Assembly: GCA_902775895.1 (NCBI GenBank)
Contig: CACYNO010000002.1
Coordinates: forward strand, 1-64,000
Source of the DNA: an uncultured Lachnospiraceae bacterium
GTDB lineage: Bacteria > Bacillota > Clostridia > Lachnospirales > Lachnospiraceae
Direction of reading: 5' to 3'
Length of the DNA: 64,000 nucleotides
The notes under the pieces were generated by a model. The model made no database searches, was not told where the DNA came from, and saw only the letters and a program-made list of their open reading frames with translations. Each line of letters opens with the position of its first letter. Positions within the stretch are counted from its first letter, which is position 1. Below are positions 1 to 64,000 of this stretch, in pieces. A program made the position numbers and the translations under genes.

Positions 1-220
1 GGTTGTATCTCAAACCTTAAAAACGGATTATCCGTCAAAAACTGAAATTCTTATAAAGGAATTTTCAGGGTTGTTTTGCTTTCTGATTGTCAAAGATCTG
101 TGTGTCTCCCGCATGACCGTATGTCTTGCGTGCGACTTTGCTATATTATCACCACAGGAAAATAATGTCAAGCACTTTTTTAAAATTTTTTTAAAATTAT
201 TTTTTTAATCGAGTAGTAGC
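1..220. other. Non-coding left edge of window
   Basis: I see no gene here. Read on the minus strand, about positions 30-105 contain a stretch (ATCTTTGACAATCAGAAAGC) that resembles the spacer or leader sequences around rRNA operons in Clostridia. The rest, to about 210, is A/T-rich. The rRNA resemblance is from memory and weak; no rRNA gene itself lies in the window. Confidence 0.2.
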
Positions 221-245
221 AAAAAAAAACGGGGTTACCCCCGTG
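221..245 (-). terminator. Rho-independent terminator of the SPDTG surface protein
   Basis: Read on the minus strand, the stem ACGGGG/CCCCGT with a short GTAA loop is followed by nine T residues. It lies about 30 bp after the stop codon of the 274-1485 gene, so it is a standard intrinsic terminator for that single-gene transcript. Confidence 0.85.
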
Positions 246-273
246 TCACGCAACGTATCATATCATCACTTAC

Positions 274-1485
274 TTATTTGTACTGTTTCGTCCTGAGGTA
301 TACGATCACAACCGCGATCGCAGACGCCGAAGCGCAGACCAGTGTCTGCCAAAGAACCGAAAGATTGTTGTCTCCCGTGTCCGGAGATTCTTCGGATGTG
401 GGGCCTCCCGTTGAATTCTTCTTTGACGAGCTGCCGCCTCCTTTATCGGATGTATCGTCATTTCCGCCCTGTGCAGTGGCCTCTTCTTTTTTGGAAAAAG
501 TCTCTGTCTGCGTATGGGACGGGTCGTTTTTGCAGGTTCTCGTACGTTCGCCTTTCTCAGTCTCAGTTGCTTCCTTTGTGATCACCCATGCGTTCCAGTC
601 GTGTCCCGTTGCCTTGTCTGTCACATTTTTACGGGAAACCTCTTCTCCGCAGTTTGTACAATAAACAACTTCATCATGTGATCCGTCTTCTGTACAGGTG
701 GGAGCAACTGCATTTTCCGTAACCGGTGCAGCCTCGGCATGCGCCGGAGTGACTTCGGCATAGACCTGCATCCAGTTGTCTGAAACGGATTTTCCCGTAT
801 ATTCAGCACCGTTTATCGTAACGTTTACTTCCCTTGCAAAGCTGTATCCCTGCGGAGTCTGTACATTTACAAAAAGCCCGTACTTTTTTCCGCCTGTCAT
901 AGTTACGCCGTTTAACGCTTTGGGATCTCCCGCCGGCTCAAATCCGTCCATGTATCCGTCTATAAGAAGCTCACAATTACCGGAGGTTACCGTAACCTGC
1001 GGACTCTCCTTCTGGGTGGTGAAATCCCAGTACTGTCCGTTCCACTCGGTATCAACCTTCGTGCCGCAGGCTGGACGCGTTACATCTATCTTAACTTCTT
1101 TTACGCAGGTATTCCATTTTGCGTAAAAAACCGTGTCTTCCGTGATGACCTCTTTGAAATCATCCGCATAATAAAGAGGGTCGGTGCATCCGGCATCGCG
1201 GCAGTAAACATCCACGCTGTACTCATTATCACTCTCTATGACTCCTATATCTACCTTGCTCCAGAACTCCTGCTGACCGCCTTCCATGTTGTTGATGGCA
1301 TCCCAGATAGTCTCTCCCTCCGTAACATCCAGGGTGTAGATATTTTCGGGCCCGTGCCCGTTCCCCTTAAAGGTGACCGTATTCACCGTGCCCTCGGCAT
1401 ACGTCACCTGTCCGATCATCGGAACGATACTTATGGCTGTCAGTATCGCGGCCGGGACAGCGATGATCTTTTTCCCCTGCTTCAT
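274..1485 (-). CDS. Secreted, sortase-anchored surface protein with SPDTG sorting signal
   Basis: Encodes 403 residues. An N-terminal signal peptide (about residues 1-30, basic start then a hydrophobic run ending near TYAEG) predicts export. Residues 35-130 resemble the InlB/Listeria-Bacteroides repeat fold (VTFKGNG start, VFYAKWN end). A middle beta-rich segment is unknown to me. Around 255-330 is a cysteine-containing segment of the TCTEDGSHDEVVYCTNCG type, common in Clostridial surface proteins. The C-terminus is a cell-wall sorting signal: a Ser/Gly/Lys-rich spacer, SPDTG, a hydrophobic segment and a basic tail (RTKQYK). SPXTG rather than LPXTG is the kind of motif used by class B sortase in Clostridioides difficile, and a class B sortase is encoded at 22263-23033. 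It is a monocistronic gene, divergent from nagB, with its own terminator. Ligand and function are unknown. Confidence 0.8.
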   Translation of the reverse strand: MKQGKKIIAVPAAILTAISIVPMIGQVTYAEGTVNTVTFKGNGHGPENIYTLDVTEGETIWDAINNMEGGQQEFWSKVDIGVIESDNEYSVDVYCRDAGCTDPLYYADDFKEVITEDTVFYAKWNTCVKEVKIDVTRPACGTKVDTEWNGQYWDFTTQKESPQVTVTSGNCELLIDGYMDGFEPAGDPKALNGVTMTGGKKYGLFVNVQTPQGYSFAREVNVTINGAEYTGKSVSDNWMQVYAEVTPAHAEAAPVTENAVAPTCTEDGSHDEVVYCTNCGEEVSRKNVTDKATGHDWNAWVITKEATETEKGERTRTCKNDPSHTQTETFSKKEEATAQGGNDDTSDKGGGSSSKKNSTGGPTSEESPDTGDNNLSVLWQTLVCASASAIAVVIVYLRTKQYK

Positions 1486-1722
1486 ATCCTCTCCTCCTTT
1501 GTGTAATTACTTCCTTGACTGACTGATGCTATATAAAATGTATTATATATTTATATACATTATCTCATTTTCATTCTAAACCAAAATCAGATTAATTTCA
1601 ATAATAGTTTTTCGAGTGTCGTTGACATTTCCGACGCCCTTTTATAAAATATTTTTCGGAAAAATCGACTAAAACTATATATAAGATATTTTCACCACAT
1701 CCCGGAAAGGAAGGTTTTAAAA

Positions 1723-2448
1723 ATGAAAGTACTGATCGCAGAAGACGCAACTGATGCAGCCGTCAAAGCCGCTGATATCATGGAAAAGATAATAAGAGAA
1801 GAGCCAGGATGTACCATTGGTCTTGCTACCGGTTCTTCTCCCGTAGGTATGTATAAAGAACTCGCAAGAAGATGTAAAGAAGACGGGCTTGATTTTTCAA
1901 AGATACATTCCGTAAATCTTGATGAGTATGTGGGACTCGAAGGCACACATGAGCAAAGCTACAGATACTTTATGGACACGAATCTCTTTGACCATATTAA
2001 TATCGATAAGGCCAATACTTTCGTTGTAAAAGCTACCGGAGATATTGAAGCGAACTTAAAAGAATTCAATGATATCCTGGATAATACGGATATCAGGATA
2101 CAGCTTCTTGGCGTGGGTCCCGACGGACACCTGGGATTTAACGAACCCGGTGCTACTCTCTATGACGGGGCACATGAGGAAGAACTTGACGACTCCACTA
2201 TTGAAGCCAATAAGAGATTCTTTGATTCAAAAGAAGACGTTCCCACACGGGCTCTTACCATGGGCATGGGGAATATCATGCGTGCACAGTCGCTGCTTAT
2301 GATCATCGGAGGAAATAAGGAGACGGCAGCAAGAAAGCTTCTTATGGAAGACAAGATCGATCCTATGTGTCCTGCTACTTTTCTCAGGCTGCACAGGGAT
2401 GCGACGGTTATTATCGAGAAAGAGTTGGCAGAACGAATCGGATATTAA
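1723..2448 (+). CDS. nagB: Glucosamine-6-phosphate deaminase
   Basis: A cytosolic enzyme that converts glucosamine-6-phosphate to fructose-6-phosphate and ammonia, feeding amino sugars into glycolysis. The 241-residue length is normal for the Firmicute NagB family. Visible signatures are GLATGSSPVGMY (phosphate loop, about residues 33-44), NLDEYVGL (about 67-74) and GVGPDGHLGFNEPG (about 126-139). The ATG follows a GGAAAGGAAGG ribosome binding site. It stands alone (no nagA or PTS gene adjacent) and is divergent from the surface protein upstream. Long hairpin repeat A follows its stop codon. Confidence 0.95.
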   Translation: MKVLIAEDATDAAVKAADIMEKIIREEPGCTIGLATGSSPVGMYKELARRCKEDGLDFSKIHSVNLDEYVGLEGTHEQSYRYFMDTNLFDHINIDKANTFVVKATGDIEANLKEFNDILDNTDIRIQLLGVGPDGHLGFNEPGATLYDGAHEEELDDSTIEANKRFFDSKEDVPTRALTMGMGNIMRAQSLLMIIGGNKETAARKLLMEDKIDPMCPATFLRLHRDATVIIEKELAERIGY

Positions 2449-2487
2449 GAGCTGATTTAAATAATGCGGTTCTTTTGCCGTATTTTA

Positions 2488-2725
2488 AACAAAAACAGTT
2501 TCCGTGTTTGTCATTTCAAACTTTAGAAGACAACCCAAAAAAATAAGACCGATGATTCGTTATACGAGCAAAAAGCATCGGCTGCTCAACATCCATTGTA
2601 TGGTCAACAACCTTATTGCAGCTTTATGCTTTTTGTTCGTGTACATAACGAATCATCGGTCTTAAATTTTTTTAGGGTTGTATTCTAGGTTTTGAAAGGG
2701 CAAATCACGGAAACTGTTTGTTGTT
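2488..2725. repeat. Long hairpin repeat, family I, copy A
   Basis: An almost perfect foldback of about 238 bp: the two arms, about 100 bases each, pair from AACAGTTTCCGTG inward through GACCGATGATTCGTTAT to a GCTGC/GCAGC apex. It lies between nagB and the antiporter operon, which converge, so it may terminate both. The arms are not exact mirror images: the left has GTGTTTGTCATTT where the right (reverse complement) has GTGATTTGCCCTTT. The same arm-specific differences recur in the other copies (14864, 18257, 56609). Its inner stem is nearly identical to that of copy E at 61066. This region holds no gene. Confidence 0.85.
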
Positions 2726-2754
2726 ATTAAAATATGACAAAATAACTGTCCACT

Positions 2755-4752
2755 TCAACGCCACCCTGAAATAAACGATATTATGATAAAATACAACACC
2801 GCCACAACGCCGGCGCCGAACATTATCAGACTGTAAGAGATACCCTGGGGTATCTTGCTTTCTTTCTCTTCTTCGTTGAAGGTTCCGAACTCATTATTAA
2901 GCGGCGGCTGGAATCTCTCGGGCCTCTTCAGGAATATGATCTTGCCCACAAATGCCGTGAACCAGTCCACGATAGATGCCACCGATCTTGCAAAGAGTGC
3001 TCCGATAAAGGGAAGCACCGTAAGGAGTGCCGGTCTGTAAACTTTCTTTTCAAGATCAAGTTCCTCAGGCCACGCATTCACATAGGCCTTCTTTCCGTCT
3101 GACTGTTTTCTTAGCATTCCCAGTCTCACGATAACCAGATACGCTGCAACTCCTCCGCCCAGTGACTTTAAGGTTCCCGAGATATTTACCCAGGAGAAGT
3201 AATGTACCGCATGTTCCGGTGAATGGCCGTGGAGGAAATGCTGGGCCACATCAGCTATACCGTCCGCCGTGATATTCGGTATTGCACCGATAACGGGAAG
3301 GATGGCTGCAGATATGATGAGTATCACCGTGACGGGAACAGACATATAGTGCTTGTTTGCATCAAACTGTGCCTGCTTTGCCGGGTCATTGTTCTTTTCA
3401 ACGAATACCGCAAAGAAGAGCTTGAGCATATAACAACAGGTCATACCACCCGCAATGATAAAGAGCACTTCTATCGCCTTGAAACCGTAAGCCCATCCGG
3501 TGTGCTCGGCTATCTCTATATATTCCACTATTGACTCATGGATGAGAGTCTTGCTCACATATCCGTTCCAGAGGGGTACACCGATCACACCCAGTATGGC
3601 AAATCCCGTGGTAAACATAAGCGCCGGCTTCTTTCTTCCGAATCCCCTTATGTCATTTAAGTTGAAGCTCTTTAAGTTCATAAAGATAACAGCCGCTACC
3701 ATAAAGAGGGCAAGCTTTATAAGGGAATGGTTTACAAGATGTAAAATACTTCCTCTTACTGCCAGGGCGTTGTGGTGTCCGAGCACCGCCTGCATACCTA
3801 CGCCTACTATGATGAATCCTATCTGTGACATGGATGAGCAGGCAATGGTCTTTTTGAAATTGTCGGAGAGTATACCCATGATACCTCCAAGGAGCGCCGT
3901 AGCGATACCAAAGAGTGTCAGGGCAAGTCCCCATGAGAAATGATGCAAAAGTATCTGTCCAGTGATGACAAACATCCCGAAGATACCTGCTTTACTAAGT
4001 ATCGCTGAGAGCAGTGCCGTTCCCGGTTCCGGTGCCGCCGGGTATGACTGTGGCAGCCAGGTATGTAATGGGAACATTCCCGCCTTTACTCCGAATCCCA
4101 CAAGCACAAGGGCGCACGCCCACACAAGGGTAACCTCGCTTATGCCGGTGGACTCGATGGCAGGGATAAGGGCATCCATCTCAAGGGTGCCTAAGTTTGC
4201 CTGGAGCATGAAAAGACCCATGAGTGTGGCAAGTCCTCCGAATACCGCAAAGCCCACATAAGACTTGGAAGCATCTATCACGTCATCCGTCTCTTTATGG
4301 ATGACCAGTATATAAGATGTAAAGGACATCACCTCAAAGAAGATAAAGGTGGTATAAAGGTGGGATGAAAGGAATATTCCCATGGTCGCCCCTAAAGTCC
4401 AGAGCGCGAACATGTAATATCTGTTGCGGTTGCGGCTTTCCGTCTTTTTAAAATATTCTATTGAGATGATGGTGGTAAAGAACCATATGAATCCCGCAAG
4501 AATGGCCATTATGGTCCTGAAGCCGTCGCCTCTTAAATGCACTCCCAGCCCCGCGAAAGCATGCCAGTGGAAATCATTGGTATCACTCGCAGAGGCTATT
4601 AGGAAGATCGCTGCCGCAAGCTCTGCCGCAGTCACGACGATCACGAAAATGTCCCTTGCCCGCTTGGAGTTTCTTCCGATCAGATAACTCACAAGTCCCG
4701 CCGCAAATGGGAAGAACACAAGGAACATAAGCAGTCCGTTTCCTTCAAGCAT
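2755..4752 (-). CDS. NuoL/MrpA-type proton-conducting membrane subunit
   Basis: A 665-residue polytopic membrane protein of the antiporter-like family (proton_antipo_M: NuoL, MrpA, MbhH). It forms an ion channel module of a multisubunit cation/proton antiporter or respiratory complex in the cytoplasmic membrane. Visible are many hydrophobic helices, the channel signature HTWLPQSYPAAPEPGTALLS (about residues 225-245), conserved lysines in the helices, and a C-terminal extension to one last helix as in NuoL. It is the last gene of a ten-gene minus-strand operon with about 30 bp to the upstream gene. The extra MbhD/MbhE domains of a true full-length MrpA are absent here and encoded separately upstream, so the organisation is closer to Mbh-type operons. 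Which ion it moves cannot be read from the sequence. Confidence 0.85.
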   Translation of the reverse strand: MLEGNGLLMFLVFFPFAAGLVSYLIGRNSKRARDIFVIVVTAAELAAAIFLIASASDTNDFHWHAFAGLGVHLRGDGFRTIMAILAGFIWFFTTIISIEYFKKTESRNRNRYYMFALWTLGATMGIFLSSHLYTTFIFFEVMSFTSYILVIHKETDDVIDASKSYVGFAVFGGLATLMGLFMLQANLGTLEMDALIPAIESTGISEVTLVWACALVLVGFGVKAGMFPLHTWLPQSYPAAPEPGTALLSAILSKAGIFGMFVITGQILLHHFSWGLALTLFGIATALLGGIMGILSDNFKKTIACSSMSQIGFIIVGVGMQAVLGHHNALAVRGSILHLVNHSLIKLALFMVAAVIFMNLKSFNLNDIRGFGRKKPALMFTTGFAILGVIGVPLWNGYVSKTLIHESIVEYIEIAEHTGWAYGFKAIEVLFIIAGGMTCCYMLKLFFAVFVEKNNDPAKQAQFDANKHYMSVPVTVILIISAAILPVIGAIPNITADGIADVAQHFLHGHSPEHAVHYFSWVNISGTLKSLGGGVAAYLVIVRLGMLRKQSDGKKAYVNAWPEELDLEKKVYRPALLTVLPFIGALFARSVASIVDWFTAFVGKIIFLKRPERFQPPLNNEFGTFNEEEKESKIPQGISYSLIMFGAGVVAVLYFIIISFISGWR

Positions 4753-4784
4753 TCTTTATACCTCCTTTCTTTTCTTAATGATAT

Positions 4785-6263
4785 TTAAAACAATCCCGCC
4801 GCGATACTTTGGAAAACATCTATAAACGGCGTCGGAAAGATTCCGAATATTATTGAAAATGCCGTAAGCCCCAGCATAGGCACGGTCATGAGACCGTTGG
4901 GGTCTTTTACGTCTTTGTTTAACTCTGCCACGTCTATATCTTTACGCGGGAAGTAAGCTTTTATTATTATCTCAAACAGGTAGAGAGTGGTAAGCACCGC
5001 AGAGGCTATAAGAGCCACGATACCTGCAACTGCCACGGGATCCCCGCAGTCCACCGCCGCCTTTGATATCAGCCATTTACTGGTGATACCCATAAGAGGC
5101 GGTATACCGATAAGACCCATGGAGCATATGGTAAATGCCGCCATGGTAAGGGGCATGGACTTTCCGAATCCCTCTAACTGGTCCACATATTCCCTGCCTG
5201 TCTTGTAGATGATGGCACCGGCAACAAAGAACAGCGTGATCTTGAGTACCGAATGGAAAAGCATATGGGTAAGTCCCCCCACAAGACCTTCCGGTGTCAT
5301 TATCATAAGTGAAAACAACATATATGAAAGGTTACTTACCGTAGAGTAAGCAAGCCTTCGCTTGATATGATTCTCCCTGAGGGCCATGGATGAACCGAAC
5401 ACTATGGTCACTATGGCCGCTATCATTGCAACGTACTGCGCCCATGTACCTCTAAGTATATCCGTCCCGAAACTGTAATATGTCACTCTTGATATGGCAA
5501 ATATTCCGGCATTTACCACGGCAACCGCATGAAGCAGGGCTGACACGGGAGTCGGTGCAACACCGGCGCTTGGGAGCCAGTTAAAGAACGGGAATATAGC
5601 TGCCTTTACACCGAATCCGAAGAATGCACATATGAATCCGATCTGTAAGAGAACTTCATGTCCCGCGACAGCCGCCTGATCCGTAAGGATGCCTCCGTAT
5701 ACGAAATCAAGGGATACGCCGAAGTTCATAAGGAGCATAATGGCTATAAATCCGAAGGATGCTCCCGTTATGGAAAATGCCACATACTTCTTACCTGCTG
5801 ACGATGCTCTCTGGTCCATGGCATGCATAACCAAAGGCAATGTCGCCATGGTAAGGAGCTCATAGAAAAGGTACATGGTGATAAGGTTTGCGGAAAAAGC
5901 TATACCGCACACTACTCCGAAGGACATGGTAAAGAAGGAGAAGAACTTGTTTTCCTTACCTTCGTGTTTCATGTACTCAAAGGAGTAAAAGGTAGCCACT
6001 ACCCACAGTATGGATACGATCATGCCGAATACCGTGGAGAGTCCGTCAACTTTAAAGGTAATGCTGATGGTATCGGTAAAACGAACCAGTGTAAACTCTC
6101 TTGCAGGAACAGTGAACATAAAAACTATAGACATGATCATATTGGCAATGCACACGCTTGCCACATAGATCTGTCTTTTACCGCGTTCTTTGAAATTCAG
6201 CGCAAGAAGCGCAAGCCCCATGGCTATTGGAAAGAATATTGGTATTATAAGAAGAAAAGACAT
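4785..6263 (-). CDS. MrpD/NuoN-type proton-conducting membrane subunit
   Basis: A 492-residue hydrophobic protein with about 14 predicted helices, of the NuoM/NuoN/MrpD antiporter family. The channel signature is present in modified form (FNWLPSAGVAPTPVSALLHA, about residues 223-242), followed by conserved GKAAIFPF-like and helix-borne lysines. It is one of four paralogous channel subunits encoded in this operon; the neighbours at 2755, 6296 and 7795 are the others. Typical Mrp operons have two, MrpA and MrpD. The gene sits about 30 bp from each neighbour in an unbroken minus-strand run, so it is almost certainly co-transcribed and part of the same membrane complex. Confidence 0.85.
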   Translation of the reverse strand: MSFLLIIPIFFPIAMGLALLALNFKERGKRQIYVASVCIANMIMSIVFMFTVPAREFTLVRFTDTISITFKVDGLSTVFGMIVSILWVVATFYSFEYMKHEGKENKFFSFFTMSFGVVCGIAFSANLITMYLFYELLTMATLPLVMHAMDQRASSAGKKYVAFSITGASFGFIAIMLLMNFGVSLDFVYGGILTDQAAVAGHEVLLQIGFICAFFGFGVKAAIFPFFNWLPSAGVAPTPVSALLHAVAVVNAGIFAISRVTYYSFGTDILRGTWAQYVAMIAAIVTIVFGSSMALRENHIKRRLAYSTVSNLSYMLFSLMIMTPEGLVGGLTHMLFHSVLKITLFFVAGAIIYKTGREYVDQLEGFGKSMPLTMAAFTICSMGLIGIPPLMGITSKWLISKAAVDCGDPVAVAGIVALIASAVLTTLYLFEIIIKAYFPRKDIDVAELNKDVKDPNGLMTVPMLGLTAFSIIFGIFPTPFIDVFQSIAAGLF

Positions 6264-6295
6264 ATGTATTTACTCCTTTAAATAAAGTTAATATG

Positions 6296-7777
6296 TTACA
6301 TACCCGCAAAAACGGTTGTGGATATCTGGTCTATAGCCGCGGTAAGGGGTGTGGGAATAATACCCAGACCCAGGACCGCAACACTGAGTATGATAAGAGG
6401 AACCGTCATAAGCTTGCTCGGCTCCTTTTTCTCAAGACCTTTATAGTCAAAATCCTTACCCGGGAAGAATCCCTCCTGGATAATGGGCAGGACATAGCCT
6501 GCGGTAAGAAGCGCCGATACCAAAAGAGTTGCCGCTCCCAAATATCCCAAAAAGCCGAAGCCTCCGGAAAGCGCACCTGTCGCCAGATACCATTTACTGA
6601 AATATCCTCCCGTCGGAGGAATACCTATAAGGGAAAGAGACGCCAGGGTAAAGCACCACATCACTATAGGCATCTGCTTTCCTATACCCCTAAGCTCGTA
6701 CACATAGGTCTTATGTGTCTTATAAATGATGGCACCTGCCGACAGGAACATGATATTCTTTGCCACTGCATGGAATATTACCTGAAGCAGTGCACCAAGA
6801 AGCCCCTGAGGTGTAAACAGGAACAGTCCGAAAAGCACATATGAAACCTGGCTGACCGTTGAGAATGCAAGTCTCTTTTTAAAGAGCTTCTCCTTGAAAG
6901 CCAGCATGGATCCCATAAATACCGTACATATGGCAAGAGACATAAGCACCGTCTGAACCCATGTCCCAGACAGGAAGTCGATACCTACCATGTAGTAGCA
7001 GACCCTGATGATACCAAGCACACCTGCTTTAGTAATAAGACCCGACAACACGGCGGATGCAGGTGCCGGAGCAACGGGATGTGCCGTGGGAAGCCATGCC
7101 TGCAAAGGAAGCATACCCGCTTTACAGCCGAATCCGATGACCATGATCAGAGTGACCACAAGCACCCAGTTCTCATGACCTGCCACAAGTGACATATCAA
7201 GATTCCCTCCGGAGGTAAATCCGATATGTCCTTTGGTGTAATAATTCAGGAAAAACAATCCGAAAAGTCCCAGGCCTGCACCGAATACCGAGTATCCCAG
7301 ATACTTCATCCCGGCCTTCATGGAATCTTTTGTCCTGGAATGGATAACCAGAGGTACCGTTATCAGAGACATAAACTCAAAAAACATATAGAAGGTAATG
7401 AGATTACTCGAGTAGCAGATACCCATAATAGTACCTATGGTCATGGTATAAAACCCGAGAAACTTGGATTCATCCCCTTCGTGGGTGATATATTCGTACG
7501 CAAAAAATGCTACCAGAACCCAGATGGAAGCTATCAGGCAGGCAAAGAATTTGGACATGCCGTCCTGATGGAAACTCACCACCATAGTGTCTGCTATATT
7601 CCATACCTCAAGCTCAGCGTCAGGTATAAATGCAAGTCCGTAAACAACGGCAGCGTTGATAATAACTATGACCGATACGAAGGTACGCATCGTTTTTCTA
7701 TTTTCCATGGGAAAAACAGCAAGTCCCGCAAATACCGGAAACAATATCGGTATGAGCAGTAATATACCTATCATCAA
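6296..7777 (-). CDS. MrpD/NuoM-type proton-conducting membrane subunit
   Basis: A 493-residue polytopic membrane protein of the MrpD/NuoM family. The family signature QAWLPTAHPVAPAPASAVLS (about residues 227-246) is well conserved, as are the GCKAGMLPLQ lysine helix and a conserved glutamate-bearing helix in the N-terminal half (YMFFEFMSLI). It is the closest of the four paralogues to a standard MrpD. It lies 17 bp downstream of the 548-residue subunit and about 30 bp upstream of the 492-residue subunit. It is likely to form one of the proton-translocating half-channel modules of the complex. Confidence 0.85.
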   Translation of the reverse strand: MMIGILLLIPILFPVFAGLAVFPMENRKTMRTFVSVIVIINAAVVYGLAFIPDAELEVWNIADTMVVSFHQDGMSKFFACLIASIWVLVAFFAYEYITHEGDESKFLGFYTMTIGTIMGICYSSNLITFYMFFEFMSLITVPLVIHSRTKDSMKAGMKYLGYSVFGAGLGLFGLFFLNYYTKGHIGFTSGGNLDMSLVAGHENWVLVVTLIMVIGFGCKAGMLPLQAWLPTAHPVAPAPASAVLSGLITKAGVLGIIRVCYYMVGIDFLSGTWVQTVLMSLAICTVFMGSMLAFKEKLFKKRLAFSTVSQVSYVLFGLFLFTPQGLLGALLQVIFHAVAKNIMFLSAGAIIYKTHKTYVYELRGIGKQMPIVMWCFTLASLSLIGIPPTGGYFSKWYLATGALSGGFGFLGYLGAATLLVSALLTAGYVLPIIQEGFFPGKDFDYKGLEKKEPSKLMTVPLIILSVAVLGLGIIPTPLTAAIDQISTTVFAGM

Positions 7778-7794
7778 CTTTCACCTCAACTTTC

Positions 7795-9441
7795 TTATAA
7801 AAGATCTATACCCTGACTGAGTATATTCATAATGGGTATAAAAAAGATACCCAAACCAAAATTACATGCTATAAATGCCACCATGGACAACCGGAAGCTG
7901 AATCCTGCTTTCGGCACCTCGTGGTGTGCATCTTCGAAGGCTGCTGCCGCCACGTCGGTCACCGGCTCTTCATGTACTGCATGTCCGTGAGAGTCATCAT
8001 AGACGCCGGTCTCTTCATGTCCGGTATCTTCGTGTCCGTGACCTTGTCCGGTCTCTTCATGTCCGTGGCCGTGGGCTTCATCCTTCATCCTCCAGATATT
8101 TATACATACCGGAAGATAGTAAAGGGCGTTCAGTGCCGTACTTACAGCCAATGCCACAAGCACCACCGGCAGCCTGAAATAATCGGACTGAATGGCCGCC
8201 GTTGAAAAATAAAGCTTTGACGGAAATCCCGCAAAAAGAGGGATACCTATCATGGAGAGTGCACCTATCACAAAGGCAACACCCGCCAGCTTGTTTTTGT
8301 GGGCCGCGCCTTTAAGGTCCTTAAACTCATAGCTGTGATGGGACACGTTCGCCAGTGCTCCCGCAGCAAGGAAGAGCATGGGCTTGGTCACGGCGTGGGA
8401 GAGGATATGGAAACATGCGGCAAGGACTCCAATCTCAGAATTCAGTCCCAGTCCCATGAAGATATATCCGATCTGCGCCACGGATGAGTAAGCCGTCATC
8501 CTCTTAATGTGTCTCTCCCGGAGAGCTTTCACGGAACCCATGATCATGGCAAGCACGCCTAACACCAAAAGCGCATCCGTGATATGAAGCTGCGCCAGTA
8601 GTTCCGGTGAATAAACGCGGAACATCATCTTTATATAAAGGATGATATATCCTTTAAGCACCAGTCCCGAAAGGATGGCTGATGATGAAGTGGTAGCCGA
8701 ACCGTGGGCATTTGGCAGCCACGAGTGGAAAGGATACAACGCACTCTTTACGCACAGTCCCAATGTAGTGACCGCAAATACAACCGTAAGCGGCATGACA
8801 TATTGCCCCGTTGCAGCCATTTCCATAATGACCTCATGAAGACTTTCCATAAGGAGATGTCCGGTAATGTTATACAAAAGAGCTATACCCATAAGGAAAA
8901 GACCCGACCCCAGAAGACTCATTATGAGATACCTTATGGTGGCGACTATTGTCTCTCCCCCCTCCTTTGCCATGACTATGGCGCAGGCTGCAAGGGTATT
9001 TATCTCAATGAACACGTATGCCGTGAACATGTCGTTGGTATATATAAGGGCTATCATGGAGCAAAGCAGCAGGTTCATCATAAGGAAATAAAGATACTGC
9101 TTCTTCTTTGGTACATCCTCAAAGATGTTCCCCAGACCTCCAAGGACCGAAAAGCCCATAACTATACAAAACATGGTAGCCATAAGGGCTTCCAGCGGAC
9201 CGCCCCTGATCTCGTTACCCCATGGCGCGGGCCAGTGACCCATCATATAGGTGAAACTCTCACCCGTACTAACCAGGTAACACAGCAAAATGAAGTTCAT
9301 CACTCCTGTTGCTATTATTACCCCCATATTAATTTTTTGAGCAACTTTTCCGTTTCTGAAAAAAGGCAGACACATCCCGCCCACAAGGGTGAGGATTATG
9401 CTAAAGAAAGGGAAGTTGTACACAAAAGGCATCTCATGCAT
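7795..9441 (-). CDS. MrpD-like proton-conducting subunit with a histidine-rich insert
   Basis: A 548-residue member of the NuoM/MrpD channel family (signature HSWLPNAHGSATTSSSAILS, about residues 226-245). It differs from its paralogues in a soluble insert at about residues 450-505 that carries around eleven histidines, mostly in HGH/HEE/HGHE repeats, before the last membrane segment (FRLSMVAFIACNFGLGIFF). Such a stretch could bind divalent metal or act as a pH-sensitive loop; this is inference. Its ATG overlaps the last codons of the MrpC-like gene by 8 bp, so the two are translationally coupled. Confidence 0.85.
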   Translation of the reverse strand: MHEMPFVYNFPFFSIILTLVGGMCLPFFRNGKVAQKINMGVIIATGVMNFILLCYLVSTGESFTYMMGHWPAPWGNEIRGGPLEALMATMFCIVMGFSVLGGLGNIFEDVPKKKQYLYFLMMNLLLCSMIALIYTNDMFTAYVFIEINTLAACAIVMAKEGGETIVATIRYLIMSLLGSGLFLMGIALLYNITGHLLMESLHEVIMEMAATGQYVMPLTVVFAVTTLGLCVKSALYPFHSWLPNAHGSATTSSSAILSGLVLKGYIILYIKMMFRVYSPELLAQLHITDALLVLGVLAMIMGSVKALRERHIKRMTAYSSVAQIGYIFMGLGLNSEIGVLAACFHILSHAVTKPMLFLAAGALANVSHHSYEFKDLKGAAHKNKLAGVAFVIGALSMIGIPLFAGFPSKLYFSTAAIQSDYFRLPVVLVALAVSTALNALYYLPVCINIWRMKDEAHGHGHEETGQGHGHEDTGHEETGVYDDSHGHAVHEEPVTDVAAAAFEDAHHEVPKAGFSFRLSMVAFIACNFGLGIFFIPIMNILSQGIDLL

Positions 9442-9841
9442 CTTCTCTTTCCTCCAAAGCCTTCTTTTTCTCTTTTTCCTGCTTTGCCTTAAGCAGGATC
9501 TCGTCTAAGTTTAAAGTATGGTACTTCTTGTGGAGCATCTGGATCAGTGCAAGGGAAAATGCCGTTACACTGACGGATACCACAATACCCGTAAGTACGA
9601 GACCCGCAGGAATGGGGTTTATATACTCTTCAACGCTTGCCTCTAAGTTGTCCCCCATGATAGGCGCAACCCTTCCCGTGATAAAACCTCTCTGGGCAAG
9701 GAAAAGATATACTGCCGTGTCCATGATATTCAGACCAACGGCTTTCTTTATCAGATTGTTATGAAGGAGCAGCCCCATGAATCCCACTCCAAAAAGGATC
9801 ATAGCTGCTATCTCATAAAAATGGTTTAAGAAAAAACCCAT
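9434..9841 (-). CDS. mrpC: MrpC/MnhC-type (NuoK-like) antiporter subunit
   Basis: A small NuoK-family membrane subunit of 135 residues with three hydrophobic helices and the motif VGLNIMDTAVYLFL typical of MnhC/MrpC. I chose the ATG at 9841 because it follows a clear AAAGGAG 9 bases upstream and starts one base after the stop of the preceding gene; a longer reading from 9880 would put 13 odd residues (VSIPYSRKERYK) in front. The C-terminal tail is charged (KQEKEKKKALEERED). It belongs to the Mrp-like operon and in the family packs against the MrpD channel subunits. Confidence 0.88.
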   Translation of the reverse strand: MGFFLNHFYEIAAMILFGVGFMGLLLHNNLIKKAVGLNIMDTAVYLFLAQRGFITGRVAPIMGDNLEASVEEYINPIPAGLVLTGIVVSVSVTAFSLALIQMLHKKYHTLNLDEILLKAKQEKEKKKALEEREDA

Positions 9842-9842
9842 C

Positions 9843-10772
9843 TTATATCTCTCCTTTCGAGAATAAGGAATAGAAACCAAACATTGTACAAGCTACTATC
9901 AAACCTACAAATATATTAAGGGGCAGGATAAATCCCGAACTTAAGATCGCTCCCGGTATGCCGTGAGGCACTCCCGTCTCCATGTGATGTGAGCCGGTGT
10001 AGAAAGAATACGTCTTTAGTGCCGCATATGAAAGAAGCGCCCCGCTTGTTATTATCGTAAACACTTTAAAATTAAAAAACTTCTTTGTCCGCTTTGAGCC
10101 AAAGGCCTGGGATATAAGTATCAGACCTGCTCCGATAATGGCGCCTCCCGAGAAACCTCCGCCGGGAGAAATATGGCCGTTCAGAACAACATATATACCG
10201 AACATCATAATAAAGGGTGCCACTATACCGGCTGTCTTTTTCAGGATAACGTCTCTGTGTCTGTCGTTAAGCTCTTCTTCGTGCTGCTGGAGCGCCTCTT
10301 CTTTTTTCTGGCGCTCAGTCATCTCTTTCTTTTTATCACCGTCTTTTTTTAGAAGGATGATAACCGCCATTACGGCAGTAAAGAGCACGCTTGACTCGCC
10401 CAGGGTATCAAATGCCCTGTAATCCAGGATCATACCCGCCACGATATTGGTTGCACCCGTATCTTCGAGACCTTCTTCTATATACTTCTGCGCCACCTCA
10501 TTATTGGTTGGGGCATCCGTCACCCCGAAAGGCGGCGTCTTCACGCACACGAATATAAGAAGGGCGATAAAGGCACAACACAATATAACCGCAAGGGGCT
10601 TGTATGCCTTATGAAATCTGTCATGATGTACGGATACATCTGCAGACTTCGCGGCTCTTTTTTCCTTTGTCGGAGTGAGCTTTTTTTCTTCTTCAGGCTT
10701 TGCTTTTGACTCACCGTTTACCCACGCCACAAAGGGATTGCTATGATGTTCATGATTATTCGGATCGCGCAT
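9843..10772 (-). CDS. Fused MbhE-MrpB antiporter subunit
   Basis: A 309-residue protein that joins two family modules. The first half has one helix followed by PPFGVTDAPTNNEVAQKYIE and NIVAGMILDYRAFDTLGES, the hallmarks of the MbhE module found at the end of MrpA. A charged linker follows (about residues 155-190, KKEMTERQKKEEALQQHEEE). The second half is an MnhB/MrpB domain (YVVLNGHISPGGGFSGGAII). The N-terminus before the first helix is a charged cytosolic stretch of about 65 residues. I prefer the ATG at 10772, which has AAAGAGAG upstream, over an extension to 10826; the gene overlaps the preceding one by 17 bp. Fusion of the E and B modules is a known variation, and it fits the separately encoded DUF4040 subunit next door. 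Confidence 0.85.
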   Translation of the reverse strand: MRDPNNHEHHSNPFVAWVNGESKAKPEEEKKLTPTKEKRAAKSADVSVHHDRFHKAYKPLAVILCCAFIALLIFVCVKTPPFGVTDAPTNNEVAQKYIEEGLEDTGATNIVAGMILDYRAFDTLGESSVLFTAVMAVIILLKKDGDKKKEMTERQKKEEALQQHEEELNDRHRDVILKKTAGIVAPFIMMFGIYVVLNGHISPGGGFSGGAIIGAGLILISQAFGSKRTKKFFNFKVFTIITSGALLSYAALKTYSFYTGSHHMETGVPHGIPGAILSSGFILPLNIFVGLIVACTMFGFYSLFSKGEI

Positions 10773-11073
10773 TTTTATCACTCTCTTTTGAATCGTCTTT
10801 GTGTTTCTTTTTCTTGGAGGTATCAAGCGCCCCCACTTTTTTAAGTACTATAAAAAACAAAATACTTGTTACACCGGCACCTACCGCAGCCTCCGTACCC
10901 GCCAGATCAGGGGATTCCAGAACTATCCATATTACGGACATCACCACGCTGTAAGACATAAATATGAGAACCGTAACAAGAAGGTTTTTTGTAACTGTAG
11001 CTGCTATGGCACATGTAATAAGGAAGCCAAGCAGTATCCATACCAGTATCATCTGTCCGTCAACCATCTTCAT
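10756..11073 (-). CDS. DUF4040/MbhD-type antiporter subunit
   Basis: A 105-residue membrane protein with three helices and the motif ESPDLAGTEAAVGAGVTSI, characteristic of the MbhD/DUF4040 module that is part of full-length MrpA in aerobic Mrp systems. The C-terminus is a lysine-rich cytosolic tail (KKKKHKDDSKESDKN). It overlaps the upstream mrpG by 14 bp and the downstream MbhE-MrpB gene by 17 bp, which indicates tight translational coupling. Together with the next gene it supplies the parts missing from the NuoL-like subunit at the end of the operon. Confidence 0.85.
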   Translation of the reverse strand: MKMVDGQMILVWILLGFLITCAIAATVTKNLLVTVLIFMSYSVVMSVIWIVLESPDLAGTEAAVGAGVTSILFFIVLKKVGALDTSKKKKHKDDSKESDKNARSE

Positions 11074-11401
11074 CCGCCCCCTCTTCTACAACAGTCTCGT
11101 ACTCATCGGCATCGTCCTTTTCCTGGGAGGTTATCTCCATCTTGGCTATCATGTGACTTGCCACGGGGCCCGTCAGCCAGAACAGGACCACGATCACCAC
11201 AAGCTTCAGGGTAGCAAAGGTAAATCCGGTAAGAACTCCTACTCCCGCAAGCGTACACAAAAGCCCCAGAGTATCTGACTGGGCTGCCACATGCATACGG
11301 TTCAGGACATATTTAAATTTGAAAACGCCGAAAGTGGCAGCGGCAAAAATAAATATCCCTATGCCTATAAGAACTGCCGCTATGATAAATCTTACTAACA
11401 T
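11060..11401 (-). CDS. mrpG: Monovalent cation/H+ antiporter subunit G
   Basis: A 113-residue protein with three hydrophobic helices of the MnhG/PhaG family; the segment ATFGVFKFKYVLNRMHVAAQSDTLG is replaced here by the usual form of the family core (visible motif LNRMHVAAQSDTLG). It starts in the last codon of mrpF, where the stop and start share bases. The tail is acidic (EEGADEDG). A structural subunit of the membrane complex; no catalytic role is known for the family. Confidence 0.88.
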   Translation of the reverse strand: MLVRFIIAAVLIGIGIFIFAAATFGVFKFKYVLNRMHVAAQSDTLGLLCTLAGVGVLTGFTFATLKLVVIVVLFWLTGPVASHMIAKMEITSQEKDDADEYETVVEEGADEDG

Positions 11402-11763
11402 CAGTTCTTCGCCTCCTCATCACTCTTATCAACGATCTCTACCGTACCCGGCTCCATCTCGCGCTCGTGCTTCAGCTTTGCCGCCTTTTCTCTTACCTGT
11501 ATGATCTTGGATAATACCACCACTCCTACAAATCCCAGCATGGCGTATATTATCCCCACGTCTATAAGAAAGTCCTCCCGCAGGAAAACGGAGAGCAGAC
11601 ATATGAAAGCTATTACTTTGGTGCTTACCATATTGGCTGCAACTATCCTGTCAGTAAACCGCGGTCCCAGGATCGCTCTTATCAGACAAAAGAATACGAT
11701 GACCGACAAAGCTATCATGCATATTATGAAAAAAATATTAGAATAAGATGTTCCCTGAAACAT
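11401..11763 (-). CDS. mrpF: Monovalent cation/H+ antiporter subunit F
   Basis: A 120-residue MnhF/PhaF-family protein with three helices and the conserved RAILGPRFTDRIVAANM motif, followed by a hydrophobic DVGIIYAMLGFVGVVVLSK helix and a charged C-terminal tail. Its start codon overlaps the stop of the upstream MrpE-like gene (TAATG), and its stop overlaps the mrpG start, so the E-F-G trio is translationally coupled. In characterised Mrp systems, F is needed for antiport. Confidence 0.9.
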   Translation of the reverse strand: MFQGTSYSNIFFIICMIALSVIVFFCLIRAILGPRFTDRIVAANMVSTKVIAFICLLSVFLREDFLIDVGIIYAMLGFVGVVVLSKIIQVREKAAKLKHEREMEPGTVEIVDKSDEEAKN

Positions 11764-12245
11764 TATCTTTCTCCTGCCTTACTCTTTTCTTCCATCTTTT
11801 CCAACTGTTTTACAAATACCGAATCTCCCAGTCCTTCCGCCATGCTCTTGTCAAAGGCATGAACTGCAAAAACTCCTTCTTCCACATCCACGGTAATGGT
11901 CCCCGGCGTTATGGTTATGGAGTTGGCAAGTGCCGTCTTTGAAATATCACTTTTAAGATCCGTCTTAAAATACACAAGCTTAGGCTCTATCTTTGCTCCC
12001 GGAGTCAGCACAAACTTAAGCACACCCAGGTTTGCCTTAATTATCTCCCATATAAGGATCGCCAGATATTTCAGGATACGTCCGAAACTTTTGAACACTA
12101 CTGCATCCATTTTGGCACTATAGCCCAAAGCCTTGCATGTAAAAAAATACAGGAGCGTGGCAAAGCCCGCACCGAATATTGCTATCTCTATTGTAAATTT
12201 ACCGTTAAATATAACCCATGCTATCCACAGGAAAATCCACAACAT
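11763..12245 (-). CDS. mrpE: Na+/H+ antiporter subunit E
   Basis: First gene of the Mrp-like operon, 160 residues, of the MnhE/MrpE family. Two N-terminal helices (about residues 1-45) are followed by a conserved cytosolic domain with KTALANSITITPGTITVDVE and FAVHAFDKSM, the MrpE signature. The ATG at 12245 follows a GGAG sequence in a short upstream gap. The operon order E-F-G-(MbhD)-(MbhE/B)-C-D-D-D-A differs from the classical ABCDEFG order of Bacillus and matches anaerobe-type or Mbh-like clusters. No hydrogenase or ferredoxin-oxidising subunit lies in this window, so a stand-alone antiporter is the simplest reading. Confidence 0.9.
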   Translation of the reverse strand: MLWIFLWIAWVIFNGKFTIEIAIFGAGFATLLYFFTCKALGYSAKMDAVVFKSFGRILKYLAILIWEIIKANLGVLKFVLTPGAKIEPKLVYFKTDLKSDISKTALANSITITPGTITVDVEEGVFAVHAFDKSMAEGLGDSVFVKQLEKMEEKSKAGER

Positions 12246-12350
12246 ATTAAATACTCCGTAATCTTTTTAAAAATTTTATAAAATTAGTTCCATTATGAGA
12301 CAAAGGAAATGGAAAGTCAATAAGAAATGTTCTGTCAAAAATACAAAATT

Positions 12351-12379
12351 GGCGGGATTTTTGTATACAAAATCCCGCC
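12351..12379 (-). terminator. Terminator of nrdD
   Basis: A perfect 11-bp stem (GGCGGGATTTT/AAAATCCCGCC) with a 7-base loop lies about 30 bp after the nrdD stop. On the minus strand it is followed by a T-rich run. It separates nrdD from the antiporter operon, which starts about 105 bp further on. Confidence 0.8.
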
Positions 12380-12408
12380 GTCAACAATAGTAATATTAGG
12401 AATAAATT

Positions 12409-14577
12409 TTAAAGGTGTAATACCCTGTCCTGGATCTCCTGGGTCCTTCCCTGGTTCCAGAACTGTGTTCCGATGTACCCGCAGGTACGTCTTGCCACAT
12501 TAAGCTTGTTCTGGTCACGGTTTCCGCAGTTTGGACACTCCCAGACAAGCTTGCCGTCATCATCAGCTATCTTTATCTCACCGTCAAATCCGCATACCTG
12601 ACAGTAGTCACTCTTGGTGTTAAGCTCAGCATACATGATGTTGTCATAGATATACTGCATAACACCAAGGACCGCCTCGATATTCTGGGTCATGTTGGGT
12701 ACTTCCACGTAGCTGATGGCACCGCCCGGGCTTAACGCCTGGAACTCTGACTCAAACTTCAGCTTGGTGAAGGCATCGATCTCCTCCTGAACGTGAACGT
12801 GATAGCTGTTGGTTATGTAGTTCTTGTCGGTAACTCCCGGAATGATACCGAATCTCTTCTGGAGCGCCTGAGCGAACTTGTATGTGGTAGACTCGAGAGG
12901 CGTTCCGTAAAGACTGAAGGAAATGTCCGATTCGGCTCTCCATTTAGCGCATTTATCATTCATGAACTGCATGACCGCAAGGGCAAAATCCTTACCGTCC
13001 TCATCGGTATGGGAAACTCCCTTCATGTACTGTGTACACTCGTTAAGTCCGGCATAACCGAGAGAAATGGTGGAATAATTTCCGTAGAGGAGCTTATCGA
13101 TCTTCTCGCCCTTCTTAAGACGGGCAAGCGCCCCGTTTTGCCAAAGGATAGGTGCTACATCTGATGGTGTGCCTTTAAGTCTGTTATGACGGCACATCAA
13201 CGCCTTATGGCAAAGTTCCATTCTCTCCTCGAGGATATCCCAGAACTTCTTCTCGTCACCGCCTGATGAGCAGGCAACATCAACGAGATTCAGGGTAACA
13301 ACACCCTGGTTGAAGCGTCCGTAGTACTTGTGGGATCCGTCCTTTTCCAAACCGGTGATATCCGGTGTAAGGAAGGATCTGCAGCCCATGCATGCATATA
13401 CGTCGCCGTTCTTTAACTCGCGCATCTTCTTTGCGGAGATATAATCCGGCACCATACGCTTAGCGGTACATTTAGCTGCAAGCACGGTAAGATCCCAGTA
13501 CTGCGAACCTTCACGCACATTGTCCTCATCAAGAACATATATAAGCTTCGGGAATGCAGGAGTGATATATACCCCTTTTTCATTCTTAACGCCCTTGATC
13601 CTCTGGTTGAGAACTTCCTCGATGACCATTGCAAGATCATCTCTCGTGCGTCCTTCAGGCACCTCATCAAGATGCATATAAACCGTTACGAAGGGTGCCT
13701 GACCGTTGGTGGTCATAAGTGTGATCACCTGATACTGGATCATCTGTACGCCTCTCTGTATCTCGTCGCGTACACGAAGCTCTACCACTTCTTTGATCTT
13801 TTCCTCATCTAAAGGAATACCCGCAGTCTCAAACTCTTCCTTTACCTGCTGAGTGAACTTGTCACGGCTCACCTGCACGAAAGGCGCAAGGTGCGCAAGG
13901 GAAATACTCTGTCCGCCGTACTGTGAGCTTGCTATCTGGGCAATAGCCTGGGTGGCTATGTTGCAGGCTGTGGAGAAGCTGTGGGGCTTCTCGATCATGG
14001 TCTCACTGATAACGGTTCCGTTCTGGAGCATGTCCTCTAAATTCACAAGGCAGCAGTTGTGCATGTGCTGTGCAAAATAGTCGGAATCGTGGAAGTGGAT
14101 GATACCCTGCTCATGGGCGTCTACCACATCCTGGGGCAAAAGGAGCCGCTTTGTGATATCCTTGCTCACCTCTCCCGCCATATAGTCTCTCTGTACACTG
14201 TTTACGGTAGGGTTCTTGTTGGAGTTCTCCTGCTTTACTTCCTCATTATTGCACTCAAGAAGGCTTAATATCTGCTCATCCGTTGAGTTTGACTTACGAA
14301 CGAGAGCTCTCTTGTATCTGTAGGTGATGTACTTTCTGGCTACGGAAAAGGCTCTGTACTGCATGATCTGGTTCTCCACCAGATCCTGGATCTCCTCCAC
14401 GTTCAGGGATCTTCCCATATCAGCGCAGATACCCTCAACATTCTTTGCTATGGTACGCACCTGCTCTTCCGTGAGTCTTTCCCCCGGAATGACCTCATTA
14501 TTTGCTTTTTCAACGGCTGCCACTATCTTCCCGCCGTCAAAGATCATCTCCGATCCGCTTCTCTTGATAATCTTCAA
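12409..14577 (-). CDS. nrdD: Anaerobic (class III) ribonucleoside-triphosphate reductase
   Basis: Reduces ribonucleotides to deoxyribonucleotides under anoxia through a glycyl radical. The 722 residues carry an N-terminal ATP-cone (about 1-95, KRSGSEMIFDGGKI), the catalytic barrel, a C-terminal zinc site of four cysteines (CQVCG and CPNCG, about residues 662-690) and the radical-bearing TCGYIG with the glycine at about residue 700. The start is TTG at 14577, supported by an AGGAGG nine bases upstream; ATG does not occur at the right place. The activase gene nrdG is not adjacent in this window. Two NrdR boxes upstream (14720-14766) indicate repression by NrdR. It has its own terminator. Confidence 0.96.
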   Translation of the reverse strand: MKIIKRSGSEMIFDGGKIVAAVEKANNEVIPGERLTEEQVRTIAKNVEGICADMGRSLNVEEIQDLVENQIMQYRAFSVARKYITYRYKRALVRKSNSTDEQILSLLECNNEEVKQENSNKNPTVNSVQRDYMAGEVSKDITKRLLLPQDVVDAHEQGIIHFHDSDYFAQHMHNCCLVNLEDMLQNGTVISETMIEKPHSFSTACNIATQAIAQIASSQYGGQSISLAHLAPFVQVSRDKFTQQVKEEFETAGIPLDEEKIKEVVELRVRDEIQRGVQMIQYQVITLMTTNGQAPFVTVYMHLDEVPEGRTRDDLAMVIEEVLNQRIKGVKNEKGVYITPAFPKLIYVLDEDNVREGSQYWDLTVLAAKCTAKRMVPDYISAKKMRELKNGDVYACMGCRSFLTPDITGLEKDGSHKYYGRFNQGVVTLNLVDVACSSGGDEKKFWDILEERMELCHKALMCRHNRLKGTPSDVAPILWQNGALARLKKGEKIDKLLYGNYSTISLGYAGLNECTQYMKGVSHTDEDGKDFALAVMQFMNDKCAKWRAESDISFSLYGTPLESTTYKFAQALQKRFGIIPGVTDKNYITNSYHVHVQEEIDAFTKLKFESEFQALSPGGAISYVEVPNMTQNIEAVLGVMQYIYDNIMYAELNTKSDYCQVCGFDGEIKIADDDGKLVWECPNCGNRDQNKLNVARRTCGYIGTQFWNQGRTQEIQDRVLHL

Positions 14578-14719
14578 GACAATCTACCTCCTGTTCTTTT
14601 TTAATGATCAACGAAAAACAATCTATATTTAAGCGTCTTTTACGCATGAAAGGCCTAAAAAAATTGCCTGTAAGGCGGAAATCCCGTATTTTGGGGCTTT
14701 CTCTCTTATCGGCAAAATG

Positions 14720-14766
14720 ATACTACATATTGTGGGTACTGTCAAACTTCATCCTATATATTGTTT
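14720..14766 (-). promoter_or_regulatory. Tandem NrdR boxes upstream of nrdD
   Basis: Two 16-bp sites, 14720-14735 (ATACTACATATTGTGG) and 14751-14766 (ATCCTATATATTGTTT), each match the NrdR box consensus ACACWATATATWGTGT at 13 of 16 positions by my count. Their centres are 31 bp apart, about three helical turns, the spacing usual for NrdR box pairs. They lie 145-190 bp before the nrdD start. The nrdR gene is not in this window. Confidence 0.8.
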
Positions 14767-14863
14767 AAACCTAGTAACTACGGGGCTTTGAGGGTGGTGG
14801 GGGGGATGTTATACAGCCATGTCCATTACATTATATGTTACACAAACATAAATTTGTCACTTT

Positions 14864-15123
14864 AATGTCTGTTTTGACTATATCAGCTCTCGTGATTTGC
14901 CTTTCCAAACTGTAGAATCCGGCCCTGAAGAATTAAAAGAACGACTAAATCGTTTAAACACGAACAAAAAGCATGAACGCTGCTTAAACTCTTTCTTTGC
15001 ATAAATGCATTGAGCAGCCATGCTTTTCGTTCGTAAACGTTTTAGCCGTTCTTAATTCTTCGGTCCGCCTTCTAATGTTCGGAAAGACAAACACAGAGCT
15101 GATAATCGTCAAAAACAGACATT
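14864..15123. repeat. Long hairpin repeat, family I, copy B
   Basis: A foldback of about 260 bp. The outer bases (AATGTCTGTTTTGAC) pair with the far end (GTCAAAAACAGACATT), and pairing continues inward through CAGCTC, TTTCC, GTAGAA/TTAGAA and GAAGAATTAA to an apex around GCAGCC. Compared with copy C (18257) it is inverted: the arm with ATTTGCCTTTCCAAACTGTAG is on the left here and on the right there. It fills most of the 624-bp gap between nrdD and the metallophosphoesterase gene, downstream of the latter. The remaining bases of the gap hold only the NrdR sites and A/T-rich sequence. Confidence 0.85.
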
Positions 15124-15201
15124 TCTAGTTATACTTTCAGCCTTTATCAGTTGACAACTCCTCTTTCTCACAAAAAAAATTATGTTATGTGCACTAATCA
15201 T

Positions 15202-18054
15202 TTAATTTTTTTCACTATTTATCATTTTGGGCTTTTCAGTTAATGAACGATCATTTAACACAGCATCATTCCATATCCTAATCACATTTTGTTCCCAGAT
15301 ATACTGTACAGATCTCATCATTCTCGAAGGACAATACATTTCTGTACCAAACATCCATTGGGGTATAATAATAGATTCAAAACAATCATTTTTTTCATCC
15401 ACGCTATTACCAATTATAGGGATATCACCATTTTTATATATAGCTTTAAAACACTTTAATAAACATGGCTCTTTTTCTTTTATTAATTTTTGTACGTCAC
15501 CAAACACTAGTCTTGACAATGTATCTATTGCCCAATATGGTGTGATTTTTCCATCCAACGGATTCAGATATAAATGACTAAAAAAACTGATATCTACTAT
15601 ACATCCATGAATATTGCCTAATCCACCTATTTTTTTTACTTCTTCGCTTATACGCTTTAGCATTTCTTGGTATGGTTTTATCCGGGATTCTATTTTTTTA
15701 ACATAAGGTACCATATTATTGTAATAATACTGAATGTCTTTCTTCTCAAGTTTTTTCCTGCTACCACCATTCATTAAACAAAGACTTGTCGGCGATTCTA
15801 AAACAAACATATAGTTTCCGCTAGCTTTCAACAAATACAACTTTCCCTTATGATTACATCCACTGATGTATATGCCTCTTCCAATATTAAATTCTTTATA
15901 TTTTTCAGAATCAATTTCATATATCCCATCATTATACTTTTCAAATGGGTCATACCACATATTACCAATAGTAAATGCGTTTAATTTCCATCTTCGTGGT
16001 TTATAGCCCATTTGATTATCTGATAAAACTATAGACTCAGTTTTCATTATAGCATTACAATGTGTGTGGCCATTAACATATATCCAATTAGGATTACAGG
16101 CTCCATTTATCCAGTCATAAACCGGCGTGTGCGTAAGAACGACTATTTTTTTGTTGTAAGCACAACGTTTTATTTTTTCATATACTTTTCTAAAGGTTTC
16201 AGTTCGTTTTATATCTTCTTCCATACTTGTTATGGCTCTTCTATACAATCCCGCATTAGCGTTGTATTTAGGATTAAGCCCCGAATAGCCCAAGCCTCCC
16301 AATACTATTAATGAGCATTTTTCAAGAAAATCAGACAATTCATCATCCGGCGTATTCATTATATCTTTCTCACATACCGTTCTGCTCTTTTCATTTTTAT
16401 ATATTACATACAACTCATTTTCTATTAAAACTCTTTCTTTAATAAGCCACGGAATATTCTTATTTATAGTTTTTTTGTAATCTTCGACTATTTCTTCAAT
16501 AGAACGGGAATGAAAATAAGGATCTATCCATTCAGAAAGATGTGTCCCATCCCATAATTCATGATTTCCAAGAATACATATTACTTTACCATTCCATTTA
16601 GACCAAAGTCTATCAAAAAACATTTTTGACAAGCCAATATTGTCTGCAACATCTCCCCCTATCAATAAAATACTGTTTACGTCCGCACCATAAATCATTT
16701 CATCAATCTTCTGATCAATTAAAAACAGCATTTTATTATATTTTTCTTTACTACTTATGGAAGATAATAGTAATTCTATGATTTCCTCAAACAGTTGATG
16801 TTCAATATGAATATCGGAGATGTAATATATTTTTTCCCCCTCCACGTCATCTAAATAATTATGAAGTACAATTTCTTCATTATGTGGTACAACGCTGTAG
16901 TCACTTGGTATATTGTCAACTTGGCATTTTGCTTTTTTAACATAATCAACAAAATCTATATATTTTTCAAAAAGCAACCCAACTCCATTTGAATCGTTTT
17001 CTTCTATACCTGAACTCTTTAGTTTTTTATTTAAATATTTTATCGTCTTCTTTTGTAACGGTTTAATTTCCTTGTTTCTTTTATCTACAGGAACTGTAGA
17101 TACTCTTAATTTATTATTAATAATTCTTTCATTCCATAAAGTCAAACTAACTACAGCATTTTCCTCGCTGTCTAATATGGCATTAATTATTTTAAAATTG
17201 TTCCTCATTTTTTCGGGGAGATCATTAAACGATATCTTTATATCACGCAATTCACTTACACTAAATATTTTTTCCTTAATAACTTGAAGACACATGGATT
17301 CTGTAACATATTTTTCTTCGATATACGGCAAAACAGAACGATCGCACTGAAAACAATACTCACATAATTCTTCATTTATATACTTTTTAGGAACATAACG
17401 TATAGAGCGAACATTGTCTGCTATAGCTAAATCAACTATTTTTTTTGTAATTAGTTTTTGGGGAACATATTTCAAAGATAAGCCATTATTTGCAACAGCA
17501 ATGCAAACCATTTGCCTAGTGATTTTTTCACAGTCTATATCCCTTAAACAAAGCGGATTATACTTAACTGCTTTATATAATAGTTCTTCAGATAACATAT
17601 CATTGGGAACAAACGCTATAGGATACTTTGTAATATCACTTGTCTGTTCTTCATTTTCATTGCCTTCAACAATAAAACATATTGCCTTTTCTAATAAATT
17701 CTTATTATTTTTTAGAAATTCTTCCGGAACGAACTCTAGCGCATTACCATTTTGAAAAACTGCTGTCATATACAGTCTCATTAGCCAGTTTTTTTTACTC
17801 GTTTTTATAATTTTTTCTGGAATATATTTTAAAGAAAGTCCGTTTTGCTTAACACTTATTTCACATAATTCGTTTGTCACAAGCCTTTTAGAAGCGTGTT
17901 GTAACGCTAAACCATCGTGCTTACAAATATGCAGCAGCAATTCGATTGTATGCTCATTTTTAGGAACTTTTTTTAAATTTTCTGCTATAGGATTAGAATA
18001 TGCTATTTCTATAGGAGACTGCTCAATAAGCCCCAGTTTTTTTTCCAAATTCAT
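15202..18054 (-). CDS. Large repeat-containing metallophosphoesterase, probably acquired
   Basis: A 950-residue protein, no signal peptide. The first 270 or so residues are a tandem array of about 45-residue helical units with the recurring pattern NGLSLKYVP(E/Q)KLIT..LC..AV, which I associate with DUF4116-type repeats. Residues about 412-670 form a calcineurin-like phosphoesterase with all metal ligands visible: SDIHIE (D-x-H, about 415), GGDVADN (about 467), GNHELWDG (about 495), LTHTP (about 645) and NGHTHCN (about 662). The last 280 residues are unrecognised. Such enzymes hydrolyse phosphodiesters or phosphomonoesters (nucleic acid, cyclic nucleotides, proteins); the substrate cannot be told. 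The gene is clearly A/T-richer than its neighbours, sits alone with its own promoter, and is bracketed by two oppositely oriented hairpin repeats (14864 and 18257), so horizontal acquisition is likely. A defence or regulatory role is possible but unproven. Confidence 0.75.
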   Translation of the reverse strand: MNLEKKLGLIEQSPIEIAYSNPIAENLKKVPKNEHTIELLLHICKHDGLALQHASKRLVTNELCEISVKQNGLSLKYIPEKIIKTSKKNWLMRLYMTAVFQNGNALEFVPEEFLKNNKNLLEKAICFIVEGNENEEQTSDITKYPIAFVPNDMLSEELLYKAVKYNPLCLRDIDCEKITRQMVCIAVANNGLSLKYVPQKLITKKIVDLAIADNVRSIRYVPKKYINEELCEYCFQCDRSVLPYIEEKYVTESMCLQVIKEKIFSVSELRDIKISFNDLPEKMRNNFKIINAILDSEENAVVSLTLWNERIINNKLRVSTVPVDKRNKEIKPLQKKTIKYLNKKLKSSGIEENDSNGVGLLFEKYIDFVDYVKKAKCQVDNIPSDYSVVPHNEEIVLHNYLDDVEGEKIYYISDIHIEHQLFEEIIELLLSSISSKEKYNKMLFLIDQKIDEMIYGADVNSILLIGGDVADNIGLSKMFFDRLWSKWNGKVICILGNHELWDGTHLSEWIDPYFHSRSIEEIVEDYKKTINKNIPWLIKERVLIENELYVIYKNEKSRTVCEKDIMNTPDDELSDFLEKCSLIVLGGLGYSGLNPKYNANAGLYRRAITSMEEDIKRTETFRKVYEKIKRCAYNKKIVVLTHTPVYDWINGACNPNWIYVNGHTHCNAIMKTESIVLSDNQMGYKPRRWKLNAFTIGNMWYDPFEKYNDGIYEIDSEKYKEFNIGRGIYISGCNHKGKLYLLKASGNYMFVLESPTSLCLMNGGSRKKLEKKDIQYYYNNMVPYVKKIESRIKPYQEMLKRISEEVKKIGGLGNIHGCIVDISFFSHLYLNPLDGKITPYWAIDTLSRLVFGDVQKLIKEKEPCLLKCFKAIYKNGDIPIIGNSVDEKNDCFESIIIPQWMFGTEMYCPSRMMRSVQYIWEQNVIRIWNDAVLNDRSLTEKPKMINSEKN

Positions 18055-18079
18055 TGTTATATCTCCCTATTTTCCAATC

Positions 18080-18139
18080 TCATGACCAATCTATTTTTCT
18101 TTTTCTATCATTCCACATAATATTTACATTAGTTTTCAT
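18080..18139 (-). other. Possible 19-codon leader ORF upstream of the metallophosphoesterase
   Basis: A short frame (MKTNVNIMWNDRKRKIDWS) starts with ATG 7 bases after AGGAGAT, directly behind the predicted promoter, and ends 25 bp before the large gene, which has its own GGGAGAT site. The good ribosome binding site suggests that it may be translated, as a leader peptide or as a remnant of a former gene. It resembles nothing I know. Confidence 0.3.
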
Positions 18140-18153
18140 GATATCTCCTATTT

Positions 18154-18183
18154 ATTATATCGAAAGAATATTCGGTCATTCAA
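18154..18183 (-). promoter_or_regulatory. Promoter of the metallophosphoesterase gene
   Basis: On the minus strand, TTGAAT (-35) and a perfect TATAAT (-10) are separated by 18 bp. They lie about 100 bp upstream of the large gene and just before the short leader ORF, and they give the cassette its own transcription start. Confidence 0.65.
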
Positions 18184-18256
18184 TGCTTTTTTAAAAAACT
18201 GTTACAGTCCCAAACATTTTGCTTTGTTATAATGAGATTTTCAAACAAGGAATTAG

Positions 18257-18516
18257 TTTCTGTTTTTGACGATGATCAGCTCCCATGTTTGTCTTTCCGA
18301 ACATTAGAAGGCGGTCCGAAGAATTTAAGAGTGGTGATCCGGTATACGAATGAAAAGCATACTGTTTGAAAAAACAGCGGCAGATTCCTGACGCTGTTTT
18401 TGAGTTTATGCTTTTTATTCGTGTTTATACCGGATTGCCGCTCTGAAAATTCTTCAGGGCCGGATTCTACAGTTTGGAAAGGTAAAGCATGGGAGCTGAC
18501 AAAGTCAAAACAGACA
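18257..18516. repeat. Long hairpin repeat, family I, copy C
   Basis: A foldback of about 260 bp in the gap between trkA and the metallophosphoesterase gene. Left arm: CAGCTCCCATGTTTGTC, TTTCCGAACATTAGAAGG and CCGAAGAATTTAAGAG. Right arm (reverse complement): CAGCTCCCATGCTTTACC, TTTCCAAACTGTAGAATCC and CCTGAAGAATTTTCAGAG. The apex is a second hairpin around AAAACAGC/GCTGTTTT. The outer TTTCTGTTTTTGAC/GTCAAAACAGACA bases pair as in copy B, but the orientation is opposite. It ends 10 bp from the trkA stop codon and may act as that operon's terminator. Confidence 0.85.
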
Positions 18517-18525
18517 CAAATGGTC

Positions 18526-19191
18526 TCAACGCTCCGTTCTGTCCAGTTCTTTGAACAACCTCTCAGCCGCCTCCTTATCACTGATAAGTCTTACGTGGTC
18601 GCCCTCTTTGAACTTATCATCAGGACTTGGCATGATATTCAAGTCACCCTTGGAAGCAATACCTATAATATTGATCGCATACTTGGCTCTGGCATCGATC
18701 TCACGGATGCTTTTTCCTATCCATGCGGGAAGCACCGGTATCTCATATATGGAATATTCCTCATCCAGTTCGATATAATCAAACACATGATTTGCAGAAC
18801 ATTTTGCGGCAAGTTTGTAAGCCGCATCTCTGTCAGGATAGATCACTTCATCGGCACCGTTCTTTAAGAGGAACTTCGCCTGTATATCCCTGTTAGCGGC
18901 GCTGATAACATATTTTGCACCAAACTCCTTTGCAAGATTGGTGATTTCCAGAGAATTTTGGAAGCTCTCCCTGATCGCAACCACCACCACATCGAAGTTG
19001 CTAAGTCCCAGAGCCTGCAATACGTCCGGATTGGTACAATCTCCGATACGGGCGCTGGTAACCTCCGTGAAGTAATCCCTGATCTGCTCCTCGTTCTGGT
19101 CGATTATCATAATCTCGTTATCAAGCTCCAAAAGCTTGTTGCAAAGGTGTTGTCCGAATTTTCCCATTCCTATTATTAAGATTGATTTCAT
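18526..19191 (-). CDS. trkA: TrkA/KtrA-type potassium uptake regulatory protein
   Basis: A cytosolic RCK protein of 221 residues that gates the TrkH/KtrB channel encoded just upstream. The N-terminal Rossmann RCK_N domain starts with GMGKFGQHLCNKLLE (about residues 7-21), the nucleotide-binding loop, with the acidic D33 region (IMIIDQNEEQ) that prefers NAD(H)/adenine nucleotides. The C-terminal TrkA_C/RCK_C domain (about 140-218) contains the IREIDARAKYAINIIGI and PSPDDKFKEGDHVRLI signatures. A single RCK unit of this length is the KtrA/KtrC type, rather than the double-length E. coli TrkA. A good GGAGG precedes the ATG. It is the last gene of the eight-gene operon. Confidence 0.93.
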   Translation of the reverse strand: MKSILIIGMGKFGQHLCNKLLELDNEIMIIDQNEEQIRDYFTEVTSARIGDCTNPDVLQALGLSNFDVVVVAIRESFQNSLEITNLAKEFGAKYVISAANRDIQAKFLLKNGADEVIYPDRDAAYKLAAKCSANHVFDYIELDEEYSIYEIPVLPAWIGKSIREIDARAKYAINIIGIASKGDLNIMPSPDDKFKEGDHVRLISDKEAAERLFKELDRTER

Positions 19192-19211
19192 GGCTTACCT
19201 CCTATTTACGA

Positions 19212-19260
19212 TGACACGTGGGGCGGTTCTTTAGTGACAAAGGGACGGTTCTTTTGTCAC
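19212..19260. repeat. Two tandem GGGACGGTTCT palindromic repeats
   Basis: Two copies of a short repeat lie between trkH and trkA. The second is a perfect 8-bp inverted repeat (GTGACAAA/TTTGTCAC) around GGGACGGTTCT (19234-19260); the first has a one-base variant core (GGGGCGGTTCT) bounded by TGACA-like sequence. A third element with the same core is at 62707-62741. Repeats with this core are widespread in Clostridial genomes; their function is unknown to me. Confidence 0.75.
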
Positions 19261-19275
19261 CACCTCTGTCATCTT

Positions 19276-20622
19276 TTATCCCACATTTATCCGCTCTTCC
19301 GGATATTTTATAAAGGCTTTTCTCTTGTTGCTCTTGAATGTCACGGCAAATGTCACGGTTCCTATTCGCCCCGAGAACATCATTATCATAAGGATTATCT
19401 TGGACACCGGCAGAAGGCTTCTGGTGATGCCCGCCGACAGCCCTACCGTGCCCATGGCGGAGAACACCTCAAGTAGTACATCGTCCAAAGGCAATCTCTG
19501 CACACAGGATATTACCAACAGCGCCGATACAAGGATAGTTAAATTCAGTCCGAATACCATGGATGCCGTCTTGATGTTCTCATCTCCTATGCGGCGCTTG
19601 AGCACATTGGTTCCCGTTGTCCTTGCAAGACTGGAGAAAATGTATGCTCCCATGACCACGATGGTGGTGGTCTTGATACCGCCGGCGGTGGATCCGGAGT
19701 TTCCTCCGATAAACATCAGTATACATGTAAGTATCTTGCTTGCCTGAGTCATCCCCTCTACGTCTATGGAGTTAAACCCTGCAGTCCTGGGAGTTACGGA
19801 AGCAAATACCGCTGACAGTAATCTTTCACCCGGTGCCATACCTGCAAAAAGGTTATCATGCTCAAATATAAGGTAAAGTACGGTACCGCCGGCAACAAGT
19901 ACACCCAACATGATAAGTACCACTTTTGAGTGAAGGCTGTATTTTCTTATCTTAAACTTTTTGTCGATAATATCATCCCATACCACAAAACCAAGCCCGC
20001 CTATAAGAACAAGGGCCATAAGTGTGATAAGTATCACCGGATCATTCCTCACCGTGGTAAGCGATGAAAATGCGCCAAAACGCCCCATAAGATCAAAACC
20101 GGCGTTACAAAATGCCGATATGGAGTGAAATATTCCGTACCATATGCCCTTTGCCACCCCCAGCTGCGGTATGAACCTGCTGCATAGTATGGCGGCACCT
20201 ATCATCTCGATGATGATGGTACGTCTGAATATCCTCTTTAAGGTGTTGGTGATACCGTCCAGCTGGAAAGCATATATGCTCTCCTGTATCATGTTCCTCA
20301 TGTTAAGGCCGATACGACGCCTGAATACAGAGTAAACTATGGCGCTGATGGTAATTATACCCAGACCTCCGATCTGGATCATCACCAGTATCACTATCTG
20401 CCCGAATATGGTCCAGTGGTTGAATGTATCTACCACTACAAGACCGGTCACGCATGTGGCACTTACCGATGTAAAAAGGCAGTCAAAAAAATGGGTGACC
20501 GTTCCCGTCTTTGATGCAATGGGAAGCATGAGCAGAAAAGTCCCCGCCATTATAACCATTATGAAACCCAGCGCCATTATCTGCGCATGAGACATCCCTT
20601 TTTTTCGTCTTATACCGGCCAT
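19276..20622 (-). CDS. trkH: TrkH/KtrB-type potassium transporter membrane subunit
   Basis: A 448-residue polytopic membrane protein of the TrkH/KtrB superfamily, the K+ (often Na+-coupled) translocating subunit partnered by TrkA. It shows the four-fold M1-P-M2 repeats with pore loops: TSVSATCVTGLVVVDT (about residues 51-66), HSISAFCNAGFDLMG (about 166-180), VTPRTAGFNSIDVEG (about 276-290) with GGNSGSTAGGIKTTT, and SAMGTVGLSAG (about 390-400). The ATG follows GGAGGCG. It is encoded 10 bp after the HAD phosphatase, in the same operon. Confidence 0.94.
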   Translation of the reverse strand: MAGIRRKKGMSHAQIMALGFIMVIMAGTFLLMLPIASKTGTVTHFFDCLFTSVSATCVTGLVVVDTFNHWTIFGQIVILVMIQIGGLGIITISAIVYSVFRRRIGLNMRNMIQESIYAFQLDGITNTLKRIFRRTIIIEMIGAAILCSRFIPQLGVAKGIWYGIFHSISAFCNAGFDLMGRFGAFSSLTTVRNDPVILITLMALVLIGGLGFVVWDDIIDKKFKIRKYSLHSKVVLIMLGVLVAGGTVLYLIFEHDNLFAGMAPGERLLSAVFASVTPRTAGFNSIDVEGMTQASKILTCILMFIGGNSGSTAGGIKTTTIVVMGAYIFSSLARTTGTNVLKRRIGDENIKTASMVFGLNLTILVSALLVISCVQRLPLDDVLLEVFSAMGTVGLSAGITRSLLPVSKIILMIMMFSGRIGTVTFAVTFKSNKRKAFIKYPEERINVG

Positions 20623-20633
20623 TACGCCTCCGT

Positions 20634-21287
20634 TTACAGGTATTTAAAAATTTCTTCAGGTCTGTCGATTATCCTTATATCAGAGGAAAAACTTTCCAGA
20701 TGCTCTCTGCTCCTGAAGCCCCAGCTTACAAGAACCGTATCGACTCCCGCATTTGCTCCGAACTGCCCGTCCACCTCCGAGTCCCCCACAAATAGTACCT
20801 CTTCCGGTCTTAACCCCATGAACTGCAACATGTTGTTCATCATAGTCGGGTCCGGCTTTTTAGGTACGTCCTCAGTCCTTCCGATGGTATGCTCCGCAAG
20901 ACCGGAAAAGAAATGCTCCGTAAGTTCTTTTGCGGCATCATCATTTTTATTGGTAACGACTGCCAACCTGTAGCCTTTTTCCTTGAGGTTTGTAAGAAGC
21001 TCCACCGTACCGTCATAGGGGCGAGTTTTGTTTTTGGAATTTTCGTTGTAATATCCGATAAATTCTCCGTAAGCCCTTATAAAATCATCCTCTTTTATAT
21101 CATCAGGCAGAAATTTCTTAAGAAGATTTATTATACCGTCCCCAAGTTCTACGATAACCTTCTCCTCAAGGACCGGCCCCAAGCCGAATAACTCTCTTAC
21201 ATAATTCACGGCATCCGTAAGATCTGCTGCTGTATTTATCAGCGTGCCGTCCAGATCAAAAAATATTCCTTTGTATCTTTTCTCCAT
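20634..21287 (-). CDS. HAD-superfamily phosphatase (phosphoglycolate phosphatase-like)
   Basis: A 217-residue cytosolic HAD hydrolase. Motif I is FFDLDGTLI (nucleophile D11, general acid D13), motif II is VTNKND, and motif III/IV is KPDPTMMNN...FVGDSEVD, with a helical C1 cap between residues about 15 and 85. It resembles Gph/PpaX; the natural substrate is not identifiable from the sequence. I place the start at the ATG at 21287, which has GAAAGG upstream, rather than the TTG at 21302. It lies between the ECF S component (11-bp gap) and trkH (11-bp gap). Confidence 0.88.
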   Translation of the reverse strand: MEKRYKGIFFDLDGTLINTAADLTDAVNYVRELFGLGPVLEEKVIVELGDGIINLLKKFLPDDIKEDDFIRAYGEFIGYYNENSKNKTRPYDGTVELLTNLKEKGYRLAVVTNKNDDAAKELTEHFFSGLAEHTIGRTEDVPKKPDPTMMNNMLQFMGLRPEEVLFVGDSEVDGQFGANAGVDTVLVSWGFRSREHLESFSSDIRIIDRPEEIFKYL

Positions 21288-21298
21288 TACAAAACCTT

Positions 21299-21805
21299 TC
21301 AACTGACAACCCTGTTCATTAACGCTTTGATCGGCTTATACAACACAAGACACACTAAGAAGTTGCTTATGCCATGTATAAGATCAAACGGAATCCCCGC
21401 TATCCACCATCCAAGAGCTCCTGCAGGTCCCATTATAAACAGGGTGGTCACGGCGCACAGCGCTCCGAAGGTTATGCCGTACACTCCCGACTCCACACAA
21501 TACAAAATGTAGGAATCTTTTTTCCTTGTAAGCATGGTCACAGCCACAAGAACGGGCCACACGTACAGATAACATATGGACCATATCCCGAAGCCCCAGA
21601 TAAGAAATTCTATACCCACAAAAGCAAATACGGCTATCATAGTCTTCCAGCCGTAGTATATCGTAAAGATCATTATAAAAAAGGTCACCAGCTCCACATT
21701 TGGCACGGAATCCAGTACCCTTTTTACTACTTCCAAAACTGCTATCATCATCCCTATCCGGGCGATGTCATAAGTGGAAAATCCGCTTTTAGTTTGCTTT
21801 CTCAT
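21299..21805 (-). CDS. ECF transporter S component (substrate-binding membrane protein)
   Basis: A 168-residue integral membrane protein with about six helices and the short, very hydrophobic build of energy-coupling factor S components: an IARIGMMIAVLEVVKRVLDS first helix, aromatic-rich middle helices, and GIPFDLIHGISNFLVCLVL near the end. S components bind a vitamin or cofactor and use a shared EcfAAT module encoded elsewhere. The gene overlaps the start of the HAD region closely and is overlapped by 17 bp by the DUF4430 lipoprotein upstream. DUF4430 is related to the beta-domain of cobalamin carriers, so a corrinoid substrate is a reasonable guess only. Confidence 0.75.
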   Translation of the reverse strand: MRKQTKSGFSTYDIARIGMMIAVLEVVKRVLDSVPNVELVTFFIMIFTIYYGWKTMIAVFAFVGIEFLIWGFGIWSICYLYVWPVLVAVTMLTRKKDSYILYCVESGVYGITFGALCAVTTLFIMGPAGALGWWIAGIPFDLIHGISNFLVCLVLYKPIKALMNRVVS

Positions 21806-22247
21806 AAACCAGCTTGAATTCGTCTCCGTCCTTTACGGTCTGGGAATCCGCACCACTGTTGCCGTACTCACCGTTCACATATATAGCCCAGTACGCACCG
21901 TCGGTCGCATAAATTGCTGTCTCATTATTTACGGATTCGATAAATATACCGGTAGCCGAATCGCTTCCGCTATATGTAAAGTCCCCGTCTTCCTGAAGAT
22001 CATCCATAAATCCTCTTAAATATTCCGCATCCGTTTTTTCCTCATAATGCTTCGTCTCTCCCTTGGAATTCACCACATCAAGGCTCACGGTCTTAAGAGC
22101 CTGCGATGTCTCTGAGGACGCTTCCGAGCCGGTCGCTGTTGTGGTCCCGGTTCCGCCGCCGCCTGCGCATCCCGCAAACACAACTGCTGCTGCCGCAATT
22201 CCTCCGAAAGTAACTATGTTTTTTAATACTCTGTTCTTCGTTTTCAT
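21789..22247 (-). CDS. DUF4430 lipoprotein, likely partner of the ECF S component
   Basis: A 152-residue exported lipoprotein. Residues 1-27 are a signal peptide with lipobox VFAGCAGGG (Cys about 27). A Gly/Thr/Ser linker follows, and then a DUF4430 domain (about 55-150) with the typical FMDDLQEDGDFTYSG, YWAIYVNGEYGNSGADSQ and DGDEFKLVYE features. DUF4430 is structurally related to the small domain of vitamin B12 carriers (transcobalamin family); the pairing with an ECF S component by a 17-bp gene overlap suggests that it delivers the ligand to that transporter. The SD is AAGGAGAAACG before the ATG. Confidence 0.82.
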   Translation of the reverse strand: MKTKNRVLKNIVTFGGIAAAAVVFAGCAGGGGTGTTTATGSEASSETSQALKTVSLDVVNSKGETKHYEEKTDAEYLRGFMDDLQEDGDFTYSGSDSATGIFIESVNNETAIYATDGAYWAIYVNGEYGNSGADSQTVKDGDEFKLVYEKAN

Positions 22248-22262
22248 ATCGTTTCTCCTTTT

Positions 22263-23033
22263 TTAATATGGTGTTTCTTTTACAAGAACTCCCTGGACTA
22301 CAAGTCTGTAATTATAATCCGTAGCTTCACAACTGGAAAGAGTCACTATCTGTGATGCATTTGAGACATCCACTCCCGTAGGATACATGCTTCTCTCGCT
22401 GCATTCCTTTGCAAATTCCTTTATCTCTTCCTCATTCATATTGATCGTATAAACAGGACCTTGGGGATCGGAATTGTACACGGCAAATATCTTATACTCC
22501 CGAAGGGTATCCGGTGTATAGATATAAAATGTATCATTCGTTCCCTGGTGGTAGAATTCCTCGTCCTTGTATTTATTGTTCTTTGTAAACATGGAATCAT
22601 CGTTCATATGATGTCCGTAGATTATCACGTGGGACGCATCGAGCCCCTTCGCAATCTCTCCCGCGATAAAGAGCGTACCTCCGCGGCTGTATTCCCCGTC
22701 AAATCCAAGGTGGAGATAATAATCATCATCATTCAGCCTCTGAACCACCGGAAGCAATGTCTCAGTGGCATCATTTCTGTACATTCCTTTTGCGTCGGGA
22801 TTTACAATAAGCGCCGCTTCATGATTGTATTTGAATTCTTCTTCTCCGCCATCCTCTTTTTTTGCCGTCTCCGTAATGGCCTCCACAGCCTTTTGATTAA
22901 CCTCTGCCGTATGCTTGTATTCTCCCTGCAGTCTGAATATGTTCACAAGGGCGATCACAAGAACTATCGCACATCCTATGATGATAAGGATGGCAATTAT
23001 CGGGGTTTTCCCTCGTTTTCTTCTTCTTACCAT
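22263..23033 (-). CDS. srtB: Class B sortase
   Basis: A membrane-anchored transpeptidase that cleaves sorting signals and links proteins to peptidoglycan. Of 256 residues, an N-terminal helix (about 10-32) anchors the enzyme. The catalytic domain shows HVIIYGHHMND (His 141/142) and VTLSSCEA (Cys 235), followed by the arginine of YRLVVQG. These are class B features, as is the long insertion with DDSMFTKNNKYKDEEFY. Clostridial class B sortases accept (S/P)PXTG signals; the surface protein at 274-1485 ends with SPDTG and is a plausible substrate. The gene sits within a metabolic/transport operon rather than beside the pilin genes. Confidence 0.93.
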   Translation of the reverse strand: MVRRRKRGKTPIIAILIIIGCAIVLVIALVNIFRLQGEYKHTAEVNQKAVEAITETAKKEDGGEEEFKYNHEAALIVNPDAKGMYRNDATETLLPVVQRLNDDDYYLHLGFDGEYSRGGTLFIAGEIAKGLDASHVIIYGHHMNDDSMFTKNNKYKDEEFYHQGTNDTFYIYTPDTLREYKIFAVYNSDPQGPVYTINMNEEEIKEFAKECSERSMYPTGVDVSNASQIVTLSSCEATDYNYRLVVQGVLVKETPY

Positions 23034-23049
23034 AAAAATAACCTTTTAA

Positions 23050-23913
23050 TCACGCTTTTCCGTCTGAACCGAAAAGCAATATCTTCTCCTTAACCGTGGC
23101 TTTGATAGCTTCCGTTCCCGGCTTAAGGACTTTTCTGGGGTCAAATCCTTTGCCCTCCAGATCCTTGCCCTCTTCGATGTATTTTCTGACTGCCGCCGTG
23201 AAGGCTATCTGACACTCGGTATTTACATTTATCTTCGCTACTCCTAAGTTGATGGCTTCCTTTACCATATCCGCAGGAATTCCCGTTCCGCCGTGAAGCA
23301 CCAGTGGAAGGTCTCCAGTTTTTTCCTTTACGCTCTCTAAGACGTCAAATCTGAGTCCCGGCCAGTTCTCAGGATACTTACCGTGTATATTTCCGATACC
23401 TGCCGCAAGGAGATCCACGCCAAGCTCTGCAATGGCTTCACACTCATCAGGGTCTGCGCACTCGCCCATACCCACAACGCCGTCTTCCTCGCCGCCTATG
23501 GCACCGACTTCCGCCTCAAGGGACATTCCCTTGTCAGCGCATATCTTTACAAGTTCCTTAGTCTTTTCAACATTTTCCTCGATTGGATAAGATGAACCGT
23601 CGAACATTATTGATGAGAATCCGGCCTCGATACATTTAATACATCCCTCGTATGTTCCGTGATCAAGGTGAAGAGCCACGGGAACTGTTATACCCAGGTC
23701 GTCGGTCATGGCATCTGCCATGGCTGCAACTGTCTTAAAGCCACCCATATATTTGCCGGCTCCCTCTGATACTCCCAGTATGACCGGTGAGTTCATCTCC
23801 TGAGCCGTCTCAAGAATGGCTTTTGTCCATTCAAGGTTGTTGATATTGAAATGACCTACTGCGTAGTGTCCTGCCACCGCTTTGGTGAGCATATCTTTAA
23901 CATTTACTAACAT
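23050..23913 (-). CDS. fba: Class II fructose-1,6-bisphosphate aldolase
   Basis: A zinc-dependent glycolytic aldolase of 287 residues (cleaves fructose-1,6-bisphosphate to DHAP and glyceraldehyde-3-phosphate). Visible signatures are GHFNINNLEW at the start, VALHLDHGTYEGC (catalytic Asp and zinc His, about residues 79-91), GAIGGEEDGV (about 138-147), LVLHGGTGIP (zinc His, about 206-215) and INVNTECQIAF (about 228-238). The length fits the Firmicute FbaA/short class II family; GatY/KbaY-type tagatose aldolases are the alternative but share the same operation. It lies 16 bp upstream of the sortase in the same operon. Confidence 0.93.
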   Translation of the reverse strand: MLVNVKDMLTKAVAGHYAVGHFNINNLEWTKAILETAQEMNSPVILGVSEGAGKYMGGFKTVAAMADAMTDDLGITVPVALHLDHGTYEGCIKCIEAGFSSIMFDGSSYPIEENVEKTKELVKICADKGMSLEAEVGAIGGEEDGVVGMGECADPDECEAIAELGVDLLAAGIGNIHGKYPENWPGLRFDVLESVKEKTGDLPLVLHGGTGIPADMVKEAINLGVAKINVNTECQIAFTAAVRKYIEEGKDLEGKGFDPRKVLKPGTEAIKATVKEKILLFGSDGKA

Positions 23914-23933
23914 GGTATTCTCCTTTCAAAATC

Positions 23934-24455
23934 TTACATCTTATCCGGTTCGGGATATTCCTCTCCGAAGGTCTCTACTGTTACTGTCTTCATCACCTGG
24001 GGCTCCAAAGGCTTATCAAGGGGATTGGTCTGAACTGCCGCGATCTTATCCAGTACATCCTCTCCCTCGATAAGCTTTCCGAATGCCGCATACTGACCGT
24101 CCAGCTGGTTCACATCCTTGTGCATGATAAAGAACTGCGATCCGCCGGAGTTGTACTCTGCCGCACGTGCCATGGAAAGAACGCCTCTTGTATGGGACAG
24201 GTCGTTTTTCACATTATTGATAGCAAATTCTCCTTTAATGTTGTAACCCGGTCCGCCCGTGCCATTGCCCTCAGGACATCCACCCTGGATCATAAAGCCT
24301 GAAATGACCCTGTGGAACGTGAGACCGTCATAGAAACCTTTTTTAATAAGACTTATAAAGTTGTTTACGGACTGTGGAGCGATCTCGGGATAAAGTTCAA
24401 GCTTCATCACTCCTCCGTCTTCCATGGTAATTGTTACTATAGGATTCTGTGCCAT
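23934..24455 (-). CDS. Cyclophilin-type peptidyl-prolyl cis-trans isomerase
   Basis: A 173-residue cyclophilin, first gene of the eight-gene operon. Motifs of the active site are GLTFHRVISGFMIQGG (Arg and Phe of the catalytic pocket), NSGGSQFFIM and LDGQYAAFGKLIEG. There is no signal peptide, so it is cytosolic and assists protein folding. The ATG follows AAGGAGAATG. It is divergent from the DUF2156 gene, and the 111-bp gap between them should hold both promoters. Confidence 0.93.
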   Translation of the reverse strand: MAQNPIVTITMEDGGVMKLELYPEIAPQSVNNFISLIKKGFYDGLTFHRVISGFMIQGGCPEGNGTGGPGYNIKGEFAINNVKNDLSHTRGVLSMARAAEYNSGGSQFFIMHKDVNQLDGQYAAFGKLIEGEDVLDKIAAVQTNPLDKPLEPQVMKTVTVETFGEEYPEPDKM

Positions 24456-24566
24456 TTTATCATTCTCCTTTTTGTATGGGATTTAGTTTCACAAAGTTAA
24501 TTATAGCACTATTTTGTGGTAAAATTAATGAATATAGAAAAAATATTTGCACTTTAAAGGAGACTT

Positions 24567-25523
24567 ATGATCGACTGGAAAAAGCCGGAATTAAATGATC
24601 TTAAGATGATACGTGAAGCCGCGTTCAGATCATGCTGCATGGGCAGTGATATGTCCGCCGTAAATATCTTTCTTCTTGCGGACAAGTATGATCTGCAGAT
24701 AGCTTTTATTGGGGATCTTCTTGTAAGAAAGTATAAGACTATAGATACCAACCTGGGCAGGAACGGCTATACCTTTCCCGTGGGCTGTTCCTTTTCCGAT
24801 AAGAAGTGCATAGACGCTGTTTTAGACGAATTACAGGAGGAAGCAGACCGCCGTGAAGTCCCCCTTTCTTTCTGCCTACTTACGGAAGAACAGAAATGGT
24901 ATCTGGAAAACAGATACCCCGATATGGAGTTTGTCTCCTACCCCGGGGACAGTGATTATCTTTATACGGCAGAGCATTTAGGACTTTTGCCCGGCCGGGC
25001 CAATCACAAAAAGAAAAACCACGTGTCCAGATTCCGACGGGAGTTTCCGGATTTTGAGTTTAAGGTATTTGAAAAACACAACAGGGATCAGTGCGGTGAT
25101 GCACCATGCGTATGTGACTTATACCGGGTTGAAGAAGCATGGATAAAAGAAAGGGAGAACTCACTGGAACACTCCCAGGTCCTGGAAAAACAGGAGATAA
25201 AGACGGCAGTCAGGCTTTTTCCCGAACTGGAGCTCATCGGTGCGGCAATAAGAGTGGAGGGACGTCCCGTTGCCATGAGCATGGCATCGGAGATTTCTCC
25301 CGGAGTTTTTGATATCCATTTTGAAAAAAGCTTCGGGGAATATGCACTGAAAGGTGCATACGCTGCCGTTAACCAGCTTTTTTCGAAACATCTGCTGGAA
25401 GATCACAACGCAAAGTGGATAAACCGGGAGGAGGATATCGGGCTGGAGGGCTTGAGGAAGGCTAAGGAGTCCTACCATCCGGATATGATGCTGTATAAGT
25501 ATTCGGGAATCCTCAGGAAATGA
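24567..25523 (+). CDS. DUF2156 (phosphatidylglycerol lysyltransferase C-terminal-like) protein
   Basis: A 318-residue soluble protein with two GNAT-like halves, of the DUF2156 family (C-terminal, aminoacyl-transfer part of MprF-like proteins). Characteristic pieces are GRNGYTFPVGCS, LPGRANHKKKNHVSRFRREFP (in the family usually followed by W/F), and the second half with AMSMASEISPGVFDIHFEKS and WINREEDIGLEGLRKAKESY. It lacks the MprF membrane part. Its acceptor, if any, is unknown; it could also be a plain N-acyltransferase. Start ATG follows AAAGGAG. It converges with the GH5 gene, whose stop is 32 bp away. Confidence 0.8.
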   Translation: MIDWKKPELNDLKMIREAAFRSCCMGSDMSAVNIFLLADKYDLQIAFIGDLLVRKYKTIDTNLGRNGYTFPVGCSFSDKKCIDAVLDELQEEADRREVPLSFCLLTEEQKWYLENRYPDMEFVSYPGDSDYLYTAEHLGLLPGRANHKKKNHVSRFRREFPDFEFKVFEKHNRDQCGDAPCVCDLYRVEEAWIKERENSLEHSQVLEKQEIKTAVRLFPELELIGAAIRVEGRPVAMSMASEISPGVFDIHFEKSFGEYALKGAYAAVNQLFSKHLLEDHNAKWINREEDIGLEGLRKAKESYHPDMMLYKYSGILRK

Positions 25524-25555
25524 TATAGACGATAAAAACGCCCCTTTTCACCTGA

Positions 25556-26683
25556 TCATCTGATTTTGATCCACCGGTTTTCGATACAGCGGCGGAGATC
25601 CCAGCTTTCTTTCCACGCGGAATCCCCGCTGTACTGCCCGTCCGGATAAAGCTTATAACTCCAGTAGATCCACCCGTCGGCAATCTCCCATGCGTCGAAT
25701 TCCAGATCCGCAACCTCATTAAAACGGCGGCGACGCTCGATCCCGTACTGCCTTTCGCTCATACCCTTTTCTTTTTCGAAATGCACAGCGTATCTGTTAT
25801 TTATGCACCACTCCCCGACGATGACCCTGATCCCCTTCTTTGCCATACGCATCCTGGTCTTTTCAAATTCCATATACATCTTATAGCAGGCCATATTATG
25901 TAAAGGAACGTACATCTCCATTGCCTGAATGTAAATGTGGGTATCCAGATAAACGTTTTCCATGTTATTGCGCTTGAAAAAATTACCCCAAAGGGATGTC
26001 CTGAAGCCATCGTGAAATACGATAGCTTTATCCGCCGGCAGGACCTTACGAAGGCTTCTGTAAGCGGCTTTATAAAACTTCCGAAGAAAGCTTAAGGGCA
26101 CATGTCCGGATCCTTTTGCCTCCTGCTTGTCAACGGCCTTACCTGTGGAGGGAGCGGTAAGATAAACGGGAAGACTGATAGGTTCGTTTAACACCTCGAT
26201 ACCGAAAAGTTCTTCCATGTAGGCATACCTTTTTGCAAGTTTTTTTAAAACCTCAAGGACGTAAATAACCTCCTCCGGGTTTTTCCTCCATTTACACACC
26301 CCTACAAGGCCTCCGTTATCGTATCCGTTCTGATTGCCGGGGGATGTGTGAAGATCTATCAGGACTTTCAGACCGTGCTTTCCTGCCCACTCAAATGCCC
26401 TGTCTAAATATTCGATGCAGCCCACAAAGGGTTTTCTGTCGCCGAATATAAAATAAGGCACCGGGATCCTTACGAGATTCAGCCCGTACCCCGCGATCTT
26501 TTCAAAATCCTTTTCCGTTATATATGTTTCCCTGTGTTCCTTTAACCTGGCTGCAAATTCCTCAGAAGACAGCCTCCTTGCAAGCCATGTCTCATCCTCC
26601 GCATCGGTACCTTCAAAAAGCGCCGGGTTCATCCACTTTTCAAGCACCAGCCAGTTCCCTAAATTTACCCCTTTTATCTTCAT
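25556..26683 (-). CDS. Glycoside hydrolase family 5 enzyme (BglC-like)
   Basis: A 375-residue TIM-barrel glycosidase. The start GVNLGNWLVLEKWMNP is that of exo-glucanase-like GH5 members. The acid/base glutamate is in VLNEPISL (E167) and the nucleophile in VIVGEWCIN (E291); VLIDLHTSPGNQNG carries the conserved barrel histidine. No signal peptide, so it likely hydrolyses imported beta-glucosidic oligosaccharides inside the cell. I chose ATG 26683 because a GGAGG precedes it by 7 bases; the open frame upstream (to 26734) has no such site. It is a single-gene unit. Confidence 0.88.
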   Translation of the reverse strand: MKIKGVNLGNWLVLEKWMNPALFEGTDAEDETWLARRLSSEEFAARLKEHRETYITEKDFEKIAGYGLNLVRIPVPYFIFGDRKPFVGCIEYLDRAFEWAGKHGLKVLIDLHTSPGNQNGYDNGGLVGVCKWRKNPEEVIYVLEVLKKLAKRYAYMEELFGIEVLNEPISLPVYLTAPSTGKAVDKQEAKGSGHVPLSFLRKFYKAAYRSLRKVLPADKAIVFHDGFRTSLWGNFFKRNNMENVYLDTHIYIQAMEMYVPLHNMACYKMYMEFEKTRMRMAKKGIRVIVGEWCINNRYAVHFEKEKGMSERQYGIERRRRFNEVADLEFDAWEIADGWIYWSYKLYPDGQYSGDSAWKESWDLRRCIENRWIKIR

Positions 26684-26765
26684 AAATAACCTCCGGAAGG
26701 TTTCTTCTTTCTCTCTTACATAATAAAATACCACATATTTTTATAAAAACATAATAAAAACATTA

Positions 26766-26795
26766 TTCAAAACAACCGCTTACTTTTGTTATAAT
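26766..26795 (+). promoter_or_regulatory. Promoter of the zincin-like gene
   Basis: A perfect TATAAT (26790-26795), with a weak -35 (TTCAAA, 26766-26771) 18 bp upstream. It precedes the ATG at 26818 by only 22 bp, with GGAG in between, so the leader is very short. Confidence 0.5.
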
Positions 26796-26817
26796 CAAAC
26801 GGAGTGAGGGAAATTTT

Positions 26818-27222
26818 ATGATAGATTTTGACAGATTTACCGAGATAGTCGAAGATGAGATAAAGCTTCTGCCAAGTTACGTTTTTGAGGACTTAAACGG
26901 CGGCGTTATCGTTGATGAAAAAGCCTACCTTCATCCCAAACGTCTGGCGGATGATCTTTATATAATGGGGACATATTCCACAAGCCCCGTTATGGGAAAA
27001 CAGATAAAGATATACTACGGTTCTTTTGCTGCCACCATGGGCAACAGCCCCGAGGACAAGGTCCAAAAAAAAGTGCGGGATACCCTGCGCCATGAATTCC
27101 AACATCACATGGAGACTCAGGCCGGATTCTTCGGGGACGGTACTCTTATTGACGAGGACAAGCAGGAGATGGCGCGGTATTATGCCATGCACAAAAAACC
27201 TGAGGACGGTGACGACAAATAA
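26818..27222 (+). CDS. Small zincin-type metallopeptidase (MMP-like domain)
   Basis: A 134-residue cytosolic protein. It has a HExxH zinc motif at residues 92-96 (HEFQH, followed by another H) and belongs to the 'predicted Zn-dependent protease with MMP-like domain' group (DUF1025/zincin family): the front part resembles the family's FEDLNGGVIVDEKAY and LYIMGTYSTSPVMGK. The third zinc ligand cannot be assigned with certainty. Function unknown; the gene has its own promoter and converges with the membrane protein gene, with the two stops 33 bp apart. Confidence 0.82.
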   Translation: MIDFDRFTEIVEDEIKLLPSYVFEDLNGGVIVDEKAYLHPKRLADDLYIMGTYSTSPVMGKQIKIYYGSFAATMGNSPEDKVQKKVRDTLRHEFQHHMETQAGFFGDGTLIDEDKQEMARYYAMHKKPEDGDDK

Positions 27223-27255
27223 GACCGGAGCGATAAAGCCCCGGCCTGCGGATCG

Positions 27256-28845
27256 TCACCGTTTTTCTTTTATCTGTTCTGCCGCAAAACTTATCATCAA
27301 CGGCAGTGCAAACACTAAAGACAGAATATATCTTATCCTGCAATTCACCGGAGAGATGCAGGCAACGATAAGAACCCCCAGCAAAGGAGCAAGGCAGAAC
27401 AATGCCCTCCTTTTTTTCTTTGCAAAAAGCACCATATAACAAAACAACAATATCCACACAAAAAACCCCGGGCATACAAAAAGCACCAGTACGGGAAGTT
27501 TTTGGATCTTATTCATCACCTTTACCACCTTTTCCTCAAAGGGACTCCTGTGATCGCCATACGCCAGATCAAAACGTGTTTTATAATTGTCCGTAACGGC
27601 CCAGTTGTAGAAATATTCTTCAGATCCCCGCCGTGCAGGATAAAAATAACCGTAATAGCAGTTTGCGTATGTTTTAAAATAAAGCTCGGGATGCTTCTCA
27701 AACCCTCTCTGCCAGATCCCGATATAATCCGATATATCTTTCGTATCCGGCTCTTTTTTGAATTTGAATTTCACCGGATCGGATATATCCGGATCGTAAA
27801 CCTCCGCTATGATCTTCGGATCTCTTTCAAAAAGTTCTCCCAGTCTGTCCCGGTCTTCCACGGATATATCATCAGGGTATTGCTTTATATAAGAAGCCGT
27901 CTGCTGAAGAGGAACGGAAAGAGCCTCTCTTACAGATCCCTTTTGAACAGGTGTAAGAGGCAGTATAAGTCCGTAGATCAAATGAAAGGCTATCAGACCA
28001 CCTATGTAATATAAAGAAATGATCTTCAGCTTTTTGCCTTTTATGCATATAAGAAAGAGCACCATGGAAAAAAGCGCCACATATACTCCGTCGTTTCTGA
28101 AATTAATCATTATAAAAAGGCACACCGCCAAAGTGATAAGATCCTTTTTATCCGCATGGCGGCTTTTTTTGCTTCTCTTGAAGATGTCAATGAAGATAAA
28201 GATCAGCCACATAACTGCCAGGGCAAATCCCGTATCTTTACAAAGAGTTATGGAATAAAGCCTTATCGTTGGAAGTATCGCGTAGTAAACTGCTGTAAGA
28301 ATGCAGAACCAAAGCGGCATATCCGCATTGTTCATGTATCTTATCAAACGCCAGAACAGATACATGGAGGCAGCCTGGAGAAGGATTGCAAACAACAAAA
28401 AACCGAAGGCCGTACCACCTATGGCAGAGCCCAGTTGGTGTATTGCTCCTATGATCAGGGTTGATATGGCAGGATCATGATTTGTCCACTCATCAAATCC
28501 GTAATAAGCGTAAAGCTGCCTGAAGCCGTCCGTAAATGAAACTCCGGGATAAAATAACACCGTATATAAGACCATCCCTGCAGCTATGATCAATAAAAAG
28601 ATCACCGGCTTTATCTTAATACCCGATCTGTTTTTAAAAACTTTTCCGAAAAAACAGAGAGCAAAAAAAAGACCGGCGAAAGATATGGCAAAGGAAACTC
28701 CCAAAACCGTAAAAAATCGGATCTTTCCTCCGTCCCCGGTGTAATTCCCCGTATACAAAAAATATCTGCCCATTGTCCATCCAATGGCATATATCGCAGA
28801 CAGGACGATCAACCAAATTATTTCTCTTTTGGTCGCAGCTTTCAT
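27256..28845 (-). CDS. Large multi-pass membrane protein (DUF6020-like)
   Basis: A 529-residue membrane protein with about 12 hydrophobic helices and a large extracytoplasmic domain near residues 330-450 (VSVEDRDRLGELFERDPKII, YPARRGSEEYFYNWAV). The overall design resembles GT-C glycosyltransferase-like proteins, and in Clostridia I know similar ones as DUF6020. The aspartate-rich first loop typical of GT-C enzymes is not clear to me (candidate: TNHDPAIST), so no reaction is assigned. I chose the ATG at 28845, preceded by AGGGAG, instead of an upstream extension to 28896. The gene stands alone. Confidence 0.7.
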   Translation of the reverse strand: MKAATKREIIWLIVLSAIYAIGWTMGRYFLYTGNYTGDGGKIRFFTVLGVSFAISFAGLFFALCFFGKVFKNRSGIKIKPVIFLLIIAAGMVLYTVLFYPGVSFTDGFRQLYAYYGFDEWTNHDPAISTLIIGAIHQLGSAIGGTAFGFLLFAILLQAASMYLFWRLIRYMNNADMPLWFCILTAVYYAILPTIRLYSITLCKDTGFALAVMWLIFIFIDIFKRSKKSRHADKKDLITLAVCLFIMINFRNDGVYVALFSMVLFLICIKGKKLKIISLYYIGGLIAFHLIYGLILPLTPVQKGSVREALSVPLQQTASYIKQYPDDISVEDRDRLGELFERDPKIIAEVYDPDISDPVKFKFKKEPDTKDISDYIGIWQRGFEKHPELYFKTYANCYYGYFYPARRGSEEYFYNWAVTDNYKTRFDLAYGDHRSPFEEKVVKVMNKIQKLPVLVLFVCPGFFVWILLFCYMVLFAKKKRRALFCLAPLLGVLIVACISPVNCRIRYILSLVFALPLMISFAAEQIKEKR

Positions 28846-28984
28846 TTTTTTCTCCCTTATTTTTAAAAACTCATTATAACACAACCCACACAACAAATGG
28901 AACAGTTCTTCCGGTCTCTCACCCCCTTGTAACTGCTTCCATCAATCGGTGGTATCAGGGTTTTTCTTGTAAGAAAACAGAAAG

Positions 28985-29022
28985 AAATTCAAAAAAGAGG
29001 AGCCCCGAAGGGCTCCTCCCGT
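28985..29022 (-). terminator. Terminator of the major pilin gene
   Basis: On the minus strand, GGAGGAGCCC-TTCG-GGGCTCCTC forms a strong stem with a four-base loop, followed by TTTTTTG. It lies about 90 bp after the stop codon of the major pilin gene. Confidence 0.9.
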
Positions 29023-29109
29023 GTGTCTTTCAGACATCAGATCCGGAATGCGTGTGGGTTCCGAATCACAAAATATGATTCTTGAAAACTATTGTTAGTT
29101 AGTTTCTAA

Positions 29110-30855
29110 TTAGTCCTCTTTGTTAGCTCTTCTTCTAGTTGTAAGAAGTACGATAGCTGTTACTGCAGCTGCAGCACCAACGATGTAGAAGATTGTTGTA
29201 CCGATACCACCGGTTGAAGGAAGCTGTGTACCGGACTTATTCTCAACGTTTGTTGAAATAAGACCTGTATCTACAGTGTAGCTGAAACCATCTGTCTGAT
29301 TATTGAACTGCACAAGCTGAGGATCGTCTCCATCAGTATGCTCAGCATCAACTACAAATGGGATAACCGGATTAGCAAGTTTGTTGTATCCGTCCGGAGC
29401 TTTATCCTCGACAACATAGTACAGTCCGTCATCAACCTGCTTAGCTGAGAACTTAGCGCCATTAACATCTAAGTCGATTTTCTTAAGGTACTCATCGTTA
29501 GCAAGAGTGATTCCCTCTACAGTAGGTGCATTTGCGGGCTTTGTCTCACCATCCTTAAGCTTGATTACTTTGTAAAGTGAGAACTGAGCTCCTTTAAGGT
29601 CTTTCTTAACACCGTTCTCCATGCAGTACTTATTAACATCTACATCATATGTAAATACAATGTTCTTGTCTTCAGGTGTTTCCTTCGGAGTACCACCCTG
29701 GTCATCGTTAGGATTGCTTGAGTACTTTAATGTTACCTCGTTAGGGTTACCAACCTTGCCTGATACAGCCTTGTCGTTAAGAGTAGCAGTATACTCGATC
29801 ACAATAACAGAACCTGAACCGATTTCAACCTTATCCGTAGAACCTTTCTTTGTAGCACCGGCTAAAATGTTTGACTGCTCCCAAGTGTACTTTTTGCCAC
29901 CCTTGTAAGTTCCATCTGTGACATCAGCAGAACTAAATGTGAAAAGATCTGCCTCTACCTCTTCACCGTCTACAAAAATCTTAACAGACTCAGGATTGAA
30001 TGTAAGACCCTCGCACATTGTATCATTAAATGCAAGATAGTAGTTCTTGTAGTTCTCAAGACCCTCACCAAGAGTAGCTGTAAGCTGGTAAGGTATTACG
30101 TCTGTACCATCATAATCTGCAGAATCTTTCCAATCTGAAAGAGTCTTCTCAGTAGAATCATTGATATCCTTAACTTTCTTCTGAACTTCAGGAACAGAAG
30201 ACTTAACTGTTACATCAGTATCCTCTATAACAGGTGTAATGATAAGCTTAGAAAGTGATCCGATGTTCTCACCGGCACCACTAGTCGTGCTATCAACTAA
30301 TGTATCTGTAATAAGATAATAACCTGTTTCAACCTTGGTATTGTCTCCGATTACTGTTCCATCAGTTGCAACACACTGCTGAAGAACCTTTGCTACTGCA
30401 ATAGCCTTGTCCTTATCAGTACCTACTGTGTATGCTGTTGTCTCACCATCATCAACTTTTGCACTCGCAGTTAATCCACCGATTTTTTCAGCAAGCTTAA
30501 CAGGATCTACGTCATCACCTGTCTTGATGTCAGCCACATCACATCCTATAGCAGTTGCAAGATCTGCAGCTTTAGCATTCATTGAAGCCTGAGTCACATC
30601 ATCGCCCCATACAACGTTAACGAACTTGCTGTTTGTAACGTCAGCAGAGAAAATCTGATATGCTGTGTAAGTATGTGTTCCTTTATCTTTAGCATTCTTT
30701 GTAACTGTAAGCGCGTGCTCATCAGCCTTTGTTGTAGTTATGGTAGTAGTTGCAGGATCATCCGCAAATACCTGAGGTGCTGCCACGCCAGCTGTTCCAA
30801 GAATCATTGATGCCGCCATAATTCCGCCGGCAAGTTTTGTAAATGTCTTTTTCAT
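29110..30855 (-). CDS. LPXTG-anchored major pilin (SpaA/SpaH backbone type)
   Basis: A 581-residue secreted pilin. Signal peptide at about 1-31 (KLAGGIMAASMILGTAG...VFADD). An N-terminal domain (about 45-190) is followed by a middle CnaA/FctA-like domain beginning SVPEVQKKVKDIN, in which a lysine stands where pilin backbones carry the polymerisation lysine. A C-terminal SpaA/CnaB domain (about 405-535) starts DVNKYCMENGVKKDLKGAQF and has the E-box YYVVEDKAPDGYN (about 480-492), likely site of an intramolecular isopeptide bond. The C-terminus carries QLPSTGG, a helix and RRRANKED. It is the last gene of the pilus locus but has its own promoter and a 240-nt structured leader. No pilus sortase is encoded nearby. 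Confidence 0.9.
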   Translation of the reverse strand: MKKTFTKLAGGIMAASMILGTAGVAAPQVFADDPATTTITTTKADEHALTVTKNAKDKGTHTYTAYQIFSADVTNSKFVNVVWGDDVTQASMNAKAADLATAIGCDVADIKTGDDVDPVKLAEKIGGLTASAKVDDGETTAYTVGTDKDKAIAVAKVLQQCVATDGTVIGDNTKVETGYYLITDTLVDSTTSGAGENIGSLSKLIITPVIEDTDVTVKSSVPEVQKKVKDINDSTEKTLSDWKDSADYDGTDVIPYQLTATLGEGLENYKNYYLAFNDTMCEGLTFNPESVKIFVDGEEVEADLFTFSSADVTDGTYKGGKKYTWEQSNILAGATKKGSTDKVEIGSGSVIVIEYTATLNDKAVSGKVGNPNEVTLKYSSNPNDDQGGTPKETPEDKNIVFTYDVDVNKYCMENGVKKDLKGAQFSLYKVIKLKDGETKPANAPTVEGITLANDEYLKKIDLDVNGAKFSAKQVDDGLYYVVEDKAPDGYNKLANPVIPFVVDAEHTDGDDPQLVQFNNQTDGFSYTVDTGLISTNVENKSGTQLPSTGGIGTTIFYIVGAAAAVTAIVLLTTRRRANKED

Positions 30856-30931
30856 TGTTTCTGAATTTCCTCCTAAAATTACTTGAGTTAAAAATTGTCT
30901 TTCTAATACTTCTTCTTTTCTAAATGTTGCT

Positions 30932-30980
30932 TGAAAGTTTTACGTCATTAGAAAGGCTTCCGTGGACGATAAAACTTTCA
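30932..30980 (-). promoter_or_regulatory. Large hairpin in the 5' leader of the major pilin
   Basis: A perfect 11-bp inverted repeat (TGAAAGTTTTA/TAAAACTTTCA), extended by GTC/GAC inside, with a loop of about 20 nt that includes CTTTCTAATGA on the minus strand. It lies about 80 nt before the start codon, in the transcribed leader. It is not a terminator (no T-run). It may control message stability or translation; this is inference. Confidence 0.6.
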
Positions 30981-31091
30981 TTTTATTCCTGACTTTAATG
31001 TTCAGCCCTCTTTTCAAGTTTAACGACTTTGGTAGGGGATCCGTGGTCAAGTCTAATCAAAGTTGTCCGGTATCTAATCTTGTTTTAAAGG

Positions 31092-31144
31092 AAAGGGCAT
31101 CTGCCCTTTGTACAAAAATTAACATAACTTAAAGGCTATGTCAA
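31092..31144 (-). promoter_or_regulatory. Promoter and 5'-terminal hairpin of the major pilin
   Basis: On the minus strand, a perfect TTGACA (31139-31144) and TAATTT (31116-31121) are 17 bp apart, which places transcription start near 31108 and gives a leader of about 250 nt. The first bases of the transcript form the hairpin AAAGGGCA-GA-TGCCCTTT (31092-31109), the type that protects 5' ends. A further A/T-rich inverted repeat at 31152-31180 (TGTGAAAAA/TTTTTCACA) may end the minor pilin transcript. The rest of the gap to 30856 holds no gene. Confidence 0.65.
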
Positions 31145-31197
31145 TAGATTTGTGAAAAAATTTTCAAAAATTTTTCACAGTAAAAACACAATTAGGA

Positions 31198-32301
31198 TCA
31201 ATCCTCTGAATCCCTGTCCGCTGCAGCCCTTCTTCTCTTACCTGCAACTCCCACAAGTACAAGCGCAAGTCCGCCTGCCGCAAGGAAGGGTACCGGCCAC
31301 CAGAGCATTCCCGTATAGGGAAGTGTCTTGTTGGTATTCCTCTTTGTGTAAGTTCCCGGAGGGTTCGTAGTCTCCGTGGTAGTCTCCTCTTTCTTATAGG
31401 TATTGGTAAAGGAGTAGAAATATCTCTTTGTCTGGGAATCCTGACCGGATGATTCGCTGACTACGTAATCTCCCGGAACATCTTTCTCCACACAGTAGTA
31501 TTCAAAATTACTTGAGTCAAGATCTTTCCAGACATATCTCCAGTTATTGGCTTCGTTCAGCACCTGGGTTCCGCAGGACTTCTTGGTACCGTCTGTCTTG
31601 TTCCTCTGCCAGAGCTCAACCGTAATGCTTTCCGGTCTTAAAGAGTAAGCGTTGTTCTCATCCTTCCATATCTTGATGGCTTCAAGATCGATAAGGCTGT
31701 CTTCCTCACCGGGCTTGGTTCTTTCCAGCTTAGGATAAACCGTAATGTCGTGATGAAGCTCATCACCCTCCTCTTCTTCGTTTGCAGTTTCCCTGCTTAT
31801 GATCTTCTTATTGGAAGGTATTGTAAAGTAAGAAGGTTCACATCCGTACTCATAGCCATTGTACTCTGTCTTGAAGCCTACAAGCACGTAAGCGCCCTGT
31901 TCAAGAGCAACGAAAGTGATCTTTCCATTCTCATCGGTCTCACTCTCCTGGGTAGGAAGAATATCCTCTTTTGCGACGGCATAGTTGCCAAGGGTAGTCG
32001 CTATCTCATCGTCAGATGCTTCCAGGTTAATGTTTGCATCGTCATATTCGGAACTGAATGTGATCTCACCGGTATCAATATCAATATCTCCTACCTTATA
32101 TATCTCAAATCTAGCTCCCGGGATGCTGACTCTGTTACTCTCCGTAGTACCGTATACGTATTCAACTGTAACGGTACCTTTCTTAGCATTCCCACCGGCT
32201 TCATCGGCAAAAGTGCCGAAAGCCGGTACCGCTGTCAAAGCCGTAGCCGCTGCCAGCACCGCAATACCCGTCTTTTTTATTTTGTTATGTGTGAATTTCA
32301 T
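31198..32301 (-). CDS. LPXTG-anchored minor pilin / CnaB-domain surface protein
   Basis: A 367-residue secreted protein with a signal peptide (about 1-33). A first SpaA-like domain (about 40-165) reads GTVTVEYVYGTT...GARFEIYKVGD, with the E-box-like ALEQGAYVLVG. A Cna B-type domain (about 200-305) begins IDLEAIKIWKDENNAY and ends FYSFTNTYK. A Thr-rich linker follows, then the sorting signal LPYTG (about residue 328), a helix and a basic tail (GKRRRAAADRDSED). The size and domains fit a pilus tip or accessory pilin accompanying the backbone at 29110. A GGAGG precedes the ATG; the promoter at 32469 gives a leader of about 160 nt. Confidence 0.85.
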   Translation of the reverse strand: MKFTHNKIKKTGIAVLAAATALTAVPAFGTFADEAGGNAKKGTVTVEYVYGTTESNRVSIPGARFEIYKVGDIDIDTGEITFSSEYDDANINLEASDDEIATTLGNYAVAKEDILPTQESETDENGKITFVALEQGAYVLVGFKTEYNGYEYGCEPSYFTIPSNKKIISRETANEEEEGDELHHDITVYPKLERTKPGEEDSLIDLEAIKIWKDENNAYSLRPESITVELWQRNKTDGTKKSCGTQVLNEANNWRYVWKDLDSSNFEYYCVEKDVPGDYVVSESSGQDSQTKRYFYSFTNTYKKEETTTETTNPPGTYTKRNTNKTLPYTGMLWWPVPFLAAGGLALVLVGVAGKRRRAAADRDSED

Positions 32302-32396
32302 GCTTGCCTCCTAAATCTTTCATCATGAAATCAAAACATCACATAAAACAATCAATAATAATATCCAACTGTTTTGGTATGATTTTTTTCATTAGA

Positions 32397-32430
32397 AAAT
32401 GACTGCGGTGTTGCATGCAGCCATTGATCG
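32397..32430 (-). promoter_or_regulatory. Leader hairpin motif of the minor pilin, shared with the giant adhesin
   Basis: The inverted repeat AATGGCTGC/GCAGTCATT (minus strand) surrounds ATGCAACACC. On the plus strand, positions 32401-32420 (GACTGCGGTGTTGCATGCAG, then CC) align with 55931-55950 (GTCTGCGATGTAGCGTGCAG, then AGCC) in the giant adhesin leader, and the stem-forming bases match best. A second small hairpin, TCGCC/GGCGA, follows at 32427-32443. Its position between promoter and start codon implies an RNA element. Confidence 0.55.
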
Positions 32431-32468
32431 CCGTCAGGCGAATGTCCCCATGTTCAATTTTCAAGATG

Positions 32469-32497
32469 ATTGTAAAATATTGAAAAAAAAGTGTCAA
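32469..32497 (-). promoter_or_regulatory. Promoter of the minor pilin gene
   Basis: On the minus strand, a perfect TTGACA (32492-32497), a 17-bp spacer and TACAAT (32469-32474). Transcription would begin near 32462, leaving a leader of about 160 nt. A palindrome TTGTGCAA-C-TTGCACAA sits at 32550-32566, right after the lepB stop, and ACTTTGTACAAGT lies just upstream of the -35 box; both could bind a regulator. Confidence 0.7.
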
Positions 32498-32569
32498 TAA
32501 TTTTTATTATGTTAACTTGTACAAAGTTGATTTGATATAAGGCTGTTCATTGTGCAAGTTGCACAAAAA

Positions 32570-33502
32570 CTATTCTCCTTCGCTCTTAAGTCCTCCGAAT
32601 TTATTCAGAGGCCACACACGAAAGGCCACTTTGCCCACTATCTGCTCATCTGATATACATCCCACCGAGGTGTTTCTTGAATCAAGGGAAGACTCCCTGT
32701 TATCCCCCATAAGAAAGTACCTGTTCTCCGGGACCTCATAGGGCATGAAGATATTGCAGTCACCAAGAGATTTGTGAGTAACATAAGGTTCGCTCAAGGG
32801 CTGATCATCTACGAACACATTTCCGTTATCATCTATGTCCACCTTTTGTCCCGGACCTGCTATAACCCTTTTTACCATGAGCTTATTACCGTAATAAAAG
32901 GCAATAACGTCACCGTTCTTAAACTGGTTACCCTTCATGGCCACTACTATCTGGCCTTCGTCTAAAGTAGAGTTCATGGAGTTTCCGTAAATCCTGAAAA
33001 CGGGCAGCCAGATCATGGCAACGAGTACGGCCGCTGCAGCTATAACTATAAGAGTACCGATGGTGGTGCGGAGTATCCTTCTGAACCGTCGCTTATTGAT
33101 CTCTCGCTTAAGCTCGTTCTCCAGCTGGTCTGCCGTTGGAAGGTCCTCATTTCCGGAGGCTATGTATTCATCGGATAATTCCCCTTCCTCATCCAGGATC
33201 TCATCGTAAACGTCCGTGCTTCCGTGCGTAGGGTCGCTGTCTTCCCTTGCTCTTTTTCTTCTTGCGAAGTATCCTTCGTCTTTGCTTGCCTTCGCTGCTT
33301 CCGCCGCTTTTTTCGCTTCCTCTTCCTGCTGCTTTAAGACCTTCTCCTCGGCTAAGGCATCAGCTTCTCTTAAGTCCGCAGGCCAGCCTCCGGTATAGGC
33401 GTCATTTCCACCCGTGGACTCTACTGTGCCACCTGATGTAAATCCTTCGCCTCCGGCGGGCTCAAGGTTTTTTATTTCGTTATCGCTGTAATCTTTCTTC
33501 AT
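32570..33502 (-). CDS. lepB: Signal peptidase I of the pilus locus
   Basis: A 310-residue type I signal peptidase that removes signal peptides from exported proteins. Its catalytic dyad is visible: YGNSMNSTL (Ser 175) and MVKRVIAG (Lys 211), with the conserved GDNRESSLDSRN box near residue 275. The single transmembrane helix is at about 145-167. The N-terminal 140 residues are a long charged cytosolic extension (acidic and lysine/alanine-rich, coiled-coil-like AEEKVLKQQEEEAKKAAEAA), much longer than in housekeeping signal peptidases. Dedicated signal peptidases often sit in pilus operons, as here, upstream of the two pilin genes. Confidence 0.92.
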   Translation of the reverse strand: MKKDYSDNEIKNLEPAGGEGFTSGGTVESTGGNDAYTGGWPADLREADALAEEKVLKQQEEEAKKAAEAAKASKDEGYFARRKRAREDSDPTHGSTDVYDEILDEEGELSDEYIASGNEDLPTADQLENELKREINKRRFRRILRTTIGTLIVIAAAAVLVAMIWLPVFRIYGNSMNSTLDEGQIVVAMKGNQFKNGDVIAFYYGNKLMVKRVIAGPGQKVDIDDNGNVFVDDQPLSEPYVTHKSLGDCNIFMPYEVPENRYFLMGDNRESSLDSRNTSVGCISDEQIVGKVAFRVWPLNKFGGLKSEGE

Positions 33503-33569
33503 ACTATAACTTCCCGAACCATTTGTCTGATAAATCGCTGTTCTTTTTATTATATCACAAAATTGTCAC

Positions 33570-33600
33570 AAAATAAAAACCGGGGGCTCTATCCCCCGGA
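33570..33600 (-). terminator. Terminator after the Rrf2/coiled-coil unit
   Basis: On the minus strand, CCGGGGG-ATAGAG-CCCCCGG followed by TTTTTATTTT. It lies just after the 95-residue coiled-coil gene and ends the Rrf2 transcript; lepB must use a separate promoter in the 67 bp that remain. Confidence 0.88.
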
Positions 33601-33611
33601 AAATTATACGA

Positions 33612-33899
33612 TCACTCTTCAGGTGTTCCCTCAGTAACCGGCTCCGGCGCCACACCTGCATTCCTTTTGATGTTCTTAAGGTAGGTCTCTGCGGCTGCCT
33701 GCGCCGCTTCAAATACTCCGTGTATCCTGAGTGCCGCGTCAGCGATATTCCCGGATTCAACGATATTGATATCCCTGTCCTCGAGCTTTACCTTAAGATC
33801 ACGTATCTCAATACGCAGTCTGTTGTTCTCGCGCTCCTGCTCTAAGAGGAGTTCCAGGAGTTCGGCTCTGTTTAGTTTTTTAAGTTCGTTTTCGGTCAT
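33612..33899 (-). CDS. Small coiled-coil protein of the pilus locus
   Basis: A 95-residue soluble protein. Residues 1-48 have the pattern ELKKLNRAELLELLLEQERE, then a coiled coil (NNRLRIEIRDLKVKLEDRD); residues 55-85 form a second helix (IADAALRIHGVFEAAQAAAE), and the tail is Pro/Glu-rich. I know similar short proteins from Lachnospiraceae, often near signal peptidase and sortase/pilus genes, but no function has been assigned to my knowledge. It is co-transcribed with the Rrf2 regulator (12-bp gap). Confidence 0.65.
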   Translation of the reverse strand: MTENELKKLNRAELLELLLEQERENNRLRIEIRDLKVKLEDRDINIVESGNIADAALRIHGVFEAAQAAAETYLKNIKRNAGVAPEPVTEGTPEE

Positions 33900-33911
33900 G
33901 TGTCTGCCTTC

Positions 33912-34328
33912 TTAATCTAGCTTGTAATCTGCCGCCAGGATATTCGCGATGGTATTGTCATTAAAATAACTGTTGAGCTTTGCCTGAAGTTCTTCGTAAA
34001 AATGATGCATGTTGCAGGTCTGCGGCATACCGATACTGCAATATTCGTCATCCTCCACGCATCTGTTCACACGCATGGTATCTTCCATTGTGTCGAATAT
34101 ATCCATGAGCCTGATATCCTCAGGCTTCTTTGCAAGGCGGTATCCTCCCGATGCTCCCATGGTGTGAGCCACAAGTCCTGCGCCTCTGAGCTTCTGCATA
34201 ATGCGCTGGACAAACTCACGGCTTATCTTAATGGCATCACTGACTTCTTTTGAACTTACATCGCCTTCCTGCTGAGATAAAAATATTATACATCTCAAAG
34301 CATAGTCGGTCGTAAGGTTGATCTGCAT
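33912..34328 (-). CDS. Rrf2-family transcriptional regulator with putative Fe-S site
   Basis: A 138-residue DNA-binding protein. Winged helix-turn-helix at about residues 1-75 with the Rrf2 landmarks TTDYALRCIIFLSQ, VSDAIKISREFVQRIMQKLR and AGLVAHTMGASGGYRL. Three cysteines (about C90, C97, C105) stand in the loop where IscR and relatives bind a [2Fe-2S] cluster; spacing C-x6-C-x7-C is close to that of IscR-like proteins. It could sense iron-sulfur status, redox or nitric oxide. No isc/suf genes are adjacent. A palindrome in its own promoter suggests autoregulation. It is the first gene of a two-gene unit in the pilus locus. Confidence 0.88.
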   Translation of the reverse strand: MQINLTTDYALRCIIFLSQQEGDVSSKEVSDAIKISREFVQRIMQKLRGAGLVAHTMGASGGYRLAKKPEDIRLMDIFDTMEDTMRVNRCVEDDEYCSIGMPQTCNMHHFYEELQAKLNSYFNDNTIANILAADYKLD

Positions 34329-34354
34329 TATTATTCCCCCTGTTAATCATCCAT

Positions 34355-34402
34355 GTCATACTACTCGGGTATGACTTTATCATGTTTGCCAAAAAATAGC
34401 AA
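34355..34402 (-). promoter_or_regulatory. Rrf2 gene promoter with overlapping palindromic operator
   Basis: On the minus strand, TTGCTA (34397-34402) and TAAAGT (34374-34379) are 17 bp apart. Overlapping the -10 end is a perfect 7-bp palindrome with a 7-bp spacer, GTCATAC-CCGAGTA-GTATGAC (34355-34375). Its position is ideal for repression, and the size suits an Rrf2 dimer. Related half-sites (GGTATGAYTT) occur upstream of the minor pilin (32376-32385) and in the adhesin leader (55852-55861). Confidence 0.65.
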
Positions 34403-34413
34403 GTCTGTCATAT

Positions 34414-36048
34414 TTACGGGCTCTTTGGAGAAACAAGCCATCCTCCCGAACTGAAAGAATATACTTTCCCGTTTATCCTGTATTTACCGGTAGCAAGCCA
34501 TCCGCGGCTTCCGAAATAAGACCAGTGCGGAGTACTTTGCCCGTCAGCTTTACCAAGATACTGCCATCCGGTGCGCATCCATCCGTTGCTTCCGAAATAT
34601 GACCAGTGCGGAACAGATTCTCCTTCTTTCTTGGTAAAATACTTCCATCCCGTAACAAGCCAGCCGTTTCCTCCGAAATATGACCAGTGTTTCTTTCCGT
34701 TATCAGGATTAGCGGAAGTTCCCATCTCCTGCCATCCGGTACGAAGCCAGCCGTTTGGTCCGAAATATGACCAGTGTGCCGCATTGTTACCGTCGGGATT
34801 GTTGGTCCCCTTTCCAAACTGTGTCCAACCTGTGCGGATAGCGCCGTCCGGACCAAAGTACGACCAATGACCTGTCTTCTCGCCTTCTTTATTGCTCATC
34901 CAATGCCAGCCGGTGTACATATTTCCGGTACCGTATTCAAAGAAGAACCAACCGGGGGTCTTTTTTCCGTCCTTTGCAGTAAGATTCACCCAGCCTGTCA
35001 CTTTATTGCCGTTTTTGTAATAATGCCAGTTGCCGCCTTCTTTTACAAGACCGTTCTTGATTTTGCTCTTGCTCACGGTAACAGAAACTGTCTTTGTCTT
35101 TCCGGTTATCGCTTCCTTTGCCACTGCACTTGTGGTGCCCGGAGAATTCCCGTAGGCAATATTTGAGTTAATAGTCAGAATATTAGCGTTCTTCGAAGTC
35201 CATGAAGGATTCTCGGCAACTGTGACATAAGCATCCGGCCATGACTCCTCAAGACCTATATTTATATATACTTTTCCGAGAGTCATGCTCGCTCCCTGAA
35301 ATAGCGAGTAATTCTTTACAAGGCTGAAGTCCGGCGTCTTCTTCCTTCTTACCATACTCGTATTCAAAGTCATCCCTGTCGTCCTTGTGGAGTTCAGAGC
35401 AGTGGTAGACTTTGTATTCGGCTTATTTGAAGAACGACCGAAAATCTGCACCCAGTAATAGCATCCGTTAAATTTTATACAGGAAACACCCACGCTGTCA
35501 TAACCAAGATCCCTGCGGCCGTCTGCAGTCCATGTCATGGAGAGCATATTCCTTCTGTGTCCCTGGTAATTAAACTTGGAGTCTTCCTCCTTAAACTTGT
35601 TCAAAACATAGTTGGGATCTTTCGCACTTTCGGAAGTAGATGCATAGATATTTTCACCCACTGCCACGTACCCGTTCCCGATCAGACCCGATTTACCTGT
35701 ACCGTCGGGTCTTGTATGGTCGAAATTCAACGCTATCTCTGCCGCCCTGAGCATTGCGTGCTTCTCAAGAGTATAGTCATACTTAAGGTTCGGAAGCTCT
35801 CCTGCTTTTATCCAGGCTTTGGTATTCGAAGAAGTGTAGTACCAGTTCTTCTGCCTGCGCCATGTATTAAGCGGTTTCAGCATATTCCTTGCTGCCGACT
35901 GCTTATACTCCGGGGTAAGGCTTACCGTCACGTTGGCAGCTTCCGCTTTTTCAGGCACAGCCGCAAGCGGTATGCACACGAAAACAAAGGCTGTCAACAA
36001 GACCAACAGCGTCTTTATCAACCTGCTTTTTCCTTTCTCTATATTCAC
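34414..36048 (-). CDS. Secreted CAP-domain protein with C-terminal wall-binding repeats
   Basis: A 544-residue exported protein. The signal peptide is at about 1-37 (RLIKTLLVLLTAFVFVCIPLA). A CAP/SCP domain covers about 65-215: KHAMLRAAEIALNFDHTRPDG, VGENIYAS, HRRNML and the C-terminal GCYYWVQIFG. After a spacer, seven repeats follow (about 335-540): a first WHYYKNGNKVTGWVN, five variants of HWSYFGPNGWLRTGW, and a last YSFSSGGWLV, typical of choline-binding-like cell wall repeats that hold proteins to the surface non-covalently. The start is GTG (36048), with GAGGGG upstream. The function of bacterial CAP proteins is largely unsettled; adhesion and wall processes are proposed. Confidence 0.88.
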   Translation of the reverse strand: MNIEKGKSRLIKTLLVLLTAFVFVCIPLAAVPEKAEAANVTVSLTPEYKQSAARNMLKPLNTWRRQKNWYYTSSNTKAWIKAGELPNLKYDYTLEKHAMLRAAEIALNFDHTRPDGTGKSGLIGNGYVAVGENIYASTSESAKDPNYVLNKFKEEDSKFNYQGHRRNMLSMTWTADGRRDLGYDSVGVSCIKFNGCYYWVQIFGRSSNKPNTKSTTALNSTRTTGMTLNTSMVRRKKTPDFSLVKNYSLFQGASMTLGKVYINIGLEESWPDAYVTVAENPSWTSKNANILTINSNIAYGNSPGTTSAVAKEAITGKTKTVSVTVSKSKIKNGLVKEGGNWHYYKNGNKVTGWVNLTAKDGKKTPGWFFFEYGTGNMYTGWHWMSNKEGEKTGHWSYFGPDGAIRTGWTQFGKGTNNPDGNNAAHWSYFGPNGWLRTGWQEMGTSANPDNGKKHWSYFGGNGWLVTGWKYFTKKEGESVPHWSYFGSNGWMRTGWQYLGKADGQSTPHWSYFGSRGWLATGKYRINGKVYSFSSGGWLVSPKSP

Positions 36049-36176
36049 TTTAGATCAACCCCTCACGTAATATATCGTAAGCTAAAATTTATAAACCTCT
36101 CCACTCTGTATTATAATATTTTTTGTATTTTCTTTCAATAAATATGAGTGATTTTTTAATGAAAAAATGCAAATGG

Positions 36177-37034
36177 TCAGTCACCCAGCAAGTCCTTATA
36201 TATCACGCTCTTGCTCACTCCTCTGTCCTTTGCCACAGCTTTCATGGCATCCTTTTTTTCCATACCTTCTTCCATATACATACGGACGTGCTCCTCCACG
36301 CTCAAAGATTCCCAGCGGCTCTTTTCTTCCGCTTCTATCTCGCTTACCGGTCTGCCTTCCAACACCAGGACGTATTCTCCCCGGGGTGCATTTTCCTCAA
36401 AAAATCTTACGGCCTCTCCCAAAGTGAGATAATGCCTGGTCTCATGGATCTTTGTGAGCTCCTTTATCACTGCAATTCTTCGCTCTTCTCCCAGAGCATC
36501 CCTTAACTCTTTCAGAGTTCCCGTCAGATGGTGAGGCGCTTCGTATAAGATAATGGTCCTGGTCTCCTTTGAGAGTTCTTCAAGTATGCGCCTGCGCTCT
36601 TTTTTTTCGGAGGGAAGGAACGCCTCAAAGCAAAACCGTCCGGCGGAAAGTCCGGACAGGGTAAGGGCAGTGATGCAGGCTGCGGGGCCGGGAAGAGATG
36701 TTACCTCCACTCCCGCATCTATGCACTGCCTGACTATCTCTTCTCCCGGGTCAGATATGGCGGGAGTTCCCGCGTCGGTCACCAGTGCCACGGTCTTTCC
36801 GGCAAGCATATCCTTTACAAGGACTGCCGCCTTTTCAACCTTATTATGCTCGTGATAACTGGTCATGGGAGTTTTTATATCAAAATGATTCAAAAGCTTA
36901 ATGGTATTCCTGGTGTCCTCCGCCGCTATCACATCCGCTTCTTTAAGCGCCCTTAATACCCTGAAGCTGATGTCCTCAAGATTGCCTATGGGTGTGGCGC
37001 AAAGCATAAGCTTTCCCTTTTTTTCCTCTGACAT
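36177..37034 (-). CDS. rsmI: 16S rRNA (cytidine1402-2'-O)-methyltransferase
   Basis: A 285-residue SAM-dependent methyltransferase of the tetrapyrrole-methylase fold that 2'-O-methylates C1402 in the ribosomal decoding centre. Signatures: LCATPIGNLEDISFRVLRAL at the start, AAEDTRNTIKLLNHF, ALVTDAGTPAISDPGE (SAM loop), SLPGPAACITALTLSGL and ITRDR-like replacement EAPHHL. The last third is a helical extension usual in Firmicute RsmI. It is the last gene of the four-gene housekeeping operon holB-ricT-trmN6-rsmI, with 10 bp to the upstream gene. Confidence 0.95.
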   Translation of the reverse strand: MSEEKKGKLMLCATPIGNLEDISFRVLRALKEADVIAAEDTRNTIKLLNHFDIKTPMTSYHEHNKVEKAAVLVKDMLAGKTVALVTDAGTPAISDPGEEIVRQCIDAGVEVTSLPGPAACITALTLSGLSAGRFCFEAFLPSEKKERRRILEELSKETRTIILYEAPHHLTGTLKELRDALGEERRIAVIKELTKIHETRHYLTLGEAVRFFEENAPRGEYVLVLEGRPVSEIEAEEKSRWESLSVEEHVRMYMEEGMEKKDAMKAVAKDRGVSKSVIYKDLLGD

Positions 37035-37044
37035 ATCTTCTCCT

Positions 37045-37779
37045 TTATCCGAAGTACATATCCCTTACTTCCTGCGTGTATTCCCCGTCTTTGCCGTAAA
37101 CCGTAAGGGGCGGCTCTATTATCATCTGCACCCCGCCGTCCTTTACCGCTTCAACAAGGATCATATTGGCACGCCCGCCTTCTTTGGGATGAACAAAGCG
37201 CATCCTCTTTGCCTCAAGCCTGTTTTCCCGAAGCAGGCTTATTATATCCGTCATCTTCCTTGGTCTGTGCACAAAAAAGAATCTTCCCCCTGACTTCAGT
37301 CCCCGGGATGCAGCGCGGGCCACATCCCCGAAGTCGCACATTATCTCATGCCTGGCTATAGCCTTGGCATCTCCGGGGTTTACAAGACCTTCTCCCGCGG
37401 ACATATACGGGGGATTGCAGGTCACAATGTCATAGACTCCCTTTATAAGAGACGCATCCTTTATATCCCCGCAGATAACCTCCGCCTCATCTTCAAGGTC
37501 GTTAAGCCGTATGCTTCTTTTAAAAAGGTCAGCACTTTTTTCCTGTATCTCTATCCCGGTCACATGTCCCGCTTTATCCCGGGCTTTAAGCAGGATGGGG
37601 ATGATGCCGTTTCCGCTGCAAAGGTCAAGTGCCTTTATCTGCGGGCCGCCTTTTGCAAAATCAGCAAGGAACACCGCATCCGTCCCGAAACAAAAAAGAC
37701 CGGGTTCCTGGATGATGCGGTAACCCTTTCGTCCCAGTTCATCTATCCTCTCCCCGTCTTTAATAAGATCATTCTTCAT
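37045..37779 (-). CDS. trmN6: tRNA1(Val) (adenine37-N6)-methyltransferase family protein
   Basis: A 244-residue class I methyltransferase with the core ALDLCSGNGIIPILL (SAM-binding loop), TGIEIQEKSADLFKRSI and the catalytic DIVTCNPPYMS (NPPY, typical of N6-adenine methyltransferases). It is the YabB/YfiC-type neighbour of rsmI in most Firmicutes; E. coli YfiC modifies A37 of tRNA1(Val). The start overlaps the 3' end of ricT by 11 bp. Confidence 0.9.
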   Translation of the reverse strand: MKNDLIKDGERIDELGRKGYRIIQEPGLFCFGTDAVFLADFAKGGPQIKALDLCSGNGIIPILLKARDKAGHVTGIEIQEKSADLFKRSIRLNDLEDEAEVICGDIKDASLIKGVYDIVTCNPPYMSAGEGLVNPGDAKAIARHEIMCDFGDVARAASRGLKSGGRFFFVHRPRKMTDIISLLRENRLEAKRMRFVHPKEGGRANMILVEAVKDGGVQMIIEPPLTVYGKDGEYTQEVRDMYFG

Positions 37780-38641
37780 AATTTTCGTCTTCGTTCAAGG
37801 CTGTCTCAGCGACCGCCGCTTTTTTCTTTGTGACTATCACATCATCCACTCTGCATTCCACTACATCCCTGTCATCGGAGTCTTTGTTCACAAGAACCTT
37901 TACCATCTCCCGAAGGACGTTCACGCCTATGATAACGCCCTTTTGCTTCTCACCGGTAATCTCCACTTCGTCTCCCACCGACGGCATCTTTGCGTGCAGA
38001 TATTCGTAGGTCTCGTTTTCATGTCCCAGGCAGCACATAAGTCTTCCGCAGATACCGGATATGCTGGTGGGGTTTAAGGAAAGGCTCTGGTCCTTTGCCA
38101 TCTTGATGGACACCGGGGTAAACTCCGGCATACAGGAGGCACAGCACATATGCCGTCCGCAGGCGCCTATCCCTCCCAGCATCTTCGCCTCGTCACGCAC
38201 TCCTATCTGTCGCAGCTCTATGCGCATCTTAAAGATCGCAGCCAGGTCCTTTACCAGTTCCCTGAAGTCCACCCTGTCCTCAGAGTAGAAATAAAAGATG
38301 ACTTTTTTGTTATCAAACATATACTTGGCCCTGATAAGCTTCATATCAAGACCTCTGAAGGCTATCTTTTCATTGCAGATATCAAATGCTTCTTTTTCAC
38401 GCTCCCTGTCATCCGCCACCTTTTCAAGATCGCGCTCCATAGCCACACGGATTATGGAGCGGACAGGCTGCGGGGCCTTCACTTTTTCCGGGTCGCAGTC
38501 ATCAAGCACCACCCTGCCCAGATCTATCCCCATCTCCGTCTCTGCTATGACATGGTCTCCATCCACGGGGTTTGCCGCTCCCGTGGTGTAGTACTTAATG
38601 GGACCGCATTTATCAAATCTTACGCCTATAAGCTTGCTCAA
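37769..38641 (-). CDS. ricT: PSP1-domain protein RicT (YaaT)
   Basis: A 290-residue cytosolic PSP1 protein. In Bacillus subtilis RicT, together with RicA and RicF, binds [4Fe-4S] clusters, stimulates RNase Y-dependent mRNA maturation and promotes competence, biofilm and sporulation. Visible are the family core KVIFYFYSEDRVDFRELVKDL, the cysteine cluster GACGRHMCCASC (about residues 160-171) and ISGICGRLMCCLGHE (about 194-208). The start is TTG at 38641, with AAAGGATA eight bases upstream and no ATG nearby. It stands between holB (5-bp gap) and trmN6 (11-bp overlap), an arrangement conserved in Firmicutes. Confidence 0.93.
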   Translation of the reverse strand: MSKLIGVRFDKCGPIKYYTTGAANPVDGDHVIAETEMGIDLGRVVLDDCDPEKVKAPQPVRSIIRVAMERDLEKVADDREREKEAFDICNEKIAFRGLDMKLIRAKYMFDNKKVIFYFYSEDRVDFRELVKDLAAIFKMRIELRQIGVRDEAKMLGGIGACGRHMCCASCMPEFTPVSIKMAKDQSLSLNPTSISGICGRLMCCLGHENETYEYLHAKMPSVGDEVEITGEKQKGVIIGVNVLREMVKVLVNKDSDDRDVVECRVDDVIVTKKKAAVAETALNEDENYEE

Positions 38642-38646
38642 AAGAA

Positions 38647-39699
38647 TTATCCTTTCATACTTTCATTTATGGTAAGGAAGAGTAACTCCATCACCGTCTC
38701 AAAGCTGACGTTTGCATGCAGCCTCTCTCTTGCTTTGTTTATCGCATCCGTTATCCTGTCTATCCCTTCATAAGAAAGGGTCTGGGCCTGCCTGCTTATG
38801 TCCGTCAGATAGTCCTTAAACAAAAGACCGTTCACATCCCTTGTGCTCTCGAAAAGAAGCAGATCCCTGTACCACAGCATCATAAGGTCGAAGAAATAAT
38901 CGATGCCCAGTTCATTGTAATAATCAGCTCTTCGCACATATCCCATCATCTCATTCAGGGTAAGGTCTTCGATATTCAGCACAACCTCGAGCACATCCCT
39001 TTTTAATTTCCTGAAATCGGGATTGGTAAATGTGATGCTTCCCCTTCCTATCTTGCCGTCGGCAAAGGCCTCCGCAAACCTGATATCCTCGGGAGTGACA
39101 TCCGGATCCTTTCCGAAATGGGTCTCAAAATACTCAGCCACCATATCATCCGGCATAGGCGGGATATTTACGATCTCGCAGCGTGATAATACCGTGGGAA
39201 GTATCAGCTTTTCGGTGGTGGCAAGAAGGATGATCACCACGTATTCCGGCGGCTCTTCCAGCGTCTTTAATATGGCATTCTGCGCCTCTACGGTAAGATT
39301 CTCCGCTCCTATGATAATGTAGACCTTGAACCTGCAGGCGTACGGCTTTACCTTTACATCATTTATGAGCTTTTCTCTTATCTCATCTATGGTGATCTTT
39401 CTTTTTCCCTCAAGACGGTCTATTACCACTATGTCCGGGTTATTCCCGCTTATTGCCTGCAGGCATGAGTGACACTTGTCGCAGGGCTCGATATCGCTTG
39501 GTACCGCCGTGTTATCATCCAGCTTTTTTTCCACGGTCTCACACTGTATGGTCCTGGCAAACCTCTTGGCGATGGTCCTTTTTCCGGAACCCTCGTCTCC
39601 CACAAAAAGAATGGCATGGGCCACCTTTTTTGTAATGATCCTTTTGTGAATGTAATCTTTTAATTCGTCATAACCGAAAACTTCTGAATAATCTTTCAC
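38647..39699 (-). CDS. holB: DNA polymerase III delta' subunit
   Basis: A 350-residue clamp-loader subunit with an N-terminal AAA+ fold: P-loop GDEGSGKRT (residues 33-41), a zinc module built on CDKCHSC (about residues 75-81), the segment LEEPPEYVVIILLATTEK and the arginine finger-like LSRCEIVNIPP. The C-terminal part is a helical collar. The start is GTG at 39699, preceded by GAGGTGAG. First gene of holB-ricT-trmN6-rsmI; divergent from thrH across 128 bp. Confidence 0.92.
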   Translation of the reverse strand: MKDYSEVFGYDELKDYIHKRIITKKVAHAILFVGDEGSGKRTIAKRFARTIQCETVEKKLDDNTAVPSDIEPCDKCHSCLQAISGNNPDIVVIDRLEGKRKITIDEIREKLINDVKVKPYACRFKVYIIIGAENLTVEAQNAILKTLEEPPEYVVIILLATTEKLILPTVLSRCEIVNIPPMPDDMVAEYFETHFGKDPDVTPEDIRFAEAFADGKIGRGSITFTNPDFRKLKRDVLEVVLNIEDLTLNEMMGYVRRADYYNELGIDYFFDLMMLWYRDLLLFESTRDVNGLLFKDYLTDISRQAQTLSYEGIDRITDAINKARERLHANVSFETVMELLFLTINESMKG

Positions 39700-39827
39700 C
39701 GTCTCACCTCATTTCTTTCGTTTTAGTTTATCACAGTTTTATTTTGTTTTCCATGTTGTTTTTTCTTTATTAAAATGTTATCTTCTTATCTGGTAAAAAT
39801 CTTTAAGTATGAAAGGATGAGAATATT

Positions 39828-40436
39828 TTGTATCTTACATGTTTGGACCTTGAAGGAGTCCTTATTCCGGAAATCTGGATAGAATTTGCGAAAGCAAGAC
39901 ACATAGATGAGCTTCTTATCACAACCCGTGAGGAGCCTGATTACATTAAGCTCATGCACACCCGTATCAGGATATTGAACGAGCACGGGCTTAAGCTTCA
40001 GGATATACAGGAGACCATAGCCACACTCGATCCCCTTCCCGGGGCAAAGGAGTTTCTTGACGAGCTGCGCTCATTCTCACAGGTTGTCATCATCAGCGAT
40101 ACCTTCCTTGAGTTTGCAATGCCTCTTATAAAGAAGCTGGGCTACCCCACCATCTTTTGCAACTCACTTGACGTGGCAGAGGACGGCACCATCAAAGAGA
40201 TAAAGATGAGGGTTGATTCCAAGGATCCTAAGCTTACTACGGTTCAGGCTCTCCAGAGCATCGGTCTTGAGACCATCGCCAGCGGTGACTCTTACAATGA
40301 TGTGGGAATGGTTACCAACAGTGCAGCCGGATTCTTCTTCCGTACCACGGACAAGATCAAAGGAGAGTTTCCGGATGTAAAGGCGTACGAGGAGTACAGC
40401 GAACTTCTTGATGCTATACGTGAGGCGCAGAAATAA
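39828..40436 (+). CDS. thrH: ThrH: phosphoserine phosphatase / homoserine phosphotransferase
   Basis: A 202-residue HAD protein of the ThrH family, first characterised in Pseudomonas aeruginosa, which dephosphorylates phosphoserine and can transfer the phosphate to homoserine, linking serine and threonine synthesis. Motif I is CLDLEGVLIPEIW (nucleophile D7; the second acidic residue is E9 instead of Asp, typical of ThrH); motif II is VVIISDTF and motif IV ASGDSYNDVGM. The start is TTG at 39828, since the reading MYLTCLDLEG matches the family and AAGGATGAG lies upstream. Followed directly by hairpin repeat II-1. Confidence 0.93.
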   Translation: MYLTCLDLEGVLIPEIWIEFAKARHIDELLITTREEPDYIKLMHTRIRILNEHGLKLQDIQETIATLDPLPGAKEFLDELRSFSQVVIISDTFLEFAMPLIKKLGYPTIFCNSLDVAEDGTIKEIKMRVDSKDPKLTTVQALQSIGLETIASGDSYNDVGMVTNSAAGFFFRTTDKIKGEFPDVKAYEEYSELLDAIREAQK

Positions 40437-40447
40437 CTTATATTTTT

Positions 40448-40561
40448 AAAAAAACCCTCTGTATTGCTTTTTACGACATTGAGAAAAAATCCATTAAGCA
40501 TTTAGCTTAAGAAAATTTCCGGATTTTTTCTCAGGAGTAAAAACAATACCAGAGGGTTTTT
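40448..40561. repeat. Long hairpin repeat, family II, copy 1
   Basis: A foldback of 114 bp between thrH and amt, which converge. Left arm AAACCCTCTGTATTGCTTTTTACGACATTGAGAAAAAATCC is mirrored on the right, except that ACGACATTG is matched by ACTCCTG. The T-runs on both ends make it a likely bidirectional terminator. A second copy in opposite orientation is at 41991. Key contrast with the other copy: the GACATT arm is on the left here and on the right there. Confidence 0.85.
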
Positions 40562-40585
40562 AGTTTATATTATACAAAACACAAC

Positions 40586-41842
40586 TTAATCTTCGGTGTG
40601 ATATTCAAATGCAGGGTATGCATCTTCGTTGTGTTCGCCAAGGTCAAGACCTTTAACTTCTTCAGATGTCTCAACACGGATCTTTGTAAAGATTCTTGTG
40701 ATAAGAACTGAGATAGCTGTCATACCTGCGGCAAAACCTGCGGTGATACCGAGGCATGCCATCTGGATAGCGAACTGTCTTCCGTCACCGAATGCAAGTC
40801 CCGGGAAGAATCCTGCATTGAGAGGATCCGGCTGTGTTCCGGGATCGCAGAAGAATGCAAGACCGATAGAACCTGTGATACCTGCGATACCGTGGCATCC
40901 GAATACCGCCATAGGATCATCGAACATGTTCTTCTTGATAACTCCGTTGGTAACAGCGTAGCAGATCGGGCTGACTGCACCACCGATGATGAAGCATGCC
41001 CAGACCGGAACGTATCCGCAGGCAGGCGTAGCTGCCACGAGGCCGCAGACAAGACCGGAGGACGCACCTACTATAGTAGGCTTTCCGCTGGTAATGATGT
41101 CAACGATCATCCATGAGCAGAGTGCGCTGGCTGCAATGACCATGGTGGTCATGAAAGCATGTGATGCGAGGCCGTCTGCAAGCAGAGCGGAACCTGCGTT
41201 GAATCCAAGCCAGCCGAACCACAGGATGGAAGCTCCCAGGAATACGTAAGGCTTATTGTGAGGCTCGAAATTCTTCTTGCCGAAGCCGTCACGTCTGCCG
41301 AGCATAGCTGCAAGGACAAGACCGGACATACCTGTAGTAACCTCGATGGGGAAACCACCGGCAAAGTCAATAACACCCATCTGCTGCATGAATCCGCCGC
41401 CCCATACCATGTGAGCGAGAGGATAATAAACGAGAACAGACCATACGCATGTGAAAAGGAACATGGCTCTGTATCTCATTCGACCAACACCTGCACCGGT
41501 AACAACGGCAGGAGTGATCATGGCAAACATCATCTGGAATGCTACATATGTGTACATTGAAATGCTGTTAGCGGTACCGTCAAGTGTCTGGTACGGGCTT
41601 ATTCCGATAAGGAATGAGTGACGCAGATCACCGATGATAGGACCGTCGCCGCTGAAGCACAGGGAATATCCGACACATACCCAGATGATCACGGAAACTC
41701 CCATGAGGCCGACACTAGCCATCATAGTGTCAACGACATTCTTTTTCCTGGCAAGACCGCCGTAGAAGAAGGCCAGACCAGGGGTCATAATGAAAACAAG
41801 TGCTGCACAGACCAGCACAAATCCATTACTACCTAAATCCAT
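40586..41842 (-). CDS. amt: Ammonium transporter (Amt family)
   Basis: A 418-residue channel with 11 hydrophobic helices that moves ammonium across the cytoplasmic membrane. Visible family marks: FIMTPGLAFFYGGLARKKN in helix 1, AGFPIEVTTGMSGLVLA (here VIDFAGGFPIEVTTGM), ILWFGWLGFNAGSA, and FGCHGIAGITGSIG with the conserved pore histidine. The cytosolic tail is acidic and lacks the usual signals for GlnK contact that I could identify; no glnK gene is adjacent. The ATG at 41842 follows AGGAGG by nine bases; a longer frame from 41875 is less likely. Flanked on both sides by family II hairpins. Confidence 0.94.
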   Translation of the reverse strand: MDLGSNGFVLVCAALVFIMTPGLAFFYGGLARKKNVVDTMMASVGLMGVSVIIWVCVGYSLCFSGDGPIIGDLRHSFLIGISPYQTLDGTANSISMYTYVAFQMMFAMITPAVVTGAGVGRMRYRAMFLFTCVWSVLVYYPLAHMVWGGGFMQQMGVIDFAGGFPIEVTTGMSGLVLAAMLGRRDGFGKKNFEPHNKPYVFLGASILWFGWLGFNAGSALLADGLASHAFMTTMVIAASALCSWMIVDIITSGKPTIVGASSGLVCGLVAATPACGYVPVWACFIIGGAVSPICYAVTNGVIKKNMFDDPMAVFGCHGIAGITGSIGLAFFCDPGTQPDPLNAGFFPGLAFGDGRQFAIQMACLGITAGFAAGMTAISVLITRIFTKIRVETSEEVKGLDLGEHNEDAYPAFEYHTED

Positions 41843-41990
41843 AATACTTTTCCTCCTTATTTTAGTACTAGGCAATCAAACTGATAAAAACTTAAGAGCC
41901 CGGTCACCATAGATTTAATAAATTTTAACAGAAAAGTATAAAGCCGTCAATAAAATTATAAAAATAATATAAACTAATTATAGATAAATA

Positions 41991-42103
41991 GCCCCTCTGA
42001 TATTGCTTTTTACTCCCGGGAAAAAATCCGCAAATTGTTCTTAAGTCAGATACGTCATGGATTTTTTCCCAATGTCGTAAAAAGCAATACAGAGGGGGTT
42101 TTT
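41991..42103. repeat. Long hairpin repeat, family II, copy 2
   Basis: A 113-bp foldback, CCCCTCTGATATTGCTTTTT to AAAAAGCAATACAGAGGGGG, with the same internal contrast as copy 1 (ACTCCCGGG on the left, ACGACATTGGG on the right after complementing) but in reverse orientation. It lies 150 bp upstream of the amt start, so it cannot be just that gene's terminator. The 41843-41990 gap is A/T-rich and should hold the amt promoter; I could not single one out. Confidence 0.85.
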
Positions 42104-42160
42104 GATTTTTATGATTTTATTGACGGGCGAGGGGTATGAAGGCGGGTTTTGAAAGCAGGA

Positions 42161-42300
42161 TCATTCCCACTCTATGATTTGGTTTTAATCTCTTCTATAT
42201 AGTGGTTTTTAATACAAAATAGGCATTGAAATTATACAAATTTTAGGTCTTATATCGTTTTATCAATTTTTTTGGGTCATTTTTGGGTCAATATATAAAG
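42161..42300 (-). other. Duplicate of the guaA 3' end and possible element terminus
   Basis: Positions 42162-42176 (ATTCCCACTCTAT on the plus strand) repeat the last codons of guaA (IEWE-stop, 45712-45726) in the same orientation. GuaA 3' ends are known integration sites of mobile elements. About 100 bp inside, 42268-42292 carries TTTGGGTCATTTTTGGGTCA; a similar doubled GGGTCA sequence (45633-45651) lies just inside the guaA-proximal copy. This fits att core plus integrase arm-type sites of an old integrated element, but no integrase remains. Confidence 0.5.
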
Positions 42301-42385
42301 TGCACCCCTTTGTCAAGACAGTTTTTTTAAAAATTTAAGTTGGATTTTTAAGAGAAATATTCTCTCCGCTTTCTTCCTGTAATTG

Positions 42386-42715
42386 TCCACTAAATGTGGA
42401 TATATGAACTGTCAAGGGTTTGCCTGCAAGGCTTCCGTAGGAACCCTTGACAGCTCATATAGGCACATTTACAATCCGATACCCGGAAGAGATTTATGAC
42501 TTCATATAAACCTCTTCCGGTGTCTTATATTTCAGGCTTGAATGCGGTCGCTCTTTGTTGTAGTAATGTAAATATTCATTTATTCCTATACGAGCCTCCC
42601 AGGGAGTCTCATAATACTTTGGATATACATTTTCATATTTCAATGTTCTCCATAGGCGTTCAATGAATATGTTATCGTAGGCACGCCCTCTGTGGTCCAT
42701 ACTTATTTATTATAT
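42386..42715 (-). mobile_element. IS3-family insertion sequence remnant
   Basis: Contains the last 68-70 codons of an IS3-family OrfB transposase (42494-42712): SMDHRGRAYDNIFIERLWRT, NVYPKYYETPWEARIGINEY, YYNKERPHSSLKYKTPEEVY, with the final catalytic glutamate in the IERLWRTLKYE segment. The rest of the element is missing; the coding part starts abruptly against the tmcAL pseudogene. Downstream, a strong hairpin (CTGTCAAGGGTT/AACCCTTGACAG, 42409-42453) and a possible terminal repeat near 42386 (TGTCCACTAAATGTGGA) mark the end of the element. Confidence 0.8.
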
Positions 42716-43686
42716 CCTGCTTCCTTTAGGATCCTGCGCATATTTGCATTAAAGATCTCGTTAAAATCCTCTTTATATACCGGCATATTCACATCCATGG
42801 CGCCGAAAAGGGTATCCACCGCTTCTTCCGGTATAAATCTTATGATATTCTGAAGTATCTCGTTATTCTTAAATATCTGGTCATCATATCCGTCCCTGTC
42901 ATCGCTGTCTTCCTTCTGTGAAAGCTCATCCATTTCATAATAATATCTGCGGATCTCTCTCCTTAACGCTTCAGAAGAAGCAAGCAGCGTATTCCCGTCG
43001 GCGGAGTAAATATTCTCATCGGTTAGATTGGAGTAATCCCTGTATCCTCCTTCAGAGGGCCCGAACTCACCGTCTTCCATATCTTCGGGGAAAACTGCAT
43101 TATAAGCCATTCCCTCCCTCTTATAAGTATAGGGCTTAATAGGACAGGCATTTCTTTTTATAGCCTTAAGATATTCGATCCCCAGAATATTGTTGGGAGA
43201 TGACAAAAGAGCGTGGAGCGTATCCTCATCCATAATGTTCAGGCTCTGGATAGCGTTTCCCCTGGCCACGGGAAATGACACCCCCGTCTTAAGTTCTTTC
43301 TTTAATGCCAGCTGATACTTATCCGGCTCACTGGCAAGAACATCTGCCACATAATCCAGATCCCTGATCGTACCACTTTCAGAGCCAAATGCAATACTGT
43401 CTACTGACAGGGCATTTAACGTAAGGACCCCGCCGGTGGCAAACTTTTCCGCACTCCCGAGGGCAAATCTGACCGGAAGTTCCACCACAAGATTCACCCC
43501 GCAGTCCACAGCCATACGGGCTCTTGTATATTTATCCACTATGGCAGGCTCCCCGCGCTGGGCAAAATCCCCGCTCATTACTGCCACTGCCACGTCGGCT
43601 CCGCTAAGCTATTTGGATCTGTTCAGGTGAAAAATATGTCCGTTATGTAAATGGTTATATTCGGTTATAAGTCCGACTGCTTTCAT
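42703..43686 (-). pseudogene. tmcAL: tRNA(Met) cytidine acetate ligase TmcAL (YlbM), broken
   Basis: TmcAL makes N4-acetylcytidine at the wobble base of elongator tRNA(Met). The reading starts at ATG 43686 (MKAVGLITEYN) but meets an in-frame TAG at codon 31 (NRSK-stop-LSGADVAVAVMSG), where relatives have glutamate. The nucleotidyltransferase motif is also changed (NHLHNGH for the usual NPFHNGH). Downstream the frame is open to 42703 and matches the family well (SGDFAQRGEPAIVDKYTRA; LVVELPVRFALGSAE) but ends at about 327 codons, shorter than the usual 400 or so, where the IS3 fragment begins. Both a nonsense mutation and a 3' truncation are thus present. An internal start at 43593 could still make a headless protein. 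Confidence 0.85.
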
Positions 43687-43769
43687 ATCTGTCCTCTCAA
43701 TCATAAAAAGAATATCAAAAAGATTATATCACATTTACAAAGGTTTAACACGGTAAATGTTCTTAATTG

Positions 43770-44558
43770 TCAAACCGTTTTTTCTTTCAGTGCAAATTTA
43801 AGCCCCACTCCTACGATAAGCGCGCCTCCGATGATATTTCCTGTCGTTACCGGGATAAGGTTGTTTACAATCATGCTTCCCCAGTTTACCGCCCCTGCGT
43901 CAAGCCCGTATTCAACGGATGTAAATATCGCTGCCGGTATAAAATACATATTGGCCACACAGTGCTCATATCCGCTGACAACGAATAATGCGATGGGAGG
44001 AAAAATAACCAATATCTTTCCTGCGGCACTTTTTGCAGAGACCGCCATAAGAACCGTCAGACATACGATGACATTACAAAGAATGCCGCGCAGAAGCCCT
44101 TCCGCAAATGTCAGGGATACCTTTGCCTGTGCCACACTAATCACATATTCTGCAAAAGCGTTATCATACAGAGAATAGGCATGACCGTAAGTCAGGATAA
44201 GAACAACGATGATACTCCCCACGAAGTTGCCTGCGTATACCACGCCCCAGTTTAAAAACATACGTCCTATGGAGGCTTTCCGGTCTGTCACACTCATTAT
44301 AAGCATATTATTTCCTGTAAAAAGCTCGGCACCTAAAAATGTAACAAATATAAGTCCCACGGGAAACATCGTAGCGCTTGCAAGTTTCCCAAGAGACGAC
44401 CACGGGATACTTAAAGGCGCGATAAGATTCCCCGTTGCACCTAGCGCTATAAAGATACCGGCAAATATAGCCAGTATGAACATCTTTAATACCGGACGGT
44501 TAAGTTTCTTTACCCCCGCCTCAGAATAAGCTTTTATAGTCTCTGCTGGTAATAACAT
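43770..44558 (-). CDS. Formate/nitrite transporter (FNT family)
   Basis: A 262-residue pentameric-channel protein with six helices. Family hallmarks: LPAETIKAYSEAGVKKL at the start, GTGNLIAPLSI-like ATGNLIAPLSIPW, FPVGLIFVTFLGAELFTGNNMLI (FNT motif), WGVVYAGNFVGSI, GILCNVIVCLTVLMA and GNIIGGALIVGVGL at the end. Such channels export formate or import/export nitrite or hydrosulfide; formate export fits a mixed-acid fermenter. I chose ATG 44558 with AGGAG upstream. It looks intact although it lies between pseudogenes. Confidence 0.9.
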   Translation of the reverse strand: MLLPAETIKAYSEAGVKKLNRPVLKMFILAIFAGIFIALGATGNLIAPLSIPWSSLGKLASATMFPVGLIFVTFLGAELFTGNNMLIMSVTDRKASIGRMFLNWGVVYAGNFVGSIIVVLILTYGHAYSLYDNAFAEYVISVAQAKVSLTFAEGLLRGILCNVIVCLTVLMAVSAKSAAGKILVIFPPIALFVVSGYEHCVANMYFIPAAIFTSVEYGLDAGAVNWGSMIVNNLIPVTTGNIIGGALIVGVGLKFALKEKTV

Positions 44559-44713
44559 ATCTCTCTCCTTGATCATGTACTAAAAAAGGCACCGGTCAGG
44601 CTCACGCAGGACTAAACTTTGGCAGTCTGATCAGTGTCTTTTAAAATATATGCTTGATGATAGCAATTTACAGACAATAAAGCAATAAAGAATTTTTTAA
44701 CTTTTATACAATG

Positions 44714-45301
44714 CTACGGGCGACAATCACCACATGACTTTAATGAAACTGATACAATCTCATGTGTATTATTAATCCTCCATGAAAAAAAACTATCTCC
44801 CAATCCTCTGCTTAATATCATTTCTGTACCATCTTTAACAAATCTCCCGGAAGTGTACTTCGGCATAAAACCCTGATCCGGTGCGTATAATGCTCCTATA
44901 AAAGGAAGTACAATCTGCCCGCTGTGTGCATGACCTGTAAAAATCAGATCGTATCCTTTTTTGGCATATTCTTCTTCCTCTCTTTTTGCGCGGAGCCCTT
45001 TTTCCGTACGGGCTGTTAATGCCTTTCCTCGTTTGCGAACATTATTTGTATCCTTCGTTGAAGAATAATAAACTTTTCCGAAATATCCGTTTTTTTCAGA
45101 ATATATTTGGTAAGAGATGGGTATTTCCTTAGAAAAAAAGTATAAATCTGCGGAATTATAAACTCCCTCTTTCGCTTCATTGAATTGAAAATTCTTATGT
45201 GTGATTGTTTCGTAGTAAACAATTGTCTTCTTTGAAGAAAAATCCGTTGTCTTATCTTCAAATGAGGTTTCCATTTTAAATAATTTGTTCATGGTAATCA
45301 T
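44714..45301 (-). pseudogene. Chimeric ORF: metallophosphoesterase C-terminus joined to an unrelated N-terminus
   Basis: The 195-codon frame is made of two parts. From about residue 110 onward it matches the C-terminal third of YkuE-like membrane-type metallophosphoesterases (AKKGYDLIFTGHAHSGQIVLP, the GHxH metal motif, then GMMPKYTSGRF-like GFMPKYTSGRFVKDG and ILSRGLGDSF). The phosphoesterase N-terminal motifs (D-x-H, GD, GNHE) are absent. Residues 1-108 are A/T-rich, lysine-rich and unrecognised (FSSKKTIVYYETITHKNFQF). The part could not be catalytic; it is most likely a product of deletion or recombination in this decayed zone. Confidence 0.65.
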
Positions 45302-45710
45302 CTCCTTTTTAGTTTATTGGAATAAAAAACTCTTTCTTTATCCCTCATTAGTTTGTTCGACCTCATAAAAAAAAAGAGCGTTTTTTTTATTTTTTTTAAA
45401 AAAAGTATAATGTATATACAAAAAAACTCCTGTAAAGTAACAATATATTGAATTATTTTGAAAAAAAGTAACAAACTATAAATGAAAAAACCTTGTTGCT
45501 CTCTTCAAAGAAAAGCTCCAAGGTTTCAAAAAAAAATTATTCTTTTCTACTTTTTAAAAACACGGAAATTCCCGACAAATCAGGGGGTTTTTCCCCGTTT
45601 TTCAGATGAAAAATTGTCGTACATTGTAAATTTTTAGGGTCAATATTGGGTCAAAAAAACAAAAAAAAGTCCCAAAAGCCCCTATTTAAGGGGGTTTCGA
45701 GACATTGGCA
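45302..45710. other. Gene-free A/T-rich stretch with a terminator-like hairpin
   Basis: 409 bp with no gene. It has long A and T runs, an inverted repeat AAACCTTG/CAAGGTTT (45487-45526), the doubled GGGTCA sequence (45633-45651) and, just after the guaA pseudogene, a hairpin CCCCT/AGGGG (45679-45694) that on the minus strand is followed by CTTTTGGGACTTTTTTTT, a probable intrinsic terminator of guaA. Confidence 0.6.
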
Positions 45711-46303
45711 TTATTCCCACTCTATCGTCCCCACAGGCTTCGGTGTCAGGTCGTAAAGCACTCTGTTTACGTCCTTCACCTCTTTTGTGATACGCTCTAC
45801 TATCCTTCCCAGCAGATCATAGGGTATCTATTCTATGGTGGCGCTCATGGCGTCCACGGTATTTACCGCACGGATTATCACGGGATATGCAAAGCTGCGT
45901 TTGCCGTCATCAGATACACCCACGGATCTGAAATCAGGTACTGCCGTGAAGTACTGCCACACTTTACCTTCAAGTCCCGCCTTTGCAAATTCCTCTCTGA
46001 GGATGGCATCGGACTCACGGACTGCTTCAAGTCTGTCGCGGGTAATTGCTCCCAGGCACCTTACCCCAAGACCGGGACCCGGGAAAGGCTGGCGGTAAAC
46101 CATGCTGTCGGGAAGACCAAGGGCCTTTCCCACCATACGCACCTCATCTTTATATCTTTGATAAGAAGTGCCGCCACCACCGAGGAGTCAACGCCTCCTG
46201 ACAGCGCAAGGAGCACCTTTTTATCCCCCACCTGCGCCTTTTCTTTTTCCACCTGCTCTGCAATGAAGCTTTCCGCAAGCTCAGGGGTATCTATTCTTTT
46301 CAT
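45711..46303 (-). pseudogene. guaA: GMP synthase ATP-pyrophosphatase part, broken
   Basis: GuaA amidates XMP to GMP. The frame starts at ATG 46303 ([20 protein letters not shown]), where the ATP-pyrophosphatase domain of GuaA begins, and has the P-loop [10 protein letters not shown]. After LLIK it jumps to [15 protein letters not shown] in another frame: about 115 codons are missing, and an AAAGAT repeat at the junction suggests a small-repeat deletion. The rest ([17 protein letters not shown] onward) is well conserved but has an in-frame TAG (SATIE[13 protein letters not shown]) at a position where relatives have glutamate, before the usual end GTIEWE. A glutaminase domain is absent. The essential activity must be encoded elsewhere. 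Confidence 0.88.
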
Positions 46304-46365
46304 GTCTTCCTTATCATAAAACAACACCAAATTGGGTTTACCGAATAAATAAAATGGACACAGAA

Positions 46366-46402
46366 AAACTCCCCCGCAGCATCACGCTGCGGAGGAGCTT
46401 TT
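46366..46402 (-). terminator. Terminator of the giant adhesin gene
   Basis: On the minus strand, CTCCTCCGCAGCG-TGAT-GCTGCGGGGGAG is followed by TTTTTC. The stem is long and G/C-rich. It lies 125 bp after the stop codon; the structured stretch 46418-46529 comes in between. Confidence 0.9.
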
Positions 46403-46417
46403 AAACACAATCTTATA

Positions 46418-46529
46418 AATCTGCTTAGGTTAATATGTTACATGCAAGGCACTCGACTGATCAGCTGTGATGAGTCCCAGCGCCCGGCTTGGGTTTACCA
46501 AGCCCTGGTTTACGGGTTACATGCAGATT
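46418..46529 (-). other. Structured sequence in the 3' region of the adhesin transcript
   Basis: AATCTGC (46418-46424) pairs with GCAGATT (46523-46529), closing a region that contains two further stems: GGCACTC/GAGTCCC (one mismatch, 46448-46477) and the perfect GGCTTGG/CCAAGCC (46486-46504). TTACATGCA occurs as a direct repeat at both sides (46438 and 46517). The result would be a multi-branched RNA between the stop codon and the terminator. I do not recognise a known RNA family. Confidence 0.45.
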
Positions 46530-49500
46530 AAGCTACATTATCATCAATGTTCTTTTTGCGTCTGCTTCTTACCGCAAGACCGGTAATGGCTGCAGCAACA
46601 GCTCCCGCACCGATAAGGAATATCCAAAGGGTTCCTGAACCACCGGTGTTTGGAAGTTCGACTGCGATAGGCTCGTTCTTATAACTGAAGTGGAAACCAT
46701 ACCTGTTAAAGCTCACTTTACGCACACGACCTGAAGCTACAGCTTCGGAATCTAATTGTACGCTCAATTGTGTCTTAGAATTTGATGAGTTTCCTGTGTT
46801 TGATCCACCTCCGGTATTAGATGAACCACCTGAAGTTGTCGGAACCAATCCTGTTCCTTTCTCAAGCAATATTCTGCACTGCATTCCATCCGTCAGTACA
46901 TTTACAGGCACCCATTTATTCTCATCAGAGCTCCATGTCTGTATTATAACATTTGCAGCTTCGGACGCATCAAGTGTACCTTGCAACGTTGTATGGCCCA
47001 AATCATATGGATCAACTTGATATCCATCGTCATATCCTGTCATAGTATTAATAACATACTCCATACCAGACATATAAATTGTATCATTATATCTGTTTAA
47101 AAGAAGTTTTCCGTTACTATACTGCCAGGACGCTTTTTCACCCAAAATGGATTTATGAGAATAAGCACTTGAATGAGCTGTATCTTCATAATAATCCTGA
47201 TATTTATAGCCTCCTTCGTCCCATTCGGCTTTCGCTGCGTGTGCATTATGCATTGGGTACTTATCATACATCGTCTTACCAATAACCAATATTCTTGTAT
47301 ATCCTTCACTATCCGTATAGGTAAGCTCTGAATGCTCATTCACAGTCCACACTTCATTTCCATCTTCAGCGTTTTTGAACGTATCGTATTCTGACACTTC
47401 GTATCCCGTCAAAGCTACATTTCTTTTACCTTGTGTATGTACCAACGCACTGTACGTTTTATCTTCCGTTCCGTCTGTGTTCTGACCATTCTGATTTTCA
47501 TCGTCTGAATTATCATCAGAATCAAGATCTCCTGTGCTATCACCGCCTGAAACTATAACTTTTACAGGCTCACCAATCGTATAATACTTTGGAGCCTTAG
47601 TCTCAACCAACCAGTAGGTTCCGGCTGTAACACCTTCAAATTTATACTTTGCACCTTCAACCCAAACACTTGGGTATCCGCTGGTCTCTGCTGCTCTCTT
47701 TGCATTCTCAGCATCACTTGCCTGTACAAGTTTGAACTCAGCGTATTTATCATCTGATACCTTGTTAATACTCATCGGATCACCGGATTCATCTACTTTT
47801 TGAATAGTAAGATCAGCCAGCGGCTCGTTAGTGATAGTCACTTTAGAACGTGTTACCTCATATTGATTATCTCCAACACCGATTAAGTTTTGGTATTTAT
47901 ACAAGTTATTCGTTGATTGTGGTATATACAGATATAAGTGCTTGTCCTTAGCTACTTCATCCAAGTTTGCATCATGAATCCTGGATATGAAAGCCCGATA
48001 AGCTTCATGCAATCTTCCTTTGTTTGGTCTGGCAGCATCATTCCTTGCATCCAATGCAAATACTCTTTGCTTTTTTTCTCTGAAATTCTTATTGTTATAA
48101 TCTCCATACCAATCAGAATACTCGAATACAGCACACTGGGTTATCCATATGAACTCTTCGTCAGAAATACCAAATTCATTTTTGAAATTCTTTGAAGTCT
48201 CAGTTCCGCTACCATATCCCCACAAACTGATTGCAATCAATCGCTTGTATAACGTCGCTGTATCTTCGTTTCCTAATCGGATACTACCTGATGTTATATA
48301 ATTATTGTTTACAATATAGTTCTGTAAATCAGTTCCATTCTGAACTAATATTTTCTTATATTCTATAGGATTATAATAATACTGATTCGAGTAAACATTC
48401 GGACCCTGTACAGGATAATTTATACAAAATGCAGGTCGTGTTATACCTGAACCCCTACTTGTCTCTAAATAATGTACCTGGGAACCAATATAACCACCGT
48501 TACTTGCATCGTACTTCGAAGATGCATAGTAGGTTGTATTATCAACAGTACTTGAAGTTACATTGGTTACAGATCCCGACACCATTTGCGTAGAAGTATT
48601 GATAAATCCACTAACATTCTCTTCTCTGATACGATAATTAATAGCTCTGTCAACCTCACCATTATCATCATAAATGTATTTAGGAAGACCAGTTATTGTA
48701 TCTGTCCATGTGTCTGAATCCAGAGAAGGTTTATTAATAGTATGCTGTTTATAGTCGCTAAACTGACCTGCTTCACCATACTCATCTGATTCAATGGTTA
48801 TTGTAATACTATCAGGTCTTTCTCTGACTACTCCGTTATCATCCCACTTTTTAACTATCTCAATCTCTGTAGTTATAGTATCATTCTGAACATTTATAAC
48901 AAACGAATTATCAGAGTCAATACTTACTTTTCCATTAAATGTATTGCTGATATCAGATATACTTCCGTCATTGTTAACCTTAAACGTAAACTCTATTGTT
49001 ACATCGTTACCCTGATTGTCTTTATTATAATAACCTTTAGGTGGATTTGTTTCCTTAATGTAGTATGTTCCAGGCTCTAATACGTCTCCGCTTGTATGAT
49101 AAGCTCCGTTTATGCCCATGAATATTTCACTTCCACTTGCATTGTTCCTTCGTAATTCGAATTTTGCTCCGGAACGATCATGTCCGTTCTTATCCGTTTT
49201 TCTGATAACAACTTTGTGGAGCTTCTTAGTATTGTAAATAGTTCCACCATCTACGAGATTACCATCGGTATATTCGTCCCTAAGACTAAGCCGAACAACT
49301 CTCTCGGCATTGTTCTTAGATACTATGACATAGTCTCCGGCAGAGGTGATCGCAGTTGTCAGGTCATTGACGCTTACGCCTTCCTTATAAAGACCGTAAT
49401 CTCTCTCTCCGGCTGCAACATCAATGCCACCGAATTCCTTAGTGTTATAAACGAAACCATTCGGATATCCGCCTTTATAATCTGCTCCCATCTCGGAACC

Positions 49501-52500
49501 AAGGGTCTTTCCGTCTTTACCTTCGTAACCCTCTTTGTAAATGGAATATGTCGCTTTATCCGGACTGCTTGCTATATGGTATATTTTCACCTTTCCGTCA
49601 GCGCTTTCGAAATCAGCATCAAAATACATTCCTTCATGTAAAGAGTCAAGGTCCAAACTAACATCAACCGTTTTAGGCGTACTGCCAAAACCGGTATCCG
49701 ATGTATAATTGTAACCCCAGTACTTATCGTTTACATATAATCCGCCTTTTTGGGCATAGTCCGTGCGAAGTTTCGTATCTACAACAGTTACATCAGCCGG
49801 ATTAGCTTTTCTACACCCTCCACCAGGATGACCATCTCCACCACCAAGATTATCTGACACGGAAAGTATTTTCCTGTCTACACCTTTTCCGATAACAATT
49901 GTGTTGTCATGAAGCTTTGTATTACCGTACTCATCCTTGAGCTGTTTTTCAATCTGCGCAGCTAACCCGTTAGGAGACTGCGTCGCCGTGTTACTGTAAG
50001 ATACATTGTAATATTTAAAGAAATCCTTAACATTATTATTAAGAGTATCACTGGTTTTCAGGTACAAAAGGTTCTCACTAAGAGTATAATTCTGATATAC
50101 AAACTCAGGTAACTCTTTTGTTCTAATAGTCCACTCGTTACCGTTTCTTTCGATGGTAAATCCGGGATCGGTTATTGTCTCATTTCCGAGTTTTAAAGAA
50201 AGTGCATTTTTAAACGCATTTATAATAGTTTGATTTGTCGGTGCCGCAGCTCCGTCACCTTCCCATTTCTTGGTGAATTGAAGTGCTTTAGTCGGCGGTT
50301 CAACCGTTACCGTATTAGTCTTTTTACTCTTGGTGATACCACCTCTGTATTTTACTTCATAAGATGCGCGGTTACCGATACCGTCATGGAAAGCATTGTT
50401 GGTACCGGTCACGGGAATATCCGTCTTGAACGGCTCAACAGTAACACCTTCACCTACTTCAACCCAATTGATATTCTCATAGCCAACCTCAAAGACACGG
50501 CAACGATCCAGGATATAATTTGAATTTCTGGAATCATCATGCTCACCTGTCCAGCATGCAAGGAAATACTTGCCGGCAGGTAAATTGCTGAATTTGCCGG
50601 AATTTCTGTTGAAACCAACCGCCCAGCCAGTCCCGTCTTCATTACTTGTAGGGCCGGGAAGTCTCCCGGTGCGATATACATATTTATTCTCTATGCCAAA
50701 TTTATCAAGTATCTCATCTGTTAATCTACCGCTTGTTATCTCACTTTTTCTACATGTCACTCCGGATCTGTCACTTGTCCAAGCATCAAAATACTCTAAA
50801 GAATAAAGTCTGTAGTAATATCCATTATCCGGGTTATAGGAAGCAAAGCCTTCTATCTCATAGTCTCCCGTTGTTGTATAAGTCACGTTAGCCCTGTTCG
50901 GAGTCAAATCTTGTACAGCTTTTTCAGTTATTATCTTATTTTCAACATCGCTATAATGTTCCGGCTTGATCCTTGCGTTAAATGTCAGCTGTATCCACTT
51001 ACCTTCCATATCTGCGGTAACAGGAATACTTGCAGATATCACCTTGTTGTCTATATTGACAATACTGGTATCAAGGTCTTTAACAAATACATTTGTCTTG
51101 GAAACGGTACCTGTACCATCACCGGTACCGATATGATTGTTACCATCCTCAGCACTGCTGTCATATACAACTCTGAACATATGGTTGCTTGCGTCAGCAA
51201 TAGTAAATGACTTAACAACCTCTTCTTTGTAGACGTTTGTTCCGCCACCGGTTCCGGTGCAGCGGACAACCACATATTCACCTGCCGGAAGCTTGCTAAG
51301 GTCAACATTTAACTTATTATTCGACATTCCGAATTTATCATTATCAGATATTGTTACTCTGGAATAGCTGCCACCGTCTTCAAATCCTATGGAATTAGAG
51401 GAATCTTTAACCTCTGCATCAGCAAATGCAACATTATTTGCTGACGGTTTTTCATTTCCTTTTCTGTAAATATAATACTTATATCCGTAGTTATCAGGTA
51501 TGTCATTAAGTTCAGCAGGACGTGATGCACCGTTTACCACAAGCTTTGAAGCATTAAACTTATCGCTGCTTTGTGCATTCCCGTCTATATCAACAAACTC
51601 AAGCCACTCAACTAAAGTATCACTTATCTCAACAGTCTTTGCACTTTCAGGAACGTACGCCAAAATATCATATGTAAATACAGAATCAAATCCCGGGAGG
51701 GTTTCGTCTACTTTCTTATTTACATATTTCTCAACCGTAAATTCTTCAGGTTTTTTATTTTTAAGAGTTCCTGTCTTTAAGCCACTGATACCGGTATTAT
51801 ATTTTTTGAGTGTTGCAATCGTGTTAGTACCTGTTCTGTCAGTAAACTTCTTTTCAGTATATGTATTAGTAATAGTTACGTCTGTTGGTAACAGATTCTT
51901 ATCATCTACAACATATTTAGCTTCTGTGAAATCTAGTACGATCGGATCTGTATGACCGGTCACAGCTGCTTTGTTTGAATTAAGAAGATAATATGTGCCG
52001 TTTAAGTAATTTACGAGATTGATGGTTCCTGATGATGCACTGACCGTCTTCATAAAATAATAATCATTTTCAGAAAGTCCGTTGATAGCGGTAATTCCCA
52101 GATCACCTAACTTCTTAGGTACACTGTAACTTCCGTCGCTTTCCGTAAAATTGAAGTCTCTATCAGTTCCGGCATCAGCTTTCTTAAGTAAAATATAATT
52201 ACCGTTGGTAAGACCTGTTATACCATAATTCCCCGTCGGAGTCTCTTCTATAGTAAAGTTCCACTTAACTTTAGCTTTTGTGCCGCTGCTAACGCTTGCA
52301 AGTTCACTCCATATAGGATCAAGAGACGAAGCCGTCTTATTGTTTCCGTAAGTTAAGACATAAGCGGGCACAGACACCGTATGAGAGTTACCGTTTGCAT
52401 CGGTATACGTGAAGTGAGAATCACCGTAAGGCAGAGCTATCTTTGCTTTGTACGGCTCTTTCTCATATACCATAAGAGCCTGATCATCGTTATTTTCAGC

Positions 52501-55500
52501 GTACCCGTCAAGGATGAACTGGTATCCCGGAATTGCCTTTTTGTACTCATTTCCGGCACTGTCAGTATATGTCAGGTAGCCCTGGAAGCCTACCGGCTCA
52601 TGGCCTCCGACATTTAATCCGTCTTCCCACTGCTTCTGGATCTCAACATCCGCGCTGTGATCGTATAACTCGCCGCCTTTACCGAATATTACGGTACCAT
52701 TGGAAGCTATACCACCACCGTTACGAGCATTATTATCCTTAATGTAGATTCCGTCTTTACCCCGGTCTGTATTATCATTTACGCTTGAATCTTTGGAATT
52801 ATATACATTATGTGCCGATCCGCCTGAATATAACTTGCCCCAGATAAGCGCCTCATCACTTCCTTCATATTTGAATTCCGAAGCCTGACCGTTTTTTGCG
52901 TCATTTAAGAGGACAAAACCGCCTTTATTAGCTAAAGCCGTTATGTCATCTCCCTCTTTTTCAGCCTCATTATTGTTAACTATAACGGAGTCATCGTAAT
53001 TTCCGTTAAGATATTGTATGGAAGCATATCCACCAAGGGCACAGAGCCACAGGCCACCTCCCTGTCCTGCAGAACCCCAGCGTCCGAAATCTCTCCAGTC
53101 ATGTGTACGATAACCGCCGGACGCATACTTTCCTTTACTCCAATCCGCCTTATTGCTTTCAACAACATTTCCGCTTGAATCTCTTGCAGCTCCTAAAGGA
53201 GATTTGTATGTATATGTAGTTGATCCATATACATATGTATCATTATTCGGATTGTCATTTAGTATTCTCTTCAGATAAGCATAGTCTTTAGGATCAGGAT
53301 TGTTCTTATCCACTCCTGATTTCGTTTCCTGATAAGCATGGTTATCTCCTATGTATCCTTTCGGTATATAAAGGGTATAAGTACGATCAGCATAATCACC
53401 CTCTACATAGATAGCACCACCGAGAACTCTTGAGTTGTTATTGGTGATCTGACCTTTTTCCAGTATAACGTCGTCTGAAATGACATTAATGGCACCACCA
53501 CGCTGGATAGCAGTATTGTTATCGATCACACCGCCGTGCATACCGAATTTAGCTTTGGCATTTTCTCTTTTTTTCTGTACATTGAACACTTCTGATGATA
53601 CATATACCGCACCACCTTTGTTCCATGTAAAGTTATCAACAATGGCAGGGTAAATACTGTCACCGTCATTTTCATCAGCCATTATAAACTCAGCAGTATC
53701 ATTAGCATGTGTAGGATTAATGTAAACCGCACCTGCATAATGAACACCCGTGTTGGCAGCAATGACACCACCGGTCATGGTTACCTTTGTTGTCTTTGCC
53801 TGGCTTTCATTTCCATCCGTCCTTACTATTATCGCACCGGACTCACCTTTATTCTCCCCGATGAATCCTCCGGTGATCGTATGACCGGTTCCGCCTCCGA
53901 AGATAATAGCACCCGCGGAGTTTCTGTTTAATGAATTATCCTTAAGTCTGTCTTTAATAACCTGGGCTTCACTCTTTGAATAATCTGAAGTAAAAACATC
54001 AGATGCGTAAGCTGCTGTATTCTTTCTGATCTCACCGCCTGTTATATTTACCGTACCGCCTGTTGTGTAAACAGCTCCTGCGGAATTATCACCATTCACA
54101 TCATTCTCAGTGATCATACCGTCGGCAAATGTAAATGTACCTGCACTTACATAAACCGGTGCCGTACCTGTAGGCGCTGTTCCATAAGCCGCTGTATCGT
54201 AGTCTCTTAATGTAGCACCGTCTATCTTGACTGTTCCGCCCCACTGACGAACGAAGAAACCAACGTTGTTATTGATCTCATCTTTTGACCAAGTGTGTGC
54301 AGTAGCATTGGCATATTTCTTTCCCTCAGGATTTCCCGGCTGTGCCTGTTGTCCTTCATCAACTACTTCATATGTTGGCGTTGTAAGATTCTCACAACGT
54401 GAATCGGTGTAAAGATCTGGAACCTGAGGTTTAGTCAATCCTCCGCCAAGTGTAATAAGATGCTTGTCATTATTACCCGGATTACGATCATCAGCAAAAT
54501 CAACAGAATACGAAGAATATGAACCCCTCATTTTGCCATCTCTGACAAATACATGAGCGCCCCAGGATGATGCACCATAAATCTTGGGGTCAAAATTTTC
54601 TGTATCCCAAGTCACTGCTTTGTCATTTGCATCATCTATTCCCCAAAACTCTTCAATCTTGTTGTCAAAACCTGTACTACTGGCACTAAACACAAGTGTA
54701 AAGCTGTTAGCATTTTGTAAATAGGTTACATATGGTCTCCCATATTTGTAATGACTCTTATATGGATGAGTGGATGTTTTAACACTCCACTTGGAGTGGT
54801 CCGTATTATATGCCCAATGATTCGGACCAACCCATATAGCTTCATATAGTGTATGTCCAGTCTGTGAACCAGTATACGTTCTTCCTTCTCCGGGTACGAT
54901 AGCTAAAGCCTTTCCTTCAGAGTTAAGTATACGGCTGTTAGCTGTATGTGCGTAAGTACCATCGTTTGCAAGTGACGGATCATCTTTGAATTTTAAAGAA
55001 CCGTCCGGATTCTTTTTCTGTCTTCCTACTATAGCTTCTGAATCATCATCACAAACCCAACCATACACGGCATCTGCTCCGGGAACGGGATCAACTGCAT
55101 CGATATTCCCTGACATACCGGACACATTACCTGACAAGGTAATATTATCCCCAAATGTAATATTACCTCCATCTTCAACCCTGAACATTGCCCCTTTCAT
55201 ATTAAGGTCATCTGCACGTACGATCTTTGCACCGTTCTTTGAAACCAGCTTTATCTTTACACCACTCGGGATCTTTATCTGTCTGTCCAAAACAAAACAG
55301 TCCAGAGCATTTCCGTTCGTAGAACCATCTATATATATATTTTCCTTACTGTTTTCGATAAGAATCTCAGTTACATGGTTACCGTATGTGTTTCTGAAAG
55401 AAGCATCCGTTTCTATATATTTAATGATATCTTCAAGCTGCTTGGCAGTCCTGACAACAGTCTTATTATCGATCCTGTCATTACCATACTCGTACAACGC

Positions 55501-55677
55501 ATGCGCAAAACAATATACCTGGTCCGCCGCTGCTACACTTTCCGGCGCAATAGAAGATATCGCCGGCCCTACCACAGACGCACCAAGCACACCCGCAAGC
55601 GCTGCTGCGAGTTTACCTTTCCAGTTACCCCTCTTCTTTTTTTCTTCAGGTTTCAAACTGAATTTCGTTGTTTCCAT
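46528..55677 (-). CDS. Giant LPXTG-anchored adhesin with internal thioester domain
   Basis: 3049 residues. A long YSIRK-less signal peptide lies at about 18-52 (WKGKLAAALAGVLGASVVGPA). About 90-1000 is a parallel beta-helix-like region (repeated ITGGEIRKNTA, GGAVYVSSE, GGGIASNGTVIFGKGGE elements). Then comes a series of CnaB/SpaA modules, starting at about 1010 (VEIQKQWEDG), 1800 (LQFTKKWEGDG), 2158 (VIRKTDKNGHDRSGAKFEL), 2274 (IEIVKKWDDNG) and 2626 (LTIQKVDESGDPMS). Between the last two sits a thioester domain: PAFCINYP (Cys 2418) and WITQCAVFEY (Gln 2514). The C-terminus has VELPNTGG (about 3006), a helix and RSRRKKN. Start ATG 55677 follows AGGAGG; the frame open to 55707 begins with GTG. 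It likely binds a host or microbial surface, covalently through the thioester. Confidence 0.9.
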   Translation of the reverse strand: METTKFSLKPEEKKKRGNWKGKLAAALAGVLGASVVGPAISSIAPESVAAADQVYCFAHALYEYGNDRIDNKTVVRTAKQLEDIIKYIETDASFRNTYGNHVTEILIENSKENIYIDGSTNGNALDCFVLDRQIKIPSGVKIKLVSKNGAKIVRADDLNMKGAMFRVEDGGNITFGDNITLSGNVSGMSGNIDAVDPVPGADAVYGWVCDDDSEAIVGRQKKNPDGSLKFKDDPSLANDGTYAHTANSRILNSEGKALAIVPGEGRTYTGSQTGHTLYEAIWVGPNHWAYNTDHSKWSVKTSTHPYKSHYKYGRPYVTYLQNANSFTLVFSASSTGFDNKIEEFWGIDDANDKAVTWDTENFDPKIYGASSWGAHVFVRDGKMRGSYSSYSVDFADDRNPGNNDKHLITLGGGLTKPQVPDLYTDSRCENLTTPTYEVVDEGQQAQPGNPEGKKYANATAHTWSKDEINNNVGFFVRQWGGTVKIDGATLRDYDTAAYGTAPTGTAPVYVSAGTFTFADGMITENDVNGDNSAGAVYTTGGTVNITGGEIRKNTAAYASDVFTSDYSKSEAQVIKDRLKDNSLNRNSAGAIIFGGGTGHTITGGFIGENKGESGAIIVRTDGNESQAKTTKVTMTGGVIAANTGVHYAGAVYINPTHANDTAEFIMADENDGDSIYPAIVDNFTWNKGGAVYVSSEVFNVQKKRENAKAKFGMHGGVIDNNTAIQRGGAINVISDDVILEKGQITNNNSRVLGGAIYVEGDYADRTYTLYIPKGYIGDNHAYQETKSGVDKNNPDPKDYAYLKRILNDNPNNDTYVYGSTTYTYKSPLGAARDSSGNVVESNKADWSKGKYASGGYRTHDWRDFGRWGSAGQGGGLWLCALGGYASIQYLNGNYDDSVIVNNNEAEKEGDDITALANKGGFVLLNDAKNGQASEFKYEGSDEALIWGKLYSGGSAHNVYNSKDSSVNDNTDRGKDGIYIKDNNARNGGGIASNGTVIFGKGGELYDHSADVEIQKQWEDGLNVGGHEPVGFQGYLTYTDSAGNEYKKAIPGYQFILDGYAENNDDQALMVYEKEPYKAKIALPYGDSHFTYTDANGNSHTVSVPAYVLTYGNNKTASSLDPIWSELASVSSGTKAKVKWNFTIEETPTGNYGITGLTNGNYILLKKADAGTDRDFNFTESDGSYSVPKKLGDLGITAINGLSENDYYFMKTVSASSGTINLVNYLNGTYYLLNSNKAAVTGHTDPIVLDFTEAKYVVDDKNLLPTDVTITNTYTEKKFTDRTGTNTIATLKKYNTGISGLKTGTLKNKKPEEFTVEKYVNKKVDETLPGFDSVFTYDILAYVPESAKTVEISDTLVEWLEFVDIDGNAQSSDKFNASKLVVNGASRPAELNDIPDNYGYKYYIYRKGNEKPSANNVAFADAEVKDSSNSIGFEDGGSYSRVTISDNDKFGMSNNKLNVDLSKLPAGEYVVVRCTGTGGGTNVYKEEVVKSFTIADASNHMFRVVYDSSAEDGNNHIGTGDGTGTVSKTNVFVKDLDTSIVNIDNKVISASIPVTADMEGKWIQLTFNARIKPEHYSDVENKIITEKAVQDLTPNRANVTYTTTGDYEIEGFASYNPDNGYYYRLYSLEYFDAWTSDRSGVTCRKSEITSGRLTDEILDKFGIENKYVYRTGRLPGPTSNEDGTGWAVGFNRNSGKFSNLPAGKYFLACWTGEHDDSRNSNYILDRCRVFEVGYENINWVEVGEGVTVEPFKTDIPVTGTNNAFHDGIGNRASYEVKYRGGITKSKKTNTVTVEPPTKALQFTKKWEGDGAAAPTNQTIINAFKNALSLKLGNETITDPGFTIERNGNEWTIRTKELPEFVYQNYTLSENLLYLKTSDTLNNNVKDFFKYYNVSYSNTATQSPNGLAAQIEKQLKDEYGNTKLHDNTIVIGKGVDRKILSVSDNLGGGDGHPGGGCRKANPADVTVVDTKLRTDYAQKGGLYVNDKYWGYNYTSDTGFGSTPKTVDVSLDLDSLHEGMYFDADFESADGKVKIYHIASSPDKATYSIYKEGYEGKDGKTLGSEMGADYKGGYPNGFVYNTKEFGGIDVAAGERDYGLYKEGVSVNDLTTAITSAGDYVIVSKNNAERVVRLSLRDEYTDGNLVDGGTIYNTKKLHKVVIRKTDKNGHDRSGAKFELRRNNASGSEIFMGINGAYHTSGDVLEPGTYYIKETNPPKGYYNKDNQGNDVTIEFTFKVNNDGSISDISNTFNGKVSIDSDNSFVINVQNDTITTEIEIVKKWDDNGVVRERPDSITITIESDEYGEAGQFSDYKQHTINKPSLDSDTWTDTITGLPKYIYDDNGEVDRAINYRIREENVSGFINTSTQMVSGSVTNVTSSTVDNTTYYASSKYDASNGGYIGSQVHYLETSRGSGITRPAFCINYPVQGPNVYSNQYYYNPIEYKKILVQNGTDLQNYIVNNNYITSGSIRLGNEDTATLYKRLIAISLWGYGSGTETSKNFKNEFGISDEEFIWITQCAVFEYSDWYGDYNNKNFREKKQRVFALDARNDAARPNKGRLHEAYRAFISRIHDANLDEVAKDKHLYLYIPQSTNNLYKYQNLIGVGDNQYEVTRSKVTITNEPLADLTIQKVDESGDPMSINKVSDDKYAEFKLVQASDAENAKRAAETSGYPSVWVEGAKYKFEGVTAGTYWLVETKAPKYYTIGEPVKVIVSGGDSTGDLDSDDNSDDENQNGQNTDGTEDKTYSALVHTQGKRNVALTGYEVSEYDTFKNAEDGNEVWTVNEHSELTYTDSEGYTRILVIGKTMYDKYPMHNAHAAKAEWDEGGYKYQDYYEDTAHSSAYSHKSILGEKASWQYSNGKLLLNRYNDTIYMSGMEYVINTMTGYDDGYQVDPYDLGHTTLQGTLDASEAANVIIQTWSSDENKWVPVNVLTDGMQCRILLEKGTGLVPTTSGGSSNTGGGSNTGNSSNSKTQLSVQLDSEAVASGRVRKVSFNRYGFHFSYKNEPIAVELPNTGGSGTLWIFLIGAGAVAAAITGLAVRSRRKKNIDDNVA

Positions 55678-55699
55678 CGTTTGAATTTCCTCCTTGAAT

Positions 55700-55727
55700 G
55701 TTTCCACGTTCCCAAATCCGTGGAAAC
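55700..55727 (-). promoter_or_regulatory. Hairpin just upstream of the adhesin ribosome binding site
   Basis: A perfect 8-bp stem GTTTCCAC/GTGGAAAC with a 12-nt loop ends about 9 nt before the AGGAGG (55685-55690). It is not a terminator. It could modulate access to the ribosome binding site. Confidence 0.55.
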
Positions 55728-55839
55728 ATGAGCATTACCTAATCCTAAATATTACTAACTATTATTGTTGCTATAAGGAAGGTCAAGGTACTCGTAAGAC
55801 GCCAAAAAAGCCCATTATGAGCCCTTTCCCTTTTTGATA

Positions 55840-55957
55840 TCGTACTGATTTGGTATGACTTAACGTCACTTTCCTACAGTACTTTTAATATCGCATAAGT
55901 TCGGTTTGATATCAAACCAATAAAAATAAGGTCTGCGATGTAGCGTGCAGAGCCTTT
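55840..55957 (-). promoter_or_regulatory. Regulatory motifs in the adhesin leader
   Basis: Three elements lie in the long leader. (1) 55931-55957 matches the leader hairpin motif of the minor pilin (CTGCGATGTAGCGTGCAG). (2) 55903-55918 is a perfect 16-bp palindrome, GGTTTGATATCAAACC. (3) 55839-55859 (ATCGTAC-TGATTTG-GTATGAC) resembles the palindrome in the Rrf2 promoter, with identical spacing and 12 of 14 matching arm bases. The rest of 55678-56043 holds no gene. Confidence 0.5.
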
Positions 55958-56043
55958 ATAGACTTGCCTTATATCCTTTAAATACGGGCTTTGTTGCGAT
56001 ATTATTTATCAAACTTTTCCCTATTTATTCCTTTTTCGAGGAA

Positions 56044-56073
56044 ATTATAACTTACCTGTTATTATTATGTCAA
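56044..56073 (-). promoter_or_regulatory. Promoter of the giant adhesin
   Basis: On the minus strand, a perfect TTGACA (56068-56073) and a perfect TATAAT (56044-56049) with an 18-bp spacer. Transcription would start near 56037, leaving a leader of about 360 nt before the ATG. Confidence 0.8.
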
Positions 56074-56118
56074 TACTTGTTGTGATTTTTTTGTGAACTT
56101 TTTCCTGGCGCACAATTT

Positions 56119-56290
56119 TTAATACAGTTCTTCAATATCCGTGATTAACTCGTGCACCGGATAATCTTTTTCATTTCTTGTAACCAGTTTTACATTAAGA
56201 CATCTTGCAACATCAAAAAACTTTCTGTCGTCTTCATCTTTCATTTCCGCAAATGCCTCTCATCACATCTCTCATTAGACTTCTGGCTTT
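56119..56290 (-). pseudogene. Remnant of a PIN-domain toxin (VapC-like)
   Basis: A frame of about 43 codons ends at 56119 and reads EMKDEDDRKFFDVARCLN followed by VKLVTRNEKDYP and ELITDIEELY. This is the C-terminal part of a PIN-domain ribonuclease (the DEDDRKF motif holds active-site acids, and LVTRNEKDYP is the usual fifth-strand segment). The upstream part is out of frame and interrupted by stops, and the N-terminal catalytic aspartate is not visible. Upstream, around 56330-56400, a short frame (ERKVSLNKFHLDIPAGE) may be left from a partner antitoxin. Function lost. Confidence 0.65.
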
Positions 56291-56458
56291 AGACGAAGGA
56301 TTGCCTGATTTTATGGCGTTAACAATCTTCTCCTGCCGGTATATCCAAATGAAACTTGTTTAAACTAACTTTTCTTTCTGTTTTCAATATAAAATCATCC
56401 TTTCTTAAATACTTTAATAGTGAAAATTTTTTTCAACAAAAAGTTGGATACTATGTGG

Positions 56459-56488
56459 CGAATGCCACTTTTGATACGGCGAATGCCG
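56459..56488 (+). repeat. 30-bp CGAATGCC repeat, copy 1
   Basis: CGAATGCCACTTTTGATACGGCGAATGCCG: the octamer CGAATGCC occurs twice in direct orientation 21 bp apart. The same 30 bp, with one difference, occurs inverted at 61843-61872. Located beside the PIN remnant. Confidence 0.75.
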
Positions 56489-56608
56489 TGGAATTTAGTA
56501 TATCATAAATAAATATTCTTGTCTATAAAAATCATCAAAAACACCACTCTATACCCGGCGCGGGGCTCCGCAGGGATCCACCGGTGTAAAACGGTAGCAG
56601 CCCGTGCG

Positions 56609-56814
56609 AAAAAACCAGCTCCCGTGTTTACTTTTCCGAACATTAGAAACCGGGTCAAAGAATTAAGGCAGGTGAAATCGTTATACAAAGGGCAAGCATA
56701 GTTGCGAAGCAACATTTATGCTTGTTCTTTGTGTTTATAACGATTCGCCTGCCTGTCAATTCTTTAGGGCCGGGTTCTACAGTTTGGAAAGGTAAATCAC
56801 GGGAGCTGTTTTTT
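56609..56814. repeat. Long hairpin repeat, family I, copy D
   Basis: A foldback of about 206 bp, from AACCAGCTCCCGTG to CACGGGAGCTGTT, with the apex GTTGC-GAA-GCAAC. Left arm TTTCCGAACATTAGAAACCGGG; right arm (complemented) TTTCCAAACTGTAGAACCCGG: the same left/right contrast as in copies B and C. It ends about 40 bp from the first parS site and 55 bp from the stop codon of the hydrolase gene, so it may be that gene's terminator. Confidence 0.85.
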
Positions 56815-56851
56815 CATAACGGTAAACAACGCCTGTTATTACAATCCGGAA

Positions 56852-56867
56852 TGTTTCACGTGAAACA
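56852..56867. promoter_or_regulatory. parS site 1
   Basis: TGTTTCACGTGAAACA, a perfect 16-bp match to the conserved bacterial parS sequence bound by ParB/Spo0J. It lies one base beyond the stop codon of the hydrolase gene. Confidence 0.97.
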
Positions 56868-56868
56868 T

Positions 56869-57816
56869 TTACAAAATATCGCCAACTATAGCCAAAAAAC
56901 CTGACGGATCCTGCATATAAGGCATATGACCCGCTCCGGGCATTTCATATATTTTTATATCCTTATTGATCTTACGATACTCTGAAGCCGTTTTCTTTCG
57001 GGCCGCGTCTTCAGTGTCAGTAATTATACTTACACCTTCAAGATCTTTAAGGCTTTTCCTGATATCAACATAAACAAATCCGCTCTTTATACTGTTAAAC
57101 AGATATTTCCCGCCGGATCCGCCTATATGAGCACTTTCACAGAAAGCTTTAGATGTTTCACGTGAAACATCTTTGACGGAATCGCCTGACAGACTATTTG
57201 TAAAAAGCCTGTATCCTGAGGGAGAAGCAGCCATATTGTAAAGAAAAGTCCCTGTTACAGGGAGGTTTCGGATGTCTTTTATAAAAGAATCCTTCCACGT
57301 AGGTTGTGAGGTCAGGCTGTGAATGGAAACTGGGTCTGCAATAATGATCTTTCCGATCTTATCGCAGAAGTTCCTTTTTGCCATTATTCCGTAGGCTCCG
57401 GAAAGGCCGGATGCTATTATGTCTGTCACTTCACCTATTACCTCATTTATAAACAGATATATAACCTGCACAAAAGTAAATGCTGTATAAGTCATTTCAG
57501 GCTTATCGGAATGCCCGCACCCCGGAAAATCTATGGCATAAACAGTGTGTTTTTCGGAAAGTTTGTCTATTATCTTTGAAAACTCATAACATGAACCGTA
57601 TGCGGAAAGACTGTGTAAAAGCAGTAATGGCCTGCCTTCCCCGCGTTTTATATAATTGATCTTACCCTGGGCATACCTCCAGGAGAACGCCTTATATTCG
57701 TAAGTTTTATTAACGGAAGTATATTTTTTTCTCAGATATTTGTTGGCAGCCGCAAGAGCTGCAACAGAAACGCCTCCTGCCAGGCCGGTTTTTATTAATT
57801 TTGAGGTCAAAGACAT
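56869..57816 (-). CDS. Alpha/beta-hydrolase fold protein
   Basis: A 315-residue hydrolase. It begins with a hydrophobic segment (about residues 10-25, GLAGGVSVAALAAANKYL) that may anchor it in the membrane. The fold marks are PLLLLHSLSAYGS (oxyanion HG-like), YAIDFPGCGHSDKP, and a C-terminal MPGAGHMPYMQ with the catalytic histidine. The nucleophile elbow is ASGLSGAYGI, where the expected G-x-S-x-G reads G-L-S-G-A, a slight deviation. Substrate unknown. The gene contains a parS site within its coding sequence. I chose ATG 57816; GTG 57828 is the alternative. Divergent from parA. Confidence 0.82.
   Translation of the reverse strand: MSLTSKLIKTGLAGGVSVAALAAANKYLRKKYTSVNKTYEYKAFSWRYAQGKINYIKRGEGRPLLLLHSLSAYGSCYEFSKIIDKLSEKHTVYAIDFPGCGHSDKPEMTYTAFTFVQVIYLFINEVIGEVTDIIASGLSGAYGIMAKRNFCDKIGKIIIADPVSIHSLTSQPTWKDSFIKDIRNLPVTGTFLYNMAASPSGYRLFTNSLSGDSVKDVSRETSKAFCESAHIGGSGGKYLFNSIKSGFVYVDIRKSLKDLEGVSIITDTEDAARKKTASEYRKINKDIKIYEMPGAGHMPYMQDPSGFLAIVGDIL
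57154..57169. promoter_or_regulatory. parS site 2, inside the hydrolase gene
   Basis: A perfect TGTTTCACGTGAAACA inside the coding sequence of the hydrolase; it is read there as amino acids DVSRETS. Such intragenic parS sites are common near Firmicute origins. Confidence 0.97.
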
Positions 57817-57930
57817 GCTCCGCACCACCTTTCCGTGTCTCTATTATCCCATTATAAGGCGTAACCGCCATTTATACAACATATATCTTGTGTGGTTTTA
57901 TTTATTTAATAATGTTATAATTGCTCTAAA

Positions 57931-57946
57931 CGTTTCACGTGAAACA
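57931..57946. promoter_or_regulatory. parS site 3, upstream of parA
   Basis: CGTTTCACGTGAAACA, 15 of 16 bases of the parS consensus, 36 bp before the parA start. Binding of ParB here could both load the partition complex and affect parAB transcription. Confidence 0.93.
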
Positions 57947-57981
57947 TTTGCCCGAACGGGTTGTTTATAAAGGAGATTTTT

Positions 57982-58749
57982 ATGGGAAATAACGTATTTG
58001 CCATTGCAAACCAAAAAGGAGGCGTCGGAAAGACCACTACCACCGTTAATCTGGCTGCATGTGTGGCTGACAGAGGCAAAAAAGTGCTTCTTATAGACGT
58101 GGATCCCCAGGGGAACGCCACATCAGGCGTGGGGATAGACAAAGCGACAACCCCAAATACTATTTATGAAATGATGCTGGGCGGTCTGAAGGCAGATGAA
58201 GTTATACAAAAGGATATTTTTAAGAATCTTGATGTTATCCCTGCAAATGTGGATTTTGCCGGAGCAGAGATTGAGCTTATAGATATAAAAAACCGTGAAT
58301 ATGTACTGCAGGATAAGATAAAGAAGATAATCCCCAGATACGACTATGTGTTTATGGACTGCCCTCCCTCACTGAACATGATGACCATTAACGCAATGGC
58401 CGTGGCTGATTCAGTGCTTGTCCCGCTTCAGTGCGAATATTATGCTTTGGAGGGACTTACACAGCTTATAAGGACAGTCGACCTGATCAGAAAGAAGATA
58501 AATAAGGAACTTAAAATAGATGGCATAATCTTTACCATGGCGGATATGAGGACTAATCTTACGGATGACGTTATTAAAAACGTCAGAGAAAATGTGGATA
58601 TCAGGGTGTACGAGACTGTTATACCGAGAAATGTCCGACTGGCCGAGGCTCCAAGCCACGGATTGCCTATAAATCTGTATGACGTTACCTCAAAAGGCGC
58701 GCATAAGTATAAACAACTTGCAAATGAATTTTTAAAGCTTCATGAATAA
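57982..58749 (+). CDS. parA: Chromosome-partition ATPase ParA (Soj)
   Basis: A 255-residue Walker-type ATPase that, with ParB and parS, segregates the origin and influences replication initiation. The deviant Walker A is QKGGVGKTT (residues 11-19) with the signature lysine; Walker A' is LLIDVDPQGNATSG and Walker B YVFMDCPPSL. The size is that of the short Soj type without an N-terminal HTH. I chose ATG 57982, with AAAGGAG upstream, over TTG 57961. It forms an operon with parB (17-bp gap) and serS. Confidence 0.96.
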   Translation: MGNNVFAIANQKGGVGKTTTTVNLAACVADRGKKVLLIDVDPQGNATSGVGIDKATTPNTIYEMMLGGLKADEVIQKDIFKNLDVIPANVDFAGAEIELIDIKNREYVLQDKIKKIIPRYDYVFMDCPPSLNMMTINAMAVADSVLVPLQCEYYALEGLTQLIRTVDLIRKKINKELKIDGIIFTMADMRTNLTDDVIKNVRENVDIRVYETVIPRNVRLAEAPSHGLPINLYDVTSKGAHKYKQLANEFLKLHE

Positions 58750-58766
58750 AGCGGAAAGGATCTATC

Positions 58767-59717
58767 ATGGCTGCAAGAAAAGGTTTAGGCAGAGGGATTG
58801 GTGCACTTATCCCCGGTTCTGCCGATAATAGCAAAGATGAAGAAAAGAAAGCAAAGATAAAAGAAGAAAAAAAGACTGTAAAGGCAGATAATAGTGCATC
58901 TGAGGCTGTTTTAAACGAAAATGACGGAGGGGAGATAATTGTCAAGACCAATCTTATTGAGCCTAACAAGGATCAGCCCCGAAAGGATTTTGACATAGAG
59001 CTTCTGAGGGAGCTTGCTGACTCGATCCAGGAAGTGGGCATCCTTCAGCCTATCATAGTCAGGAAAAAAGATGACAAATATTATGAGATAATCGCAGGTG
59101 AACGTCGTTGGAGAGCTGCAAAGCTTGCCAAATTAAAAGAAGTTCCCGTGATAATAAGGGACTTCACTCCCGAAGAGGTTATGGAGGCTGCTCTTATCGA
59201 AAACATCCAGCGTCAGGACTTAAATCCCATCGAGGAAGCAAAGGCCTTTGAGAATCTTATTAATGAGTATAAGATGACCCAGGAGGATGTGGCAAAGAAA
59301 GTATCAAAGTCAAGAGCGCAGATCAGCAATATCATAAGGCTTTTGAAGCTTGATGACCAGATGCAGGCCCTTGTGGTGTCCGGAGAACTATCTACGGGAC
59401 ACGCCAGAGCGCTTTTGGCACTGGGAAATCCCAAGGATGTACATGATGTGGCAAAGACCATTATTGATAACGATCTAAGTGTTCGCGAAACCGAAAAACT
59501 TATACAGAGCATGCTTGATAAACCGGAAAAACAAACGGCCAAAAAGAACCTGAACCCTGCAATGGAGCTGGTTTACAGGGAAATGGAAAAGAAGCTTGAG
59601 AAGTCCATAGGAAGCCCGGTGAATATAAAGAGCCGTGACGGAAAGAAAGGCTCTATTGTTATAGACTACTTCTCACAGGAAGAACTTGAACGACTGATTG
59701 ATAAACTCGGAGAATAA
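58767..59717 (+). CDS. parB: Chromosome-partition protein ParB (Spo0J)
   Basis: A 316-residue CTP-dependent DNA clamp that loads at parS. N-terminus RKGLGRGIGALIPG stimulates ParA; a charged linker follows (about 25-65). The CTP-binding domain carries IIAGERRWRAAKLA (about 110-123), and the parS-binding HTH is TQEDVAKKVSKSRAQISNI (about 171-189). The C-terminus is a dimerisation region. Three parS sites lie within 2 kb upstream. Cotranscribed with parA and probably serS. Confidence 0.96.
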   Translation: MAARKGLGRGIGALIPGSADNSKDEEKKAKIKEEKKTVKADNSASEAVLNENDGGEIIVKTNLIEPNKDQPRKDFDIELLRELADSIQEVGILQPIIVRKKDDKYYEIIAGERRWRAAKLAKLKEVPVIIRDFTPEEVMEAALIENIQRQDLNPIEEAKAFENLINEYKMTQEDVAKKVSKSRAQISNIIRLLKLDDQMQALVVSGELSTGHARALLALGNPKDVHDVAKTIIDNDLSVRETEKLIQSMLDKPEKQTAKKNLNPAMELVYREMEKKLEKSIGSPVNIKSRDGKKGSIVIDYFSQEELERLIDKLGE

Positions 59718-59730
59718 AGGAGAATACATA

Positions 59731-61014
59731 ATGATAGATATAAAGCTTATCCGCGAGAATCCGGAATTGGTAAAGGAGAACATAAAAAAGAAATTTCAGG
59801 ATGATAAGCTGGAGCTTGTTGACGAGGTGGCACGTCTCGATGAGGAGGTCAGAAAGGCCCAGACAGAGGCTGATGACTTAAGGAATCAGAGAAATGTCAT
59901 CTCTAAGGAGATCGGAGCCCTTATGGCACAGGGCAAAAAAGATGAAGCTGAAGAGGCAAAAAAGAAGGTGGCTGAATTTGCCGACAGGTTAAAGGATCTT
60001 GAAGAGACGGAAGGCACCCATGCCGCAAGGATTCAGGAGATCATGATGACCATACCGAATATCATCGATGAAAAGGTTCCTATCGGCAAGGACGACTCTG
60101 AAAACGTAGAGGTCGAGAAGTTCGGAGAGCCTGTGGTTCCCGACTTTGAGGTGCCTTATCATACAGAGATCATGGAATCCGTAAACGGCATTGACCTGGA
60201 CGCTGCAGGAAAAGTGGCAGGAAGCGGTTTTTATTACCTGATAGGTGACGTTGCAAGGCTTCATTCCGCCATTCTTTCCTATGCCAGAGACTTTATGATA
60301 GACAAGGGATTTACATACTGCATACCGCCTTACATGATCCGCAGCAATGTGGTTACCGGTGTTATGAGCTTTAAGGAAATGGACGAGATGATGTATAAGA
60401 TAGAAGGAGAGGACCTTTATCTTATCGGTACCAGCGAGCACTCAATGATCGGTAAGTTTATCGAATCAATGACACCGGAAGAAAATCTTCCCATCACCAT
60501 GACCAGTTATTCTCCCTGCTTCAGGAAAGAGAAGGGGGCACACGGTATAGAAGAACGTGGGGTTTACCGAATACATCAGTTTGAAAAACAGGAAATGATC
60601 GTAATATGCAAGCCGGAGGACAGCAAAGAGTGGTTTGATAAACTCTGGGCAAATACGGTGGAGCTTTTCCGTTCCATGGACATCCCTGTTCGTACTCTTG
60701 AGTGCTGTTCCGGAGACCTGGCTGACCTGAAAGTTCGCTCCATCGACGTGGAGGCATGGTCACCAAGACAAAAGAAGTATTTTGAGGTGGGATCATGCTC
60801 CAATCTGGGGGATGCCCAGGCAAGACGCCTTAAGATAAGGATCCAGACGGCAGATAAGAAGAAATATTTTGCACATACCTTAAACAACACGGTTGTGGCA
60901 CCTCCACGTATGCTCATAGCCTTTCTGGAGAACAATCTTCAGGCAGACGGTACGGTCAGGATCCCTGAGGTGCTTCGTCCGTATATGGGCGGGCATGAAG
61001 TACTGCAGGGTTGA
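59731..61014 (+). CDS. serS: Seryl-tRNA synthetase
   Basis: A class II aminoacyl-tRNA synthetase of 427 residues. The N-terminal coiled-coil arm (about 1-105: RLDEEVRKAQTEADDLRNQR) grips tRNA(Ser). Class II motif 2 is FRKEKGAHGIEERGVYRIHQF (about 268-288) and motif 3 is NNTVVAPPRMLIAFLENN near the end. The ATG at 59731 follows AAAGGAGA; the open frame upstream overlaps parB. It lies 13 bp after parB, an unusual but in Lachnospiraceae not unknown partner. No T-box is seen upstream. Confidence 0.95.
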   Translation: MIDIKLIRENPELVKENIKKKFQDDKLELVDEVARLDEEVRKAQTEADDLRNQRNVISKEIGALMAQGKKDEAEEAKKKVAEFADRLKDLEETEGTHAARIQEIMMTIPNIIDEKVPIGKDDSENVEVEKFGEPVVPDFEVPYHTEIMESVNGIDLDAAGKVAGSGFYYLIGDVARLHSAILSYARDFMIDKGFTYCIPPYMIRSNVVTGVMSFKEMDEMMYKIEGEDLYLIGTSEHSMIGKFIESMTPEENLPITMTSYSPCFRKEKGAHGIEERGVYRIHQFEKQEMIVICKPEDSKEWFDKLWANTVELFRSMDIPVRTLECCSGDLADLKVRSIDVEAWSPRQKKYFEVGSCSNLGDAQARRLKIRIQTADKKKYFAHTLNNTVVAPPRMLIAFLENNLQADGTVRIPEVLRPYMGGHEVLQG

Positions 61015-61065
61015 TGTTTTTTACGGTAAAAAGGGACGGTTTTTTGCGGATGTAGCGACAAAGTA

Positions 61066-61230
61066 AGTTTCCGTGTCTGTCTTTAAAAACTTTAGAACAC
61101 GACCCAAAAAAATAAGACCGATGCAATTCGTTATACGAGGGGCAGGCATAGCTGCGAAGCAGCATTTATGCATGTCCCTCGTGTTCATAACGAATCATCG
61201 GTCTTTAATTTTTTTAGTGCCGCCCTGTGA
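61066..61230. repeat. Long hairpin repeat, family I, copy E (right end decayed)
   Basis: A foldback of about 160 bp between serS and trxA, which converge. The inner stem (AAAAAAATAAGACCGATG, TTCGTTATACGAGG, apex AGCTGC-GAA-GCAGC) is nearly that of copy A at 2488. The left arm extends to GTTTCCGTGTCTGTC, but the matching outer part on the right is lost (GTGCCGCCCTGTGAAGG). It suffices as a bidirectional terminator. Just before it, 61031-61041 carries a lone GGGACGGTT core. The rest of the gap 61231-61337 has no gene. Confidence 0.8.
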
Positions 61231-61337
61231 AGGAGGAAAAATGATCAGGACGGTGGTTTTGATCATAAAGGCTGTGATCTGCTACATCAGGATGTTTCTG
61301 CATCATCCCAAGATCACAACTCTGTTATGAAAGGAGT

Positions 61338-61646
61338 TTAGATAAATTGTCTCTCCAGGCTTCCCAGGTCTGCGAGTCCCACATGCTGTTTTACGGGTTT
61401 TCCGTTTTGGAACATTATCACCGTAGGTATGCTCATAACATTGAACTGTACTGCCAGTTCCTGTTCATCATCAACATTTACTTTCCCTACCTTGATCTCA
61501 TCGTGCTTTTCAGCAAATGATGAAATAACAGGCGCCAATGCCCTGCAGGGACCGCACCAGGATGCCCAGAAGTCAATAAGTACAGGCTTGTCGGAGTTTA
61601 TCACCTCGCTTTCAAAATTTTGTTTTGTAATGGTTACTTCACTCAT
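61338..61646 (-). CDS. trxA: Thioredoxin
   Basis: A 102-residue cytosolic disulfide reductant. Active site WCGPC at residues 30-34 (Cys 31 and Cys 34), DFWASWCGPCRALAP in context; the cis-proline segment is VMSIPTVIMFQNGKP (about 71-85). Normal length. It is a single gene; the thioredoxin reductase is not adjacent. Confidence 0.96.
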   Translation of the reverse strand: MSEVTITKQNFESEVINSDKPVLIDFWASWCGPCRALAPVISSFAEKHDEIKVGKVNVDDEQELAVQFNVMSIPTVIMFQNGKPVKQHVGLADLGSLERQFI

Positions 61647-61952
61647 ATTTCCACTCCTTTTAGAAAGCTGAAATTTTTAGCTGCGAGATACCGGTTTTTG
61701 ATATCACCGGTATCCGTGACATGATAATACTATAATAAAAAGGGGGTGTCTGTGACTGAGTCGCATTTACGAATATTGCACTCGTCCCGGGATTAAAAAT
61801 TCCTTATAGATACTATTATCAATATATGACATATTCCTCCTGCGGCATTCGCTGTATCAAAAGTGGCATTCGTCATGAATTTTCAATCACAATAATATTT
61901 TTTCACACGGTTCTTTTTGTCGTCAAAAAAACGTGCTGCCGGCAACAAAAAA
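61647..61952. other. Intergenic stretch with a truncated reading frame
   Basis: No intact gene. On the minus strand, a 21-codon frame (61767-61832, MSYIDNSIYKEFLIPGRVQYS) begins after a good AGGAGG, directly behind the 30-bp repeat at 61843. It stops early and looks like the front of a lost gene. I do not recognise it. Confidence 0.35.
61843..61872 (-). repeat. 30-bp CGAATGCC repeat, copy 2
   Basis: Reverse complement of the repeat at 56459-56488 with a single base difference (29 of 30 identical). It lies just upstream of the truncated 21-codon frame on the same strand, as copy 1 lies next to a toxin remnant. Confidence 0.75.
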
Positions 61953-62693
61953 CTATCTCAACGGCTCCTTTGCCGGATTTCCTGCCTTTCTGGGATATTT
62001 CTTCGGGGTATCTGCAATCTTTTTGATAATAACAAATTCCCTGACGATCTCCGTCCCTTCAAGGGGTACGGGGATTATTTTTTTTATCTCTCCCCCAAGC
62101 TTTTTTACTGCCATTTCTGCCTCTTTAGCCTCGTTTTCCACGCCCTCTGCCTTATAAGCAATAAACATGCCGCCTTTTTTTGCGAAAGGCATACAGTACT
62201 CCGCAAGAACGGGCATAGAAGCCACGGCGCGGGAGAGGACAAAGTCAAAAGAATCCCTGTATTCAGGATTTCTTCCTAATTCCTCGCTTCTTCCGTGAAC
62301 GGCCGTTACGCCCTTTAACCCAAGCTCTCCGCACGTCTCCTGTATAAACCTGATCCTCTTATTCAGGGAATCCACAAGGGTGATCTTTATATCCGGGAAA
62401 CATATCTTAAGGGGTATGCCGGGAAAACCGGCGCCCGTGCCTATATCGGCGATCTTTGCGCCCTCAAAGGCTTCTGCCTCTTTTTCAAACCCCGCATCCT
62501 TCAGGGCCCTGATAACCAGCAGACTGTCAAGGAAATGCTTATAAAGTACATCCTCATATTCGGTTATGGCAGTAAGGTTCATAGACTTATTGGTCTCCAC
62601 AAGAATCTCATAAAAATCCCGCAGTTTGTCCATTGTTGCTTCGTCAATTTCCACACCACATTTATATGCATTTTCAATAAACTCTTTATTCAT
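61953..62693 (-). CDS. rsmG: 16S rRNA (guanine527-N7)-methyltransferase
   Basis: A 246-residue SAM-dependent methyltransferase that modifies G527 of 16S rRNA (loss gives low-level streptomycin resistance). Family marks: MNLTAITEYEDVLYKHFLDS (about residues 39-58), IADIGTGAGFPGIPL (SAM loop, about 81-95), LVDSLNKRIRF and SRAVASMPVLAEYC. The start ATG 62693 follows AAAGGATTGG; ATG 62717 is possible. It follows mnmG in the same operon; the repeat at 62707-62741 spans the junction. Confidence 0.95.
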   Translation of the reverse strand: MNKEFIENAYKCGVEIDEATMDKLRDFYEILVETNKSMNLTAITEYEDVLYKHFLDSLLVIRALKDAGFEKEAEAFEGAKIADIGTGAGFPGIPLKICFPDIKITLVDSLNKRIRFIQETCGELGLKGVTAVHGRSEELGRNPEYRDSFDFVLSRAVASMPVLAEYCMPFAKKGGMFIAYKAEGVENEAKEAEMAVKKLGGEIKKIIPVPLEGTEIVREFVIIKKIADTPKKYPRKAGNPAKEPLR

Positions 62694-62706
62694 ATCCAAT
62701 CCTTTG

Positions 62707-62741
62707 GGGGTTGTCATGGGGACGGTTCTCTTGACAACCCC
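62707..62741. repeat. GGGACGGTTCT palindromic repeat
   Basis: A perfect 10-bp inverted repeat GGGGTTGTCA/TGACAACCCC around the core TGGGGACGGTTCTCT, between mnmG and rsmG. It is the third element of the type seen at 19212-19260 and could form a hairpin in the mnmG-rsmG message. Confidence 0.8.
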
Positions 62742-62742
62742 A

Positions 62743-64000
62743 TTATCCCTTTTGCTTTAAATGTATCAGTAAAACAGATATATCCGCCGGGGACACTCCC
62801 GAAATCCTTGAGGCCTGCCCGATGGAGCGGGGACGCAGCTTTTCCAGCTTTTGGGCAGCTTCTATACGTAGGCCGTAAACTTCTCCGTAATTAATATCCT
62901 CCGGGATCCTGTGATCCTCAAGTTTTTTAAACTTTTCAACCTGTCTGAGCTGTCTGTTGATATATCCCTCATATTTTATCCGGATATTTACCTGTTCCCT
63001 TACGTCTGCGGGAAGATCAGGTCTTTCTTCATCTGCTCCGGCAAGAGCTTCATACGAGAGTTCCGGTCTTCTGATAAGCTCTGTCAGGCTTATACCGCCT
63101 TCAATAGGGGTACTGCCGTGTCTCTCAAGTATTTCCGCCACCTTAGGTGAAGGTCCCACATTCACACTTTCCACGCGCTTTATCTCATCTTCAATAAGCC
63201 TTATTTTTTCATTGAGGGCATCCATGGTTGCCTCATCCACAAGCCCTGCCTCGCATCCGTATTTTCTGAGCCTGATATCTGCATTGTCCTGGCGAAGAAG
63301 CAGTCTGTATTCCGCACGGGATGTCATCATCCTGTACGGCTCAAGAGTCTCCTTTGTCACAAGGTCATCTATCAGTACTCCGATATAGCTCTCGGACCTG
63401 TCCATAACTATCGGGTCTGCACCCTTTAACAGTCTTGAAGCATTTATCCCCGCCACAAGACCCTGGGCGGCCGCCTCCTCGTAGCCTGAGCTTCCGTTTA
63501 TCTGGCCTGCTGCAAAAAGACCCCGGATATCCTGAAACTCAAGGGACGCCTTAAGCTGTGTGGCGTCTATACAGTCATACTCGATGGCGTAGCCGTTTCT
63601 TACTATCTCGGCATTTTCAAGCCCGGGGATGGTGTGTATCATGGCGTACTGCACGTCTTCCGGCATGGAGCTGGATAAACCGCTCAGATACATCTCGTTG
63701 GTATATAGCCCTTCCGGCTCAACAAATATCTGGTGTCTGTCCTTGTCCGGAAACTTCACCACCTTATCCTCGATGGAAGGGCAGTAGCGCGGACCTGTCC
63801 CCTCGATCTCTCCGGAATAGAGCGGAGAGCGGTCAATATTCTTCCTGATGATCTCGTGGGTCTCTTCATTAGTGTATGTCAGCCAACAGGAGACCTGGGG
63901 CTTCTGGACGGACTCCGGATCCGTTGAAAAGGAAAAGGGAACGATGCGCTCATCGCCGAACTGCTCGGTCATTTTTGAAAAATCTATTGAGTTTCCCGAA
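62743..64000 (-). CDS. mnmG: tRNA uridine 5-carboxymethylaminomethyl modification enzyme, partial
   Basis: About 419 C-terminal residues of MnmG (GidA); the full protein has about 625, and the N-terminal FAD loop is beyond the window edge. With MnmE it modifies the wobble uridine of several tRNAs. Visible: [20 protein letters not shown] at the cut end, [20 protein letters not shown] (MnmG signature 1), [20 protein letters not shown] (signature 2), [17 protein letters not shown] and the C-terminal tRNA-binding helices ([16 protein letters not shown]). The order mnmG-rsmG close to parA-parB is typical of the Firmicute origin region. Confidence 0.95.

Follow-up and report, generated by a model that had tools for sequence, protein, structure and literature searches.

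Several described systems resemble the hairpin repeats studied here (family I). The REP, REPIN and BIME elements, which go together with RAYT (Y1) enzymes, share with family I that they are interspersed, palindromic, intergenic and non-autonomous and often lie 3' of genes. REPs are described as 20-40 bp long (PMC3733652). The core of family I, in contrast, measures about 200-240 nt, contains fixed bulges and is apparently nested in places, and its carrier genomes have no Y1_Tnp match. Bacterial MITEs and stem-loop families are likewise dispersed, non-autonomous and built of inverted arms (cf. PMC2267715, PMC6382973); terminal inverted repeats, a MITE trait, are also present in family I, whose arms are complementary over the core. 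Unlike MITEs, however, family I has a stem that varies with compensating changes, strand-specific pairing and apparent tip-in-tip nesting, and a parent transposon was not found among the two enzyme families searched. Foldback and palindrome-centred rearrangements, reported from E. coli and yeast (PMC3315005, PMC10622511), are likewise inverted duplications centred on a hairpin, whereas family I is a dispersed, conserved family. Intrinsic terminators share the hairpin 3' of genes and, judging many copies by eye, the A- and T-tracts at its foot; the family I stem, however, is tens of base pairs long, has conserved internal loops and belongs to one homologous dispersed family. The attC sites of integrons resemble family I as imperfect hairpins with a variable tip and one-sided unpaired bases that give strand identity; they carry the R boxes RYYYAAC and GTTRRRY and are usually shorter than family I. 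They are recognised by IntI as folded DNA hairpins (PMC3053210, PMC11641012). In family I, the corresponding arm sequence, judged by eye, is GTTTGGA or GTTTGAA in the majority of 23 copies, not GTTRRRY, and no cassette array was seen with it.

The family was first noticed in a 64,000-nt stretch of DNA from a Lachnospiraceae bacterium (the window), for which an earlier note claimed five long foldbacks. All five are present, as judged by folding and by a covariance model, which gave the core coordinates listed here together with the neighbouring genes:

2489-2723, plus strand: core of copy A; outer paired arms reach about 2468-2749
14877-15109, minus strand: core of copy B; outer arms to about 14863-15124
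18270-18505, plus strand: core of copy C; outer arms to about 18256-18517
56609-56815, plus strand: core of copy D; A-tract before the foot, T-tract after it
61058-61263, plus strand: copy E, decayed and without the right outer arm
1723-2448, plus strand: gene with copy A at its 3' side, which we take from its end to be nagB-like
2755-4752, minus strand: second gene with copy A at its 3' side
15202-18054, minus strand: gene for a 950-aa DUF4116/Metallophos product, flanked by copies B and C

Copy B is thus inverted relative to the other four. Folding energies of the stretches A, B, C, D and E were -129.6, -137.5, -149.6, -128.5 and -67.8 kcal/mol, respectively. In copy E, A:C mismatches (5) are as common as G:U pairs (4); its orthologue in G203 (L063) is intact. 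By eye, the outer arms of copies B and C look alike. An origin of replication directly to the right of the window was considered and stayed unconfirmed, with 0 DnaA-box matches in the next 17 kb.

In this study, we give about an even chance to the reading that family I is a non-autonomous mobile hairpin, defined by its fold, which enters the tips of existing hairpins, including its own.

Further copies, looked for with a model as the earlier note had proposed, were found in the host genome and in relatives. In the own genome (G000, 1.65 Mb) the covariance model gave 77 matches (E 1e-73 to 8e-4), which amount to 42 distinct places, since many matched on both strands; 23 of these places built the model and 19 did not. 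Model-bounded lengths were 206-242 nt in the 30 best places and 111-238 nt in the other 11 examined. One partial copy (L088) was left out of the counts of strand pairing, outer arms and gene context, and six decayed copies were left out of the comparisons of outer arms and folding energy. Copy D is 96% identical to a copy at G000:C2:154409-154614, and these near-identical copies have different neighbours. The marks said to distinguish the two arms do recur: CATTAGAA in one arm and TTCTACAG in the other are each found in 22 of 23 aligned copies, window copy A being the exception, a count that is not independent because most of the 23 copies were chosen by a loose match to the two motifs themselves.

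Whole-genome model searches found the family in three of the 11 genomes of the genus (G000, G203 and G207) and no copy in the other eight. The second carrier, the congener RUG10926 (an uncultured Lachnospiraceae), has 12 places, and the third (G207) two places plus fragments at contig starts. Among 397 Lachnospiraceae genomes drawn, the own genome was the sole match under strict filters; in this search, as in one of 200 genomes, only about 8-11 candidates per genome were scored, and G203 and G207 were not among the rows shown. A single exact pattern matched six stretches of genome contigs, three in RUG10926 and three in unrelated organisms (taken for chance), and none in viral contigs; it resembles patterns that match 30-38 of 73 loci, and therefore misses many family members. 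When model R2 was run on 18 chosen loci, L111 of the non-carrier G201 matched (26.2 bits, E 2.7e-4, 21% GC), which was taken for chance, the whole-genome search of G201 having given none. Among the genomes searched, the family is confined by computation to a few genomes of one genus.

The core folds into a hairpin that has a 2x2 internal loop and, in its 3' arm, four bulges (one, two, four and about three nt); the apical part is small or varies. The earlier note's pairing of compensating changes with conserved mispairs was borne out: the 2x2 loop and the one-sided bulges stay, and in the covariation test that it called for 38 of 53 pairs had changed on both sides, far above controls (196 cells changed on both sides, compared to 55 (sd 6) after shuffling and 28-39 with partners slid; 18 hand-chosen copies from two genomes, ten of G000 and eight of G203). 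Moreover, where Watson-Crick pairs are the majority in a column, the core holds 60 G:U against 4 A:C cells (25 against 3 types), the structures counted having come from the same alignments (A2 and A5, with 23 and 18 hand-chosen copies). Folded on its own terms, the minus strand reverses the bias (14 G:U and 32 A:C) and the alignment energy goes from -87.8 on the plus to -54.6 on the minus strand. A strand-indifferent alignment of the arms over the core of 41 copies still gave 168 G:U and 35 A:C. Computation thus shows a covarying fold with a strand bias and, G:U being far above A:C, it is the fold of one strand that is kept. A cruciform selected as such, which the earlier note had offered, was rejected on this bias in the core, because a cruciform folds both strands. 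The plus strand is energetically favoured in 34 of 35 copies with the RNA or the DNA parameter set, so that energies are useless for telling RNA from DNA. Apical GNA triloops, present in 13 of 18 short-tip copies, hint weakly at DNA; GCGNAGC hairpins are very stable as DNA.

The paired changes could also arise without selection if family I were a double-stranded MITE of the ordinary kind, with long inverted repeats at its ends, and if arm-to-arm correction of quasi-palindromes during replication kept the arms matched. Such an element would be in keeping with the conserved blocks of the two inverted arms, with the dispersal of the copies, with an empty site and with the outer arms, which have no strand bias (57 G:U and 55 A:C). 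Correction, however, ought to remove the fixed bulges and mismatches, yet they are retained in subtypes whose stems differ largely in sequence, and it gives no reason for G:U to prevail over A:C in the core. A target-site duplication was not seen, the flanks of the empty site L050/L039 being too diverged to define ends. We consider this explanation quite improbable.

The earlier note had proposed a search for empty sites in related strains, and one empty site and one missing block were seen. The L050/L039 pair is replaced in G207 by about 30 nt, where model R2 has no match (L206). The block of copy B, gene and copy C is absent from G203 and G207; there, the matches to window positions 14789 and 18538 lie only 125 and 70 nt apart, and model R2 has no match at the junctions (L176, L163). 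The empty site and the missing element-gene-element block show gain or loss. The gene next to copy A carries a plain terminator at its 3' end in G206.

The position just after a gene, claimed for every copy, was confirmed in 40 of 41 copies examined, with one exception (simple ORF calls of at least 70 aa, tRNAs added); 24 of the 41 lie between convergent genes. By eye, the foot of many copies is preceded by an A-tract and followed by a T-tract. Judged from these tracts, a copy in place may stop transcription from both sides. The earlier note's rejection of simple terminators stands for terminators as a full account, since they would leave unexplained why the copies form one homologous, dispersed family in which bulges are fixed and some members are nearly identical; copies may still act like terminators in place.

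A rival account is a structured RNA acting in place, with the stable strand transcribed from the convergent neighbour or an own promoter, serving as terminator, 3'-end stabiliser or protein-binding RNA and spreading by ectopic recombination. Tolerance of G:U is typical of RNA, and the convergent neighbours and the tracts at the foot would suit it. The orthologous copies L052/L061 have about 3 differences in 168 core positions (about 98% identical) and their flanking genes are about 77% identical; an inert insertion should be less conserved than this, so that the pair argues for function in place or for recent re-entry and counts against the mobile reading. On the other hand, at 13 of 15 co-directional sites, some of them neighbouring pairs, the stable strand lies antisense to the gene upstream. 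A promoter-like match for the stable strand lies within 180 nt at one of these 13 sites, compared to ten of the same 13 for the left gene's own direction. The strand bias is equally strong at the antisense sites (55 G:U against 4 A:C; 55 against 6 after tRNA corrections), and in eight of the 11 genus members no copy was seen. A structured RNA in place is a possible but doubtful account.

Entry into hairpin tips is suggested by arms in series. In G207, locus L062 reads L-L-tip-R-R (mirrored), and L064 reads L-L-R before its contig ends. Arms are present at each of the ten contig starts examined in this genome, which had been chosen for their earlier matches (model R2 matches only four of the ten), and arms were found in only one of seven contig ends fetched. 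The start of C5 has three left arms in series, C56 three right arms of which the outermost is partial; the repeat periods are 146 and 150. These series stand at contig ends of a fragmented metagenome assembly, and only L062 is mirrored at two levels; they appear to be nesting, unless assembly of palindromes misleads. In G000, the right half (tip side) of another copy stands next to L043, and one more piece of a right arm stands next to L042. The arms at the G207 contig starts suggest that such palindromes break assemblies, and the family may therefore be under-counted.

The outer arms are self-complementary and copy-specific by computation. They pair with their own partner at a mean score of 17.7 (including about 10 nt of the element foot), compared to 4.6 with those of other copies, and 24 of 35 copies exceed the permuted 95%; beyond 30 nt only, the scores are 6.0 and 3.4, and 15 of 35 exceed it. 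Shared terminal repeats were rejected as an account of them, as flanks of different copies have no BLAST match at 1e-3 except where another copy has left nested pieces and in a few brief cases (e.g. L055/L090). By eye, the outer arms of several copies share short motifs.

In the mobile hairpin that we favour, the fold of one strand is kept and new copies would enter the loop of an existing hairpin, either one 3' of a gene, probably a terminator, or another family I copy. Where the hairpin entered is itself a family I copy, the outcome would be a nested palindrome of left arms in series, tip and right arms in series, and the outer arms would be older hairpins whose tip the core had entered. The fixed bulges may allow a protein to recognise the folded strand, which during copying would be single-stranded DNA (or RNA). 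Where the earlier note had left a choice between selection on an RNA or cruciform and a mobile hairpin, mobility has gained the empty site, the missing block and the series, and the cruciform has fallen to the strand bias.

The search for a mobilising enzyme covered two families, RVT_1 (PF00078) and Y1_Tnp (PF01797). Neither matched in the carriers G000, G203 and G207 (95, 88 and 86% complete); Y1_Tnp matches occur in four of the 11 genus members, all of them non-carriers. The family was accordingly not taken for a RAYT repeat or a retro-element of its present host, and the lack of an RVT_1 match in the three carriers likewise speaks against a group II intron or retron product; conceivably, a former Y1 enzyme has been lost. 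The earlier note knew of no named family that fits, and no Rfam, plasmid, phage or viral match has turned up since. Rfam gave 0 matches on the window at the gathering threshold and, on five loci with E up to 0.5, six matches, all below gathering scores, four of them to microRNA-precursor models. Copy D gave 0 blastn matches in plasmids and 0 in phages, and no matching family was found in titles and abstract openings of the literature.

If the favoured reading is true, family I is a mobile repeat known by its fold more than its sequence, whose target is also a fold, and the copying of structured single strands into bacterial chromosomes becomes testable. Hairpins appear nested one inside another's tip in a related genome (G207), with no match in the catalogued families searched. 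Only tentatively do we propose a new mobile class, a gene-less hairpin that would move as a folded single strand (RNA or DNA), target hairpin loops, nest, and lengthen gene-end palindromes, partly by copying the host in inverted form.

Such inverted copying would be central to a self-primed (snap-back) or hairpin-capped insertion, which would copy the host neighbour inverted and make the outer arms host duplications instead of older hairpins. Among 23 open frames that reach an outer arm, the 3' end is complementary to the far flank in seven (permuted 95%; about one expected). Plain terminators would seldom extend to such a depth in a gene, and part of the outer arms may thus be inverted host copies. 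Sixteen frames, however, stay within the permuted 95%, a terminator and a stop codon can overlap, and tip entry alone explains the arms in series. We regard snap-back insertion as unlikely; it is partly compatible with tip entry. Of the seven, the frames at L032 and L059 are short and of doubtful status. Among the others, the translations look DnaB-like (L038), CorC/HlyC-like (L056) and enolase-like (L084). At L056, 24 of 29 nt of the frame end are complementary to the far flank.

All five foldbacks that the earlier note had described in the window (copies A to E, near 2488, 14864, 18257, 56609 and 61066) are present there; copy B is inverted relative to the others and copy E is without its right outer arm, the outer arms being the paired flanks beyond the core. 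With copy D as query, BLAST gave 47 matches in the window's own genome (G000). Oriented and aligned, 23 copies were the basis of a covariance model, whose 77 matches in G000 reduce to 42 distinct places by our own count, because many places match on both strands. Three of eleven genomes of the genus are carriers: G000, G203 (12 distinct places when both searches are pooled, by our count) and G207 (2 places). The search of relatives yielded copies within the genus; in the wider family sample G000 was the sole match among 200 and among 397 genomes under strict filters. An AT-rich, sub-strong match to a family covariance model (R2; 26.2 bits) in the non-carrier G201 (L111, C34, 1137-1218) is probably due to chance.

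Across G000 and G203 the stem sequence is widely divergent and the following architecture is kept.

Kept features of the hairpin stem, in order (G000 and G203 copies unless stated)
2x2 loop: stem, first of the kept features
One-nt bulge (A of AGG): 3' arm, after the 2x2 loop
Two-nt bulge: 3' arm, after the one-nt bulge
Four-nt bulge adjoining a U-G pair: 3' arm, after the two-nt bulge; 23/23 copies
Bulge of about three nt: 3' arm, close to the tip

Compensating changes alongside these conserved mispairs, as noticed earlier, are borne out: in 18 copies both partners have changed at 38 of 53 pairs, and covariation exceeds chance, with 196 covarying cells versus 55 (sd 6) after shuffling and 28-39 with partners slid. 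In 23 G000 copies, two-sided changes occur in 35 of 66 pairs. GGGACGG is seen near the foot of several copies.

Pairing in the core is selected on one strand, the plus strand. In Watson-Crick-majority columns it carries 60 G:U versus 4 A:C cells (25 versus 3 types); counted likewise in a structure of its own, the minus strand has 14 versus 32, and a strand-indifferent aligner gives 168 versus 35 (41 copies). Six decayed copies (L085-L087, L089-L091) sum to 18 of each, and the outer arms are unbiased (57 G:U, 55 A:C). A cruciform, which the earlier note had allowed for, folds both strands of DNA, so that selection for it alone would not yield such a bias; as the form selected by itself, it is contradicted by these counts and rejected. 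The plus strand is the more stable in 38/41 copies, and in 34/35 with RNA energies and 34/35 with DNA energies alike, so that energy does not discriminate between RNA and DNA.

Signs of mobility include sites in relatives that lack the element. Matches to window 14789 and 18538 are spaced 125 nt in G203 and 70 nt in G207, both of which lack copy B, a 950-aa gene and copy C; R2 found no match at these junctions. The stretch holding L050 and L039 spans about 620 nt between matches in G000 versus about 30 nt in G207, where neither a long hairpin nor an R2 match was found; G203 contigs break at the counterpart. G206 has a plain terminator at the end of the gene adjoining copy A, and G208 a longer-looped hairpin after it. 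Copy D and a copy at C2:154409 are 96% identical and have different neighbours.

Ten loci of G203 were set against the window and the 42 loci of G000; five of the ten adjoin genes that flank a G000 copy.

G203 loci sharing flanks with G000
L061: both flanks; same subtype, partner L052
L063: both flanks; same subtype, partner copy E, decayed
L067: both flanks; same orientation, different subtype
L071: one flank; beside the same gene as copy D, other subtype and orientation
L068: one flank; partner decayed

Next to a further G203 locus, L069, is a gene that lacks a copy at its counterpart in the window (24567-25519). Between L061 and L052 about 3 of 168 core positions differ, next to genes about 77% identical, and read by eye their outer stem has compensating changes. 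No other result speaks as strongly against an inert mobile repeat as this near-identity of the core.

Many of the G207 matches are close to the start of a contig. Ten starts picked for matches were searched by BLAST, together with extended stretches of the same starts and with seven contig ends, using the arms of L062 as queries. L062 itself reads L-L-tip-R-R; L064 reads L-L-R up to the end of its contig. Arms are present at all ten starts, some of the serial pieces being partial or weaker, and the near inverse complementarity of left and right arms makes weak labels uncertain.

Arms at G207 contig starts
C5: three left arms in series
C37, C81: two left arms in series each
C56: three right arms in series
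C59, C40, C52: two right arms each
C18: one arm of each label
C30, C35: one arm each

Among the seven ends, only that of C30 matched; R2 at E up to 0.05 matched four of the ten starts. Tandem Repeats Finder detected a period of 146 in C5 and of 150 in C56, and none in C18. By eye, the tip sequence of the element recurs at the unit boundary. On the plain reading, one copy was inserted in the tip of another; arms in series might also be produced by misassembly. In G000, right-arm pieces of other copies flank L043 and L042. About 2.4 kb from the serial arms of C5 lies a GAA/ACA-rich tandem repeat (L225, G207:C5:1-5000, 2824-3224; period 39 and others).

Flanks pair with their own partner (score 17.7) rather than with those of other copies (4.6), above the permuted 95% in 24/35 copies; beyond 30 nt the scores are 6.0 versus 3.4 (15/35). 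This fits a core that sits in the loop of a pre-existing hairpin, for example a terminator. In 7/23 copies (e.g. L056, L038; about 1 expected) a neighbouring open frame is complementary at its 3' end to the flank on the far side, to a degree above the permuted 95%. Two of these seven frames are short and doubtful. The complementarity fits either inverted copying of host DNA or an overlap between terminators and genes.

Read along the plus strand, 41 copies have the left/right neighbours +- 24, -- 13, ++ 2, -+ 1 and +? 1, sites being partly non-independent (L032/L047 and L039/L050 are neighbouring pairs). Accordingly 40 of 41 copies are found downstream of one gene or more, in agreement with the earlier observation, and co-directional sites are antisense 13 versus 2. 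With tRNAs added, L052 and L082 become +-, L057 and L090 become --, and totals stay the same. Promoter-like matches for the plus strand occur at 1/13 -- and 5/24 +- sites, and in the left gene's direction at 10/13 -- sites.

That no named family fits is upheld by Rfam, where none matched, and by the titles and abstract openings searched, which describe no matching family; plasmids, phages and viral sequences (one query or pattern each) gave no match. REP/RAYT elements differ in size, and their enzyme has no match in the carriers (Y1_Tnp). The box motif of attC sites is not matched by family I; with MITEs it shares inverted arms. We rate it as a variant among interspersed palindromic mobile repeats. 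The most likely reading, to which we give about an even chance, is a non-autonomous mobile hairpin: its folded single strand would be recognised through the fixed bulges, and insertion would occur at hairpin tips. The fold, strand bias, serial arms and presence or absence are computed; an enzyme, the kind of strand and the way of copying are inferences; RVT_1 and Y1_Tnp, the two enzyme families searched, had no match in carriers.

Other features were seen in the window.

40450-40561, 41979-42111: second long-hairpin family, arm motif GTAAAAAGCAATA in common
42372-42490: further long foldback, arms of 49 nt, 76% complementary, no family given
19242, 62719: short hairpins with GGGACGGTTCT at the tip
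46528-55707, minus strand: 3059-aa open reading frame
56852, 57154, 57931: sites we take to be parS-like from their motif, the third with a mismatch

Allowing one mismatch, GTAAAAAGCAATA is matched 3 times versus 0.21 expected; by eye, a similar piece adjoins copy L047. The GGGACGGTTCT-tipped hairpins are perhaps another repeat family. The parS-like sites adjoin parA-, parB-, serS-, rsmG- and mnmG-like genes; copy D is next to the first, and in G203 L071 lies between such sites. Every 4-kb bin of window 1-56000 has a negative plus-strand GC skew, so the fork probably runs leftward there, which would make the stable strand of A, C and further copies the template of the leading strand. The size of the 3059-aa frame suggests a large surface protein.
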